Shown here: piece by piece, positions 1 to 46,253 of the stretch | Layout: the number at the start of each line of letters is the position of its first letter | Numbering within the stretch: the stretch's first letter is position 1 | From: Thiomicrorhabdus sp. | Lineage (GTDB): Bacteria > Pseudomonadota > Gammaproteobacteria > Thiomicrospirales > Thiomicrospiraceae | Assembly: GCA_006222135.1 (NCBI GenBank) | Contig: VCMI01000040.1 | Coordinates: 16 to 46,268, forward strand | DNA: 46,253 nucleotides | Direction of reading: 5' to 3' | Notes under the pieces: model-generated | What the model was told of the DNA's origin: nothing | The model's database searches: none | Seen by the model: only the letters and a program-made list of their open reading frames with translations | Program-made: the position numbers and the translations under genes

Positions 1-346
1 TTAGCTCAAGCGGTCATTGATGTTATGAGCGGCATCAAATACTCAAGTTCTCACGATTACCTATGACAATGGTAAAGAGTTCGCCGACCATGAACTGATG
101 GCTAAAACGCTGGAAACTGATATTTATTTTGCCCACCCCTATGCTTCTTGGGAGCGAGGAATCAATGAAAATACAAATGGTCTGATACGTCAGTATTTTC
201 CAAAAGGCATGGACTTGAGAGATGTGACAATGGAACAAGCTCAATATGTGATGGATCGGCTAAACAACCGTCCAAGAAGTAGTCGTGGTGGTAAAACGCC
301 TAATGAATTATTTAAGGGGCTGCAAGTTGATTTACTTGCAGCATGA
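1..346 (+). pseudogene. IS30-family transposase, C-terminal part, frameshifted
   Basis: The readable part (from about base 38) carries the DDE-core segments typical of IS30 transposases: YDNGKEF with the second catalytic Asp, then FAHPYASWERGINENTNG with the catalytic Glu, then the LNNRPR...TPNELF tail. Upstream of base 37 the protein continues in a different frame (LAQAVIDVMSGI). The frame change falls at the AAA run at 37-39 and corresponds to +1 or -2, so the copy is disrupted as written. The 5' part is outside the window. The ATG at 98 given in the ORF track is internal. Whether the frameshift is real decay or a sequence error cannot be decided here. Confidence 0.8.
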
Positions 347-370
347 TTAAATTGCACTTATTACTTGAAA
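1..370 (+). mobile_element. 3' part of an IS30-family insertion sequence, cut by the window edge
   Basis: The transposase tail is followed by a stretch (about 351-369) with the sequence TTGCACTTATTACTTGAA. The second IS30-like element at the right edge of the window has nearly the same sequence (TTGCACTTACGACTTGAA) just past its transposase, and the two diverge immediately afterwards. I infer that this is the shared terminal inverted repeat and that the IS boundary is near 369-370. The other end lies outside the window, so target duplication cannot be checked. Confidence 0.7.
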
Positions 371-700
371 CCGCGTAAACTTAAACGAGCCTATCAAAAA
401 ATATCGGAATATGAAAAATGGCCTATTGAACGTATTAATTTAGCCGCGGGTGGGTTTTCTCTAATGATGGAGGAGGAGTATCAGGAGGGGCAAGCTCTCT
501 GTGCTCTGTTTCTAATGGATGAGCAGTTTGTCTTCGCCCAAGCCGAGTGTATTTTTATGGAAAGCAATAGATCAGACAGTACATCCATCGGACAAGCAAA
601 ACGGACTGCCTTTAAATTTACGGCCATAGCGGCCGAAGATGAAGTGCATATTGTGCGATATTTGATGAATAAAGAGTTAGAGTTAAGAACGCTTGATTAA
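365..700 (+). CDS. PilZ-like domain protein, probably 5'-truncated by the IS30 element
   Basis: A 111-residue product as called, from a TTG codon that lies inside the presumed IS end. The pattern fits a PilZ (c-di-GMP-binding type) fold: a basic N-terminal stretch (PRKLKRAYQK), then INLAAGGF in the place of the usual D/N-x-S-x-x-G turn (the Ser is Ala here), alternating beta strands, and a C-terminal amphipathic segment FTAIAAEDEVHIVRYLM. The usual RxxxR ligand-binding motif is not clearly present, so binding may be lost or may have lain in the missing N-terminus. The open frame begins right at the IS boundary without a convincing ribosome binding site, which suggests that the insertion removed the original start. 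The assignment rests on pattern only; an unrelated small protein is possible. Confidence 0.45.
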   Translation: MKPRKLKRAYQKISEYEKWPIERINLAAGGFSLMMEEEYQEGQALCALFLMDEQFVFAQAECIFMESNRSDSTSIGQAKRTAFKFTAIAAEDEVHIVRYLMNKELELRTLD

Positions 701-714
701 GGCGAAAAAGTGCC

Positions 715-951
715 ATGGCAGATCATAGAAAGAGACAAATGCAAGAAATTCCGATATCTCTTGGGCAAGATGTACAACAAATCTGTGTTTGTTACGATGT
801 TTATTCAGATGAAATTCTAGGGGCTATTCAAGATGGTGCTGACAGTGTAGAGAAGATTAGCTATCGAACCTATGCTTGCCAGGGATGTGGCAATTGTCGT
901 TTTAAAATAGAGGCCTTACTTGAAGGTGGAGTTCCCTTAAGCGTCGAATAA
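715..951 (+). CDS. BFD-like [2Fe-2S] domain protein (bacterioferritin-associated ferredoxin type)
   Basis: A 78-residue soluble protein. The segment CVCYDVYSDEILGAIQDGA followed by ACQGCGNCR gives the C-x-C...C-x2-C cysteine spacing of BFD-like [2Fe-2S] domains, with the characteristic helix and GA...S spacing between the cysteine pairs. Family members bind a [2Fe-2S] cluster and often work in iron release from bacterioferritin or as domains of larger redox enzymes; which applies here is unknown. It lies 14 bases after the PilZ-like ORF and converges with the metal ABC transporter operon downstream. A link to metal homeostasis is plausible from the neighbourhood but is inference. Confidence 0.7.
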   Translation: MADHRKRQMQEIPISLGQDVQQICVCYDVYSDEILGAIQDGADSVEKISYRTYACQGCGNCRFKIEALLEGGVPLSVE

Positions 952-957
952 ATTTGG

Positions 958-1004
958 TTGATTTAACGCACGTTATTTAGAGTGTTTACGAGGCGTTAAA
1001 TCAA
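958..1004. repeat. 12-bp inverted repeat in a convergent intergenic region
   Basis: TTGATTTAACGC (958-969) is matched by its exact reverse complement GCGTTAAATCAA (993-1004), leaving a 23-base loop. It lies just after the BFD-like gene stop and immediately before the long palindrome at 1004-1037. It could be part of a bidirectional transcription stop, but there is no U tract. Confidence 0.6.
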
Positions 1005-1037
1005 TTTAAGAATGACCAGGCCTGGTCATTCTTAAAT
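1004..1037. terminator. 34-bp perfect palindrome centred on ACCAGGCCTGGT; likely bidirectional terminator
   Basis: Every base from 1004 to 1037 pairs with its mirror position, so either strand could form a 17-bp arm. It lies between two convergent genes (BFD-like on plus, ABC permease on minus), where a two-way terminator is expected. The central 16 bases TGACCAGGCCTGGTCA recur in trpF and folC, so this site is also one of the six copies of the dispersed palindrome. A run of T after the stem is lacking. Confidence 0.55.
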
Positions 1038-1053
1038 GCATATTGGTGTCTAT

Positions 1054-1944
1054 TTATGCCGATTCGATTGATTGTAGTACTTTGCGTTTTGATTGTACTT
1101 TCTGCCAAGCAATCGTTACAAAGAGCAACAATCCGGCACTCACGGCAATAGAGGCCGATATTGAGCTGTCTAGCCAGAATGCCAAAGCATACCCTATCAA
1201 TACCGCAAGCTGAGAATAGCCTACCGCCATCCATAACATAGCTTTTAAAGAGCGTGCCACCAGATAGGCACTGCTCGCAGGAATCACCAGTAATGCCACC
1301 ACTAAAATAGCACCGACCGCCTCAAATGAGGCAACAGTTGTCATTGAAACTAAGGTCATTAGAAAGTAATGCCAAAAGATAACGTTAATGCCTAAAGAGA
1401 GCGCCAGACTCGGATGGAAAGCGATGGTTTTAAGACGATTAAAACTGATGATAATACTGCTTAAAACGATCATAAAGACAATACCAATTCCCCAAAAAGC
1501 ACGCGGTCCAATGTCAAAGCCAGATCCGGTGTCGAGATTACCAATATAAAGGGTATCGAAAGGGATAAAAGCGATTTCACCATAGAGAACACACGATTGG
1601 TCTAAATCAATTTGTCCAGCATAGAGCGATATCAAAATAATGCCTATGGCAAAAAACAGGGTGAAAATGATCCCAATGCTGGCATCACTTTGTAATTTAC
1701 CGACGCGATGTAAACTGTCACTCAACCAGGCGGTCAATAAGCCGATAATGACGGCACCTCCGAGCATAATGGGGAGTGCTCGACTGTCGGTAATGATATA
1801 GGCCAATACGATTCCTAAGAGTACTGAGTGGCTGATGGCATCGCCTATCAACGCCTGTCTACGTAAAATTAGAAATACCCCTACCAACGCACAAGATGCA
1901 GCCACTAAAGCGGCCGTGGCAATAATCCAAATATCGTTTGTCAT
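1054..1944 (-). CDS. Metal (Mn/Zn/Fe) ABC transporter permease, second subunit
   Basis: A 296-residue multi-pass membrane protein of the ABC-3 family (ZnuB/MntB/TroD type), predominantly hydrophobic with about eight or nine transmembrane helices. The family signature LRRQALIGDAISHSVLLGI appears at about residues 27-45, where the conserved GDA-x-SH motif sits. It would form the channel together with the other permease and pump Mn2+, Zn2+ or Fe2+ inward using the ATPase encoded upstream. Its ATG overlaps the stop of the preceding permease gene by four bases (1941-1944), so the two are translationally coupled. It is the last gene of the operon, ending just before the large palindrome. The metal cannot be decided from the sequence; manganese is favoured by the DtxR-like partner. 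Confidence 0.9.
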   Translation of the reverse strand: MTNDIWIIATAALVAASCALVGVFLILRRQALIGDAISHSVLLGIVLAYIITDSRALPIMLGGAVIIGLLTAWLSDSLHRVGKLQSDASIGIIFTLFFAIGIILISLYAGQIDLDQSCVLYGEIAFIPFDTLYIGNLDTGSGFDIGPRAFWGIGIVFMIVLSSIIISFNRLKTIAFHPSLALSLGINVIFWHYFLMTLVSMTTVASFEAVGAILVVALLVIPASSAYLVARSLKAMLWMAVGYSQLAVLIGYALAFWLDSSISASIAVSAGLLLFVTIAWQKVQSKRKVLQSIESA

Positions 1945-3293
1945 TTAGAGTCTCCTTGGCTTGCTGAATTGGCGTTAGGAATTAGATTGCCATGTGGGTC
2001 AGATTGGCTATTGGTTAACTCTGCCTGTAGCTGTAACTCTTGCGATGGCGTCAAAATGTGCTCAATGCGCTCCGCATGTTGGTGCACCTGTTGCGGTGTT
2101 AATTCTGCATGTTCAGTTAAATAATTTTCCCACAAACGATGGCGGCGTGTTAGCTGTTCGGCTAATCCAAAACCCGTTGTTGTCATTTCAAACCCTGCGG
2201 TCGATGACGTTATGAGGGCTTTTTTACAGAGCTGTTTTAAGGTGGCTTGTAAATGCTCTAGGGGCATGCTTCTCAGTGCTTGGATATCAGCAATATTGAA
2301 AGTTTTGTGCTGAAAATCTTTACGTTCTAGTAGCTTATAAAGTGTGCGCAGAACATTCTCCTCGGCGACTCTTTTACGCAGTTTGTTGTGTTCTGTATAG
2401 CGTTTTAAGAGCCCTTTTTCTGGGGCAAATAACAACGAGAGGAAAAACAGTGCTGATAAACTGACAACCATCCAAGGGCCTGTTGGCATGGCCGGCGCTA
2501 GGTAGGAAATCTGCGTGCTTATAATGGCGCTTAAAGCTCCTAAGGCTGCGGCGATTATTAGGATATGTGAAAGTTGGTTGCTCCAAAAACGCGCGGCGGC
2601 AACCGGCGTAAGCAGTACAGCCGCCATTAAGACCACGCCAACCAGTTGCAAGCCAACGACTACCGACATGACAATCAACAGTGCCAATAGCAGTTCATAA
2701 CGATTAACGGCGATGCCGATGGTGCGTGCGTAAGTTGCGCTAAAAGCGATTAGGCGGAACTTCTGAAAAAATAGCACGACACAACTCAGTACAAAGAGTG
2801 CGACATAACCCAGTAGCTTAATGTCTTTTTGAGTCATGGCCGCCGCTTGACCAAACAGGATTTTATCTAAACCACTCTTATTGTCGACTTCTAGTCCCTG
2901 AATATAAGAGAGCAGCATGAGCCCCAATGCGAAGAAAAACGAGAGGGTGATGGCCAGTGCCGCATCCGCTTTGATTTTGGTGTTTTTCGGTAGCCAGTCA
3001 ATTAAATAGAAACCGATAAAACTACTGGTCACCGCGCCTAAGAACATCACTAAGGGATCACGGCTTTGGAAGAGTAAAAAAGCCATCATAACCCCTGGTA
3101 GAGCCGCATGCGCCAGGGCGTCACCCACCAAAGAGCGTTTGCGTAAAAAAGCAAAACCACCGATGACAGAGGCGCTCATGCCCAATAAAATACTGCCCAT
3201 CAATACCCAGAGTACGTTGATATCTTCGAAAGACCAGAAGGCTAACCAGTTACTCCAGACAGAAGGGGTTTCAAGTAAGTTAAATGCATCCAT
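1941..3293 (-). CDS. Metal ABC transporter permease fused to a DtxR/MntR-like C-terminal domain
   Basis: 450 residues, against about 280-300 for a plain permease. Residues about 25-290 form an ABC-3 permease with the motif LRKRSLVGDALAHAALPG. A soluble tail follows: a winged-helix-like segment (about 305-365, RVAEENVLRTLYKLLERKDF...) and a segment resembling the metal-binding/dimerisation domain of DtxR/MntR repressors (RRHRLWENYL, then VHQHAERIEHIL, and the family motif DPHGNLIP near the C-terminus). His and Glu residues typical of the regulatory metal site are visible. Permeases with this tail are known (annotated as MntC in some Bacillus species), but the purpose of the tail is not settled. 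It may sense metal at the membrane or gate transport. It starts 8 bases after the ATPase gene. Confidence 0.88.
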   Translation of the reverse strand: MDAFNLLETPSVWSNWLAFWSFEDINVLWVLMGSILLGMSASVIGGFAFLRKRSLVGDALAHAALPGVMMAFLLFQSRDPLVMFLGAVTSSFIGFYLIDWLPKNTKIKADAALAITLSFFFALGLMLLSYIQGLEVDNKSGLDKILFGQAAAMTQKDIKLLGYVALFVLSCVVLFFQKFRLIAFSATYARTIGIAVNRYELLLALLIVMSVVVGLQLVGVVLMAAVLLTPVAAARFWSNQLSHILIIAAALGALSAIISTQISYLAPAMPTGPWMVVSLSALFFLSLLFAPEKGLLKRYTEHNKLRKRVAEENVLRTLYKLLERKDFQHKTFNIADIQALRSMPLEHLQATLKQLCKKALITSSTAGFEMTTTGFGLAEQLTRRHRLWENYLTEHAELTPQQVHQHAERIEHILTPSQELQLQAELTNSQSDPHGNLIPNANSASQGDSK

Positions 3294-3301
3294 GATTTGA
3301 C

Positions 3302-4105
3302 CTAATCCGTATCGTGGGCTTTGTTAAGCTGAGAGCGGTACATCTGCTCGGTTAAATCATTCAATAGCGAAAGGCGACCGCCGTAGGTTTTATTAAGATT
3401 CTCTTTAGTCAGGACTTCCACTACCGGACCTGCTGCAATCAGACGTGCATTGATAAAAATAATCCAATCGAAGTATTCGCCGACCGTATTCAAATCGTGA
3501 TGTACGCAGACAATGGTTTTACCTTGTGATTTAAGGTCTTTAAAAAGCTCGATAATGGCTTGCTCTGTGGCAACATCAACGCCAGCAAAAGGTTCGTCCA
3601 TTAGATATAAAGTGGCTTGCTGGGCGAGAGCGCGAGCCAAAAAGACACGCTGTTGTTGTCCGCCTGAAAGCTGACTAATCTGACGCTCTTTAAACTCCCA
3701 CATTTTAAGATCTTTTAGCGCTTGCTCGGCAATGTCTATATCGAGTTGGCTAGGACGTTGCCACAATTTAAGGTGGCCGTGTCGACCCATCAATACAACA
3801 TCTAAGACATTGATTGGAAAATCCCAATCGATCTCTTCACGTTGCGGAACATAAGCGGTCGCTTGTCGTTTTTTGTCTAGTGATTCACCAAAGAAGCTGA
3901 CCAGGCCTTCAATACTAGGTTCCAACCCCATAATGCCTTTGAGAAGAGTGGATTTTCCGGCACCATTCGGTCCGACGATGGCAATGGTTTTGCCTTCCGG
4001 AATCTCAAAGCTGACATCGGTTAACACCGGTTTATGGTGATAACGCATGCTCAAGTGTTGGACACTCAAAGGAGAGGTATAGGTGTTTGAATTAGATCGG
4101 TTCAT
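3302..4105 (-). CDS. Metal ABC transporter ATP-binding protein
   Basis: 267 residues with the full ABC ATPase set: Walker A GPNGAGKST (about residues 44-52), Q-loop VPQREEIDWDFP, signature LSGGQQQR, Walker B LYLMDEPFAGVD and the H-loop VHHDLNT. The Q-loop sequence and the DWDFP stretch are typical of Mn/Zn/Fe importers (MntB, ZnuC, SitB class). It powers the two permeases encoded directly downstream. It is the second gene of the importer operon, 40 bases after the binding-protein gene and 8 bases before the fused permease. Confidence 0.93.
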   Translation of the reverse strand: MNRSNSNTYTSPLSVQHLSMRYHHKPVLTDVSFEIPEGKTIAIVGPNGAGKSTLLKGIMGLEPSIEGLVSFFGESLDKKRQATAYVPQREEIDWDFPINVLDVVLMGRHGHLKLWQRPSQLDIDIAEQALKDLKMWEFKERQISQLSGGQQQRVFLARALAQQATLYLMDEPFAGVDVATEQAIIELFKDLKSQGKTIVCVHHDLNTVGEYFDWIIFINARLIAAGPVVEVLTKENLNKTYGGRLSLLNDLTEQMYRSQLNKAHDTD

Positions 4106-4145
4106 AGGTTAGTTCTTTAATATAGCGCTTTAAAATGAGATTGTT

Positions 4146-5105
4146 CTAAGGTTGTGGTTTTGCATTTTTAAGGGCATCGACAATGGTGTTTACATTGTGT
4201 TTAACCATTCCAAAATAGTTGCCGGTAGGCGTACCGCTTTGACCCATAGCATCGGAATAGAGTTCGCCACCAATGCTCAAATCATGACCTTCGGCTTTAA
4301 CGCCGGCGACAAGCGATTGGATAAAGCGCGGAGAGACGCTGGATTCTACAAAAAGGGCTTTAATCTGGTTTTTAACAATAATGTCTTTTAACAGCTTTAT
4401 GTCTTGTAGGCCAAATTGAGACGCGGTACTTATGCCTTGTAACCCCTCCACCTGCATGCCATAGGCTTGACCAAAATAGCCAAAGGCGTCATGAGCTGTA
4501 ATTAAAATACGCTGGGATTTTGGAATGCTTAAAACTTGGTCTTTAATCCATTCATGCAGTTGGAGCATCTCATTTAAATAAGGCTGGGCGTTATCCGCAT
4601 AGGCCTGTTTATTTTTTGGATCTTGCTGTTGAAGAATTTGCAGTACGCGTTGGCCCGCTTGATGCCAAAGGCTCAAGTCAAACCAAATATGTGGGTCGGG
4701 AAAGTGACCGTGTTGTCGCAATTGCGCCTTGGGAATCAAGCTACTAACGGCAAAGACAGGCCTAGAGCGTCCCATCTGCTCAAATATATCCTGCATTTTG
4801 CCTTCAAGATGTAATCCATTATATAAGACAATGTCTGCTTTCGTTAACCGGCGTAAATCGCCTTGAGTGGCTTTGTATAAATGAGGATCGACACCGCTCC
4901 CCATTAAAGCCGTGACTTCAACGTATTGGCCACCGATGTTTTGTGCCAGGTCGGCAATCATACCAGTGGTGGTGGTGATTTTCAGTTGAGCCTGAACCGA
5001 AAAAGTTAAGAGCAGTAAACTCAAGCCAATTAACCCCTTTAAAGCTCGGCTGGCGCTTGAGTTTATTGGGCGGCTTATGGTGCTGTAGGTCATCAACGGT
5101 TGCAT
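4146..5105 (-). CDS. Metal ABC transporter substrate-binding protein (cluster A-I type)
   Basis: 319 residues with an N-terminal signal sequence: a basic start, then GLIGLSLLLLTFSVQA with cleavage likely after A-Q-A (about residue 40), so it is exported to the periplasm. No lipobox Cys is seen. The fold signatures of the ZnuA/MntA/PsaA family are present: GSGVDPHLYKAT and FPDPHIWFD supply His ligands, and VESSVSPR and the late SDAMG segment supply the acidic ligands. The His-rich loop typical of high-affinity zinc proteins is missing (only HGHFPDPH), which favours manganese or iron. The start is uncertain; an internal Met four residues later is also possible. It is the first gene of the four-gene operon, with its control region at 5106-5376. 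Confidence 0.9.
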   Translation of the reverse strand: MQPLMTYSTISRPINSSASRALKGLIGLSLLLLTFSVQAQLKITTTTGMIADLAQNIGGQYVEVTALMGSGVDPHLYKATQGDLRRLTKADIVLYNGLHLEGKMQDIFEQMGRSRPVFAVSSLIPKAQLRQHGHFPDPHIWFDLSLWHQAGQRVLQILQQQDPKNKQAYADNAQPYLNEMLQLHEWIKDQVLSIPKSQRILITAHDAFGYFGQAYGMQVEGLQGISTASQFGLQDIKLLKDIIVKNQIKALFVESSVSPRFIQSLVAGVKAEGHDLSIGGELYSDAMGQSGTPTGNYFGMVKHNVNTIVDALKNAKPQP

Positions 5106-5173
5106 AGGGTTTCTCAGTAAAATAATATTGTTTGTTCTGTTTTTGATTGTGTCTAATATATTGAAAAATCAGC

Positions 5174-5213
5174 TGACTAAGTCATGGTTAAATAAAAAGT
5201 TAGTCGAGGCTAA
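5174..5213. promoter_or_regulatory. Possible operator of the metal importer operon (two dyads)
   Basis: Upstream of the binding-protein gene lie an 11-bp perfect dyad TGACTAAGTCA (5174-5184) and, 15 bases further upstream relative to the gene, TTAGTCGAGGCTAA (5200-5213) with 4-bp matching arms. Both share GACTAA/TTAGTC half-sites. TTAG/CTAA arms are reminiscent of DtxR-type operators. On the minus strand a TATATT hexamer lies between the dyads and the gene (about 5154-5159). The function is inferred. Confidence 0.3.
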
Positions 5214-5340
5214 TAAAAAACAAAGTTAACTATATCATGAAAATGGAATCTTGAAAAGAATGAACTAGATGTGCAGGCTATTTGCCATTGGTAATAGAGG
5301 GTTGATGTCGGCTTGTAGAGGGGGGCGAATTCAGAGGCCG

Positions 5341-5366
5341 CCAGAGATAAACCGTTTTATCTCTGG
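5341..5366. terminator. 11-bp hairpin between rlmD and the metal importer operon
   Basis: CCAGAGATAAA and TTTATCTCTGG are exact reverse complements around a 4-base loop, located 11 bases past the rlmD stop in the direction of transcription. No U tract follows, so intrinsic termination would be weak; it may instead protect the rlmD 3' end. Confidence 0.45.
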
Positions 5367-5376
5367 TGATAGAAGT

Positions 5377-6672
5377 TTAAAGTCTAAAGATTGGACGTTT
5401 TTTAACTTTAGGCGTCGCTTTTTGCGTCTTGGTCAATTGCACCATCACTTCAGTATGCGTGGTATGAGGAAACATATCAATAAGACAGGCTTTGGTTAGG
5501 CGATATCCCTGCTTTTCAAGTTCTTTAATGTCACGAATTAACGTGGCAGCATGACAGGAAACATAAACGATGATATCTGCCTTAAGCAGTCCTAATGTTT
5601 TGCACAAATCAAATGCACCTTGACGACCTGGATCTAGCAGAATACGGTCATACTTGTTGTTCTTGAACCAAGGTAGTGGACGCATGTCGTTAAACAAGTT
5701 GGCTTTGTCGAACTTAACATTGTCCAGTTGATTGAGTTGTGCATTGTGGTTGGCGACATCCACTAAAGATTTTTCACCTTCAATACCGACTACTTGTGAA
5801 ACTTGCTGGGCAATGGGCAGGGTGAAATTACCAACACCACAGAAGAGGTCTAATACCTTGTGAGTGGGTTCTAGGTTAAGCCACGACACCGCCTGGTTGA
5901 CCATAATTTTGTTCTGTTCTGCATTGATCTGAATAAATCCATTTTTGGGAAACTCTAGGGTCAATGTTGTCGGGGTTTTATTCACTTCAGTGTTGAGTTG
6001 GTAATAAGGTAGGGCGGTTGTGTTTGATTCAGAATCGTCTGCTTTGTCGGTAGAGTTGTTGATAAAAATGCCATTGTCGGCTTCTACAAAGGTAATCTCT
6101 TTATAGGCGCGGCTGGCGGTATCTAATAGCTCTGCACGATTATCCTGAATGGCTTGGTTTAAGGCAGGGCTCAAGACAGGGCAGTTTTTTATGTCGATAA
6201 GTTCATTAGAGGATTTTTGTCTAAAGCCTAAACGAGCGATCTTGTCTTTTTTATTAATCACGAGGCCTAAACGGGCGCGTCTGCGATAACCGATACCTGT
6301 GCCGATTAAAGGTTCGACGGTTTTGCACTGCTTAGAATCTACGGCCTGAATGAGATCTGTCATAAAGTTTTGGTTTTTCCAAAAACGTTGCGCATCCAGT
6401 GAAAGATGCTGTAGTTGACAGCCACCACAAATTGCATAGTATTCACAAAATGGCTCAACCCGATCCTTTGAAGGTGTCAGGATTTCTAGGCAGTCAGCTT
6501 CATCAAACTTATCTGAAGATTGAGTGATTTTGGCTTTAACGCTGTCACCAGGCACGGCCTGATTAACAAAAATGGTTTTGCCATTATGGCGAGCAACTCC
6601 GCGACCGTCATGTGTTAGACCGGTGATTTCTAAAGAGTCATTCAATGTGTTTGGCTGGTTTTTTTGTGTCAT
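5377..6672 (-). CDS. rlmD: 23S rRNA (uracil-1939-C5)-methyltransferase RlmD
   Basis: 431 residues, the usual RlmD length. An N-terminal TRAM domain (about 12-66, LEITGLTHDGRGVARHNGK) is followed by the iron-sulfur cysteines C76-x5-C82-x2-C85 (FCEYYAICGGCQ) and a fourth Cys in IKNCPVL. The SAM-binding motif LDLFCGVGNFTLPIA and the catalytic-loop region YVSCHAATLIRDI follow (the family usually reads SCNPATLARD; the nucleophilic Cys is kept). It methylates U1939 of 23S rRNA in the cytoplasm. Related TrmA enzymes lack the TRAM/Fe-S arrangement, and RlmC is shorter. It is transcribed leftwards behind queE with a 97-base gap in which I see no clear signal. Confidence 0.94.
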   Translation of the reverse strand: MTQKNQPNTLNDSLEITGLTHDGRGVARHNGKTIFVNQAVPGDSVKAKITQSSDKFDEADCLEILTPSKDRVEPFCEYYAICGGCQLQHLSLDAQRFWKNQNFMTDLIQAVDSKQCKTVEPLIGTGIGYRRRARLGLVINKKDKIARLGFRQKSSNELIDIKNCPVLSPALNQAIQDNRAELLDTASRAYKEITFVEADNGIFINNSTDKADDSESNTTALPYYQLNTEVNKTPTTLTLEFPKNGFIQINAEQNKIMVNQAVSWLNLEPTHKVLDLFCGVGNFTLPIAQQVSQVVGIEGEKSLVDVANHNAQLNQLDNVKFDKANLFNDMRPLPWFKNNKYDRILLDPGRQGAFDLCKTLGLLKADIIVYVSCHAATLIRDIKELEKQGYRLTKACLIDMFPHTTHTEVMVQLTKTQKATPKVKKRPIFRL

Positions 6673-6769
6673 AGGCTTCTGCGATTAAGTTAATTTGGTT
6701 ACGTTTAAGTAAGTCTGTTTGGTCAAAAAGTGCTGACCCTGCATTCACATGGCTTTAAGAGCGGTTTAT

Positions 6770-7414
6770 TTAATCAATGCCCAATAGCTTATGAGTTTGT
6801 AAGCTCAATTTCCATTGCGGGTGCGCTAAGCAATATGCCACGGCTTGTTTAATGTTTTGTTTTGTGACCAGAGGATCTTTGTCATCCATAGGTTGTAAAT
6901 AGAAGTAATCATAATCCAAGCCAGCCACTTTTTCAGGCATTAAATCCGGCTGAGGGTAAACCAGTTTTAGCTCGTGACCCGATTCTAAGATCAAGGGAGC
7001 ATTGGCCTTAGGACTCATGCAGATCCAATCAATATTATCGGGGGCAGATTTAGTGCCGTTGGTTTCAATGGCAATCTCGAATCGATGTTTATGCAGTTGG
7101 TCAATTAGCAACTTATCAACCTGTAAAAGCGGTTCACCGCCGGTCATCACTACAAAAGGGTGTTCGTCTGTATCTGTAGGCCACATCTGTAACAGATGTT
7201 GGCAAAGCGCTTCTGCATCTGCAAATTTGCCGCCATTCTGGCCATCTGTGCCAATAAAATCGGTATCGCAAAATTGGCAAATAGCCGTGGCACGATCTTC
7301 TTCACGGCCTGTCCATAGATTACATTTGCTCATTCGGCAAAAAATAGCAGGGCGACCGCTATGGAATCCTTCTCCTTGTAGCGAGTAGAAGACTTCTTTT
7401 ACCGAATAACTCAT
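6770..7414 (-). CDS. queE: 7-carboxy-7-deazaguanine synthase QueE
   Basis: 214 residues, a radical-SAM enzyme that rearranges 6-carboxytetrahydropterin to 7-carboxy-7-deazaguanine in queuosine/7-deazaguanine synthesis. The start YSVKEVFYSLQGEG is highly typical. The cluster-binding cysteines are C31-x14-C46-x2-C49, the expanded-spacing subtype found in many proteobacteria in place of the canonical CxxxCxxC. The SAM-binding stretch VVMTGGEPLLQ follows. It is divergent from leuC, sharing the intergenic region 7415-7534. The other queuosine genes are not in this window. Confidence 0.95.
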   Translation of the reverse strand: MSYSVKEVFYSLQGEGFHSGRPAIFCRMSKCNLWTGREEDRATAICQFCDTDFIGTDGQNGGKFADAEALCQHLLQMWPTDTDEHPFVVMTGGEPLLQVDKLLIDQLHKHRFEIAIETNGTKSAPDNIDWICMSPKANAPLILESGHELKLVYPQPDLMPEKVAGLDYDYFYLQPMDDKDPLVTKQNIKQAVAYCLAHPQWKLSLQTHKLLGID

Positions 7415-7483
7415 ATTAACGTTCCTTTTGCCTGAAATGATTGGTTTGTGTGTGTATTTTACTATTTAGATAGTGCTGTGAAG

Positions 7484-7492
7484 TGATATAAT
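7484..7492 (+). promoter_or_regulatory. Extended -10 promoter element for the leu genes
   Basis: TGATATAAT is a perfect extended -10 element (TG-n-TATAAT) 42 bases before the leuC ATG. No good -35 hexamer is seen at the matching distance, which is common with extended -10 promoters. It would drive leuCDB. Confidence 0.5.
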
Positions 7493-7534
7493 TTGCGATT
7501 ATTTTTTAAATTTACACGGGTTGGGTTAAGCGCG

Positions 7535-8950
7535 ATGTCAGCAAAGACTTTATACGATAAATTGTGGGACGCACACATAGTGCGTCAAGAAGATGATGGA
7601 ACGACTCTGATTTATATCGATCGCCAGTTGCTGCATGAAGTAACTTCTCCACAGGCGTTTGAAGGACTGCGTATAGCGCATCGTAAGCCATGGCGTATTG
7701 ATACCAATTTGGCCACGCCGGATCATAATGTACCAACCACCGATTTAAGTAATGGGATTGCGAGTATTACCGATCCCATTTCTCGTATTCAGGTAGAAAC
7801 CTTGGGTATGAATACCCGTGAGTTTGGGATTACCGAATACGCAATGGGTGATATTCGTCAGGGTATTGTGCATGTCGTTGGGCCTGAGTCCGGTGCAACT
7901 TTACCAGGTATGACGGTGGTTTGTGGTGATTCTCATACAGCCACTCATGGTGCTTTGGGTGCATTGGCACACGGTATCGGTACCTCTGAAGTTGAGCATG
8001 TCTTAGCGACTCAGTGTTTAATTCAGAAAAAGATGAAAAACATGCTAGTCAAGGTAGATGGCAAGTTATCTATTGGCGTGACCCCAAAAGACGTTGTGCT
8101 GGCGATTATTGGTAAAATCGGTACGGCTGGCGGCAATGGTCATGCCATAGAATTCGGTGGGCAGGTGTTTCGTGATATGTCTGTTGAAGGGCGTATGACG
8201 GTTTGTAATATGGCGATTGAAGGCGGCGCGCGCGTTGGTTTAGTGGCTGTCGATGAAAAGACTGTTGAATATGTTCAGGGACGTACTTTTGCACCAAAAG
8301 GCGAACATTGGGATATGGCTGTCACCGCTTGGATGGATTTAACCTCTGATGCGGATGCGGTGTTTGATAAAGTCGTTGAGTTAGACGGTTCAAGGATTGA
8401 GCCTCAAGTGACTTGGGGTACGTCGCCAGAGATGGTTTTAGATGTGAATGGCAAGGTGCCAAATCCAGCGAATGAAATGGATGCGGTGAAAGCGGACGGA
8501 ATTCGTCGTGCTTTGGCTTATATGGGGCTTGAGGCGGATATGGCGATTAAAGATATTCCCGCTGAATATGTCTTTATTGGTTCTTGTACTAATTCGCGTA
8601 TTGAAGATTTTAGAGCCGCCGCCGCCATACTGAAAGGTAGAAAGATTTCCGATAAGGTAGAGCTGGCCTTGGTTGTACCGGGTTCGGGGTTGGTTAAGCA
8701 GCAAGCCGAAGCCGAAGGGTTAGATAAGATCTTTATTGAAGCGGGTTTCGAGTGGCGTAATCCTGGTTGTTCAATGTGTTTAGCGATGAATGCGGACAAG
8801 TTACCGACTGGTAAACATTGTGCCTCAACTTCAAATCGTAACTTTGAAGGTCGTCAAGGCGCAGGTGGACGTACCCATCTAGTCAGCCCAGAAATGGCGG
8901 CCGCGGCCGCGATAGCAGGTCATTTTGTTGACGTGCGTGATTACCTCTAA
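7535..8950 (+). CDS. leuC: 3-isopropylmalate dehydratase large subunit
   Basis: 471 residues from the ATG at 7535 ([14 protein letters not shown] is the standard LeuC N-terminus); the ORF-track start at 7493 adds 14 residues that overlap the promoter. An aconitase-family enzyme: the [4Fe-4S] cysteines are in FIGSCTNSR and NPGCSMC, and [13 protein letters not shown] is the conserved substrate loop. With LeuD it isomerises 2-isopropylmalate to 3-isopropylmalate in leucine synthesis in the cytoplasm. leuD follows after 23 bases, preceded by a good ribosome binding site (GGAGAG), so the two are co-transcribed. Confidence 0.96.
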
Positions 8951-8973
8951 CTGAGCGGAATGGAGAGAATAAG

Positions 8974-9615
8974 ATGGAAAAATTTATAAAAAAGACCGCA
9001 ATTGTTGCCCCTATGGATCGTGCGAATGTGGATACAGATGCAATTATTCCGAAGCAGTTTTTAAAGTCGATTAAACGCTCAGGTTTTGGTCCTAACTTGT
9101 TTGACGAGTGGCGTTATGAAGATGTCGGTCAGCCGGATTCTGATAATTCAGCGCGTCCATTACGTAAAGACTTTGTTTTAAACCAGCCGCGTTATCAAGG
9201 CGCTCATATTCTGTTGACACGTGAGAACTTTGGTTGTGGATCAAGTCGTGAACACGCGCCTTGGGCGTTGAAAGATTATGGTTTTGATGTCGTTATTGCG
9301 CCAAGTTTTGCAGATATCTTCTACAATAACTGTTTTAAAAATAGCATTATTCCGATTGTGTTAGATGAAGCGATTGTTGATAGTCTGTTTAAAGAAGTGT
9401 TTGCCGAAGAAGGTTATCAACTGACGGTTGATTTAGAGACACAACAGATTGTCAAACCAAGTGGAGAAGCGATTCCATTTGAAGTGGACGCCTTTAGGAA
9501 GCACTGTTTAATGAATGGTTTGGATGACATTGGCTTAACCTTGGCTTATCAAGATGATATTAAAGCTTATGAAGTCAAGACTCAAAAAATCACTCCTTGG
9601 TTGTTTGCTGAATAG
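8974..9615 (+). CDS. leuD: 3-isopropylmalate dehydratase small subunit
   Basis: 213 residues, the normal length. The start [22 protein letters not shown] and the motif [15 protein letters not shown] are diagnostic of LeuD and form the swivel domain that completes the LeuCD active site. It lies between leuC (23-base gap) and leuB. Unusually, the gap to leuB (150 bases) is occupied by a long inverted repeat of a type common as a dispersed element, so leuB expression could be partly uncoupled from leuCD. Confidence 0.96.
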
Positions 9616-9628
9616 GTTAAGTAAACAA

Positions 9629-9741
9629 ACCACGAAGACACGAAGAGCTTAAGCTTGTGTTGAGTGACGTAATGAGTTTTAGTTTCAAATAAAAATTAAA
9701 TTTTAAAGTATTACACCTTCGTGACTTCGTGTCTTCGTGGT
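9629..9741. repeat. MITE-like element with 17-bp terminal inverted repeats
   Basis: ACCACGAAGACACGAAG (9629-9645) is the exact reverse complement of CTTCGTGTCTTCGTGGT (9725-9741), separated by 79 bases that contain no ORF. The right side also carries an extra CTTCGTGA copy, giving short tandem CTTCGTG units. Sequences of this CACGAAG type are known as intergenic repeats in many unrelated bacteria. It fills the leuD-leuB gap and could act as a transcript hairpin or be a non-autonomous element remnant. Confidence 0.65.
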
Positions 9742-9765
9742 GAATAAAACAAAGAGTAGATAGAA

Positions 9766-10838
9766 ATGACACAGCAAGTATTGGTTTTACCAGGTGATGG
9801 TATTGGTCCAGAGATTACAGCAGAAGCCGTAAAGGTTTTAGAAGCCTTGAAGCATTCTGATAGTTTAGATATTACTCTGTCAGAAGATTTAGTTGGTGGT
9901 GCCGCTTATGAAGCGCATGGAGTGCCTTTATCTGATGAAACTATGGCCAAAGCACAGGCGGCTGACGCAATTTTATTAGGAGCGGTCGGGGGTTATAAGT
10001 GGGAATCATTAGATATCTCCGTTCGTCCTGAGAAAGGCTTGTTACGTTTACGTTCTGAAATGCAGTTGTTCGCTAACTTGCGTCCTGCTTATTTATTCCC
10101 ACAGTTAGCAGATGCTTCAACGCTAAAGCCTGAAGTGGTTGCTGGTTTGGATATTTTAATTGTCCGCGAATTAACGGGGGGGATCTATTTCGGTCAACCA
10201 CGGGGCATTCGTATTTTAGAAAATGGTGAGCGTGAGGGGTATAACACTTACGTTTATAGAGAGTCTGAAATCAAGCGTATCGCACACGTTGCTTTCCAAG
10301 CGGCCATGAAGCGTGATAAAAGTTAACGTCTATTGATAAAGCGAATGTATTGGAAGTAACAGAGCTTTGGCGTGAAATCGTTGATATGGTTTCTAAAGAG
10401 TACCCAGAAGTCACAGTGAATCACATGTATGTTGATAACGCGGCGATGCAGTTGGTGTTCAATCCAAAACAGTTCGATGTTATGGTAACGGGTAATATGT
10501 TTGGAGATATCTTGTCAGATGAAGCGTCTATGTTGACGGGTTCTATCGGCATGTTAGCGTCAGCCTCTTTGGATGCGAATAATAAAGGTATGTATGAGCC
10601 AAGCCATGGTTCAGCACCTGATATTGCAGGCCAGAATGTCGCGAATCCATTAGCCACGATTTTATCAGCTGCGATGATGTTACGTTATACATTAGGGCGT
10701 GAAGATTTGGCCGTTAAGATTGAAGTCGCCGTCTCTAAAGTTTTGGATCAGGGGTTACGTACGGGTGATATCTGCTCTGCGGGCATGACTCAGGTTAGTT
10801 GCAGTGACATGGGTGACGCAGTTGTTGCAGCGCTTTAA
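9766..10838 (+). CDS. leuB: 3-isopropylmalate dehydrogenase, split by one -1 frameshift
   Basis: It oxidises and decarboxylates 3-isopropylmalate using NAD+ in leucine synthesis. The first part (9766-10326) has [13 protein letters not shown] and [10 protein letters not shown]; the second (from about 10320) has [25 protein letters not shown] and [13 protein letters not shown], covering the metal/substrate and NAD sites. Restoring a single A in the AAAA run at 10318-10321 gives [17 protein letters not shown], which matches the family perfectly and joins the halves into a product of about 358 residues. Both halves are otherwise intact, with no stop codons or missing blocks. I read this as a sequence error or very recent mutation rather than an old pseudogene. 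The second ORF has no independent start signal. Confidence 0.92.
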
Positions 10839-10868
10839 GGCACTGCAACTCGGACGGCTTTCATTCCG

Positions 10869-11857
10869 ATGAGAAATCATTTTACGATTACCATTAGTGA
10901 TGTACATGGTGCACGTCACTATTCGTTTAAACAGTTTGTCCGCAAGTTTGTATGGATTCTATTTGCCGTTTTTGTCACTGTTTGGACGGTAGGTGGGATT
11001 TCAATTTGGTGGTTATATCACGAAGCCGACAATGTTGAGTTGGCGTATAAAAATTCGGTTAAAGCCTTTACAGAAAGCTTAGAAACGACGCGTTCTGACT
11101 ATGAGAGTCTGCTAATTGAAAAAACTAAGTTGGAGCAGGATTTATTGAGCACCAGCTCTCAGGTCGCTTTTTTAGATCAAGCGTTGCAAGGCCTGGAGGA
11201 GTTGGTCGGTGAAGGTGATTCTGCATCCGAAATTGATGTTCCACCTCTGCCTCTGGATGAGCGGGTTAAACGCGTTCAGTTAAACTCCTTAGGTAAAAAT
11301 ATCATGATGAGCATGGTGCCTAGCGGGCCTGCCGTTGCGAATTATAAAGGTTTAAGCAGCAAGTACGGGCGGAGAATTCACCCGATTACGGGTAAAAACA
11401 TTTACATGGTGGACTTGATTATCGCGGCAAAACGGGCGCTACGGTCATTGCAACGGCAGATGGAGTGGTCAAGTATTCTTCAAGGAATAAAGAGAGTGGT
11501 TTTGGTAACCTAGTTACTTTGGTGCACGCCAACGGCTTTATGACACGTTATGCGCACCTAAGTAAACGAACTGTTAGGGTCGGCGACTATGTGCAAAAGG
11601 GCGAAAAAATTGGCGAAATTGGTAATACTGGACGCTCTACTGGTTCGCATTTACATTATGAAGTTTGGTTTTTATATAAACGACTCAACCCTCAGGCCTT
11701 TAATGACTGGTCAGTTGGGAAGTACGATGAAATTTTTACAAAGGTAAAAGGGGTTCCATGGGGTTCTTTAAGTCAAGCGGTCGACATGCACGTCAAGAAG
11801 GTGGAAAAACAATTATTGCTGAAGGGTGCCTCATTAGCGGTGAAATTGCCGATTTAA
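10869..11857 (+). CDS. M23 family metallopeptidase (LytM-type), membrane-anchored, one -1 frameshift
   Basis: An N-terminal cytoplasmic stretch, one transmembrane helix (about residues 27-50, FVWILFAVFVTVWTVGGISIWWL), a predicted coiled coil (about 55-115) and a C-terminal LytM/M23 peptidase domain. The frame breaks at the A run at 11394-11398; adding one A restores HGGLDYRGKTGATVIATADGVVKYS, with the H-x3-D zinc motif, and continues in the second ORF to the other zinc motif HLHYE. The enzyme would cut peptidoglycan cross-links in the periplasm. It overlaps the following bactofilin gene by 100 bases in another frame; its tail (VPWGSLSQAV) looks like a normal C-terminus of such proteins, so the overlap seems genuine. 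Peptidase-bactofilin pairs act in cell-shape control in Helicobacter, Hyphomonas and others. Confidence 0.85.
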
Positions 11858-12267
11858 AGGGTGCTTTACATATTGATGGCCATATCGATGGTATTATTGA
11901 TAGTGGTTATGATGTGTCTATTGGTGAATCAGGGCATGTCACAGGCTTGATCAAAGCCAAGCAGATTGTGCTGAGTGGTCTCCTAGAAGGTAAGGTTGCT
12001 TGCGAAAGCATTGAGATTTTAGCGACAGGCAAGCTTATTGGCGAATTGATTTGTGGTGAGTTTACATTGGAAGCTGGCGGTAAATTTATTGGCCAGAGTC
12101 ATGAGATGACTGAAGGCGGCATGGTCGTGAGTTTGCCGGAAACGTTTGAGCAGCTGGGATATATGACGCAAACGTCTAGCTTAGCAAAGGTCTCATTGAA
12201 TAATCAGAGTAATTCAGACAAGCCGAAGACTGACGTTGATGAGGCTTCAGTTGAAGAGCGTAAGTAA
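11758..12267 (+). CDS. Bactofilin (polymer-forming cytoskeletal protein)
   Basis: 169 residues. The central region (about 18-115) is a run of short beta repeats of the bactofilin type: IIAEGCLISGEI, GALHIDGHIDGII, VTGLIKAKQIVLSGLLEG, ATGKLIGEL, EAGGKFIG. These fold as a beta-helix that polymerises without nucleotide. The N-terminus MGFFKSSGR is typical, and no later in-frame start precedes the domain, so ATG 11758 is well supported; AGGGG upstream can serve as ribosome binding site. The C-terminal 50 residues are hydrophilic and probably disordered. It lies 3' of, and overlaps, the M23 peptidase gene; the two probably act together in localised wall remodelling. Confidence 0.9.
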   Translation: MGFFKSSGRHARQEGGKTIIAEGCLISGEIADLKGALHIDGHIDGIIDSGYDVSIGESGHVTGLIKAKQIVLSGLLEGKVACESIEILATGKLIGELICGEFTLEAGGKFIGQSHEMTEGGMVVSLPETFEQLGYMTQTSSLAKVSLNNQSNSDKPKTDVDEASVEERK

Positions 12268-12398
12268 TAATTTCAAAAAAATAAACAAATTTTAAGTTTT
12301 TGCTCAAGAAGAGCATACATCGTAAACAGCGTTTCCGTGCAGGTCGATTTGCCAGAAATAAGGCTGCATAACGGTGGAATAATATTGAAGGGTACAAA

Positions 12399-13421
12399 AT
12401 GACTAAGTTATATGATATTGCTGTTGTGGGCGCAACCGGTGCGGTTGGTGAGACAATTTTAAAAGTGCTTCAAGAGCGTAATTTTCCTGTGGGCAACTTA
12501 TACCTATTAGCGAGCAGTCGTTCTGCAGGTAAAAAGATCCTGTTTGCTGGTAAGTGGATTGTGGTTTTAGATTTAGCCGAGTTTGACTTTTCTAAAGCTC
12601 AAATCGGTCTCTTCTCGCCTGGTGCAAGTGTCTCTAAAACATATGCTCCAAAAGCGGCTGCAGCAGGTTGTATCGTTATCGATAATACTTCAGAGTTCCG
12701 TTATGACGATGAGATCCCATTGGTCGTTCCTGAAGTCAATCCTGAAGCCGTCGCTGGTTATAAAAAGCATGGTATTATCGCCAACCCTAACTGTTCGACT
12801 ATTCAAATGATGGTAGCTCTAAAGCCTATCTATGATGCTGTCGGTATTAGTCGCATTAATGTTGCAACTTATCAAGCTGTATCAGGAACCGGTAAAAATG
12901 CGATTGAAGAACTTGCTAAACAGACTGCTAATTTATTGAATATGAAGCCGGTAGAAGTAGAAGTTTATCCTAAGCAAATCGCTTTTAACGTTATTCCGCA
13001 AATCGATGTCTTTATGGATAATGGTTACACCAAAGAAGAGATGAAGATGGTGTGGGAAACGAAGAAGATCATGAATGACGCGAATATTAAGGTCAATGCT
13101 ACGGCGGTTCGTGTACCCGTATTCTTTGGTCATAGTGAAGCGATTCATATCGAAACAGACAGAAAAATTACCGCTGCAGAAGCGAAAACTTTAATGGAAG
13201 CCGCAGAGGGCATTGTCTTGATTGATGAGCACGTTGATGGCGGTTATCCGACAGCCGTCAGTGACGCCGCAGATACAAATCCAGTTTATGTTGGCCGTAT
13301 TCGTGAAGATATCACAATGGAAAATGGTTTGAATATTTGGGTAGTTGCCGATAATGTGCGTAAAGGCGCGGCAACCAATACGGTACAAATCGCTGAATTA
13401 TTGATTAAAGACCATATTTAA
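12399..13421 (+). CDS. asd: Aspartate-semialdehyde dehydrogenase
   Basis: 340 residues. The NADP-binding start IAVVGATGAVGETILKVL, the catalytic Cys in NPNCSTIQM and the substrate loop with VPVFFGHSEAIHIE identify Asd. It reduces aspartyl phosphate to the semialdehyde, feeding lysine/diaminopimelate, threonine and methionine synthesis. AAGGGT lies shortly before the ATG. truA follows after only 3 bases. In many pseudomonads fimV lies between asd and truA; it is absent here. The 131 bases upstream hold only a possible tiny basic ORF. Confidence 0.95.
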   Translation: MTKLYDIAVVGATGAVGETILKVLQERNFPVGNLYLLASSRSAGKKILFAGKWIVVLDLAEFDFSKAQIGLFSPGASVSKTYAPKAAAAGCIVIDNTSEFRYDDEIPLVVPEVNPEAVAGYKKHGIIANPNCSTIQMMVALKPIYDAVGISRINVATYQAVSGTGKNAIEELAKQTANLLNMKPVEVEVYPKQIAFNVIPQIDVFMDNGYTKEEMKMVWETKKIMNDANIKVNATAVRVPVFFGHSEAIHIETDRKITAAEAKTLMEAAEGIVLIDEHVDGGYPTAVSDAADTNPVYVGRIREDITMENGLNIWVVADNVRKGAATNTVQIAELLIKDHI

Positions 13422-13424
13422 ACT

Positions 13425-14210
13425 GTGATAAAAATTGCACTGGGCATAGAGTACCAAGGTACTCAATACTGTGGATACCAGCGACAATTAGATTGTCCAA
13501 CGGTTCAAGGGCATTTGGAGAAAGCGCTTTCCAGTATTGCCAATGAACCGATTGCGTTAACCTGTGCAGGTCGTACCGATACGGGTGTTCATGCTGTTGG
13601 CCAGGTAGTGCATTTTGAAACTAAGGCAAAACGACAGTTAAAAGCTTGGGTTCAAGGCGCAAATACCAAGTTGCCATTTGATATCCGTATTAGCTGGGCC
13701 AAGGAAGTTACTGAAGAGTTCCATGCCCGTTTTTCAGCAGGCTCTCGTCAGTATCGTTATGTGATTTATAATCGCAGCGTGAATTCAGCTGTCTTAGCCA
13801 ATAGGGTGACATGGATTTACTCCCATTTGGATGTCGATAAAATGCACCAGGGCGCGCAAGCGTTGTTAGGTCATCACGATTTCAGCTCTTTTAGAGCCTC
13901 GGGTTGTCAGGCCAATAATGCCTTGCGAACAGTGGAGTCAGTCTCTGTCTCTCGTAAGGGGGATTTTGTCTTTATTGATATTCAGGCGAACGCTTTTTTA
14001 CATCACATGGTTCGCAATATTGCAGGGACCTTGTTTCAAATTGGCTTGTCAGAGAAGCCTGTGGAATGGGTTGCTGAGGTGTTGGCTTTAATGGATAGAA
14101 CTAAAGCAGCGGGCACAGGGCCTGCAACGGGATTGTATTTTGTAAATGCATTTTATCCTGAGCAATTTGAGATACCTAAAGTGGCTTTAGATGAGGTGCT
14201 ATGGCAGTGA
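13425..14210 (+). CDS. truA: tRNA pseudouridine(38-40) synthase TruA
   Basis: 261 residues from a GTG start (GTGATAAAA; IALGIEYQGTQYCGYQRQ is the standard N-terminus). The catalytic Asp is in AGRTDTGVHA, and HHMVRNIAGTL is the second family block. It makes pseudouridine at positions 38-40 of the anticodon arm of many tRNAs. It starts 3 bases after asd and overlaps trpF by 10 bases, so it belongs to a tight asd-truA-trpF-trpB unit. Confidence 0.95.
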   Translation: MIKIALGIEYQGTQYCGYQRQLDCPTVQGHLEKALSSIANEPIALTCAGRTDTGVHAVGQVVHFETKAKRQLKAWVQGANTKLPFDIRISWAKEVTEEFHARFSAGSRQYRYVIYNRSVNSAVLANRVTWIYSHLDVDKMHQGAQALLGHHDFSSFRASGCQANNALRTVESVSVSRKGDFVFIDIQANAFLHHMVRNIAGTLFQIGLSEKPVEWVAEVLALMDRTKAAGTGPATGLYFVNAFYPEQFEIPKVALDEVLWQ

Positions 14211-14845
14211 GCCTAATTAATCGAAGAACACGCATTAAGATTTGCGGATTAACCTCTGTGGAAGATGCTTTATTAGCGGTGAATAGCGGAGCAGATGCCA
14301 TTGGTTTGGTGTTCTATGAACCCAGTCCACGTCACGTCAGTATTGACCAGGCCTGGTCAATTGCAGAATCGATTCCTGCATTTGTGACCAAGACAGCCCT
14401 GTTCGTGAACCCGGACGTTGAATACGTGAAAGAGGTTTTAAGAACGGTTAAAATTGATCTATTACAGTTTCACGGTGATGAGGGTCCCGAGTTCTGTGAG
14501 CAGTTTGGACTGACTTACATTAAAGCCGTGCGTATGCGTGACGATATTGATTTAGCAGCTTTGGAAAAGTCTTATAGCCGTTCAGCAGGTTTACTGTTGG
14601 ATGCTTATAAAAAAGGTGTTCCGGGTGGTACAGGTGAACAGTTTGATTGGGAGAGTATTCCATCAAACATTGCCCCAAGAATTATTTTAGCGGGTGGCTT
14701 AAACCCTGGAAACGTTCGGCAAGCCATTCAGCAGGTTGCACCCTGGGCACTTGACGTCAGTGGCGGAGTCGAGGCTTCGAAAGGGGTGAAATCCGCTGAA
14801 AAAATACAAAAATTTATGCAACAAGTTATGAGTACAGTTCAATGA
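14201..14845 (+). CDS. trpF: Phosphoribosylanthranilate isomerase
   Basis: 214 residues, a TIM-barrel enzyme of tryptophan synthesis. The motifs are [13 protein letters not shown] (catalytic Cys), [14 protein letters not shown] (catalytic Asp) and [10 protein letters not shown] plus DVSGGVE for phosphate binding. The gene begins inside the truA end (10-base overlap) and its stop overlaps the trpB start by 4 bases. The dispersed palindrome (core 14346-14357) is read here as DQAW, between SPRHVSI and the AES..PAFVTK block. This part of TrpF varies in sequence but not length, so the palindrome seems to have arisen by substitution rather than insertion. Confidence 0.95.
14342..14361. repeat. Dispersed palindrome copy inside trpF (20 bp perfect)
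   Basis: ATTGACCAGGCCTGGTCAAT is a perfect 20-bp palindrome containing the 12-bp core ACCAGGCCTGGT and the 16-mer TGACCAGGCCTGGTCA, which is also found at 1013-1028 and 18609-18624. Confidence 0.85.
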
Positions 14846-16047
14846 CAATAGACTATTCTAAATATCCTGATGAGCACGGACACTTTGGTCCTTATGGTGG
14901 TATTTTCGCGCCAGAAACTTTAATGGCCGCATTGGAACAACTTAATCAGGAATACAAGAGCGTTAAGAATAATCCTGGTTTTTTAAAAGAGTTGGCCGAA
15001 GACCTACAAAACTATGTAGGACGTCCTACGCCTTTATATTATGCAAAACGTTGGTCTGAATCTTTAGGTGGTGCAAAAATCTATCTGAAGCGTGAAGATC
15101 TGAATCACACGGGTGCGCATAAAATCAATAATACCATTGGGCAAGCTTTGCTGGCAAAGCGTCTGGGTAAAACTCGTATTATTGCAGAAACGGGTGCAGG
15201 ACAGCACGGCGTTGCTAGTGCGACGGTTGCCGCTCGTTTAGGTTTGGAATGTGTCGTCTATATGGGTGCGGATGATATTATTCGTCAAGCGCCTAATGTG
15301 ATGCGAATGAAAATGCTTGGTGCGACTGTGGTCGGTGTTGAGTCGGGTTCGCGTACTTTAAAAGATGCCTTAAATGAAGCGATGCGCGACTGGGTTACGA
15401 ATGTAGATGATACTTTCTACATTATCGGTACGGTGGCTGGACCTCATCCCTATCCTGGTATGGTCAGAGATTTCCAAGCAATTATTGGTCGTGAAACCAA
15501 GCAGCAGTCATTAGCAAAGGAAGGTAAATTACCGGACGTGTTGCTTGCTTGTGTGGGCGGTGGCTCAAATGCGATTGGTCTATTTCATGAGTTTCTGGGC
15601 GATGACAGTGTCAGAATGATCGGCGTTGAACCGGGCGGTTTAGGTCTAGAAACAGGTCAGCATGCAGCCCCTTTATGTAAGGGTACTCCGGGTGTATTAC
15701 ACGGCAATCGTACCTATTTGATGCAAGATGAAAATGGCCAGATTTTAGGTACCCACTCTATCTCAGCAGGCCTGGATTATCCTGGTGTTGGTCCAGAGCA
15801 TTCTTGGTTAAAAGATATTAAGCGTGTTGAGTATGTTGCGATTAATGATGAAGAAGCATTGCAAGGTTTTAGAGATTTAACTCGCTATGAAGGCATTATT
15901 CCAGCATTGGAAACGAGTCATGCGATTGCTTATGCGACTAAATTAGCGCCAACGATGTCTAAAGATCAAATGATTGTCATTAATCTATCTGGTCGTGGCG
16001 ATAAAGACATGAATACGATTGCACAAATTGAAGGTTATGACGTTTAA
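14842..16047 (+). CDS. trpB: Tryptophan synthase beta chain
   Basis: 401 residues. The PLP lysine is in [14 protein letters not shown], and [15 protein letters not shown], the cofactor phosphate loop [12 protein letters not shown] and the NLSGRGDKD ending are all present. It condenses indole with serine to make tryptophan in an alpha2beta2 complex with TrpA. The N-terminus ([22 protein letters not shown]) is canonical. It is translationally coupled to trpF (ATGA overlap). Trp genes for the earlier steps (trpE, trpD, trpC) are not in this window, as usual for this split arrangement. Confidence 0.97.
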
Positions 16048-16115
16048 GAATGTATTCTAAGGGCTGTGATCTTGGCAATTATTCGTAGATAAATAATTCA
16101 GTTTGAAACAGAATC

Positions 16116-16121
16116 TATAAT
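16116..16121 (+). promoter_or_regulatory. Possible -10 box upstream of trpA
   Basis: The 104-base trpB-trpA gap contains a perfect TATAAT. No good -35 lies 16-18 bases upstream, so the evidence is limited, but the gap size suggests a promoter for trpA-accD. Confidence 0.3.
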
Positions 16122-16151
16122 GATTTGATTAAGTTTTTTTAGGGAAATAGT

Positions 16152-16976
16152 ATGAGCAGGATACAACAGAAATTTGAGGCATTAAAGAGTGTTGGTAGAA
16201 CCGCTTTAATTCCCTATATCACAGCCGGTGATCCAGAGCCAAATGCAACGGTTGATTTAATGCATCTTCTAGTTCAAAAGGGTGCGGATATGCTGGAACT
16301 GGGTGTCCCTTTTTCGGACCCTATGGCGGATGGGCCAGTGATTCAAAAAGCCGTTGAACGAGCGTTGCGTCACAACGTCAGTTTGGATGATGTTCTTGAG
16401 TTTGTCCGTGTCTTTCGTGAAGAGGATAGTGAAACTCCGATTATTTTAATGGGGTATCTAAACCCGATTGAAGCCATGGGTTATGAAGAATTTGCTAATG
16501 CTGCCAGTTCTGTGGGTGTGGATGCGGTATTGACAGTTGATATGCCACCTGAAGAGTCTCAAGGTTATTTACAGGCAATGAGCACACATGAATTAGATCG
16601 TATCTTTTTAGTTTCTCCGACCACGCCAGAGAGCCGTTTACAGTCAGTCAATGAAAAAGGCAGTGGTTTTGTCTATTATGTCTCCCTTAAAGGTGTGACG
16701 GGTTCAAAAGAGTTAGATACGGTGGATGTAGCCAATAATATGGCGCGACTACAAACAAAATTAAATATACCTATTGGTATTGGCTTTGGGATTAATAATG
16801 GCCCAATGGCTTTTGAAATGGCAAAACTGGGCGACGCTGTGGTGGTGGGTTCTTCGTTAGTTAAATTAATAGAAGCCAATGAATCCAAGGGGCGTTATGA
16901 TATTAATCTTGCCCTTGGTGAAAAGATGGCAGAATTTCGGCATGCTATAGACAGAGCCGATGCACTTAAAGGTTAG
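16152..16976 (+). CDS. trpA: Tryptophan synthase alpha chain
   Basis: 274 residues, a TIM barrel that splits indole-3-glycerol phosphate into indole and glyceraldehyde 3-phosphate. Catalytic Glu is in [15 protein letters not shown] and catalytic Asp in [21 protein letters not shown] and GIGFGINN make the phosphate-binding loops. It lies 104 bases after trpB and 8 bases before accD, which links tryptophan synthesis to fatty-acid synthesis in one transcript, an arrangement common in Gammaproteobacteria. Confidence 0.96.
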
Positions 16977-16984
16977 GAGTAGAC

Positions 16985-17839
16985 ATGAGCTGGTTTGAAA
17001 AGATTTTACCGAGTATTAAGCAAGTCACTGAACGCAAAAAATCCGTTCCTGAAGGTTTGTGGACTAAGTGTCCTAAATGTGAAGCAACGCTTTATCGTTC
17101 TGAAGTAGCACGCAATGAGGAAGTCTGTCCTAAGTGTCAGCACCATATGCGTTTAGGCGGTCGTCAGCGTTTGCATGTCTTTTTGGATGAAGGTAGTTTC
17201 AAAGAGACGGCTGCGAATATTTCACCTGTGGATGCGCTTAAATTTAAAGATATTAAAAGATATAAAGATCGAATTTCGGCGGCACAAAAATCCACGGGTG
17301 AGAAGGATGCTTTGATCACTGGTGTTGGGACGATTAATGGCTTAGAAATCGTGGCGGCAGCATTTGAATTCAAGTTTATGGGCGGCTCAATGGGTTCAGT
17401 TGTCGGCGAGAAGTTTGTACGTTGTGTGGATGAGGCGACTGAACGTCAGTGTCCATTTATCTGCTTCTCAGCCAGTGGTGGGGCGCGTATGCAGGAAGCA
17501 TTGTTCTCTTTAATGCAGATGGCGAAGACCAGTGCTGCCTTAGGCCGATTACGTGCAAAAGGTTTGCCGTTTATCTCTGTGCTGACTGATCCTACAATGG
17601 GTGGGGTTTCAGCCAGTTTTGCAATGTTAGGCGATTTGAATGTCGCGGAACCTAAAGCCTTGATTGGTTTTGCAGGACCTCGCGTTATCGAACAGACTGT
17701 TCGTGAGAAGTTGCCTGAAGGGTTTCAGCGTAGTGAGTTTTTGCTAGAGCATGGTGCGATTGATCGCATTATTCACCGTCATGAACTTACAAGTGAGCTG
17801 TCTGATCTTTGCAAGATGTTATTGAACAAGTCTGCTTGA
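16985..17839 (+). CDS. accD: Acetyl-CoA carboxylase carboxyltransferase subunit beta
   Basis: 284 residues. An N-terminal zinc ribbon ([13 protein letters not shown]...CPKCQHH, about residues 24-49) precedes the carboxyltransferase domain with [18 protein letters not shown] and [12 protein letters not shown], which form oxyanion holes. With AccA it moves the carboxyl group from biotin to acetyl-CoA, the first committed step of fatty-acid synthesis. A ribosome binding site (AGGAGT) precedes the ATG. Confidence 0.97.
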
Positions 17840-17891
17840 TCTAGTTTAGTGGCTAGCCACTTATCTATTTGTAATTATTTACCTCAATCCC

Positions 17892-17906
17892 GCCCCTCTC
17901 GGGGGC
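17892..17906. terminator. Small GC-rich hairpin between accD and folC
   Basis: GCCCC/GGGGC form a 5-bp stem around TCTCG, with no T run after it. A 12-bp palindrome GTGGCTAGCCAC (17849-17860) lies 32 bases upstream. Either could slow transcription between accD and folC; the evidence is weak. Confidence 0.3.
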
Positions 17907-17922
17907 AAAGATTCAAAAAAAT

Positions 17923-19269
17923 ATGACAATTCCGAATCGTCAATCCAGCCTAACGGACTGGGTTGATTGGTTACTTCAATTACACGCTCAAGAAATAGAC
18001 CTTGGCCTCGACCGGATTCGTCTGGTGGCTGATGCTATGCAATTGACTAAGCCTGCTCCAGTGGTGATTAGTGTTGCTGGTACGAATGGCAAAGGTTCTA
18101 GTGTTGCTCTCTTGGTTGCGATTCTCAAAGCGGCTGGACACCAAGTCGGCGCTTATACTTCTCCGCATATCCAGTTTTTTAACGAACGCATTCAAATCAA
18201 CGGCACTCCGGTCAGCGATTATTTAATCATTGATGCATTTATAGCGATTGAAGCGGCTAGAGCAGAAACTAAATTAACCTATTTTGAATTTTCAACCTTA
18301 GCGGCACTCTATCTATTTAAACGAGCTCAGTTAGATGTGGTTGTGCTTGAGGTTGGTTTAGGTGGGCGTCTGGATGCCGTCAATATAGTCGATGCAGATG
18401 CCGCTTTGATTACAGCGATTGATATTGACCATGTCGATTGGTTAGGCAGTGATCGCTCTGTTATAGCCACAGAAAAAGCCGGTATCATGCGCTGTGCAAA
18501 ACCCGCAATTTGTTCGGATGTAGCTCCTCCTGCAAGTTTAATGGCTTATGCAAATGATAAACTTGTACCGTTAAGTCAGTTTAAAGTTGATTTTGATTTG
18601 CAGATAAATGACCAGGCCTGGTCATTTAAGTGGTTAAAAGAGCAAGATTCTGTACAGTTGGTTTGCCCATTAGACGATTTACCTTTTCCTGCACTCAAGG
18701 GTGAATTTCAACTGAATAATGCAGCGGGTGTGATCGCGCTCTTATCTAAGCTGAGTTCCTTATTGCAAGTTGATAGTCATGCCATTAAGCTAGGCTTGCG
18801 TCAAGTCAGTCACCCTGGTAGATTGCAATCCATAGAGCTTGGGTCACAATCTTGGTTGGTTGATGTTGCGCATAATCCACAATCCGCTTTAGCTTTAGCG
18901 AGTTATTTGCAGCAACAACAAGCCGAGCGTATTGAATTAGAATATTTATGCCTATTTTCGGTATTAAGTGATAAAGATGCTTTACCGATGGTTGAAAAAA
19001 TAGCCCCTTTTGTCTCCCGTTGGGTTATTGCTGATTTACAAATCCCACGAGCCACTTCCGTTGAAGCTTTGCGTGCTTTATTAAACAGAGCAGGTATTGA
19101 AAATTCGAATATCATCATTAAGAAAAGTATGGCAGACGCCGCGGCTTATGCCAAAATCAGTTCTGAAACAGATGTTTTAGTCTGGGGTTCATTTTTTACA
19201 GTATCTCAAGTATTAGCAAGTTTAGCTGTTAATACGACAGTTTTGAAAACAGAGAAAGCGCATGGATAA
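17923..19269 (+). CDS. folC: Bifunctional folylpolyglutamate synthase / dihydrofolate synthase
   Basis: 448 residues, an ATP-dependent Mur-ligase-fold enzyme. The P-loop is VISVAGTNGKGSSVALL (about residues 48-64), followed by the omega loop YTSPHIQFFNERI, VVVLEVGLGGRLDAVN and the late DVAHNPQSA. It adds glutamate to dihydropteroate and to folates in the cytoplasm. The ribosome binding site is poor (A-rich leader). Its end overlaps the next gene by 8 bases. The dispersed palindrome lies at 18605-18628 and is read as DQAW between the substrate and C-terminal domains, a low-conservation stretch. Confidence 0.95.
   Translation: MTIPNRQSSLTDWVDWLLQLHAQEIDLGLDRIRLVADAMQLTKPAPVVISVAGTNGKGSSVALLVAILKAAGHQVGAYTSPHIQFFNERIQINGTPVSDYLIIDAFIAIEAARAETKLTYFEFSTLAALYLFKRAQLDVVVLEVGLGGRLDAVNIVDADAALITAIDIDHVDWLGSDRSVIATEKAGIMRCAKPAICSDVAPPASLMAYANDKLVPLSQFKVDFDLQINDQAWSFKWLKEQDSVQLVCPLDDLPFPALKGEFQLNNAAGVIALLSKLSSLLQVDSHAIKLGLRQVSHPGRLQSIELGSQSWLVDVAHNPQSALALASYLQQQQAERIELEYLCLFSVLSDKDALPMVEKIAPFVSRWVIADLQIPRATSVEALRALLNRAGIENSNIIIKKSMADAAAYAKISSETDVLVWGSFFTVSQVLASLAVNTTVLKTEKAHG
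18605..18628. repeat. Dispersed palindrome copy inside folC (24 bp perfect)
   Basis: A 24-bp perfect palindrome with the core ACCAGGCCTGGT at 18611-18622. The arms extend to TAAATGACC/GGTCATTTA, nearly as in the long copy at 1004-1037. Confidence 0.85.
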
Positions 19270-19822
19270 TCTCAGTAAGTACCGTTTAACGGGTGCTTTT
19301 CTTTGGCTTTTGTTATTGGTGATTTTAGTGCCTAGTTGGTATAGTAATCCCGTAAATTTCCATCCCGAAGGGCATCAAAGTATCAGTACCAAAGGTGAGC
19401 ATCCTTTGGTTGAACATATTTATGAACTGCCTGTGCAAACGGTCCAAAAGCAAGCCGAGGTTCAAAGTAGTCCATTGGTAAATGATCAAGCTACGGATAA
19501 GGAAATGGTCGTTAAATCGATCGAAGTACCCCAAGACAGAGTGAGCGATAATAAATCGGTTGCTAACGATCCAAAACAAATTGAGCAAGCCATCTCTGTA
19601 CAATGGCTTGTTAGAATTACAGCCTATAAAGATATCACGGCAGCCAACGACTTATTGGGGCGTCTTGAGACTAATTATCCGGTGTGGATTAAAGAATTTA
19701 AGAAAAGTGGAACTTATTCAGTACGAACGGGGCCTTATCTTTCTAGAGCCAAAGCTGAACAGGATAAACGAAAATTAGATAAAATGTTACGAACGAATGC
19801 AGAAGTCGTACAACTTAATTGA
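19262..19822 (+). CDS. SPOR domain protein (DedD-like)
   Basis: 186 residues: a short cytoplasmic N-terminus, one transmembrane helix (about 12-26, FLWLLLLVILVPSWY), a charged, probably flexible linker (about 40-110), and a C-terminal SPOR domain (about 113-184: WLVRITAYKDITAANDLLGRL, then YSVRTGPYLSRAKAEQ). SPOR domains bind denuded peptidoglycan at the division septum. The position after folC matches dedD in Gammaproteobacteria. cvpA, which usually follows dedD and precedes purF, is missing: only 49 bases separate this gene from purF. Confidence 0.85.
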   Translation: MDNLSKYRLTGAFLWLLLLVILVPSWYSNPVNFHPEGHQSISTKGEHPLVEHIYELPVQTVQKQAEVQSSPLVNDQATDKEMVVKSIEVPQDRVSDNKSVANDPKQIEQAISVQWLVRITAYKDITAANDLLGRLETNYPVWIKEFKKSGTYSVRTGPYLSRAKAEQDKRKLDKMLRTNAEVVQLN

Positions 19823-19871
19823 ACAGTGCTAAGCTGAACAATAAATTTTAAGTAAGAGAGAGTGTGCAAAG

Positions 19872-21388
19872 ATGTGCGGTATTGTTGGGATTGTATTGGC
19901 TAGCGGCCAAACGGTTGGTCAAGAGATTTATGACGCTTTAACTACGTTACAACATCGTGGTCAGGATGCCGCGGGTATTGTGACTTGTGAAAATGGACGT
20001 TTTTTCAGCGTAAAGCGAACGGCATGGTCAAGGATGTGTTTCGGACACGTCACATGCGGGATTTGCATGGTAATATCGGAATTGGTCATGTCCGTTATCC
20101 TACGGCAGGCTCTTCTTCGAGTGCGGAAGCCCAGCCATTTTATGTGAACTCTCCTTATGGCATCGCAATGGGCCATAACGGTAACTTAACCAATGCTGAT
20201 GCGTTGGCACAAGAGATTTATCGCCAAGATTTACGCCACCTCAATACCAACTCAGATTCGGAAGTACTATTGAATATTTTTGCACATGAATTGATGCAGC
20301 AGAAGAAGCTCTTTATTGACCATGAAGATGTCTTTAATGCGGTTCGCAAGGTACATCAACGTGTCAAAGGTGGTTATGCAGCTGTCGGCGTTATCTCTAA
20401 TATCGGCATAGTCGCTTTCCGCGACCCTTTTGGTTTACGTCCTGTCGTCGTTGGTAAGCGAGCCAATATCAATGGTTTTGATTACATGGTGGCCTCTGAG
20501 TCCGTCGCTTTAGATGGACTGGGTTACGAATTAATGAAAGATTTGGCGCCTGGTGAAGCGGTCGTCATTACAGATGCCGGTGAGATTTTCTTTCAGCAGT
20601 GCGCTGAAAACCCGAAATTATCGCCTTGTATCTTTGAGTTTGTTTATTTTGCTCGTCCTGATTCAATGATTGATAACATCTCTGTTCATAAGTCTCGTCT
20701 TCGTATGGGTGTGACGCTCGCGGATAAAATCCTTAAAGAGTGGCCAGATCATGATATCGATGTGGTGATGCCGATTCCGGATACCAGTCGCACCTCTGCA
20801 TTAGAATTGGCTTCTAGATTGGGTTGTCCGTATCGTGAAGGGTTTATCAAAAACCGCTATATCGGTCGTACCTTCATTATGCCTGGACAACAGTTACGTA
20901 AAAAATCAGTGCGTCAAAAGCTGAATGCCATTGGTTTAGAGTTCGAAGGTAAAAACGTATTATTGGTCGATGATTCCATTGTTCGTGGTACGACTTCTGC
21001 ACAAATTGTTGAAATGGCACGTGAAGCAGGCGCTAAAAAAGTATATTTCGCTTCTGCGGCACCTCCCGTTCGTTTCCCTTATGTTTATGGGATTGATATG
21101 CCGTCACCAGCAGAATTGGTTGCGAGTAATCGAACCGTTGAGGAAATAGGTGAAATTATTGGTTGTGACAAATTAATTTACCAAGACTTGGCAGATTTGA
21201 TTGAAGCGGTCGGAGCGGGTAATGAGAATATCGCTGAATTTGATACCTCTTGTTTCAGTGGGATTTATGCCACAGAAGATATTACGCCTGAGTATTTAGC
21301 CTCTATAGATACGGCGCGTAATGATGATGCGCAATCTAGTAAACAAGCTTCCGGTCAGGAAACCGTCGGAATTCACAACGGTGACTAG
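19872..21388 (+). CDS. purF: Amidophosphoribosyltransferase, split by one -1 frameshift
   Basis: First enzyme of purine synthesis: it transfers the glutamine amide to [12 protein letters not shown] supplies the N-terminal nucleophile Cys, and [12 protein letters not shown] follows. The frame breaks in the AAA run at 20012-20014; with one more A the protein continues as [11 protein letters not shown]. Afterwards come [20 protein letters not shown]-like GHNGNLTN, and the PRPP loop [14 protein letters not shown]. The restored length is about 505 residues, as expected. The second ORF (20024) would lack the catalytic Cys and cannot be functional alone, so a sequence error is the likeliest explanation for an otherwise intact gene. 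Confidence 0.93.
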
Positions 21389-21416
21389 AGTGGTTATTAG
21401 GTCAAGATTGAATTTG

Positions 21417-21527
21417 GCCCTGCGCTCACATGGTTTGTAAGGCCGCAGGACATGCCCTGCACTGACATGGTTTTGTAAAGTTGCAGGCATGCCCTGCGCT
21501 GACAGGATTTTGTAAAGCGGCAGGACG
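21417..21527 (+). repeat. Three tandem copies of a 37-bp repeat between purF and metZ
   Basis: Units at 21417-21453, 21454-21490 and 21491-21527 are each exactly 37 bases, begin with GCCCTGC and end near GCAGG, and differ at only a few positions. GCAGG...GCCCTGC at each junction forms a short inverted repeat, so the array can form hairpins. It ends directly against the dispersed palindrome at 21528. 37 is not a multiple of 3 and no ORF runs through it. Confidence 0.8.
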
Positions 21528-21541
21528 CACCAGGCCTGGTG
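21528..21541. repeat. Dispersed palindrome copy upstream of metZ (14 bp perfect)
   Basis: CACCAGGCCTGGTG, core 21529-21540, 31 bases before the metZ ATG and abutting the 37-bp repeat array. Confidence 0.85.
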
Positions 21542-21572
21542 GCTTTACTATTTTTAATGATAGAGAATTACA

Positions 21573-22750
21573 ATGCATTCATTTGATATTGCAACATTAG
21601 CTGTTCGTGCTGGTTACGATCAAACGCAAGAGCAAGAAAATAGTGAAGCGATTTTTCCGACTTCTAGTTTTCGTTATAAATCTGCGGCTCAAGCGGCGGC
21701 GCGTTTTAACGGCGAAGAGAAGGGCAATGTCTATTCTCGCTTTACCAATCCAACCGTCCGCGCGTTTGAGAATCGTCTTGCGCTCATGGAAGGTGGTGAA
21801 GCTTGTGTAGGCACGGCCTCCGGCATGTCAGCCATTCTCTCTACCTTTATGGCTTTATGTGAGTCGGGTGATCATGTTGTCTGTTCACAAAGTGTCTTTG
21901 GTACGACCAAAGTTCTTTTCAATAAATACCTTTCCAAATTTGGACTTGAAGTAACGTTTGTCTCGCAAACAGACGTGGCCGAATGGGGCGACGCGATTCA
22001 GCCTAACACCAAAGCTTTCTTTTTAGAAACCCCCTCTAATCCATTGACAGAAGTCGCAGATTTATCGACCATAAGCGCCTTGGCCAAGGCTAATAATTGT
22101 TTACTGATTGTTGATAATTGCTTCTGTACACCGATTCTACAAAGACCTCTTGAGCAAGGTGCTGATATCATTATCCATTCAGCAACCAAGTTTCTAGATG
22201 GTCAAGGGCGAGGAATCGGTGGTGCCGTCGTTGGATCAAATGAATTGGTTGATGAGCATGTTCGTGGTTTTATGCGAACAGCAGGACCTTCAATGAGTCC
22301 ATTTAATGCTTGGATTTTTTAAAGGGTCTGGAAACCTTACCTATTAGAATGGCCGCGCACTGTCAAAGTGCATTGCAATTAGCCGAGTGGCTTTCTTTGC
22401 ATCCTGCGGTAGAGCAAGTTTTTTATCCTGGATTAAAGTCACACCCACAGTATGAACTGGCGTGTAAACAACAGTCTGGTGGCGGAGGTTTGGTGAGTTT
22501 TAAAGTTAAAGGCAACCAAGCTGAAGCGTGGTCGGTTATTGATCATACTCAAATGGTATCGATCACGGCAAATCTTGGGGATGTCAAAACCAGTATTACC
22601 CATCCAGCGACAACAACGCATGTTCGAGTTGAGCCTGAAGCGAGACTTAAGGCGGGTATTACGGATAACTTGGTACGTGTATCAGTTGGTTTGGAGTCAA
22701 TCGAAGATATTAAAGCGGACCTTGCAACAGGTTTAGATCTATTGAAGTAG
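21573..22750 (+). CDS. metZ: O-succinylhomoserine sulfhydrylase, split by one -1 frameshift
   Basis: A PLP-dependent Cys/Met-metabolism enzyme that makes homocysteine from O-succinylhomoserine and sulfide. The first part has YSRFTNPTVRAFE, TASGMSAI and the PLP lysine in HSATKFLDGQGR. The frame breaks in the T6 run at 22315-22320; one more T gives AWIFLKGLETLPIRM, a standard MetZ block. The second part has SHPQYELACKQQSGGGGLVSF and NLGDVKTSITHPATTTH. The restored length is about 392 residues. The position after purF matches metZ in Pseudomonas-type genomes, which favours MetZ over MetB or MetC. Confidence 0.92.
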
Positions 22751-22767
22751 GTAGGGTTTGAAGGAGG

Positions 22768-22800
22768 TTCGCTAAGTATTCAGAGTGATTACTTAGCGGA
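22768..22800. terminator. Long hairpin between convergent metZ and yhbY
   Basis: CGCTAAGTA (22770-22778) and TACTTAGCG (22790-22798) pair exactly; with one mismatch and one wobble the stem extends to 22768-22800 with the loop GAG. It lies in the convergent gap metZ(+)/yhbY(-), so a bidirectional terminator is likely although no U tract is present. Confidence 0.55.
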
Positions 22801-22856
22801 TTGATGAGTAGTTATCACTGTTCTGATTTCATTCATCTCTTGGAGAGAATACTCAA

Positions 22857-23165
22857 CTAGTTTCTAGGAAGAGGCTGTTCTGTTTCATCATTCTGGCGAT
22901 AGATTACGCAGATTTTTCCGATTGTTTGAACAAGAAGCGCACCGCTTTCTGTCAAAAGGTGTTGAATGATCTCTTTACGTTCATCTCGATCAGCACTGGC
23001 GATTTTGATTTTAAGAATTTCATGATGCGTGAGGGTGCTTTCTAGTTCAGCCATTAGGCTTTCTGTCACACCGTGAGCACCAATCATAATCATTGGGTTT
23101 AATCCGTGCGCTATGCCACGAAGGTATTTTTTTTGATTATTGGTAAGTTTTTCTGGCTGGCTCAT
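22857..23165 (-). CDS. yhbY: Ribosome assembly RNA-binding protein YhbY (CRM domain)
   Basis: About 102 residues from MSQPEKLTNNQKKYLRG (start 23165; the ORF track adds four residues from 23177). This is a single CRM domain: LTNNQKKYLRGIAHGLNPMIMIGAHGVTESLMAELESTL with the conserved G-x-x-G-type loop (IGAHG), then LLVQTIGKICVIYR. YhbY binds pre-50S ribosomal particles. It is divergent from rlmE, sharing a 60-base promoter region; the yhbY/rlmE/ftsH arrangement is standard in Gammaproteobacteria. Confidence 0.94.
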   Translation of the reverse strand: MSQPEKLTNNQKKYLRGIAHGLNPMIMIGAHGVTESLMAELESTLTHHEILKIKIASADRDERKEIIQHLLTESGALLVQTIGKICVIYRQNDETEQPLPRN

Positions 23166-23229
23166 TGAATATTCCAATCCTGGTCATTATTAATTAATAG
23201 TATTTGTACATTGTAGTTGAAAACACATT

Positions 23230-23850
23230 ATGGCGAGAAGTAAATCAAGTGACGTTTGGTTAAAAGAACATTTTAACGATCAATATGTCCAAAAGGCAAA
23301 ACAAGAAGGCTGGCGTTCGCGTGCCGTTTATAAGCTACAAGAGATTGATGACAAGGATGGCTTGTTTAAGCCGGGTATGTGTGTCGTCGATTTGGGCGCC
23401 GCTCCTGGCAGCTGGTCACAGTGGACAACCCACAAGATCGGCCGTAATGGGGAGGTGTTTGCATTAGATATTCTACCCGTAGAGCCTTTTGCTGGGGTGA
23501 CCTTTATTCAGGGTGACTTTAGAGAGGACGAAGTCTATGAGGGCTTATTGGCGGCTTTAGCAGGTCGCGATGTCGATGTTGTTATGTCTGATATGGCGCC
23601 CAATATGAGTGGTAATAAAGGCGTTGATATCCCTCGGGCTATGTATTTAGTTGAATTGTGCGTTGAACTTGCTGATCAGGTGTTGAAGCCCAAGGGAGAT
23701 CTGTTGATGAAAGTCTTCCAAGGGGAAGGCTACGAGCAATTGTTAATAACCTTACGGTCAAAGTACCAAAAGGTCATTAGTCGTAAGCCAGATTCTTCCC
23801 GTTCAAGAAGTAAGGAAGTTTATTTGTTGGCGCGAGGGAAAAAAGATTAA
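23230..23850 (+). CDS. rlmE: 23S rRNA (uridine-2552-2'-O)-methyltransferase RlmE
   Basis: 206 residues, a FtsJ-fold enzyme. The N-terminal EGWRSRAVYKLQEID holds the catalytic Lys of the K-D-K-E tetrad; the SAM motif is VVDLGAAPGSWSQW, the catalytic Asp is in VVMSDMAPNMSG, and the second Lys and Glu are in LLMKVFQGEGYE and SRSKEVYLLA. It methylates U2552 of 23S rRNA in late 50S assembly and is often heat-induced together with ftsH, which follows after 151 bases. Confidence 0.96.
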   Translation: MARSKSSDVWLKEHFNDQYVQKAKQEGWRSRAVYKLQEIDDKDGLFKPGMCVVDLGAAPGSWSQWTTHKIGRNGEVFALDILPVEPFAGVTFIQGDFREDEVYEGLLAALAGRDVDVVMSDMAPNMSGNKGVDIPRAMYLVELCVELADQVLKPKGDLLMKVFQGEGYEQLLITLRSKYQKVISRKPDSSRSRSKEVYLLARGKKD

Positions 23851-23937
23851 GAATTTGTAAGGTCTATTTTTTTAAGTGCACCATAAGTTTTATTTATGAA
23901 AATTATGGTAAAGTAGCAAGATTGGATTAATTTAAAC

Positions 23938-23977
23938 GATACTTTTCAGAGGCGATATGCTCTCCTAGAAAAGTATC
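23938..23977 (+). promoter_or_regulatory. Hairpin in the ftsH leader
   Basis: GATACTTTT (23938-23946) pairs exactly with AAAAGTATC (23969-23977); inside it AGAG (23948-23951) can pair with CTCT (23960-23963). The same CTCT can instead pair with AGAG just downstream (about 23980-23985), so two mutually exclusive folds are possible. The structure ends about 24 bases before the ftsH ATG and before its AAGGG ribosome binding site. Regulatory function is inferred only. Confidence 0.4.
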
Positions 23978-24001
23978 TTAGAGAGTGGTTAAGGGTAATC
24001 A

Positions 24002-25978
24002 ATGAAGAATGATATGCTAAAAAATGTACTGGTTTGGGCAATTGCGGCAATGATATTGATGTCTGTATTCAATCATTTCAGTAGTCAGGGAAAAAGTGAA
24101 TCTAGTCGCTTAGATTATTCTGATTTTATTGAACAGGTTCAGCAGGGGCAAGTTAGTAAGGTTAATATTGAGGGTCCTACTATTCGTGGGGTTTATATCA
24201 GTGGAGATTCATTTACGACCTATAACCCTGGTGATGCCGGTCTAATGGGCGACTTGTTAGATAACCACGTTAAGATTACGGCACAACCGCCAGAGCAACA
24301 AGGCGTGTTGATGCAGATCTTTATCTCGTGGTTCCCCATGCTGTTATTGATTGGTGTGTGGATCTTCTTCATGAAATCTGTTGGTGGTGGTATGGGCGGT
24401 AAAGGTGGACCCATGTCATTCGGTAAGAGTAAGGCTAAAATGCTAACCGATGAACAGATTAAGGTTACCCTGGATGATGTGGCTGGTGCGGATGAAGCCA
24501 AGCAAGAGGTTGGAGAGATTGTTGATTTCTTAAAGGACCCTACTAAATACCAGAACTTAGGAGGCAGTATTCCTCGTGGTGTTTTAATGATAGGACCGCC
24601 TGGTACCGGTAAGACATTATTGGCTAAAGCGATTGCAGGTGAAGCGCAAGTACCATTCTTTACTATTTCAGGTTCTGATTTTGTTGAAATGTTTGTTGGG
24701 GTGGGTGCTTCACGTGTTCGTGATATGTTTGAGCAAGCTAAGGCACATGCACCTTGTATTATCTTTATTGATGAGATTGATGCCGTTGGTCGTAAACGTG
24801 GCTCTGGCATGGGTGGCGGTAACGATGAGCGTGAACAGACTTTGAACCAATTATTGGTTGAAATGGATGGTTTTGAAGGTAATGAAGGTGTGATTGTCAT
24901 TGCCGCTACTAACCGTGCAGATGTTTTGGATGTTGCATTGTTACGTCCTGGCCGTTTCGATCGTCAGGTAACGGTCGGTCTGCCAGATATTCGTGGCCGT
25001 GAGCAAATCTTAAAAGTGCATATGCGTAAGGTTCCTTTAGCAGATGATATTAATCCATCCTATATCGCTCGAGGTACGCCTGGATTTTCAGGTGCAGATC
25101 TAGCTAACTTGGTTAATGAAGCGGCACTATTTACAGCAAGAATGAATGCTAAGTTAGTTACCCAGAAACACTTTGAAAAAGCCAAAGATAAGATTCTGAT
25201 GGGGGTTGAGCGTAAGAGCATGGTCATGAACGAGAAAGAACGTAAAATGACGGCTTATCATGAAGCTGGGCATGCAATTATCGGTTGCTTAGTGCCAGAG
25301 CATGATCCTGTTTATAAAGTCAGCATTATGCCGCGAGGTCGTGCCTTAGGAGTCACTATGTACTTACCTGAGGAAGACTCTTATAGCTACAGCAAGCAAA
25401 AGCTAGAAAGTCAGTTATCAAGCTTGTACGGTGGTCGTATCGCTGAAGACCAAATCTATGGTCCTGATATGGTAACTACAGGTGCCAGTAATGATATTGA
25501 ACGTGCTACAGCGATTGCACGTAATATGGTTACCAAGTGGGGTATGTCTGATAATCTTGGGCCTCTATTATACGAAGAAGAAGATAATGGTAGTTTTATG
25601 GGCACTTCGCGTAATGCAAATGTTTCAGGTGAAGTTTCAAAGCAAATAGATGTTGAAATTCGTAATCTGATTGACCGTAATTACAAGCGCGCTCAGAAAA
25701 TTCTTCAAGAACGTGCAGGTGAACTTGAATTAATGACTGAAGCATTAATGACTTATGAAACCATTGACGCGGATCAAATCAAAAATATTATGGAAGGCCG
25801 TCCAGCAGGAGAACCTAAGGATTGGAATGACTCTAATGATGATGACACCTCTGATGAAACGCCTGGTGAAACTGCATCTGAAGATGAGGTCGCAGAAGAC
25901 ACAAGTGATGAGAGTAGTTCTGATGATTTAAGCGGTGATGGGCCAGTCGTTGAAGATGGTGAGCCTAAAGTACATTAA
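24002..25978 (+). CDS. ftsH: ATP-dependent zinc metalloprotease FtsH
   Basis: 658 residues. An N-terminal transmembrane helix (about 8-24) and a second (about 104-124) flank the periplasmic domain. The AAA+ module has Walker A GPPGTGKT (about 197-204), the pore loop [10 protein letters not shown], Walker [12 protein letters not shown] and the second region of homology with RPGRFDRQ. The protease zinc site is HEAGH (about 420), with the third ligand Asp in a later helix. It degrades misfolded membrane proteins and short-lived regulators at the inner membrane. The C-terminal 55 residues are strikingly acidic (runs of D, E, S). A strong terminator follows, separating it from folP. Confidence 0.97.
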
Positions 25979-26009
25979 GCTCTGTATAAGGTCATTTTAA
26001 GGCCTAATG

Positions 26010-26038
26010 AAGCCCCGTTTAATCGGGGCTTTTTTTTT
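26010..26038 (+). terminator. Rho-independent terminator after ftsH
   Basis: The 8-bp stem AAGCCCCG/CGGGGCTT with a 6-base loop (TTTAAT) overlaps a run of nine Ts. Textbook intrinsic terminator 32 bases after the ftsH stop. Confidence 0.92.
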
Positions 26039-26051
26039 GAATAGGAAATTC

Positions 26052-26888
26052 ATGTTTAATATTAAAACCTTGATTGCCGAAAAATCATCAAATCAAAATG
26101 GCATGCCTTTAGTGATGGGGGTTTTGAATGTCACTCTGGACTCGTTTTCAGATGGTGGGCGTTTTATCACTCAGGATCAGTTTACTCAGCACGTTTCCGA
26201 GATGATTTTATCGGGTGTTGATATTATTGATATCGGTGGAGAATCCACCAGGCCTGGTGCGATTACAGTCGGTCTTCAGGAGGAGTTAGATCGTGTACTG
26301 CCGGTGATTGAATGGGTTGCAGCACGTTACGATACGCCCATCTCAATTGATACCTATAAGCCTCAGGTAATGAAGGAAGCGGTTGGTAGGGGCGCGGTAT
26401 TGATTAATGATGTCAATGCCTTGCAAGCGGAAGGTGCTATTGAATGTGCTGTAAATTCAGGTGCTACGGTTTGTCTTATGCATAAGTTGGGCGAGTTTGC
26501 GACCATGCAGGATGCCCCTGAATATCAAGATGTGGTGCTAGATGTTTGTGATTTTTTATTAGCTCGTGCCCTCGTGTGTGAACAAGCCGGAATGGATAAA
26601 AATAAAATTATCTTGGATCCAGGGTTTGGGTTTGGTAAGACTTTAGCGCATAATAGCGAGCTATTCGAAAATTTAGAGCGTTTGGTCTTATTGGAGTACC
26701 CCTTGCTCGTGGGCGTTTCTAGAAAACGCATGATCGGTGAGATTTTAAATGCTACCGCTGTAGAAGATCGAATGGTCGGTAGTGTGGCTGCAGCGGTTCT
26801 AGCGTCGCTTAAAGGGGCTAGTATTGTCCGAGTACATGATGTTAAAGCAACGGTTGAGGCTTTACGGGTCACGATGCATTTAATGTAG
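26052..26888 (+). CDS. folP: Dihydropteroate synthase
   Basis: 278 residues from the ATG at 26052 (MFNIKTLIAEK), preceded by AGGAAA. The ORF-track start at 26007 lies in the ftsH terminator and is rejected. TIM-barrel motifs are VMGVLNVTLDSFSDGG, IDIGGESTRPGA, SIDTYKP, LINDVNAL and DPGFGFGK. It joins 7,8-dihydropterin pyrophosphate and p-aminobenzoate, the sulfonamide target. Odd point: the near-invariant NVTPDSF motif reads NVTLDSF (CTG for CCG). The dispersed palindrome (26246-26259) codes for the conserved STRPGA block. glmM follows after 35 bases. Confidence 0.95.
   Translation: MFNIKTLIAEKSSNQNGMPLVMGVLNVTLDSFSDGGRFITQDQFTQHVSEMILSGVDIIDIGGESTRPGAITVGLQEELDRVLPVIEWVAARYDTPISIDTYKPQVMKEAVGRGAVLINDVNALQAEGAIECAVNSGATVCLMHKLGEFATMQDAPEYQDVVLDVCDFLLARALVCEQAGMDKNKIILDPGFGFGKTLAHNSELFENLERLVLLEYPLLVGVSRKRMIGEILNATAVEDRMVGSVAAAVLASLKGASIVRVHDVKATVEALRVTMHLM
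26246..26259. repeat. Dispersed palindrome copy inside folP (14 bp perfect)
   Basis: CACCAGGCCTGGTG, core 26247-26258, identical to the copy upstream of metZ. Here it is read as T-R-P-G within a motif conserved in all FolP proteins, in a different reading phase from the trpF, folC and nuoG copies. Confidence 0.85.
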
Positions 26889-26923
26889 TGTTAGCTGCAT
26901 TTTACATAAAGAGTTGAGAGAGT

Positions 26924-28256
26924 ATGCAGAGTAAGAAAAAATACTTTGGAACGGATGGAATTCGGAATCGCGTCGGTCAGGGAATGATTCGTCCAGATCA
27001 GGTGTTAAAGCTTGGTTGGGCCACCGGCAAGGTCATGCGTGAGCGTGGTGAGAAAACGGTCATGATAGGCAAGGATACGCGTATTTCTGGCTACATGTTT
27101 GAGTCAGCTCTGGAGTCAGGTTTTATTGCTGCGGGTATTGATGTATTGCTGCTAGGCCCTATGCCAACGCCAGCGGTTGCTTATCTAACTCAAACCTTTC
27201 GTGCCGATGCCGGTATCGTGATAAGTGCATCGCATAATCCTCATTATGATAATGGCATTAAGTTTTTTCGGCCGCGGGGAAAAAAATCAGTGACCAGATT
27301 GAGCTAGCGGTTGAAGCCGCCTTTGAATTAGATATTGTAGTTGTCCCCTCGGAAGAGTTGGGGAAGGCGCGTCGAATAGAAGATGCGGCCGGTCGTTATA
27401 TAGAATTTTGTAAAAGTACTTTTCATGGCAAGCACAAGCTGGATGGCTATAAAATTGTAATAGATTGTTCACATGGTGCGACCTATCATATTGGTCCACA
27501 TGTATTTGCTGAATTGGGTGCTGAAGTGATTACCATTGGTGCTGAGCCTAATGGCGTTAATATCAATCAGGATTGTGGCGCAACTCATCTCGATCTGCTG
27601 CAGAAAACAGTCGTAGAAGAAGGTGCTGATCTTGGGATAGCATTCGATGGAGATGGCGACCGGGTCATGATGGTTGATGAACAGGGTGGTATTGTTGATG
27701 GTGATATTATTTTGTATATATTGGCGACCGTGTTACGTAATGATGTAACGGGTGTTGTCGGGACTGTGATGAGTAATTTGGGCGTAGAGAATGCTCTTAA
27801 GGCCGTTGGGATTGATTTACATCGTACCAATGTCGGTGATCGCTATGTCATGGAGCGACTGGTCGAAAATAAGTGGCTCTATGGTGCAGAACCTTCTGGG
27901 CATGTTCTTTGTTTAGATAAGACGACCACAGGTGATGGGATTGTTGCAGCGTTGCAAGTTCTAACGGCCATAGTGCAGTCGGGTAAAAGTTTATTAGAGT
28001 TATCATCTGTTGTTGAGATGTATCCTCAGGTATTAAAGAATATTAGAGTCGAGAGCGCGCTTGGATTGAATGAGAACGTTCCACTTAAAGAAAAGTAACC
28101 GAACTTGAAGGTTTAATGGGAAGTGAAGGTCGAATTTTGATTCGTGCTTCAGGAACCGAGCCTTTAATTCGAGTCATGGTTGAGGGTAAAGAGGCTGATT
28201 TAGTAGAATCAGTCGCTGAACTGTTAGCTAATTTGGTTAAATCAGAATTTTCGTAA
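26924..28256 (+). CDS. glmM: Phosphoglucosamine mutase, two -1 frameshifts
   Basis: It interconverts glucosamine 6- and 1-phosphate for UDP-GlcNAc and peptidoglycan. The first part has [13 protein letters not shown] and the phosphoserine loop [17 protein letters not shown]. The frame breaks in the A7 run at 27280-27286 (one more A gives [16 protein letters not shown]). The middle part has the metal loop [15 protein letters not shown] and the sugar loop [11 protein letters not shown] second break is in the A4 run at 28091-28094; one more A leads to the C-terminal phosphate-binding segment [20 protein letters not shown] and a stop at 28254-28256. The restored length is about 444 residues, the family norm. 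As glmM is essential, two real frameshifts are implausible. Confidence 0.92.
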
Positions 28257-28323
28257 AATTTCAATATTGTTTTAATTGAAGAAAACGCTAATATTGTGAA
28301 AACTTTGTGTCGGAGAATATCAG

Positions 28324-29082
28324 GTGAGAAAACCATTTGTAGCAGGGAACTGGAAAATGCACGGTTCAAAGGCTTCTATTTTAAGTTTAGTCACAGGACT
28401 AAATGCGAAATCAAGCGAGGTTAGTGGTGTTGATATTGCAATTTGCCCACCAACGATTTACATAGACTATACAAGCCGTTGTTTGTCTGCGGATAATATT
28501 TCTATCGGTGGGCAAAATATCGCTGAAGAGCCGAATCAAGGTGCTTTTACAGGTGAAGCATCTGTTGAGATGCTTAAAGATTTAGGGTGTCAGTATGTCA
28601 TTTTAGGGCATTCTGAACGCCGTACGATTTATGACGAAACAGATGCGCAGGTTGCACAGAAAGTTAAAGTCGCAATGAAGGCCGGTGTTACTCCTATCTT
28701 ATGTATAGGTGAAACCCTTGAAGAACGCGAGTCAGGCGTTATGGAATCCGTTATTGCAACACAACTTAAAGCCGTGCTTGATGTTGTGGGTATCGCTGCG
28801 TTTGAAAATGTAGTGATTGCCTATGAGCCTATCTGGGCGATTGGTACCGGTGTTACAGCTTCTCCTGAGCAAGCTCAAGAAGTTCACGCGTTTATTCGCT
28901 CTGAATTGGCTGCTTTAGATTCAGCGGTTGCTGAAAAAGTCATTATTCAGTACGGTGGCAGTGTTAAGCCTGGTAATGCAGTAGAACTCTTTGGTCAGCC
29001 TGATATTGATGGTGGCTTAATTGGTGGGGCATCTTTGGATGCAAATGATTTTATGGAAATTTGTAAAGCGGCAGGTGTGTAA
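28324..29082 (+). CDS. tpiA: Triosephosphate isomerase
   Basis: 252 residues from a GTG start ([14 protein letters not shown] is the standard N-terminus, with the catalytic Lys). The electrophilic His is in ILGHSERR, the base Glu in [11 protein letters not shown], and GGSVKPGNA plus GGLIGGASL bind phosphate. It interconverts dihydroxyacetone phosphate and glyceraldehyde 3-phosphate. The stop overlaps the secG start (TAATG), so the two genes are coupled, as in many Gammaproteobacteria. Confidence 0.97.
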
Positions 29083-29405
29083 TGTTTGAAATAGTTTTAA
29101 CGATTCATTTAATTATAGCGTTCCTTCTTATTGTGTTGGTTCTTATTCAACATGGTAAGGGTGCGGATGCAGGTGCCAATTTTGGCGGTGGTGGTTCTTC
29201 TTCTTCTCAGTCTGTATTTGGTAGTGGTGGTTCAGGGTCATTCTTGTCTAGAATGACGGCTATTGTTGCAACCATTTTCTTTGTGACAAGTTTAACCTTG
29301 GCTTATATCGGAAGTCAGAAAGCGAAAGGCTACCAAAGTGTGGCTAAAGAAGCTGCGGCAGCGGCTGTTGTTGAACCAACTGATGTGCCTGTTATTCCAA
29401 ACTAA
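29082..29405 (+). CDS. secG: Preprotein translocase subunit SecG
   Basis: 107 residues with two transmembrane helices (about 3-22 and 52-74) joined by a Gly/Ser-rich loop containing the signature [21 protein letters not shown]. It supports SecYE-dependent export. The C-terminus is Ala/Val-rich and short. tRNA-Leu(GAG) follows directly, just as secG-leuU in Escherichia coli. Confidence 0.95.
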
Positions 29406-29457
29406 AGTAACAAACTAATATTCGAATTCAGTTTTTTAAACTGGATTCAATTTATAT

Positions 29458-29542
29458 GCCGATGTGGTGAAATTGGTAGACACGCTACCTTGAGGGGGTA
29501 GTGGCGCAAGCTGTGCCGGTTCGAGTCCGGCCATCGGCACCA
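29458..29542 (+). tRNA. tRNA-Leu (anticodon GAG)
   Basis: 85 bases with a long variable arm, acceptor GCCGATG/CATCGGC, anticodon loop TTGAGGG (GAG), T-arm GGTTCGAGTCC and encoded CCA. The long variable arm and the A73 discriminator base fit Leu. It lies between secG and nuoA, as in many relatives. Confidence 0.97.
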
Positions 29543-29551
29543 TATTTAGAT

Positions 29552-29599
29552 CTATTGCTAAGTTGCAGTAGTTCAATCTCTATTGCAAAGTTGCCGTAG
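29552..29599 (+). repeat. Pair of 20-bp direct repeats in the nuoA leader
   Basis: CTATTGCTAAGTTGCAGTAG (29552-29571) and CTATTGCAAAGTTGCCGTAG (29580-29599) differ at two positions and are 28 bases apart, between tRNA-Leu and nuoA. They may be a regulator site pair or a small duplication. Confidence 0.65.
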
Positions 29600-29630
29600 A
29601 TTAATTTAAAGCTAGACGAGGTGTGTAGCA

Positions 29631-29987
29631 ATGCTAGAAAACTATCTTCCAGTCCTAGTTTTTATCGTGCTAGGAACTATGTTTGGTGTAGGGCCTATCC
29701 TGATTGGGTATTTACTCGGTCCACAAAAGCCAGATGCAGAGAAAAACTCTCCATATGAGTGTGGGTTTGAAGCCTTTGAAGATTCACGCATGAAGTTTGA
29801 CGTGCGATTTTATCTGGTAGCAATTTTATTCATTATTTTTGATTTAGAAATTGCATTTCTGTTTCCTTGGGCGCTTGCGCTTGAAGAAGTAGGAACTTTT
29901 GGTTTGCTGGCAATGGGAGTTTTCTTAGCTCTGTTGGTGGTTGGTTTTATTTACGAGTGGAGAAAGGGAGCGCTTGAATGGGAGTAG
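29631..29987 (+). CDS. nuoA: NADH-quinone oxidoreductase subunit A
   Basis: 118 residues with three transmembrane helices. The signature [44 protein letters not shown] is nearly invariant in NuoA, with the conserved Cys-loop near the quinone site and the Asp/Glu residues of the membrane arm junction. First gene of the 14-gene complex I operon, and it overlaps nuoB by 10 bases. Confidence 0.97.
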
Positions 29988-30454
29988 AAGGCGTTTTAAA
30001 AGAAGGGATTGTCACGACGTCTGCGGATAAGCTGATTAACTGGGCAAGAACAGGTTCTTTGTGGCCTATGACGTTTGGTTTGGCTTGTTGCGCGGTTGAG
30101 ATGATGCATGCTGGTGCTTCTCGTTATGATTTGGATAGATTCGGTATTATATTCCGTCCAAGTCCTCGTCAGTCTGATGTTATGGTCGTTGCAGGTACTC
30201 TAGTGAATAAGATGGCACCTGCATTACGTAAAGTCTACGATCAGATGGCTGAGCCTCGTTGGGTTATCTCAATGGGTTCTTGCGCCAATGGCGGTGGTTA
30301 TTACCATTATTCCTATTCCGTTGTTCGTGGTTGTGATCGTATTGTTCCGGTTGATGTTTATGTCCCGGGCTGTCCTCCAACTGCAGAAGCATTGTTATAC
30401 GGCATTATTCAGTTACAGAATAAAATTAAACGCACCAATACCATTGCTCGATAG
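29978..30454 (+). CDS. nuoB: NADH-quinone oxidoreductase subunit B
   Basis: 158 residues. It carries cluster N2, the last [4Fe-4S] before quinone: the ligands are the paired Cys in [10 protein letters not shown], the Cys in [12 protein letters not shown] and the one in [12 protein letters not shown]. Peripheral arm subunit at the quinone pocket together with NuoD. Starts within the nuoA end. Confidence 0.97.
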
Positions 30455-30500
30455 AGCCTTGGTTCTTCATTGGCGAAATAAGCGATAAAGTAGTTTTACT

Positions 30501-31154
30501 ATGAAACAGTCAGTATTAGATTTACAAAAGAAAGTTAACCAAGTCCTTGGTGATGATGTCGTGTCATCTACTCTTGCCTTAGGTGAGCTCACTATCGAAT
30601 TGTCGCCATCAAAAGCATTGGCCGCATTCACTCTTCTAAAAGAACAGCTTGGTTTTGAACAGCTAATGGATCTTTGTGGTGTTGATTACTTAGATTACGG
30701 CCAAGCGAATTGGGAAACCATGACGGCCGTAAATAGTGGTTTCAGTCGTGGTGTTTTCGATTTTGCGGAAGATAACGAGGATGAGTCTTTAGATATTGAA
30801 CGCCGTTTTGCGGTGGTCTATCATCTATTGTCGATACAGCATAACTTAAGAATTCGTGTCAAAGTCTTTCCAGAAACAACACAGATGCCGACTGTTGATA
30901 GTGTCATTGATGTTTGGAATTGTGCTAATTGGTTTGAGCGTGAAGCGTTCGATATGTTTGGGATTTTGTTCAAAAACCATCCTGATTTACGCCGTCTTTT
31001 GACAGATTACGGTTTTATTGGCCATCCATTAAGAAAAGACTTTCCATTGACTGGACATGTGCAAGTGCGTTATGACGCAGAAAAGAAACGTGTTATCTAT
31101 GAACCTGTCACGATTGAAAACAGAATCAATGTGCCACGAGTGATTCGTAAATAA
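30501..31154 (+). CDS. nuoC: NADH-quinone oxidoreductase subunit C
   Basis: 217 residues, the 30-kDa subunit of the peripheral arm. Typical blocks are MDLCGVDYLDY, FAVVYHLLSIQHNLRIRVKVF, and the family signature NWFEREAFDMFGILFKNHPDLRRLLTDYGFIGHPLRKDFPLTG. It is a separate gene here, unlike the nuoCD fusion of enterobacteria. 46 bases after nuoB. Confidence 0.97.
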   Translation: MKQSVLDLQKKVNQVLGDDVVSSTLALGELTIELSPSKALAAFTLLKEQLGFEQLMDLCGVDYLDYGQANWETMTAVNSGFSRGVFDFAEDNEDESLDIERRFAVVYHLLSIQHNLRIRVKVFPETTQMPTVDSVIDVWNCANWFEREAFDMFGILFKNHPDLRRLLTDYGFIGHPLRKDFPLTGHVQVRYDAEKKRVIYEPVTIENRINVPRVIRK

Positions 31155-31184
31155 TCACCTTTAAAGTGTAATTAGGAATAAGTA

Positions 31185-32438
31185 ATGCCTGAAATTCGTA
31201 ACTATACCCTCAACTTCGGTCCTCAGCACCCATCTGCGCATGGTGTGCTACGTTTGGTACTAGAGTTGGACGGTGAAACTATTGTTCGTTCTGATCCTCA
31301 TATCGGTCTGTTGCACCGTGGAACAGAAAAACTTGTTGAATATAAGCCTTACAACCAATCTATTGGTTACATGGATCGTTTAGATTACGTCTCTATGATG
31401 TGTAATGAGCATGCCTATGTGATGGCGATTGAAAAGATGCTTGAACTTGAAATTCCTGAGCGAGCTCAATATATTCGAGTTATGTTTGATGAGATAACTC
31501 GAGTGCTTAATCATTTGATGTGGTTAGGTGCGCATGCACTTGATATCGGAGCCATGACCGTCTTTCTTTATGCCTTCCGTGAGCGTGAAGATTTGATGGA
31601 TTGTTATGAAGCGGTTTCAGGCGCGCGCATGCATGCAACGTATTACCGTCCAGGTGGCGTCTATCGCGACCTACCTGAGACGATGCCAAAGCATGAAAAA
31701 TCAAAATGGAATTCCGATAAAAAACTAGATGAGTTAAATGAAACTCGTGAAGGTTCATTGCTTGATTTTATCGATGCTTTTACGGATCGTTTTCCGGGTT
31801 ACATTGATGAGTACGAAACATTGTTAACAGATAACCGTATTTGGAAACAGCGTACCGTTGATATTGGCATTGTTTCACCAGAACGGGCATTACAGCTTGG
31901 CTTTACTGGACCGATGTTACGTGGTTCAGGCGTTGAGTGGGATTTGCGTAAGAAGCAACCTTATGAAGTTTATGACAAGCTTGATTTCGATATTCCAGTG
32001 GGCGTCGGTGGTGATTGTTACGATCGTTATTTAGTCCGTATTGCAGAAATGCGAGAGTCCAATAAGATTATTAAACAGTGTGTCGATTGGTTAAAAGCCA
32101 ATCCTGGTGCGGTCATGTCAGACGACCATAAGGTAACACCTCCTTCGCGAGAAGATGCAAAATCGAGTATGGAAGCGTTGATTCACCACTTTAAGCTTTA
32201 TACCGAAGGTTACACGGTGCCTGAAAATGAAATTTATGCTGCGGTAGAGCATCCAAAAGGTGAATTCGGTATCTATATGGTATCCGATGGTGCAAATAAG
32301 CCTTATCGCATGAAAGTTCGTGCCCCTGGTTTTGCGCATTTAGCATCACTTGATGAGATGGTCAAAGGCCATATGATTGCAGATGTGGTTTCCATTATTG
32401 GTACCCAAGATATTGTATTTGGAGAGGTAGATCGATGA
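31185..32438 (+). CDS. nuoD: NADH-quinone oxidoreductase subunit D
   Basis: 417 residues, the 49-kDa subunit related to [NiFe] hydrogenase large subunits. [21 protein letters not shown] holds the quinone-site His; [12 protein letters not shown] and the ending [14 protein letters not shown] are canonical. It lines the quinone cavity with NuoB. The stop overlaps the nuoE start by four bases. Confidence 0.97.
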
Positions 32439-32941
32439 GTTCGACAACGACTAGTCCGGCAAACTTTATTCAAGGCGATGTTAAAGCACGTATTGATAAG
32501 TGGATTGCAAACTATCCAGAAGATCAAAAAAAGTCAGCGGTAATGTCGGCATTACGCATTGTTCAAGAGTGCCATAATGGTTATTTGACCAATGATTTAA
32601 TGAATCAAATTGCCGCTTATCTAGACATTTCTCGGATGGAAGTTTATGAAGTAGCGACCTTTTACGGTAACTATGAACATGCTCCTGTCGGTGAGATTAA
32701 GCTTTGTATCTGCAATAGTATTTCTTGTATGTTACGTGGTAACCAAGGTATTTATGATTATCTAGAGCAGAAGCTCGGTATCAAGCCTGGTCAAACAACA
32801 GCAGATGGCCGCTTTACAATCAAAAAGGTCGAGTGCCTAGGCGCTTGCGGCGGCGCACCGATGATGCAAGTCGGCAAAGATTACCACGAGAATTTAACAA
32901 ATCAATCGATTGATTTACTTCTAGCTGAATGGGAGAAATAG
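32435..32941 (+). CDS. nuoE: NADH-quinone oxidoreductase subunit E
   Basis: 168 residues of thioredoxin-like fold with the N1a [2Fe-2S] cluster: Cys ligands in [11 protein letters not shown] and [15 protein letters not shown]. Part of the NADH-dehydrogenase module with NuoF and NuoG. It abuts nuoF. Confidence 0.96.
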
Positions 32942-34222
32942 ATGGTCGAACAAAATGAAAACTGCTTCCGATTAAACCACCTCGAAAATTCGTGGGACAT
33001 AGACACTTATGTTGCCAATGGTGGTTATGAAGTCTGGAAAAAAGTATTGGCAGGCGAATTAGAACCTTCTGAAATCATAGAAGAGATTAAAACATCGAAT
33101 CTTCGTGGGCGTGGTGGAGCCGGTTTCCCAACGGGCTTGAAATGGAGTTTTATGAACCGTTTTGCACCTGGTCAGAAATACATTGTCTGTAATTCTGATG
33201 AAGGTGAGCCTGGAACCTTTAAAGACAGAGATATTATTCGTTATAACCCACATGCCTTAGTTGAAGGTATGGCGATTGCCGCTTATGTTATCGGTGCTTC
33301 AGCAGGTTATAACTATATACGTGGAGAGTTCTGGGAACCTTATCAGCGTTTTAATAATGCGATTAAGCAAGCGCGTGAAGCCGGTTTTTTAGGTAAAGAT
33401 TTACTCGGCTCTGGTTTTGATTTCGATCTGTTTACTCACTTGGGTGCAGGGGCTTATATTTGTGGCGAAGAAACAGCCCTGATTGAGTCTATCGAAGGCA
33501 AGAAAGGCCAGCCACGCTTTAAACCACCATTCCCTGCAAGTTTCGGCTTGTACGGTAAGCCAACCACGGTCAATAACACTGAAACCTTAGCGTCTATTCC
33601 TATGATTTTAGCTAAAGGTGGTGATTGGTTTAATGATTTAGGTGTGAATAACGCCGGTGGAACCAAATGTTACTCAGTGTCTGGACATGTTAATAATCCA
33701 GGGAACTTAGAAGTACGAATGGGAACATCATTTAAAGATTTATTAGAACTTTCGGGCGGTATTTGGAAAGGACGTCAACTCAAGGCGGTCATTCCAGGCG
33801 GTGCATCCACTGCCATTTTACCCGCTGCAAAAGCACTTGAAATGACCATGGATTATGATTCCATTGCGAAAGCAGGTTCGTTTTTAGGCGCGGGTTCGGT
33901 GATTATTATGGATGATCAAACAGACATCGTAAAAGTCATGCAGAACCTCAGTCACTTTTATTGGGATGAGTCTTGTGGTCAATGTACTCCTTGTCGAGAG
34001 GGCACCGGTTGGTTATACCGTGTTTTGACTCGTATTGTTGAAGGTAAGGGCAAACCCGAAGATATTCAGGCACTAAAGGATGTTTCCGGAAAAATCATGG
34101 GTAATGTTATTTGTGGTTTAGGAGATGCGGCTACGCTTGGCTTGACCAGTGCGCTTGAGCACTTTGAAGATGAATTTGTTCACTATATTGAACATGGATG
34201 CAGTATTTACGATCGTAGCTAA
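32942..34222 (+). CDS. nuoF: NADH-quinone oxidoreductase subunit F
   Basis: 426 residues, binding NADH, FMN and cluster N3. [18 protein letters not shown] is the FMN/NADH glycine-rich region, [16 protein letters not shown] the NADH-binding block, and [14 protein letters not shown] with the later [11 protein letters not shown] gives the four Cys of N3. NADH entry point of complex I. Followed by a 71-base gap with a hairpin. Confidence 0.97.
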
Positions 34223-34260
34223 TGATTCATACCACCCAGTGTCTGGGTAGTGTGAAACAT
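34222..34260 (+). other. Intra-operon hairpin between nuoF and nuoG
   Basis: Imperfect 18-bp stem (15 exact matches plus one G-T wobble) closing on the 6-bp inner stem ACCCAG/CTGGGT with the loop TGT. It begins at the nuoF stop codon. No U run follows, so a processing site, partial attenuator or 3'-end protector is more likely than a terminator. Confidence 0.5.
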
Positions 34261-34293
34261 TAGGTTCCATCAGAAAACTTAGGTTAAAGAATT

Positions 34294-36405
34294 ATGGTAA
34301 AAATTGAGATAAACGGACAACTGGTCGAAGCTCAAGAAGGTAGCATGCTCATTGATGTGGCTGATAACGCTCAGATTCAAATTACCCGTTTTTGTTACCA
34401 CAAGAAGCTATCAATTGCGGCAAACTGCCGCATGTGCCTTGTTGAAGTTGAAGGTGCTTGGAAAGCACTACCTGCTTGTGCCACTCCTGTCACTGATGGT
34501 ATGAAGGTACATACTAAATCAGCCAAAGCCATTTCGGCACAGAAGTCTGTCATGGAATTTTTGCTGATTAACCACCCACTTGATTGTCCTATTTGTGATC
34601 AAGGTGGTGAGTGCGAACTACAAGATGTGGCTATGGATTATGGCGATGATATTTCTCGTTATACAGAAGCAAAGCGAGTTGTCAGCGATGGCGATGCTGG
34701 ACCTTTAATTAAGACAGACATGACACGTTGTATTCACTGTACTCGTTGCGTTCGTTTCGGCCAAGAAGTAGCTGGGATGATGGAACTAGGAGCGACAGGT
34801 CGTAGTGAATGGATGGAAATCGGTACTTATATTGAGAAGTCTATTACCTCTGAGATGTCCGGTAATATGATTGATTTGTGCCCAGTAGGTGCTTTAACCT
34901 CTAAGCCCTATAGATATACAGCACGTGCTTGGGAACTTAAAGCCCATAATTCGATTTCGGCTCACGATAGCATGGGTTCTCACATTATTGTCCACGCAAA
35001 AAATAATGATGTAAAACGTGTCGTGCCTCGTGAGAATGAAGCGATTAACGAAGTTTGGTTATCTGATAGAGATCGTTTCGCATATGAAGGCATTAACTCT
35101 GATACGCGTTTAACGATGCCTATGATCAAACAGAATGGATCTTGGAATGTGGTTGATTGGGAAACGGCGCTTGAATTTACCGTTGCCGGTTTGCAAAAGG
35201 TTTTAGTCAATAGTCAAGATGTCGGTGTATTAGCGTCTGCGAACTCAACGTTGGAAGAGTTACATCTACTGCAAAAAATGGCTCGCGGTGTCGGCATTGA
35301 AAATATCGATTTCCGTCATCGTCAAGTAGATTTCGCTCTCGATAAAACTGGTTTTAATCTACCAACGCTGGCACATGATATCGCAGATGTTGAAACATTA
35401 GAGACAGTATTGATTGTCGGTTCTTACTTGAGAAAGGAATTGCCGATTCTGAACCACCGTATCCGTAAAGCGTTTTTAGAGGGTGCCAAAATTGCTGTCG
35501 TCAATCCAGTTAAGTTCGATTTTAACTATAAGATAACAGAGCCGAGTATCGAACCAGGAATGGTCTTTAACCTTGCTGGTATCGCTAAAGCGGTTCTTGA
35601 CAGCGCCGGCAAAAGTGACCAGGCCTGGTTGAATTCAATTCAACCGACTGATGAGCATATTGCAATTGCAACAATGCTTGTGGAGGCTAAAAAATCTAGC
35701 ATTATGTTAGGTCAGATCAGCCAAATGCATGAAGACTATACTGTTCTGCAAAAATTGGCTAGTATCATTGCTGAAAACAGCTCAACCACGCTCAATATTC
35801 TACCGTTAGCCGCGAATGAAGTCGGGGCTCACTTAGTTAACTTCCTACCTAAATCAGGTAAGAACAGTTCTCAAATGGTGAATGATGGCTTAAAAGCCTT
35901 TATTAATATGAATATTGAAGCTGAAGCCGATTTTACAGATGCTGATGCGGCCGTTAACGCGATGAAGAATGCCGAATTTGTGGTTAATTTAACGGCATTC
36001 GACAGCGATTTACAGCGTGAATATGCAGATGTCATGCTCCCCATCGCAACCTTTGCTGAAACGGCTGGAACTTACGTTAATGCCAATGGCATAAAGCAAT
36101 CATTCAAAATGTCTGTAGAACCACAAGGCGACGCGAAAGCCGCTTGGAAGGTAATGCGTGTTTTGGGTAATATGTTTGATATTGCTGGTTTTGATTACGT
36201 CCATACTAATGACGTGTTACGTGAAGTTCTAGACAATACCGCTGATAAGGTAGATTTTTCGGCTGTCATTAGCCAATTACCAACGGCTAACAACGACTCT
36301 AAAGTACAGATAGTGTCGCCGTATCAAGTGGATGCAGTTGTTAGAAGATCACCTTCATTACAAGCCACACCAGATGCTGATTCAGCCACTATGGGAAGAG
36401 GATAA
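34294..36405 (+). CDS. nuoG: NADH-quinone oxidoreductase subunit G
   Basis: 703 residues, shorter than the roughly 900 of enterobacteria but normal for the mitochondrial-like form. The N-terminal [2Fe-2S] ferredoxin domain (N1b: [17 protein letters not shown]...PACATPV) precedes the [18 protein letters not shown] block for N5 and the [16 protein letters not shown] Cys set for N4. A molybdopterin-enzyme-like domain without cofactor follows. The dispersed palindrome at 35618-35629 is read as DQAW in this poorly conserved C-terminal part. nuoH starts 5 bases later. Confidence 0.96.
35618..35629. repeat. Dispersed palindrome copy inside nuoG (12 bp perfect)
   Basis: ACCAGGCCTGGT with left flank TG as in the 16-mer; the right flank is TG in place of CA, so the palindrome is only 12 bp here. 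Confidence 0.8.
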
Positions 36406-36410
36406 TACGG

Positions 36411-37472
36411 ATGTTTGAGACTCTCCAAGCTTTTTTATCAACCTTCCTATTCGAATGGTTGGCTATTCTAATGACTTTAGTCATTCAGGCAGTTGCTGTC
36501 GTGCTACCCATTATGTTGGTAGTTGCATGGTTGACCTATGCTGAACGTAAAGTGATTGGTTATATGCAGGCTCGTATGGGGCCCAACCGAGTAGGTTATT
36601 TTGGTTTAATGCAACCGATTGCGGATGCCATTAAATTAATGAATAAAGAGATCATCTTTCCGGATCAGGCCAATAAATTCCTATTTATCATTGCGCCTGT
36701 CTTAGCAATTGCTCCAGCCGTTGCGGCTTGGGCGGTGATTCCTTTTGCCGATGGCATGGTGGTAACCGATCTCAATGCGGGTGTTCTATACATCTTGGCC
36801 GTTTCATCGATATTGGTTTATGGCGTCATTATTGCGGGTTGGGCTTCTAACTCTAAGTATGCTTTTTTAGGTGCGATGCGTGGTGCTGCTCAGAAGATTT
36901 CATATGAAATTGCGATGGGTTTTGCACTGGTAACCGTATTAATGATTGCCGGCAGTATGAACCTCACTGAAATCGTCAAGGGTCAACAGGGCGGTATTTT
37001 TAATTGGTATTTATTACCATTGTTACCGATGTTTTTTGTCTACTTTATCTCTGGTTTAGCTGAAACGAACCGTACACCCTTTGATGTCGTTGAAGGGGAG
37101 GCTGAGATTGTTGCTGGTTTCCACGTTGATTACTCAGGTATGACATTCGGTATTTTCATGCTGGCTGAATACGCCATGATGATTCTAATCTCATTTATGA
37201 CCTCCATTATGTTTCTAGGAGGATGGTTATCGCCGTTTGAAGGCATTCCATATCTAGAAGCGGCTTTCGCTTGGGTGCCTCAATTAGGTTGGCTGGCTTT
37301 TAAAGTTTCTTTCTTATTATTCGTATTCATTTGGTTACGAGCGACTTTCCCAAGATACCGTTATGATCAACTAATGCGTTTGGGTTGGAAGGTACTTATT
37401 CCAGTGACAATCCTTTGGGTTTTTGTGGTCGGCGTTATGAAATACTTCGACTTCGGTCCTTGGTTTAATTAA
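36411..37472 (+). CDS. nuoH: NADH-quinone oxidoreductase subunit H
   Basis: 353 residues and about eight transmembrane helices; it joins the membrane and peripheral arms and forms the quinone entrance. [33 protein letters not shown] and the acidic loop [28 protein letters not shown] are diagnostic. Confidence 0.97.
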
Positions 37473-37485
37473 TTTAGAGGGTGAT

Positions 37486-37977
37486 ATGGTTAGATTTTTA
37501 AAGCATCAAATAAAAACATGGGGCCTCCTTGATTTATTCAGAGGTATGCGCGTAACCGGTAAATATTTTTTCAAAAGAAAAATTACGGTTCGCTACCCAG
37601 AAGAAAAAACACCTATTTCTCCTCGTTTCCGTGGTCACCATGCTTTACGTCGCTATGAAAATGGTGAAGAGCGATGTATCGCTTGTAAGTTGTGTGAAGC
37701 CGTTTGTCCAGCGAATGCAATTACCATTGAATCAGAGGAACGTGAAGATGGGTCACGTAGAACGACACAGTACGACATTGATATGTTCAAGTGCATCTAC
37801 TGCGGTTTCTGTGAAGAAGCTTGCCCTGTTGATGCGGTGGTAGAGACACGTGTCTTGGAATATGCCTATCTAGAACGGGGTCCTCATATTATGACGAAAG
37901 ACAAACTTTTAGAGTTTGGCGACAAACATGAAGCTCAAATCGCTGCGGATCGCGCGGTTGATGCTAAGTATCGATAA
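37486..37977 (+). CDS. nuoI: NADH-quinone oxidoreductase subunit I
   Basis: 163 residues, an 8Fe ferredoxin-like subunit carrying N6a and N6b: [18 protein letters not shown] and [17 protein letters not shown] give the two CxxCxxCxxxCP sets. An N-terminal amphipathic helix packs on the membrane. Passes electrons from NuoG to NuoB. Confidence 0.97.
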
Positions 37978-37994
37978 CGGAAAGCGAACTCAAT

Positions 37995-38636
37995 ATGACA
38001 TTTGAACTATTTATCTTTTATCTATTAACGGCGATTGCCACAATTTCTGGGCTTATGATGATTACCATCAAAAATCCAGTAAAAGCGGCACTTTGGTTAA
38101 TACTCGCTTTTATTGCTACGGCCGGTGTTTGGATTATGGCTCAGGCTGAATTCCTCGGTCTGGTTTTAATACTTGTGTATGTTGGTGCTCTTATGGTGCT
38201 ATTCCTCTTTGTCGTTATGATGTTGGATATCAATATAAGTATATTAAAGGATGGCTTTACACCATACCTACCTTTAGGTGTGATGGCATCAATTGCTATT
38301 TTCTCCATGATGTATCTCGTTGTTGGTCCAGAGCATTTCGGTATCGAAGTAACGGGTGAGCCAATGAACAATGCCGCTAATTACAACAATACTAAGTCGA
38401 TTGCGATTCCGTTATATACCACTCATGTTTATGCTTTTGTATTAGCCGCTGTCTTGTTATTGCTGGGTATTGTTGCGGCTATCTCCCTAACGCTTCGTCG
38501 ACGTCCAACCACTGAAGTCTTGTATCAAAATGTCAACAAGCAAGTTAACACCTTAGCGGCTGACCGTTTCAGAATGGTCAAAATGGCCTCAGTAGTTGAA
38601 AAAGATCTCCCGAGTAAAGAAGAGGACGAAAAATGA
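37995..38636 (+). CDS. nuoJ: NADH-quinone oxidoreductase subunit J
   Basis: 213 residues with five transmembrane helices. The block [27 protein letters not shown] contains the pi-bulge helix typical of NuoJ. The C-terminal 40 residues are polar and charged. The stop overlaps the nuoK start by four bases. Confidence 0.96.
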
Positions 38637-38938
38637 TTGCTCTTTCTGATTTCCTAATTTTTGGCGCTGTCCTATTTATGATTAGTATGGCGGGTATTTT
38701 CTTAAATAGAAAAAACGTCATTGTCTTGCTGATGTCGATTGAGTTATTGCTCTTGGCCGTTAATACGAATCTTGTCGCATTTTCTCATTACCTTAATGAT
38801 GTAACAGGCCAGATTTTCGTCTTCTTTATCCTGACAGTGGCCGCTGCTGAGGCCGCCATTGGTTTGGCGATAGTAGTTTTAGTATTCCGTAAACGTAAGA
38901 GCATCAATATTGATGATCTTAGCTCACTAAAAGGGTAG
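38633..38938 (+). CDS. nuoK: NADH-quinone oxidoreductase subunit K
   Basis: 101 residues, three transmembrane helices. The conserved membrane Glu residues are in [13 protein letters not shown] and the [21 protein letters not shown] block; both belong to the central proton-transfer axis. Coupled to nuoJ by ATGA overlap. Confidence 0.96.
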
Positions 38939-38944
38939 TTGTTA

Positions 38945-40918
38945 ATGTTACATACGATTTTAACTTTAATCCTTGTTACTCCGCTTATAGGCGCCTTGAT
39001 TGCAGGTTTGTTTGGGCGTCAGATTGGCCGTAGTGGTGCGCATTTTGTGGCTATTATTGGTGTCGCTATTTCAACGCTCTTGTCGGCTTACATCTTCAAT
39101 ATGTTTGTCCTAAATAGCACAGAAGCTTACAACGCGAGTCTTTATACCTGGCTGGTCTCTGACGGTATTCGTTTTGAAATCGGCTTTATGATTGACCAAC
39201 TATCCGCCACCATGATGTTGGTGGTAACGTTTGTCTCATTAATGGTGCATATCTACACAGTAGGTTATATGGATCATGATGAAGATTATGATCATAATGA
39301 CCCTTACTATCAGCGCTTTTTCAGCTATATCTCATTGTTTACTTTCTCAATGCTTTCCTTGGTGATGGCGAATAACTTTCTACAACTGTTCTTTGGTTGG
39401 GAAGCCGTAGGGCTTGTTTCATATCTTTTGATTGGTTTCTATATGAAACGCGAATCAGCGATTCAGGCAAACCTAAAGGCATTCTTAGTCAACCGAGTTG
39501 GGGATTTAGGATTTATTCTTGGGATTGCAGTGATCTTCGTTTACTTCAATACTATGGACTACAATGAATTCTTCGGACAGTTAGCGGCGAATAAAGACGT
39601 TATGATTGAAGTCATTCCTGGCGTTGAATGGTCAATGATTACTTTAATGTTGATTCTGTTATTTATTGGCGCGATGGGTAAATCAGCACAAATGCCATTA
39701 CATGTTTGGCTTCCAGAATCAATGGAAGGCCCAACGCCTATTTCGGCCTTAATCCATGCCGCAACAATGGTAACAGCAGGGGTGTTCTTGATTGCACGTC
39801 TGTCTCCAGCATTCGAACTCTCGGAAACAGCCTTGAGTGTGGTGTTAATTGTCGGTGCCTTAACGGCTTTCCTAATGGGCTTGGTAGGTTTAATACAGAC
39901 AGATATCAAGCGTGTTGTTGCTTACTCTACCTTATCTCAATTGGGTTATATGATTGCTGCAATGGGGGCTTCTGCCTACGCGGCCGGTATGTTCCATGTA
40001 TTAACACATGCCTTCTTTAAAGCTTTGTTGTTCCTTGCGGCTGGTTCGGTGATTATTGCAATGCACCATAAGCAAGAGATGTCCGATATGGGTGGTCTCA
40101 AGAAGTATATGCCAATCACCTATGTCGCGATGTTAGTTGGTTCATTAGCATTGATTGGTTTCCCGGGATTCTCGGGATTCTTCTCAAAGGATAGTATCTT
40201 ACTGTCACTTAATGAAGCAGAGCGTTTCGGTTCATCATTCTCTTATGTGTTATTGATGGCAGGTGTGTTTATTACAGCATTCTATAGTTTCCGTATGTTC
40301 TTCCTAGTATTCCACGGCGAAGAAAGTGAATATGTGAAAACACATCAGATTAAAGAGTCACCATGGGTCGTCACAGTTCCATTAATCCTGTTGGCTATTC
40401 CGGCGGCACTTATGGGCTTACCAATGATAGAGCCGATGTTGAACGGTACCTATTTTGGTGATTCGATTTATGTAGAACCTGCTAATGATGTGATGCTTGC
40501 GGTCTACACAAATTACTTCCACGGTGCGATCGATTTTGTTGTCCATTCATTGCTGACGCTACCCGTTATCTTAGCGCTGTCAGGGGTATTCCTAGCATGG
40601 TTGCTCTATGTCAAACTACCGACAATGCCAGCTAAGCTAAAGAAAATGTGCCCACGTGGTTTCTACGTCCTAGACAGTGCCTATGGTTTCGATCGCTTTA
40701 ATGACATTGTCTTTGTGGATGGAACTCGCAAGTTAGGGCATTTCTTTAGCCGTGTTGTTGATACTAAAATCATTGATGTCGGCATGGTAACAAACACCTT
40801 TACGGCCGTGGCTAACTCGGCAAAAGCGTTACGTCAAACTCAGACAGGTTTCCTGTATCACTATGCGTTCGTCATGATTTTAGGCCTGCTAGTAATGCTA
40901 GTTTGGACACTTTGGTAA
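38945..40918 (+). CDS. nuoL: NADH-quinone oxidoreductase subunit L
   Basis: 657 residues from ATG 38945; the track's TTG at 38939 adds two residues and is less likely. The largest antiporter-like subunit, with about 16 transmembrane helices and a long amphipathic C-terminal lateral helix. Signatures are FFGWEAVGLVSYLLIGFY (key Glu), GAMGKSAQMPLHVWLPESMEGPTPISALIHAATMVTAGVFL (channel Lys) and THAFFKALLFLAAGSVI. Confidence 0.97.
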   Translation: MLHTILTLILVTPLIGALIAGLFGRQIGRSGAHFVAIIGVAISTLLSAYIFNMFVLNSTEAYNASLYTWLVSDGIRFEIGFMIDQLSATMMLVVTFVSLMVHIYTVGYMDHDEDYDHNDPYYQRFFSYISLFTFSMLSLVMANNFLQLFFGWEAVGLVSYLLIGFYMKRESAIQANLKAFLVNRVGDLGFILGIAVIFVYFNTMDYNEFFGQLAANKDVMIEVIPGVEWSMITLMLILLFIGAMGKSAQMPLHVWLPESMEGPTPISALIHAATMVTAGVFLIARLSPAFELSETALSVVLIVGALTAFLMGLVGLIQTDIKRVVAYSTLSQLGYMIAAMGASAYAAGMFHVLTHAFFKALLFLAAGSVIIAMHHKQEMSDMGGLKKYMPITYVAMLVGSLALIGFPGFSGFFSKDSILLSLNEAERFGSSFSYVLLMAGVFITAFYSFRMFFLVFHGEESEYVKTHQIKESPWVVTVPLILLAIPAALMGLPMIEPMLNGTYFGDSIYVEPANDVMLAVYTNYFHGAIDFVVHSLLTLPVILALSGVFLAWLLYVKLPTMPAKLKKMCPRGFYVLDSAYGFDRFNDIVFVDGTRKLGHFFSRVVDTKIIDVGMVTNTFTAVANSAKALRQTQTGFLYHYAFVMILGLLVMLVWTLW

Positions 40919-40952
40919 TTTAAAAGAATAAGAAGATAAGGGACTGGAATTC

Positions 40953-42467
40953 ATGCTAACAAGCTTTCCTATTTTAAGTACATTGATCTGGCTGCCTATT
41001 TTGGGTGGCCTATTAGTACTGTTTGCAGGTCGTAATAACGACTCTGCTGCAAAATGGTTATCACTTATAACCGTTGGCTTAACGTTTATTCTTTCAATTC
41101 CCTTGTGGATTGGATTCGATAATTCGACGGCTTCAATGCAGTTTGTAGAACATATTGCATGGATTCCCATGTTTAACATCAACTACCATTTAGGGGTTGA
41201 TGGTCTGTCTATGCCTTTGGTATTGCTGACCACGTTTACACAAGTGTTAGTCGTTGCATCTGCTTGGGACGTGATTAAAGATCGTGTTGAACAATATATG
41301 GGTGCCTTCCTCATTATGGGTGGGATTATGGTCGGCGTGTTTGTTGCACTCGACTCAATTCTGTTTTATGTGTTCTGGGAAGCGCTATTAATTCCAATGT
41401 TTATCGTTATCGGTAAATGGGGTGGGCCACGAAGAGTTTATGCAACATTAAAATTCTTCTTGTATACCTTCTTAGGTTCGGTCTTCATGTTGGTGTCATT
41501 CCTATACATGTATTCCCAATCAGGCAGTTTCTCAATCCTTGACTTCCAAGCGATGCCTTTAGGCATGACGGCGCAGATTCTGATCTTCTTGGCATTCTTA
41601 GCGGCTTTCGCCGTTAAGATTCCAATGTTCCCTGTACATACATGGTTGCCAGATGCGCACGTTGAAGCACCGACAGCAGGTTCTGTTGTCCTGGCGGCTA
41701 TTATGTTGAAGATGGGTGGCTATGGTTTCGTTCGTTTCAGTTTGCCGATTACGCCTGATGCTTCTATGACCTTAGATTGGTTGATCATCGTCTTATCATT
41801 AATCGCTATCGTTTATATTGGTATGGTTGCGCTTGCGCAAAATGATATGAAAAAATTAGTCGCTTACTCTTCAATTTCTCATATGGGTTTTGTAACACTC
41901 GGTATGTTCTTAGTGTATGACATTGTTCAGTCGACAGGTTCAATGCAAGGGGCTCAGTTAGGTATGGAAGGGGCGATGGTTCAAATGATCTCCCATGGTT
42001 TCATCTCTGGCGCAATGTTCCTAGCGATTGGTGTACTTTACGACCGAATGCATACGCGTGAAATTTCAGCTTATAGCGGTGTGGTTAATAAAATGCCATG
42101 GTTCGTTCTGTTTGCCGTCATCTTCTCTATGGCGAATGTAGGTTTGCCGGGTACTTCTGGGTTCGTTGGTGAATTCATGGTTATCTTAAGTGCCTTTAAA
42201 GCGAACCTATGGTACGGAACCTTTGCAGCATTAACCTTGGTGATCGGTGCGGCTTATACACTCTGGATGGTGAAGCGTGTTTTCTTTGGTCCTGTGACCA
42301 ATGAGAACGTCGAACAGCTACAAGATCTAAATAAACGTGAGTTTGCCATTATGGCGACACTTGCCGTTGCGATTATTGCACTGGGTGTATTCCCAAGTCC
42401 ATTAATTGAAGTGATGCATACTTCTGTTGGACAGTTACTTGTTCAAGCAACAACTTCTAAACTTTAA
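40953..42467 (+). CDS. nuoM: NADH-quinone oxidoreductase subunit M
   Basis: 504 residues, an antiporter-like membrane subunit with about 14 helices. HLGVDGLSMPLVLLTTF, FYVFWEALLIPMFIVIGKWGG (channel Glu) and FAVKIPMFPVHTWLPDAHVEAPTAGSVVLAAIMLKMGGYG (channel Lys) are canonical for NuoM. Confidence 0.97.
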   Translation: MLTSFPILSTLIWLPILGGLLVLFAGRNNDSAAKWLSLITVGLTFILSIPLWIGFDNSTASMQFVEHIAWIPMFNINYHLGVDGLSMPLVLLTTFTQVLVVASAWDVIKDRVEQYMGAFLIMGGIMVGVFVALDSILFYVFWEALLIPMFIVIGKWGGPRRVYATLKFFLYTFLGSVFMLVSFLYMYSQSGSFSILDFQAMPLGMTAQILIFLAFLAAFAVKIPMFPVHTWLPDAHVEAPTAGSVVLAAIMLKMGGYGFVRFSLPITPDASMTLDWLIIVLSLIAIVYIGMVALAQNDMKKLVAYSSISHMGFVTLGMFLVYDIVQSTGSMQGAQLGMEGAMVQMISHGFISGAMFLAIGVLYDRMHTREISAYSGVVNKMPWFVLFAVIFSMANVGLPGTSGFVGEFMVILSAFKANLWYGTFAALTLVIGAAYTLWMVKRVFFGPVTNENVEQLQDLNKREFAIMATLAVAIIALGVFPSPLIEVMHTSVGQLLVQATTSKL

Positions 42468-42490
42468 TACGGAATAGGTGAGTTAACAAT

Positions 42491-43936
42491 ATGAATTTTG
42501 TGATTCCAGCATTTGCACCTGCTATACCCGAGATGGCGTTATTGGCGCTAATCTCTTTTATCTTGGTTGCAGATACCTTTTGGTCAAAACGTTATAAATT
42601 TGCTACCTATTATGCGACTCAGATCAGTTTAGTCGTTGTTGGTTACCTAATATTAAGCAGCTTTACGACGACTCAAGTCATTACCTTTGATGGCAGCTTT
42701 GTACGTGATAGTTTTGCCGACATTCTTAAACTCTTTACCATAGCCATTTCAATGGGGATTTTCCTCTTTTCAAGAGAGTACTTGGTACAGCACAAGTTCT
42801 TCAGCGGCGAATATTTTGTATTAGGCTTGTTTGGTATTCTGGGCATGTTCGTTATGATCTCTGCCCACAACATGATTACCATGTACCTTGGTCTAGAAAT
42901 TATGTCACTGGCTATGATTGCTATGATTGCTTTGCGTAGAGACTCCGCGCATGCTGTTGAAGCCGCGCTTAAGTACTTTGTACTAGGTGCTTTAGCGACA
43001 GGGATGCTCTTATACGGTTTCTCGATGATTTATGGTGCAACGGGATCAATCACTTTCCCTGAAATGGCCGAGATTATCGCTTCAGGGCAAGCTGATAGTG
43101 TTGTGCTTTCATTTGGTGTTGTTTTTGTGGTGATTGGTTTAGCGTTTAAGTTAGGTGCCGTGCCATTTCACATGTGGGTGCCAGATGTTTATCACGGCGC
43201 ACCGACAGCCGTAACCTTATATATCGGTACCGCGCCAAAAATTGCTGGTTTTGCAATGTTATATCGCCTGCTTGCGGAAGGTATGCCTGGTCTGATTGAA
43301 GATTGGCAGTCGCTCATCATTATGATTTCGATCTTATCAATGGTCATCGGTTCTATTGTTGCGATTGCACAGGATAATCTTAAGCGTTTATTAGCCTATT
43401 CAGGTATTGGTCACGTCGGCTTTTTATTGCTAGGGGTCATCGCGGCTACGCCAGAAGGCTATTCAGCGGCCATGTTCTACGTGATTATCTATGCGATTAC
43501 AGGCGTTGCAGGTTTCGGAATGATTATTGCGCTCTCTAGAACAGGTAAAGAATTCGATTTAATATCAGACTTTAAAGGGCTAAACGTACGTAACCCTTGG
43601 TTAGCGATCATGATGTTGATTGTAATGTTCTCAATGGCTGGGATTCCACCGTTTGTTGGCTTCTGGGCTAAGATTGTCGTTATCGAAGAAGTGGTTAAGG
43701 CAGGGTTCACATGGCTTGCAGTTCTTGCCGTGATTATGGCCGTTATCAGCGCCTTCTATTACTTGAAGGTTGTTAAGGCTATGTATTTTGACAAGCCGGA
43801 AGATGACTCACCTTTAGAGCCTGTTAATCCAAGTTTAACTTGGGCGGTAAGCTTTACTGCAATTTTACTGGTTGTGCTTGGGTTACTACCAAGTTCATTG
43901 ATTGATCTTTGTTACCATAGTCTCAAAGCGCTCTAA
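42491..43936 (+). CDS. nuoN: NADH-quinone oxidoreductase subunit N
   Basis: 481 residues, the third antiporter-like subunit, nearest the NuoK side. Signatures are MYLGLEIMSLAMIAMIA (channel Glu), GLAFKLGAVPFHMWVPDVYHGAPTAVTLYIGTAPKIAGFA (channel Lys) and the late GIPPFVGFWAKIVVIEEVVKAG. It ends the complex I set and is followed by an intrinsic terminator. Confidence 0.97.
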   Translation: MNFVIPAFAPAIPEMALLALISFILVADTFWSKRYKFATYYATQISLVVVGYLILSSFTTTQVITFDGSFVRDSFADILKLFTIAISMGIFLFSREYLVQHKFFSGEYFVLGLFGILGMFVMISAHNMITMYLGLEIMSLAMIAMIALRRDSAHAVEAALKYFVLGALATGMLLYGFSMIYGATGSITFPEMAEIIASGQADSVVLSFGVVFVVIGLAFKLGAVPFHMWVPDVYHGAPTAVTLYIGTAPKIAGFAMLYRLLAEGMPGLIEDWQSLIIMISILSMVIGSIVAIAQDNLKRLLAYSGIGHVGFLLLGVIAATPEGYSAAMFYVIIYAITGVAGFGMIIALSRTGKEFDLISDFKGLNVRNPWLAIMMLIVMFSMAGIPPFVGFWAKIVVIEEVVKAGFTWLAVLAVIMAVISAFYYLKVVKAMYFDKPEDDSPLEPVNPSLTWAVSFTAILLVVLGLLPSSLIDLCYHSLKAL

Positions 43937-43955
43937 TCAAATCGTATTCAATTAG

Positions 43956-43977
43956 AGCCCGATACCCGGGCTTTTTT
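43956..43977 (+). terminator. Rho-independent terminator after nuoN
   Basis: AGCCCG/CGGGCT stem with a 5-base loop and a run of six Ts, 20 bases after the nuoN stop. It lies before the DUF2818 gene, so that gene may be read through at a lower level. Confidence 0.85.
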
Positions 43978-43995
43978 AATTTAAGGACGTAAATC

Positions 43996-44316
43996 ATGGA
44001 ATTAAATCAAGCCGTTTGGCTGTTACTAGTGACAGCAATCGTTTTAGCGAATCTCCCTTTCATACTCAGTAACCGACTATTCTTATTTATTAAGGTGTCG
44101 CACAAGTCCATTGTTGTAAACCTAATCGAATGGTTTTCCTACTTCATCCTTACGGGCTTATTTGCATATCAACTTGAAAGTAAGAGTATGGGGCACGTTT
44201 CTCCGCAAACTTGGGAGTTCTATACTATTAACTTATTCATGTTTATAATCTTCGCTTTTCCAGGGTTTATCTATCGATATAACCTAAAACAATTCTTAAA
44301 GAAAAATAAAGTATAA
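43996..44316 (+). CDS. DUF2818 family membrane protein
   Basis: 106 residues with three predicted transmembrane helices (about 5-24, 44-62 and 79-95). The N-terminal QAVWLLLVTAIVLANLPFI and the FYTINLFMFIIFAFPGFIYRY block match the DUF2818 family, which in Beta- and Gammaproteobacteria is found almost always right after nuoN. This suggests an accessory or assembly role for complex I, but its function is not known. The intrinsic terminator lies between nuoN and this gene; no separate promoter is evident. The C-terminus is basic (KQFLKKNKV). Confidence 0.85.
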   Translation: MELNQAVWLLLVTAIVLANLPFILSNRLFLFIKVSHKSIVVNLIEWFSYFILTGLFAYQLESKSMGHVSPQTWEFYTINLFMFIIFAFPGFIYRYNLKQFLKKNKV

Positions 44317-44332
44317 ATAAATGATATTAGGG

Positions 44333-44360
44333 TTGCTTAAATCCTATAACCCCCTATAAT
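44333..44360 (+). promoter_or_regulatory. Sigma-70-type promoter of the initiator tRNA genes
   Basis: TTGCTT (44333-44338), 16-base spacer, TATAAT (44355-44360), followed by an ACGCC discriminator of the kind seen at growth-rate-controlled stable RNA promoters. The first tRNA starts at 44407. Confidence 0.75.
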
Positions 44361-44406
44361 ACGCCACATCGAAACGGGAAGAACTCTCAGTTCGATTAGA
44401 AATTGT

Positions 44407-44483
<77 letters not shown>

Positions 44484-44535
44484 TCATTTCTAGAAACGAT
44501 TTTTTAGTTAAATATCGGTTCAATCTACAACTTGT

Positions 44536-44612
<77 letters not shown>

Positions 44613-44621
44613 CATTCTAAG

Positions 44622-44669
44622 AACCTGGTTTTCATACACTTTTAGTGTTTTGAAGGTCGGGTTTTTTTT
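44622..44669 (+). terminator. Rho-independent terminator after the initiator tRNAs
   Basis: The inner stem ACACT/AGTGT (loop TTT) is continued by AACCTGG...TTCA pairing with TGAA...GGGTT through several G-T wobbles, followed by a run of eight Ts. Confidence 0.8.
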
Positions 44670-44674
44670 CGCCC

Positions 44675-45130
44675 AAAATTTGTCCTTGTGGGTACGTCGT
44701 TCTGGGTCTTATCTACATATTGCTGTAGATGCTGATGGGTAAAGTGAGCATAACGCTTAACCATCGTATAATCAGACCATCTACCCCTAACTCTTGAAGT
44801 ATATCCCTAAAGGCGTTCCTCGTTGAACAAGCCAGACTGCCCAGGTATGTCGTAAGTCATGCCAGCAAAGAGGCCCAATGCCTGCTTTGTCTCAAGCTTT
44901 CTTAAAAGAGCCAATATTAGCCTGTCTAACGGATTTACTCTTATAGGTGACTAACATTGTTGGGTGTTTACCTTTTTGTCTTCTCATGACCTTTTTGGCG
45001 ACTTTAGAGAGCGGAATGACAGAAGCTTGCTCACTCTTTATAATGTCATCTCCTTCTATGTAGATAATGCCTTGTGATAGATCCACTTTTACCCAAGGTA
45101 ATAGAGTGACGTTTGATTCTCTAAATCGAG
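44675..45130 (-). pseudogene. Decayed tyrosine recombinase (phage/island integrase)
   Basis: Only the catalytic half is recognisable, in three pieces. From 45127 leftwards: RESNVTLLPWVKVDLSQG (the arginine region), then VIPLSKVAKKVMRRQKGKHP, typical of P4/IntS-like integrases. After an in-frame TGA (44892-44894, probably from a Trp codon) the same frame continues with WHDLRHTWAVWLVQRGTPL, the H-x-x-R box. A frame change follows, then the tyrosine block WSDYTMVKRYAHFTHQHLQQYVDKTQ. The N-terminal arm-binding and core-binding domains are missing, and the 5' end is further disrupted by a stop. The gene points at the tandem tRNA-fMet, the usual orientation of an integrase next to its attachment tRNA, so this is the trace of an element once integrated here. 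Confidence 0.85.
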
Positions 45131-45267
45131 CCGCTCATCACATTGTCTGCCCGCAATAAATCAGTATTAATTTATTCCGAAATTTATAAATTTTTGTCTA
45201 AGTCTTTATAAAAAACCTGCAAAACGATAGCGCCTAGGGTTTTTTACAAGAATGCGTGTTTATCTAT

Positions 45268-45296
45268 TGACAGAAAGTGGGTCGGTCTATACAATA
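45268..45296 (+). promoter_or_regulatory. Strong sigma-70 promoter of tRNA-Pro
   Basis: Perfect -35 TTGACA (45268-45273), ideal 17-base spacer, -10 TACAAT (45291-45296), then ACGCC. The tRNA begins 11 bases after the -10 box. Confidence 0.85.
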
Positions 45297-45306
45297 CGCC
45301 ACTTCT

Positions 45307-45383
45307 CGGAGTGTAGCGCAGCTTGGTAGCGCACCTGTTTTGGGTACAGGTGGTCGGGGGTTCAAATCCCTCCACTCCGACCA
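45307..45383 (+). tRNA. tRNA-Pro (anticodon TGG)
   Basis: 77 bases with CCA: acceptor CGGAGTG/CACTCCG, anticodon loop TTTTGGG (TGG), T-loop GGTTCAAATCC. The ORF track's frames over it are artefacts. Confidence 0.97.
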
Positions 45384-45400
45384 TATTCTTATTAACTTGC

Positions 45401-45419
45401 AGAGAAAGATAATTTCTCT
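45401..45419. other. Short hairpin after tRNA-Pro
   Basis: AGAGAAA/TTTCTCT, 7-bp stem with the loop GATAA, in the 143-base spacer before tRNA-His. No clear U tract; it may be a processing site in a Pro-His transcript. Confidence 0.35.
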
Positions 45420-45526
45420 TCGGGTTGATATTCAAAAGGTCTACAAAACGTCCAACGCTCAAAACATTGAGTATCGTCCTTCTAAGACGAATGGGCGAGA
45501 TCCTTTCTACAGTTAATATCTACTAT

Positions 45527-45603
45527 GGCGGGCGTAGCTCAGTTGGTAGAGTCCCGGATTGTGATTCCGGTTGTCGCGGGTTCAAGCCCCGTCGCTCGCC
45601 CCA
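45527..45603 (+). tRNA. tRNA-His (anticodon GTG)
   Basis: 77 bases including the extra G at position -1, which pairs with C73 as tRNA-His requires. Anticodon loop TTGTGAT (GTG), CCA encoded. No separate promoter is obvious, so it is probably co-transcribed with tRNA-Pro. Confidence 0.97.
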
Positions 45604-45862
45604 TTAGTTCTTCTCTCTATTCCTGTTATGATTTTTACACACTCTCTTTGCTCTATTAATCTCCATTGATCCAAGTCTACTGCTTTTTGCCCTCTAAATT
45701 TAATTAAGCCTACTTATAAACACTCTTGTATTACGAGATGGCGTTTATCGAACCCTTATTTTAATATTTGCTTCTCCTTTCGTACTGAACATCAATTACA
45801 TTGTGTTAAGGTTTTTCACTGTATCTTTAGTATAGTTAAGTGTGCCATGTTTTTATAAAGGA
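45604..45862. other. Non-coding AT-rich stretch between tRNA-His and the right IS30 element
   Basis: I see no ORF, RNA gene or strong hairpin here. The right end of the IS lies at its right border (about 45863). Confidence 0.5.
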
Positions 45863-45867
45863 TACAT

Positions 45868-46253
45868 TCAAGTCGTAAGTGCAACAGTTTTAATTTCCCA
45901 GCACACCTCATTAGGTGTTCTGAATCCTAAACACTTTCTTGGGCGATTGTTGAGCTTATCAACAACCCAATCAATTTCTTCCTGAGTTACTTTATCGAAG
46001 TCTGTTCCTTTTGGAAAGAATCGTCTTAACAATCCATTGGTATTTTCATTGGTTCCACGCTCCCAAGAAGAGTAAGGGTGGGCAAAATAAAAATCTGTCC
46101 CAAGCTCTTTTGCCATCGTTTGGTATTGTGAAAACTCTTTGCCATTATCTGAAGTTAATGAATGAACAGGCCTGTTTAAAGCTCGTAATTGCTCAATGAT
46201 GACAGCGCTAACGATGTCTGACTTTCTCGTGTTAACTTTAATGAAGCGAGCGA
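45868..46253 (-). CDS. IS30-family transposase, partial, running off the right edge
   Basis: Open reading frame on the minus strand from the window edge to the TGA at 45868-45870. Seen in order: FIKVNTRKSDIVSAVIIEQLRALNRPVHSLTSDNGKEF (second catalytic Asp in SDNGKEF), FAHPYSSWERGTNENTNGLLRRFFPKGTDF (catalytic Glu in NENTNG), and KLNNRPRKCLGFRTPNEV. The ATG at 46116 in the track is internal. The stop codon lies inside the conserved terminal sequence TTGCACTTACGACTTGAA. It is a different member of the family from the left-edge copy (roughly half the residues agree by eye) and is undisturbed in the visible part. Confidence 0.9.
   Translation of the reverse strand, partial: ARFIKVNTRKSDIVSAVIIEQLRALNRPVHSLTSDNGKEFSQYQTMAKELGTDFYFAHPYSSWERGTNENTNGLLRRFFPKGTDFDKVTQEEIDWVVDKLNNRPRKCLGFRTPNEVCWEIKTVALTT

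Follow-up and report, generated by a model that had tools for sequence, protein, structure and literature searches.

Does a short palindrome that recurs along a bacterial chromosome mark a methylation target, a chromosome-organisation site or a tag on the species' own DNA? The question is raised by the window analyzed here—a stretch of 46,253 nt from Thiomicrorhabdus sp.—which carries six copies of the 12-mer ACCAGGCCTGGT. A preliminary description had offered three options: a HIP1-like iterated palindrome, a DNA-uptake signal or a site of chromosome organisation. Of these, the uptake signal fits best, while a HIP1/methyltransferase origin and an organisation site are disfavoured. By analogy with known systems, we regard ACCAGGCCTGGT as one dialect of a putative family of DNA-uptake signals ('self' tags) in Thiomicrospiraceae, with a probability of about 65%.

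Copies in the window and in the genome

Two of the six copies are intergenic: one at 1015..1026, beside a metal ABC permease gene on the minus strand (1054-1944), at its end, and one at 21529..21540, in the gap between a purF-like gene (20024-21388) and the gene of a Cys/Met PLP enzyme (21573 on). The other four lie within trpF (14346..14357 in 14201-14845, encoding PRAI), folC (18611..18622 in 17923-19269, a Mur-ligase/FolC gene), folP (26247..26258 in 26007-26888, encoding a pterin-binding FolP) and nuoG (35618..35629 in 34294-36405). No strand is assigned to any copy. These positions and gene contexts agree with the preliminary description, as do the extensions of the 12-mer: to TGACCAGGCCTGGTCA at 1015, 14346 and 18611, where arms of 17, 10 and 12 bp form perfect palindromes of 34 bp (1004-1037), 20 bp and 24 bp, and to CACCAGGCCTGGTG at 21529 and 26247. 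Only the number of AGGCCT hexamers, put at about 16, is corrected to 17. The six copies exceed chance, as 100 dinucleotide shuffles of the window yielded none. The core CAGGCCTG occurs eight times in the window. Variant copies, likewise without strand, stand at 15767..15774 (GCAGGCCTGG, sharing only the core CAGGCCTG) and at 46165..46176 (AACAGGCCTGTT, a form over-represented in the relatives G025 and G047); one-mismatch neighbours of ACCAGGCCTGGT are absent from the window.

The closest named match of the window's FolP is that of Thiomicrorhabdus arctica, at 87% identity. In T. arctica, the folC site is an exact copy at the same place, the copy of the purF-side gap has a counterpart (L016:5524) at the matching alignment edge, and the folP and nuoG sites read ACCAGGCCTGGC and ACCAGACCTGGT—each with one substitution and without gaps. 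Such single substitutions in an ungapped alignment indicate that copies are gained and lost through point mutation and not through insertion.

Copies confined to the window, or a genome-wide number close to chance, would have refuted the preliminary description. Instead, the 2.31 Mb draft genome of this organism holds 399 copies of ACCAGGCCTGGT against 0 for a reversed-pattern control, and 490 copies of the form ANCAGGCCTGNT; this genome-wide occurrence also supports the earlier view that the palindrome is not a normal operator. Genome counts here come from pattern searches, and sequence detail comes from samples of the genomes. The order Thiomicrospirales consists of a single family with 63 genomes, and survey figures are given per 62 of them. 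Genomes of Thiomicrospiraceae hold between 0 and 718 copies of the exact 12-mer; G023 has 333. Outside the family, 366 sampled gammaproteobacterial genomes hold 0-5 copies each; among the gammaproteobacteria sampled, the iteration of ACCAGGCCTGGT is confined to Thiomicrospirales. Among virus contigs, the 16-mer was found in only three.

Dialects within the family

Each of the 62 genomes bears one iterated motif type or none, making the dialects mutually exclusive. Palindromes of the form N-N-CAGGCCTG-N-N (ANCAGGCCTGNT) are found in 31 genomes. G028 is the only carrier of ACCGGCCGGT, with 1025 copies genome-wide and 72 in its 180 kb sample (0.3 expected). Asymmetric motifs (AAAAAACTCAACAGGCCGGGT, AAAATCTGCCAGGYTGGG; class MCAGGYYGGG) occur in five genomes—G024, G037, G007, G008 and G014—at 340-596 copies per genome with the strands about equal; the other 25 genomes show background counts for every motif type. 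In two of these motif-less genomes (G046, G039; L117-L120), poly-C/poly-G runs that end in AGGGGGGGGGA-like sequence are over-represented.

Within the palindrome carriers, CAGGCCTG is the invariant part and the flanks vary by clade: ACC..GGT in most carriers, AAC..GTT frequently in G025/G047, AGC..GCT in G042 and the G053/G054/G061 group, and a mixture in G048. The motif ends are looser in G005, G010, G012, G013 and G016; decay was considered as the cause of their low counts of the exact 12-mer and rejected, as their samples keep CAGGCCTG and only the flanks are looser. The asymmetric dialects carry a tract of 4-6 A on the 5' side. The motif is AAAAAACTCAACAGGCCGGGT in G024 (its 12-base core has 37 copies in 180 kb against 0.04 expected), AAAATCTGCCAGGCTGGG in G007 and CCAGGTTGGG in G008 and G014, in G008 in the form AAAATCTGCCAGGTTGGG. 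The 12-mers ACCAGGCCTGGT, AACAGGCCGGGT, GCCAGGCTGGGK and GCCAGGTTGGGK can be aligned without a single gap and have CAGG and GG in common. ACCGGCCGGT stands outside this CAGG..GG frame and fits it with one base less per side. The first samples of G007 and G008 (L031-L034) also contain long, internally repetitive stretches with short words in 18-55 copies, probably giant repetitive genes.

On a ComEC tree, for which some of the comEC sequences were obtained by protein search, the motif labels need 10 changes versus 21.5 with shuffled labels, and G024 is placed inside the AAC/AGC clade. As in DUS/USS-type signals, the dialects thus share a core, occur one per genome and follow the phylogeny.

Asymmetric copies are also arranged as tail-to-tail inverted pairs, 24-31 bp apart and in most cases with A and T tracts on either side. 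Their calculated folding energies are -24 to -42 kcal/mol, and most lie within 60 bp of a gene, mostly just past gene ends; in their predicted form, these pairs are textbook terminators. A lone palindromic copy—such as the 34 bp copy at 1015—could fold as a terminator by itself. Occurrence in coding and intergenic DNA and on both strands, together with terminators made of inverted pairs, is likewise a property of DUS/USS-type signals.

Placement, upkeep and other explanations

The motif is kept strictly: G022 has 248 strand-counts of the exact 12-mer and 0-2 of each inner one-base variant. When ORFs are defined by a simple greedy procedure, 71 of 122 G022 copies (58%) lie inside genes, at about 0.18/kb of coding DNA; convergent gaps are densest (12 copies in 4.9 kb, 2.5/kb), and divergent gaps are the sparsest among the gaps (3 copies in 8.4 kb, 0.36/kb). 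Spacing is evener than random in G006 (CV 0.65, over the first 320 kb only) and not so in G005 (CV 1.03, counting exact 12-mers). Only one of the sampled 20 kb stretches of G022 is free of the motif (L066, G022:C1:340001-360000), and it holds frames of 1352 and 1395 aa. A mobile element was rejected as its explanation, as ORF sizes and order resemble the rpoBC/str operon (ribosomal-protein) region; this stretch suggests that the motif is kept out of highly conserved genes. The G022 samples L026, L027 and L064-L083 further contain a repeat of about 37 copies with GCGCCCGCGGGGGGCGCGAC / GTGGATTGAAAC, probably a CRISPR array.

Copies are also kept between species. Among 699 comparisons with genomes of the same core, 256 show the core at the orthologous site, where about 6% would be expected from the mean flank identity of 70%; it is present in 1 of 148 comparisons with motif-less genomes and in 1 of 44 with genomes of another dialect, all of these comparisons overlapping and hence not being independent. 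In the compared sequences, upkeep at orthologous sites thus appears only among species sharing the same motif. In two cases, a G024 site aligns with a G022 position that carries the G022 dialect, as if converted in place.

Upkeep at orthologous positions and a strict sequence could also be expected of a site bound by a nucleoid protein or one that organises the chromosome (SlmA-, Noc-, MatP- or NAP-like), whose shifts in specificity would give the variants, and the palindrome suggests a dimeric protein. Yet sites such as matS, parS and those of SlmA/Noc are expected to show a domain bias, whereas the hundreds of copies are spread uniformly round the G022 chromosome (variance/mean 1.2 over 21 windows) without an ori/ter trend. 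The motif is moreover avoided in divergent (promoter) gaps, wholly missing from close relatives and, where it is asymmetric with an A-tract, arranged in inverted pairs. The uniform placement in G022 and the absence from close relatives disfavour a macrodomain-type site in particular, and we consider a role in chromosome organisation unlikely.

HIP1 and the alternate HIPs of cyanobacteria are likewise iterated, GC-rich palindromes that are swapped for other motifs in some relatives, each together with a matching methyltransferase (PMC4390886). In such an origin, a methyltransferase would recognise the core (GGCC, AGGCCT or overlapping CCWGG) and methylation-linked mismatch repair would make and keep the copies. 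Indeed, ACCAGGCCTGGT holds GGCC plus two overlapping CCWGG sites, and the organism's own genome encodes one C5 methylase. HIPs, however, are accompanied by a motif-specific methyltransferase wherever they are abundant, while the motifs of Thiomicrospiraceae do not track the C5 class (PF00145), to which the survey was directed, with N4 and N6 types outside it: the domain scores above the cut-off in only 9 of the 31 palindrome carriers and below it in 22, in none of G028, G024, G007 and G008, and is present in several motif-less genomes. HIPs are also replaced by other palindromes, whereas the replacement motifs here are related in sequence and partly non-palindromic—those of G024, G007, G008 and G014 are asymmetric, and those of G007, G008 and G014 lack a palindromic core and bear the A-tract on one side. 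Because most carriers lack C5 methylases and not every dialect contains a palindrome, an origin by methylation appears quite improbable.

A recombination or repair signal of the Chi type, or a segregation polarity signal such as KOPS, would also be short, iterated, sharply defined and found in genes. The main form is palindromic and therefore carries no polarity, and the asymmetric forms occur in both orientations inside 20 kb stretches and in about equal numbers overall, which leaves very little in favour of such a role. Repetitive terminators or a mobile palindromic element (REP/MITE-like) would account for palindromes and inverted pairs that fold as terminators and for their enrichment in convergent gaps, but are largely refuted by the intragenic majority of G022 copies, by the ungapped single substitutions between the window and T. 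arctica, which are not insertions, and by the lack of a conserved element past ~12-20 bp.

A putative DNA-uptake signal

Asymmetric A-tract dialects, inverted-pair terminators, mutual exclusivity of the dialects and even spacing make an uptake signal the best fit. In this reading, a DNA receptor on the cell surface, belonging to the machinery of natural transformation, would prefer double-stranded DNA bearing the motif. Fragments with copies made by chance would be taken up and recombined more often, and copies would then accumulate by molecular drive via transformation, with purifying selection on proteins setting the limit. A shift in receptor preference might let the whole genome drift to a new dialect and thereby limit interspecies exchange. 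In the palindromic main dialect, one copy could be read from either strand and form its own hairpin, while the asymmetric dialects would need inverted pairs for this.

The competence machinery, as judged from ComEC/Rec2 alone, is present: ComEC is intact in the organism's own genome (above the TIGR00361 equivalog cut-off) and found in 35 of the 37 motif carriers. As 21 of the 25 motif-less relatives keep it as well, the motif cannot be predicted from competence genes, and ComEC is consistent with an uptake signal without being diagnostic. The ComEC of G024, an asymmetric-dialect genome, comes in two pieces, residues 1-613 and residues 607-876, encoded on the same strand 37 kb apart (G024:C1:88078-89826 and 50566-51327; L171, L180), as would be seen if a large insertion had interrupted the gene. 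The neisserial receptor domain ComP_DUS (PF16732) scores above the cut-off in 0 of the 62 genomes, and a screen of the sampled DNA for prepilin-like genes returned only a gspG-J cluster. An apparent loss of PilQ (TIGR02515) in several carriers was dropped from consideration; the strong match of ~730 aa, checked in G022, is GspD of the type II secretion system.

Both known systems offer close parallels, the motifs of Thiomicrospiraceae behaving as DUS and USS are known to do (PMC3630211, PMC7811141). Neisserial DUS resemble the motifs of Thiomicrospiraceae in having hundreds to thousands of copies, dialects built on a core that does not vary, a single main dialect in each genome, a location in permissive regions, inverted-pair terminators and motif-less relatives (PMC3630211). 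They differ in that the sequence is unrelated—the neisserial family has a CTG-containing 10/12-mer core and the ComP receptor—and in that the main form here is palindromic, belongs to another family and habitat and is known from DNA sequence alone. Pasteurellacean USS share a core beside an A/T tract, inverted-pair terminators, even spacing and an exact core, and differ in that this core is of the AAGTGCGGT family; USS are not palindromic (PMC12616744). As in both systems, the copies run to hundreds per genome, far above chance.

Even spacing and A/T tracts are USS features. To our knowledge, none of the known uptake signals is palindromic; ACCAGGCCTGGT would be the first, which counts against the reading. 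We found no uptake or transformation experiment in Thiomicrospiraceae in the literature, and a search without subscription papers and preprints returned no paper on ACCAGGCCTGGT or on an uptake signal in this family. There might be even odds that these free-living sulfur-oxidising bacteria represent a third independent lineage of self-recognition by uptake signals, with a perfect palindrome as the main signal, a receptor unrelated to ComP and dialects that changed from palindromic to asymmetric or the reverse at least twice in the same family.

If ACCAGGCCTGGT is not an uptake signal, a motif so abundant and fast-evolving still needs another explanation. A 2020 study of Haemophilus uptake places a strong preference for uptake motifs in Pasteurellaceae and Neisseriaceae only and relates this preference to mucosal habitats, in which host DNA is plentiful (PMC7811141). 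This idea would be put to the test by a third family, one of sulfur oxidisers from the environment that have several related dialects. Its several natural dialect switches could be used to map receptor specificity, and the signal might provide a handle for the genetic manipulation of chemolithoautotrophs.
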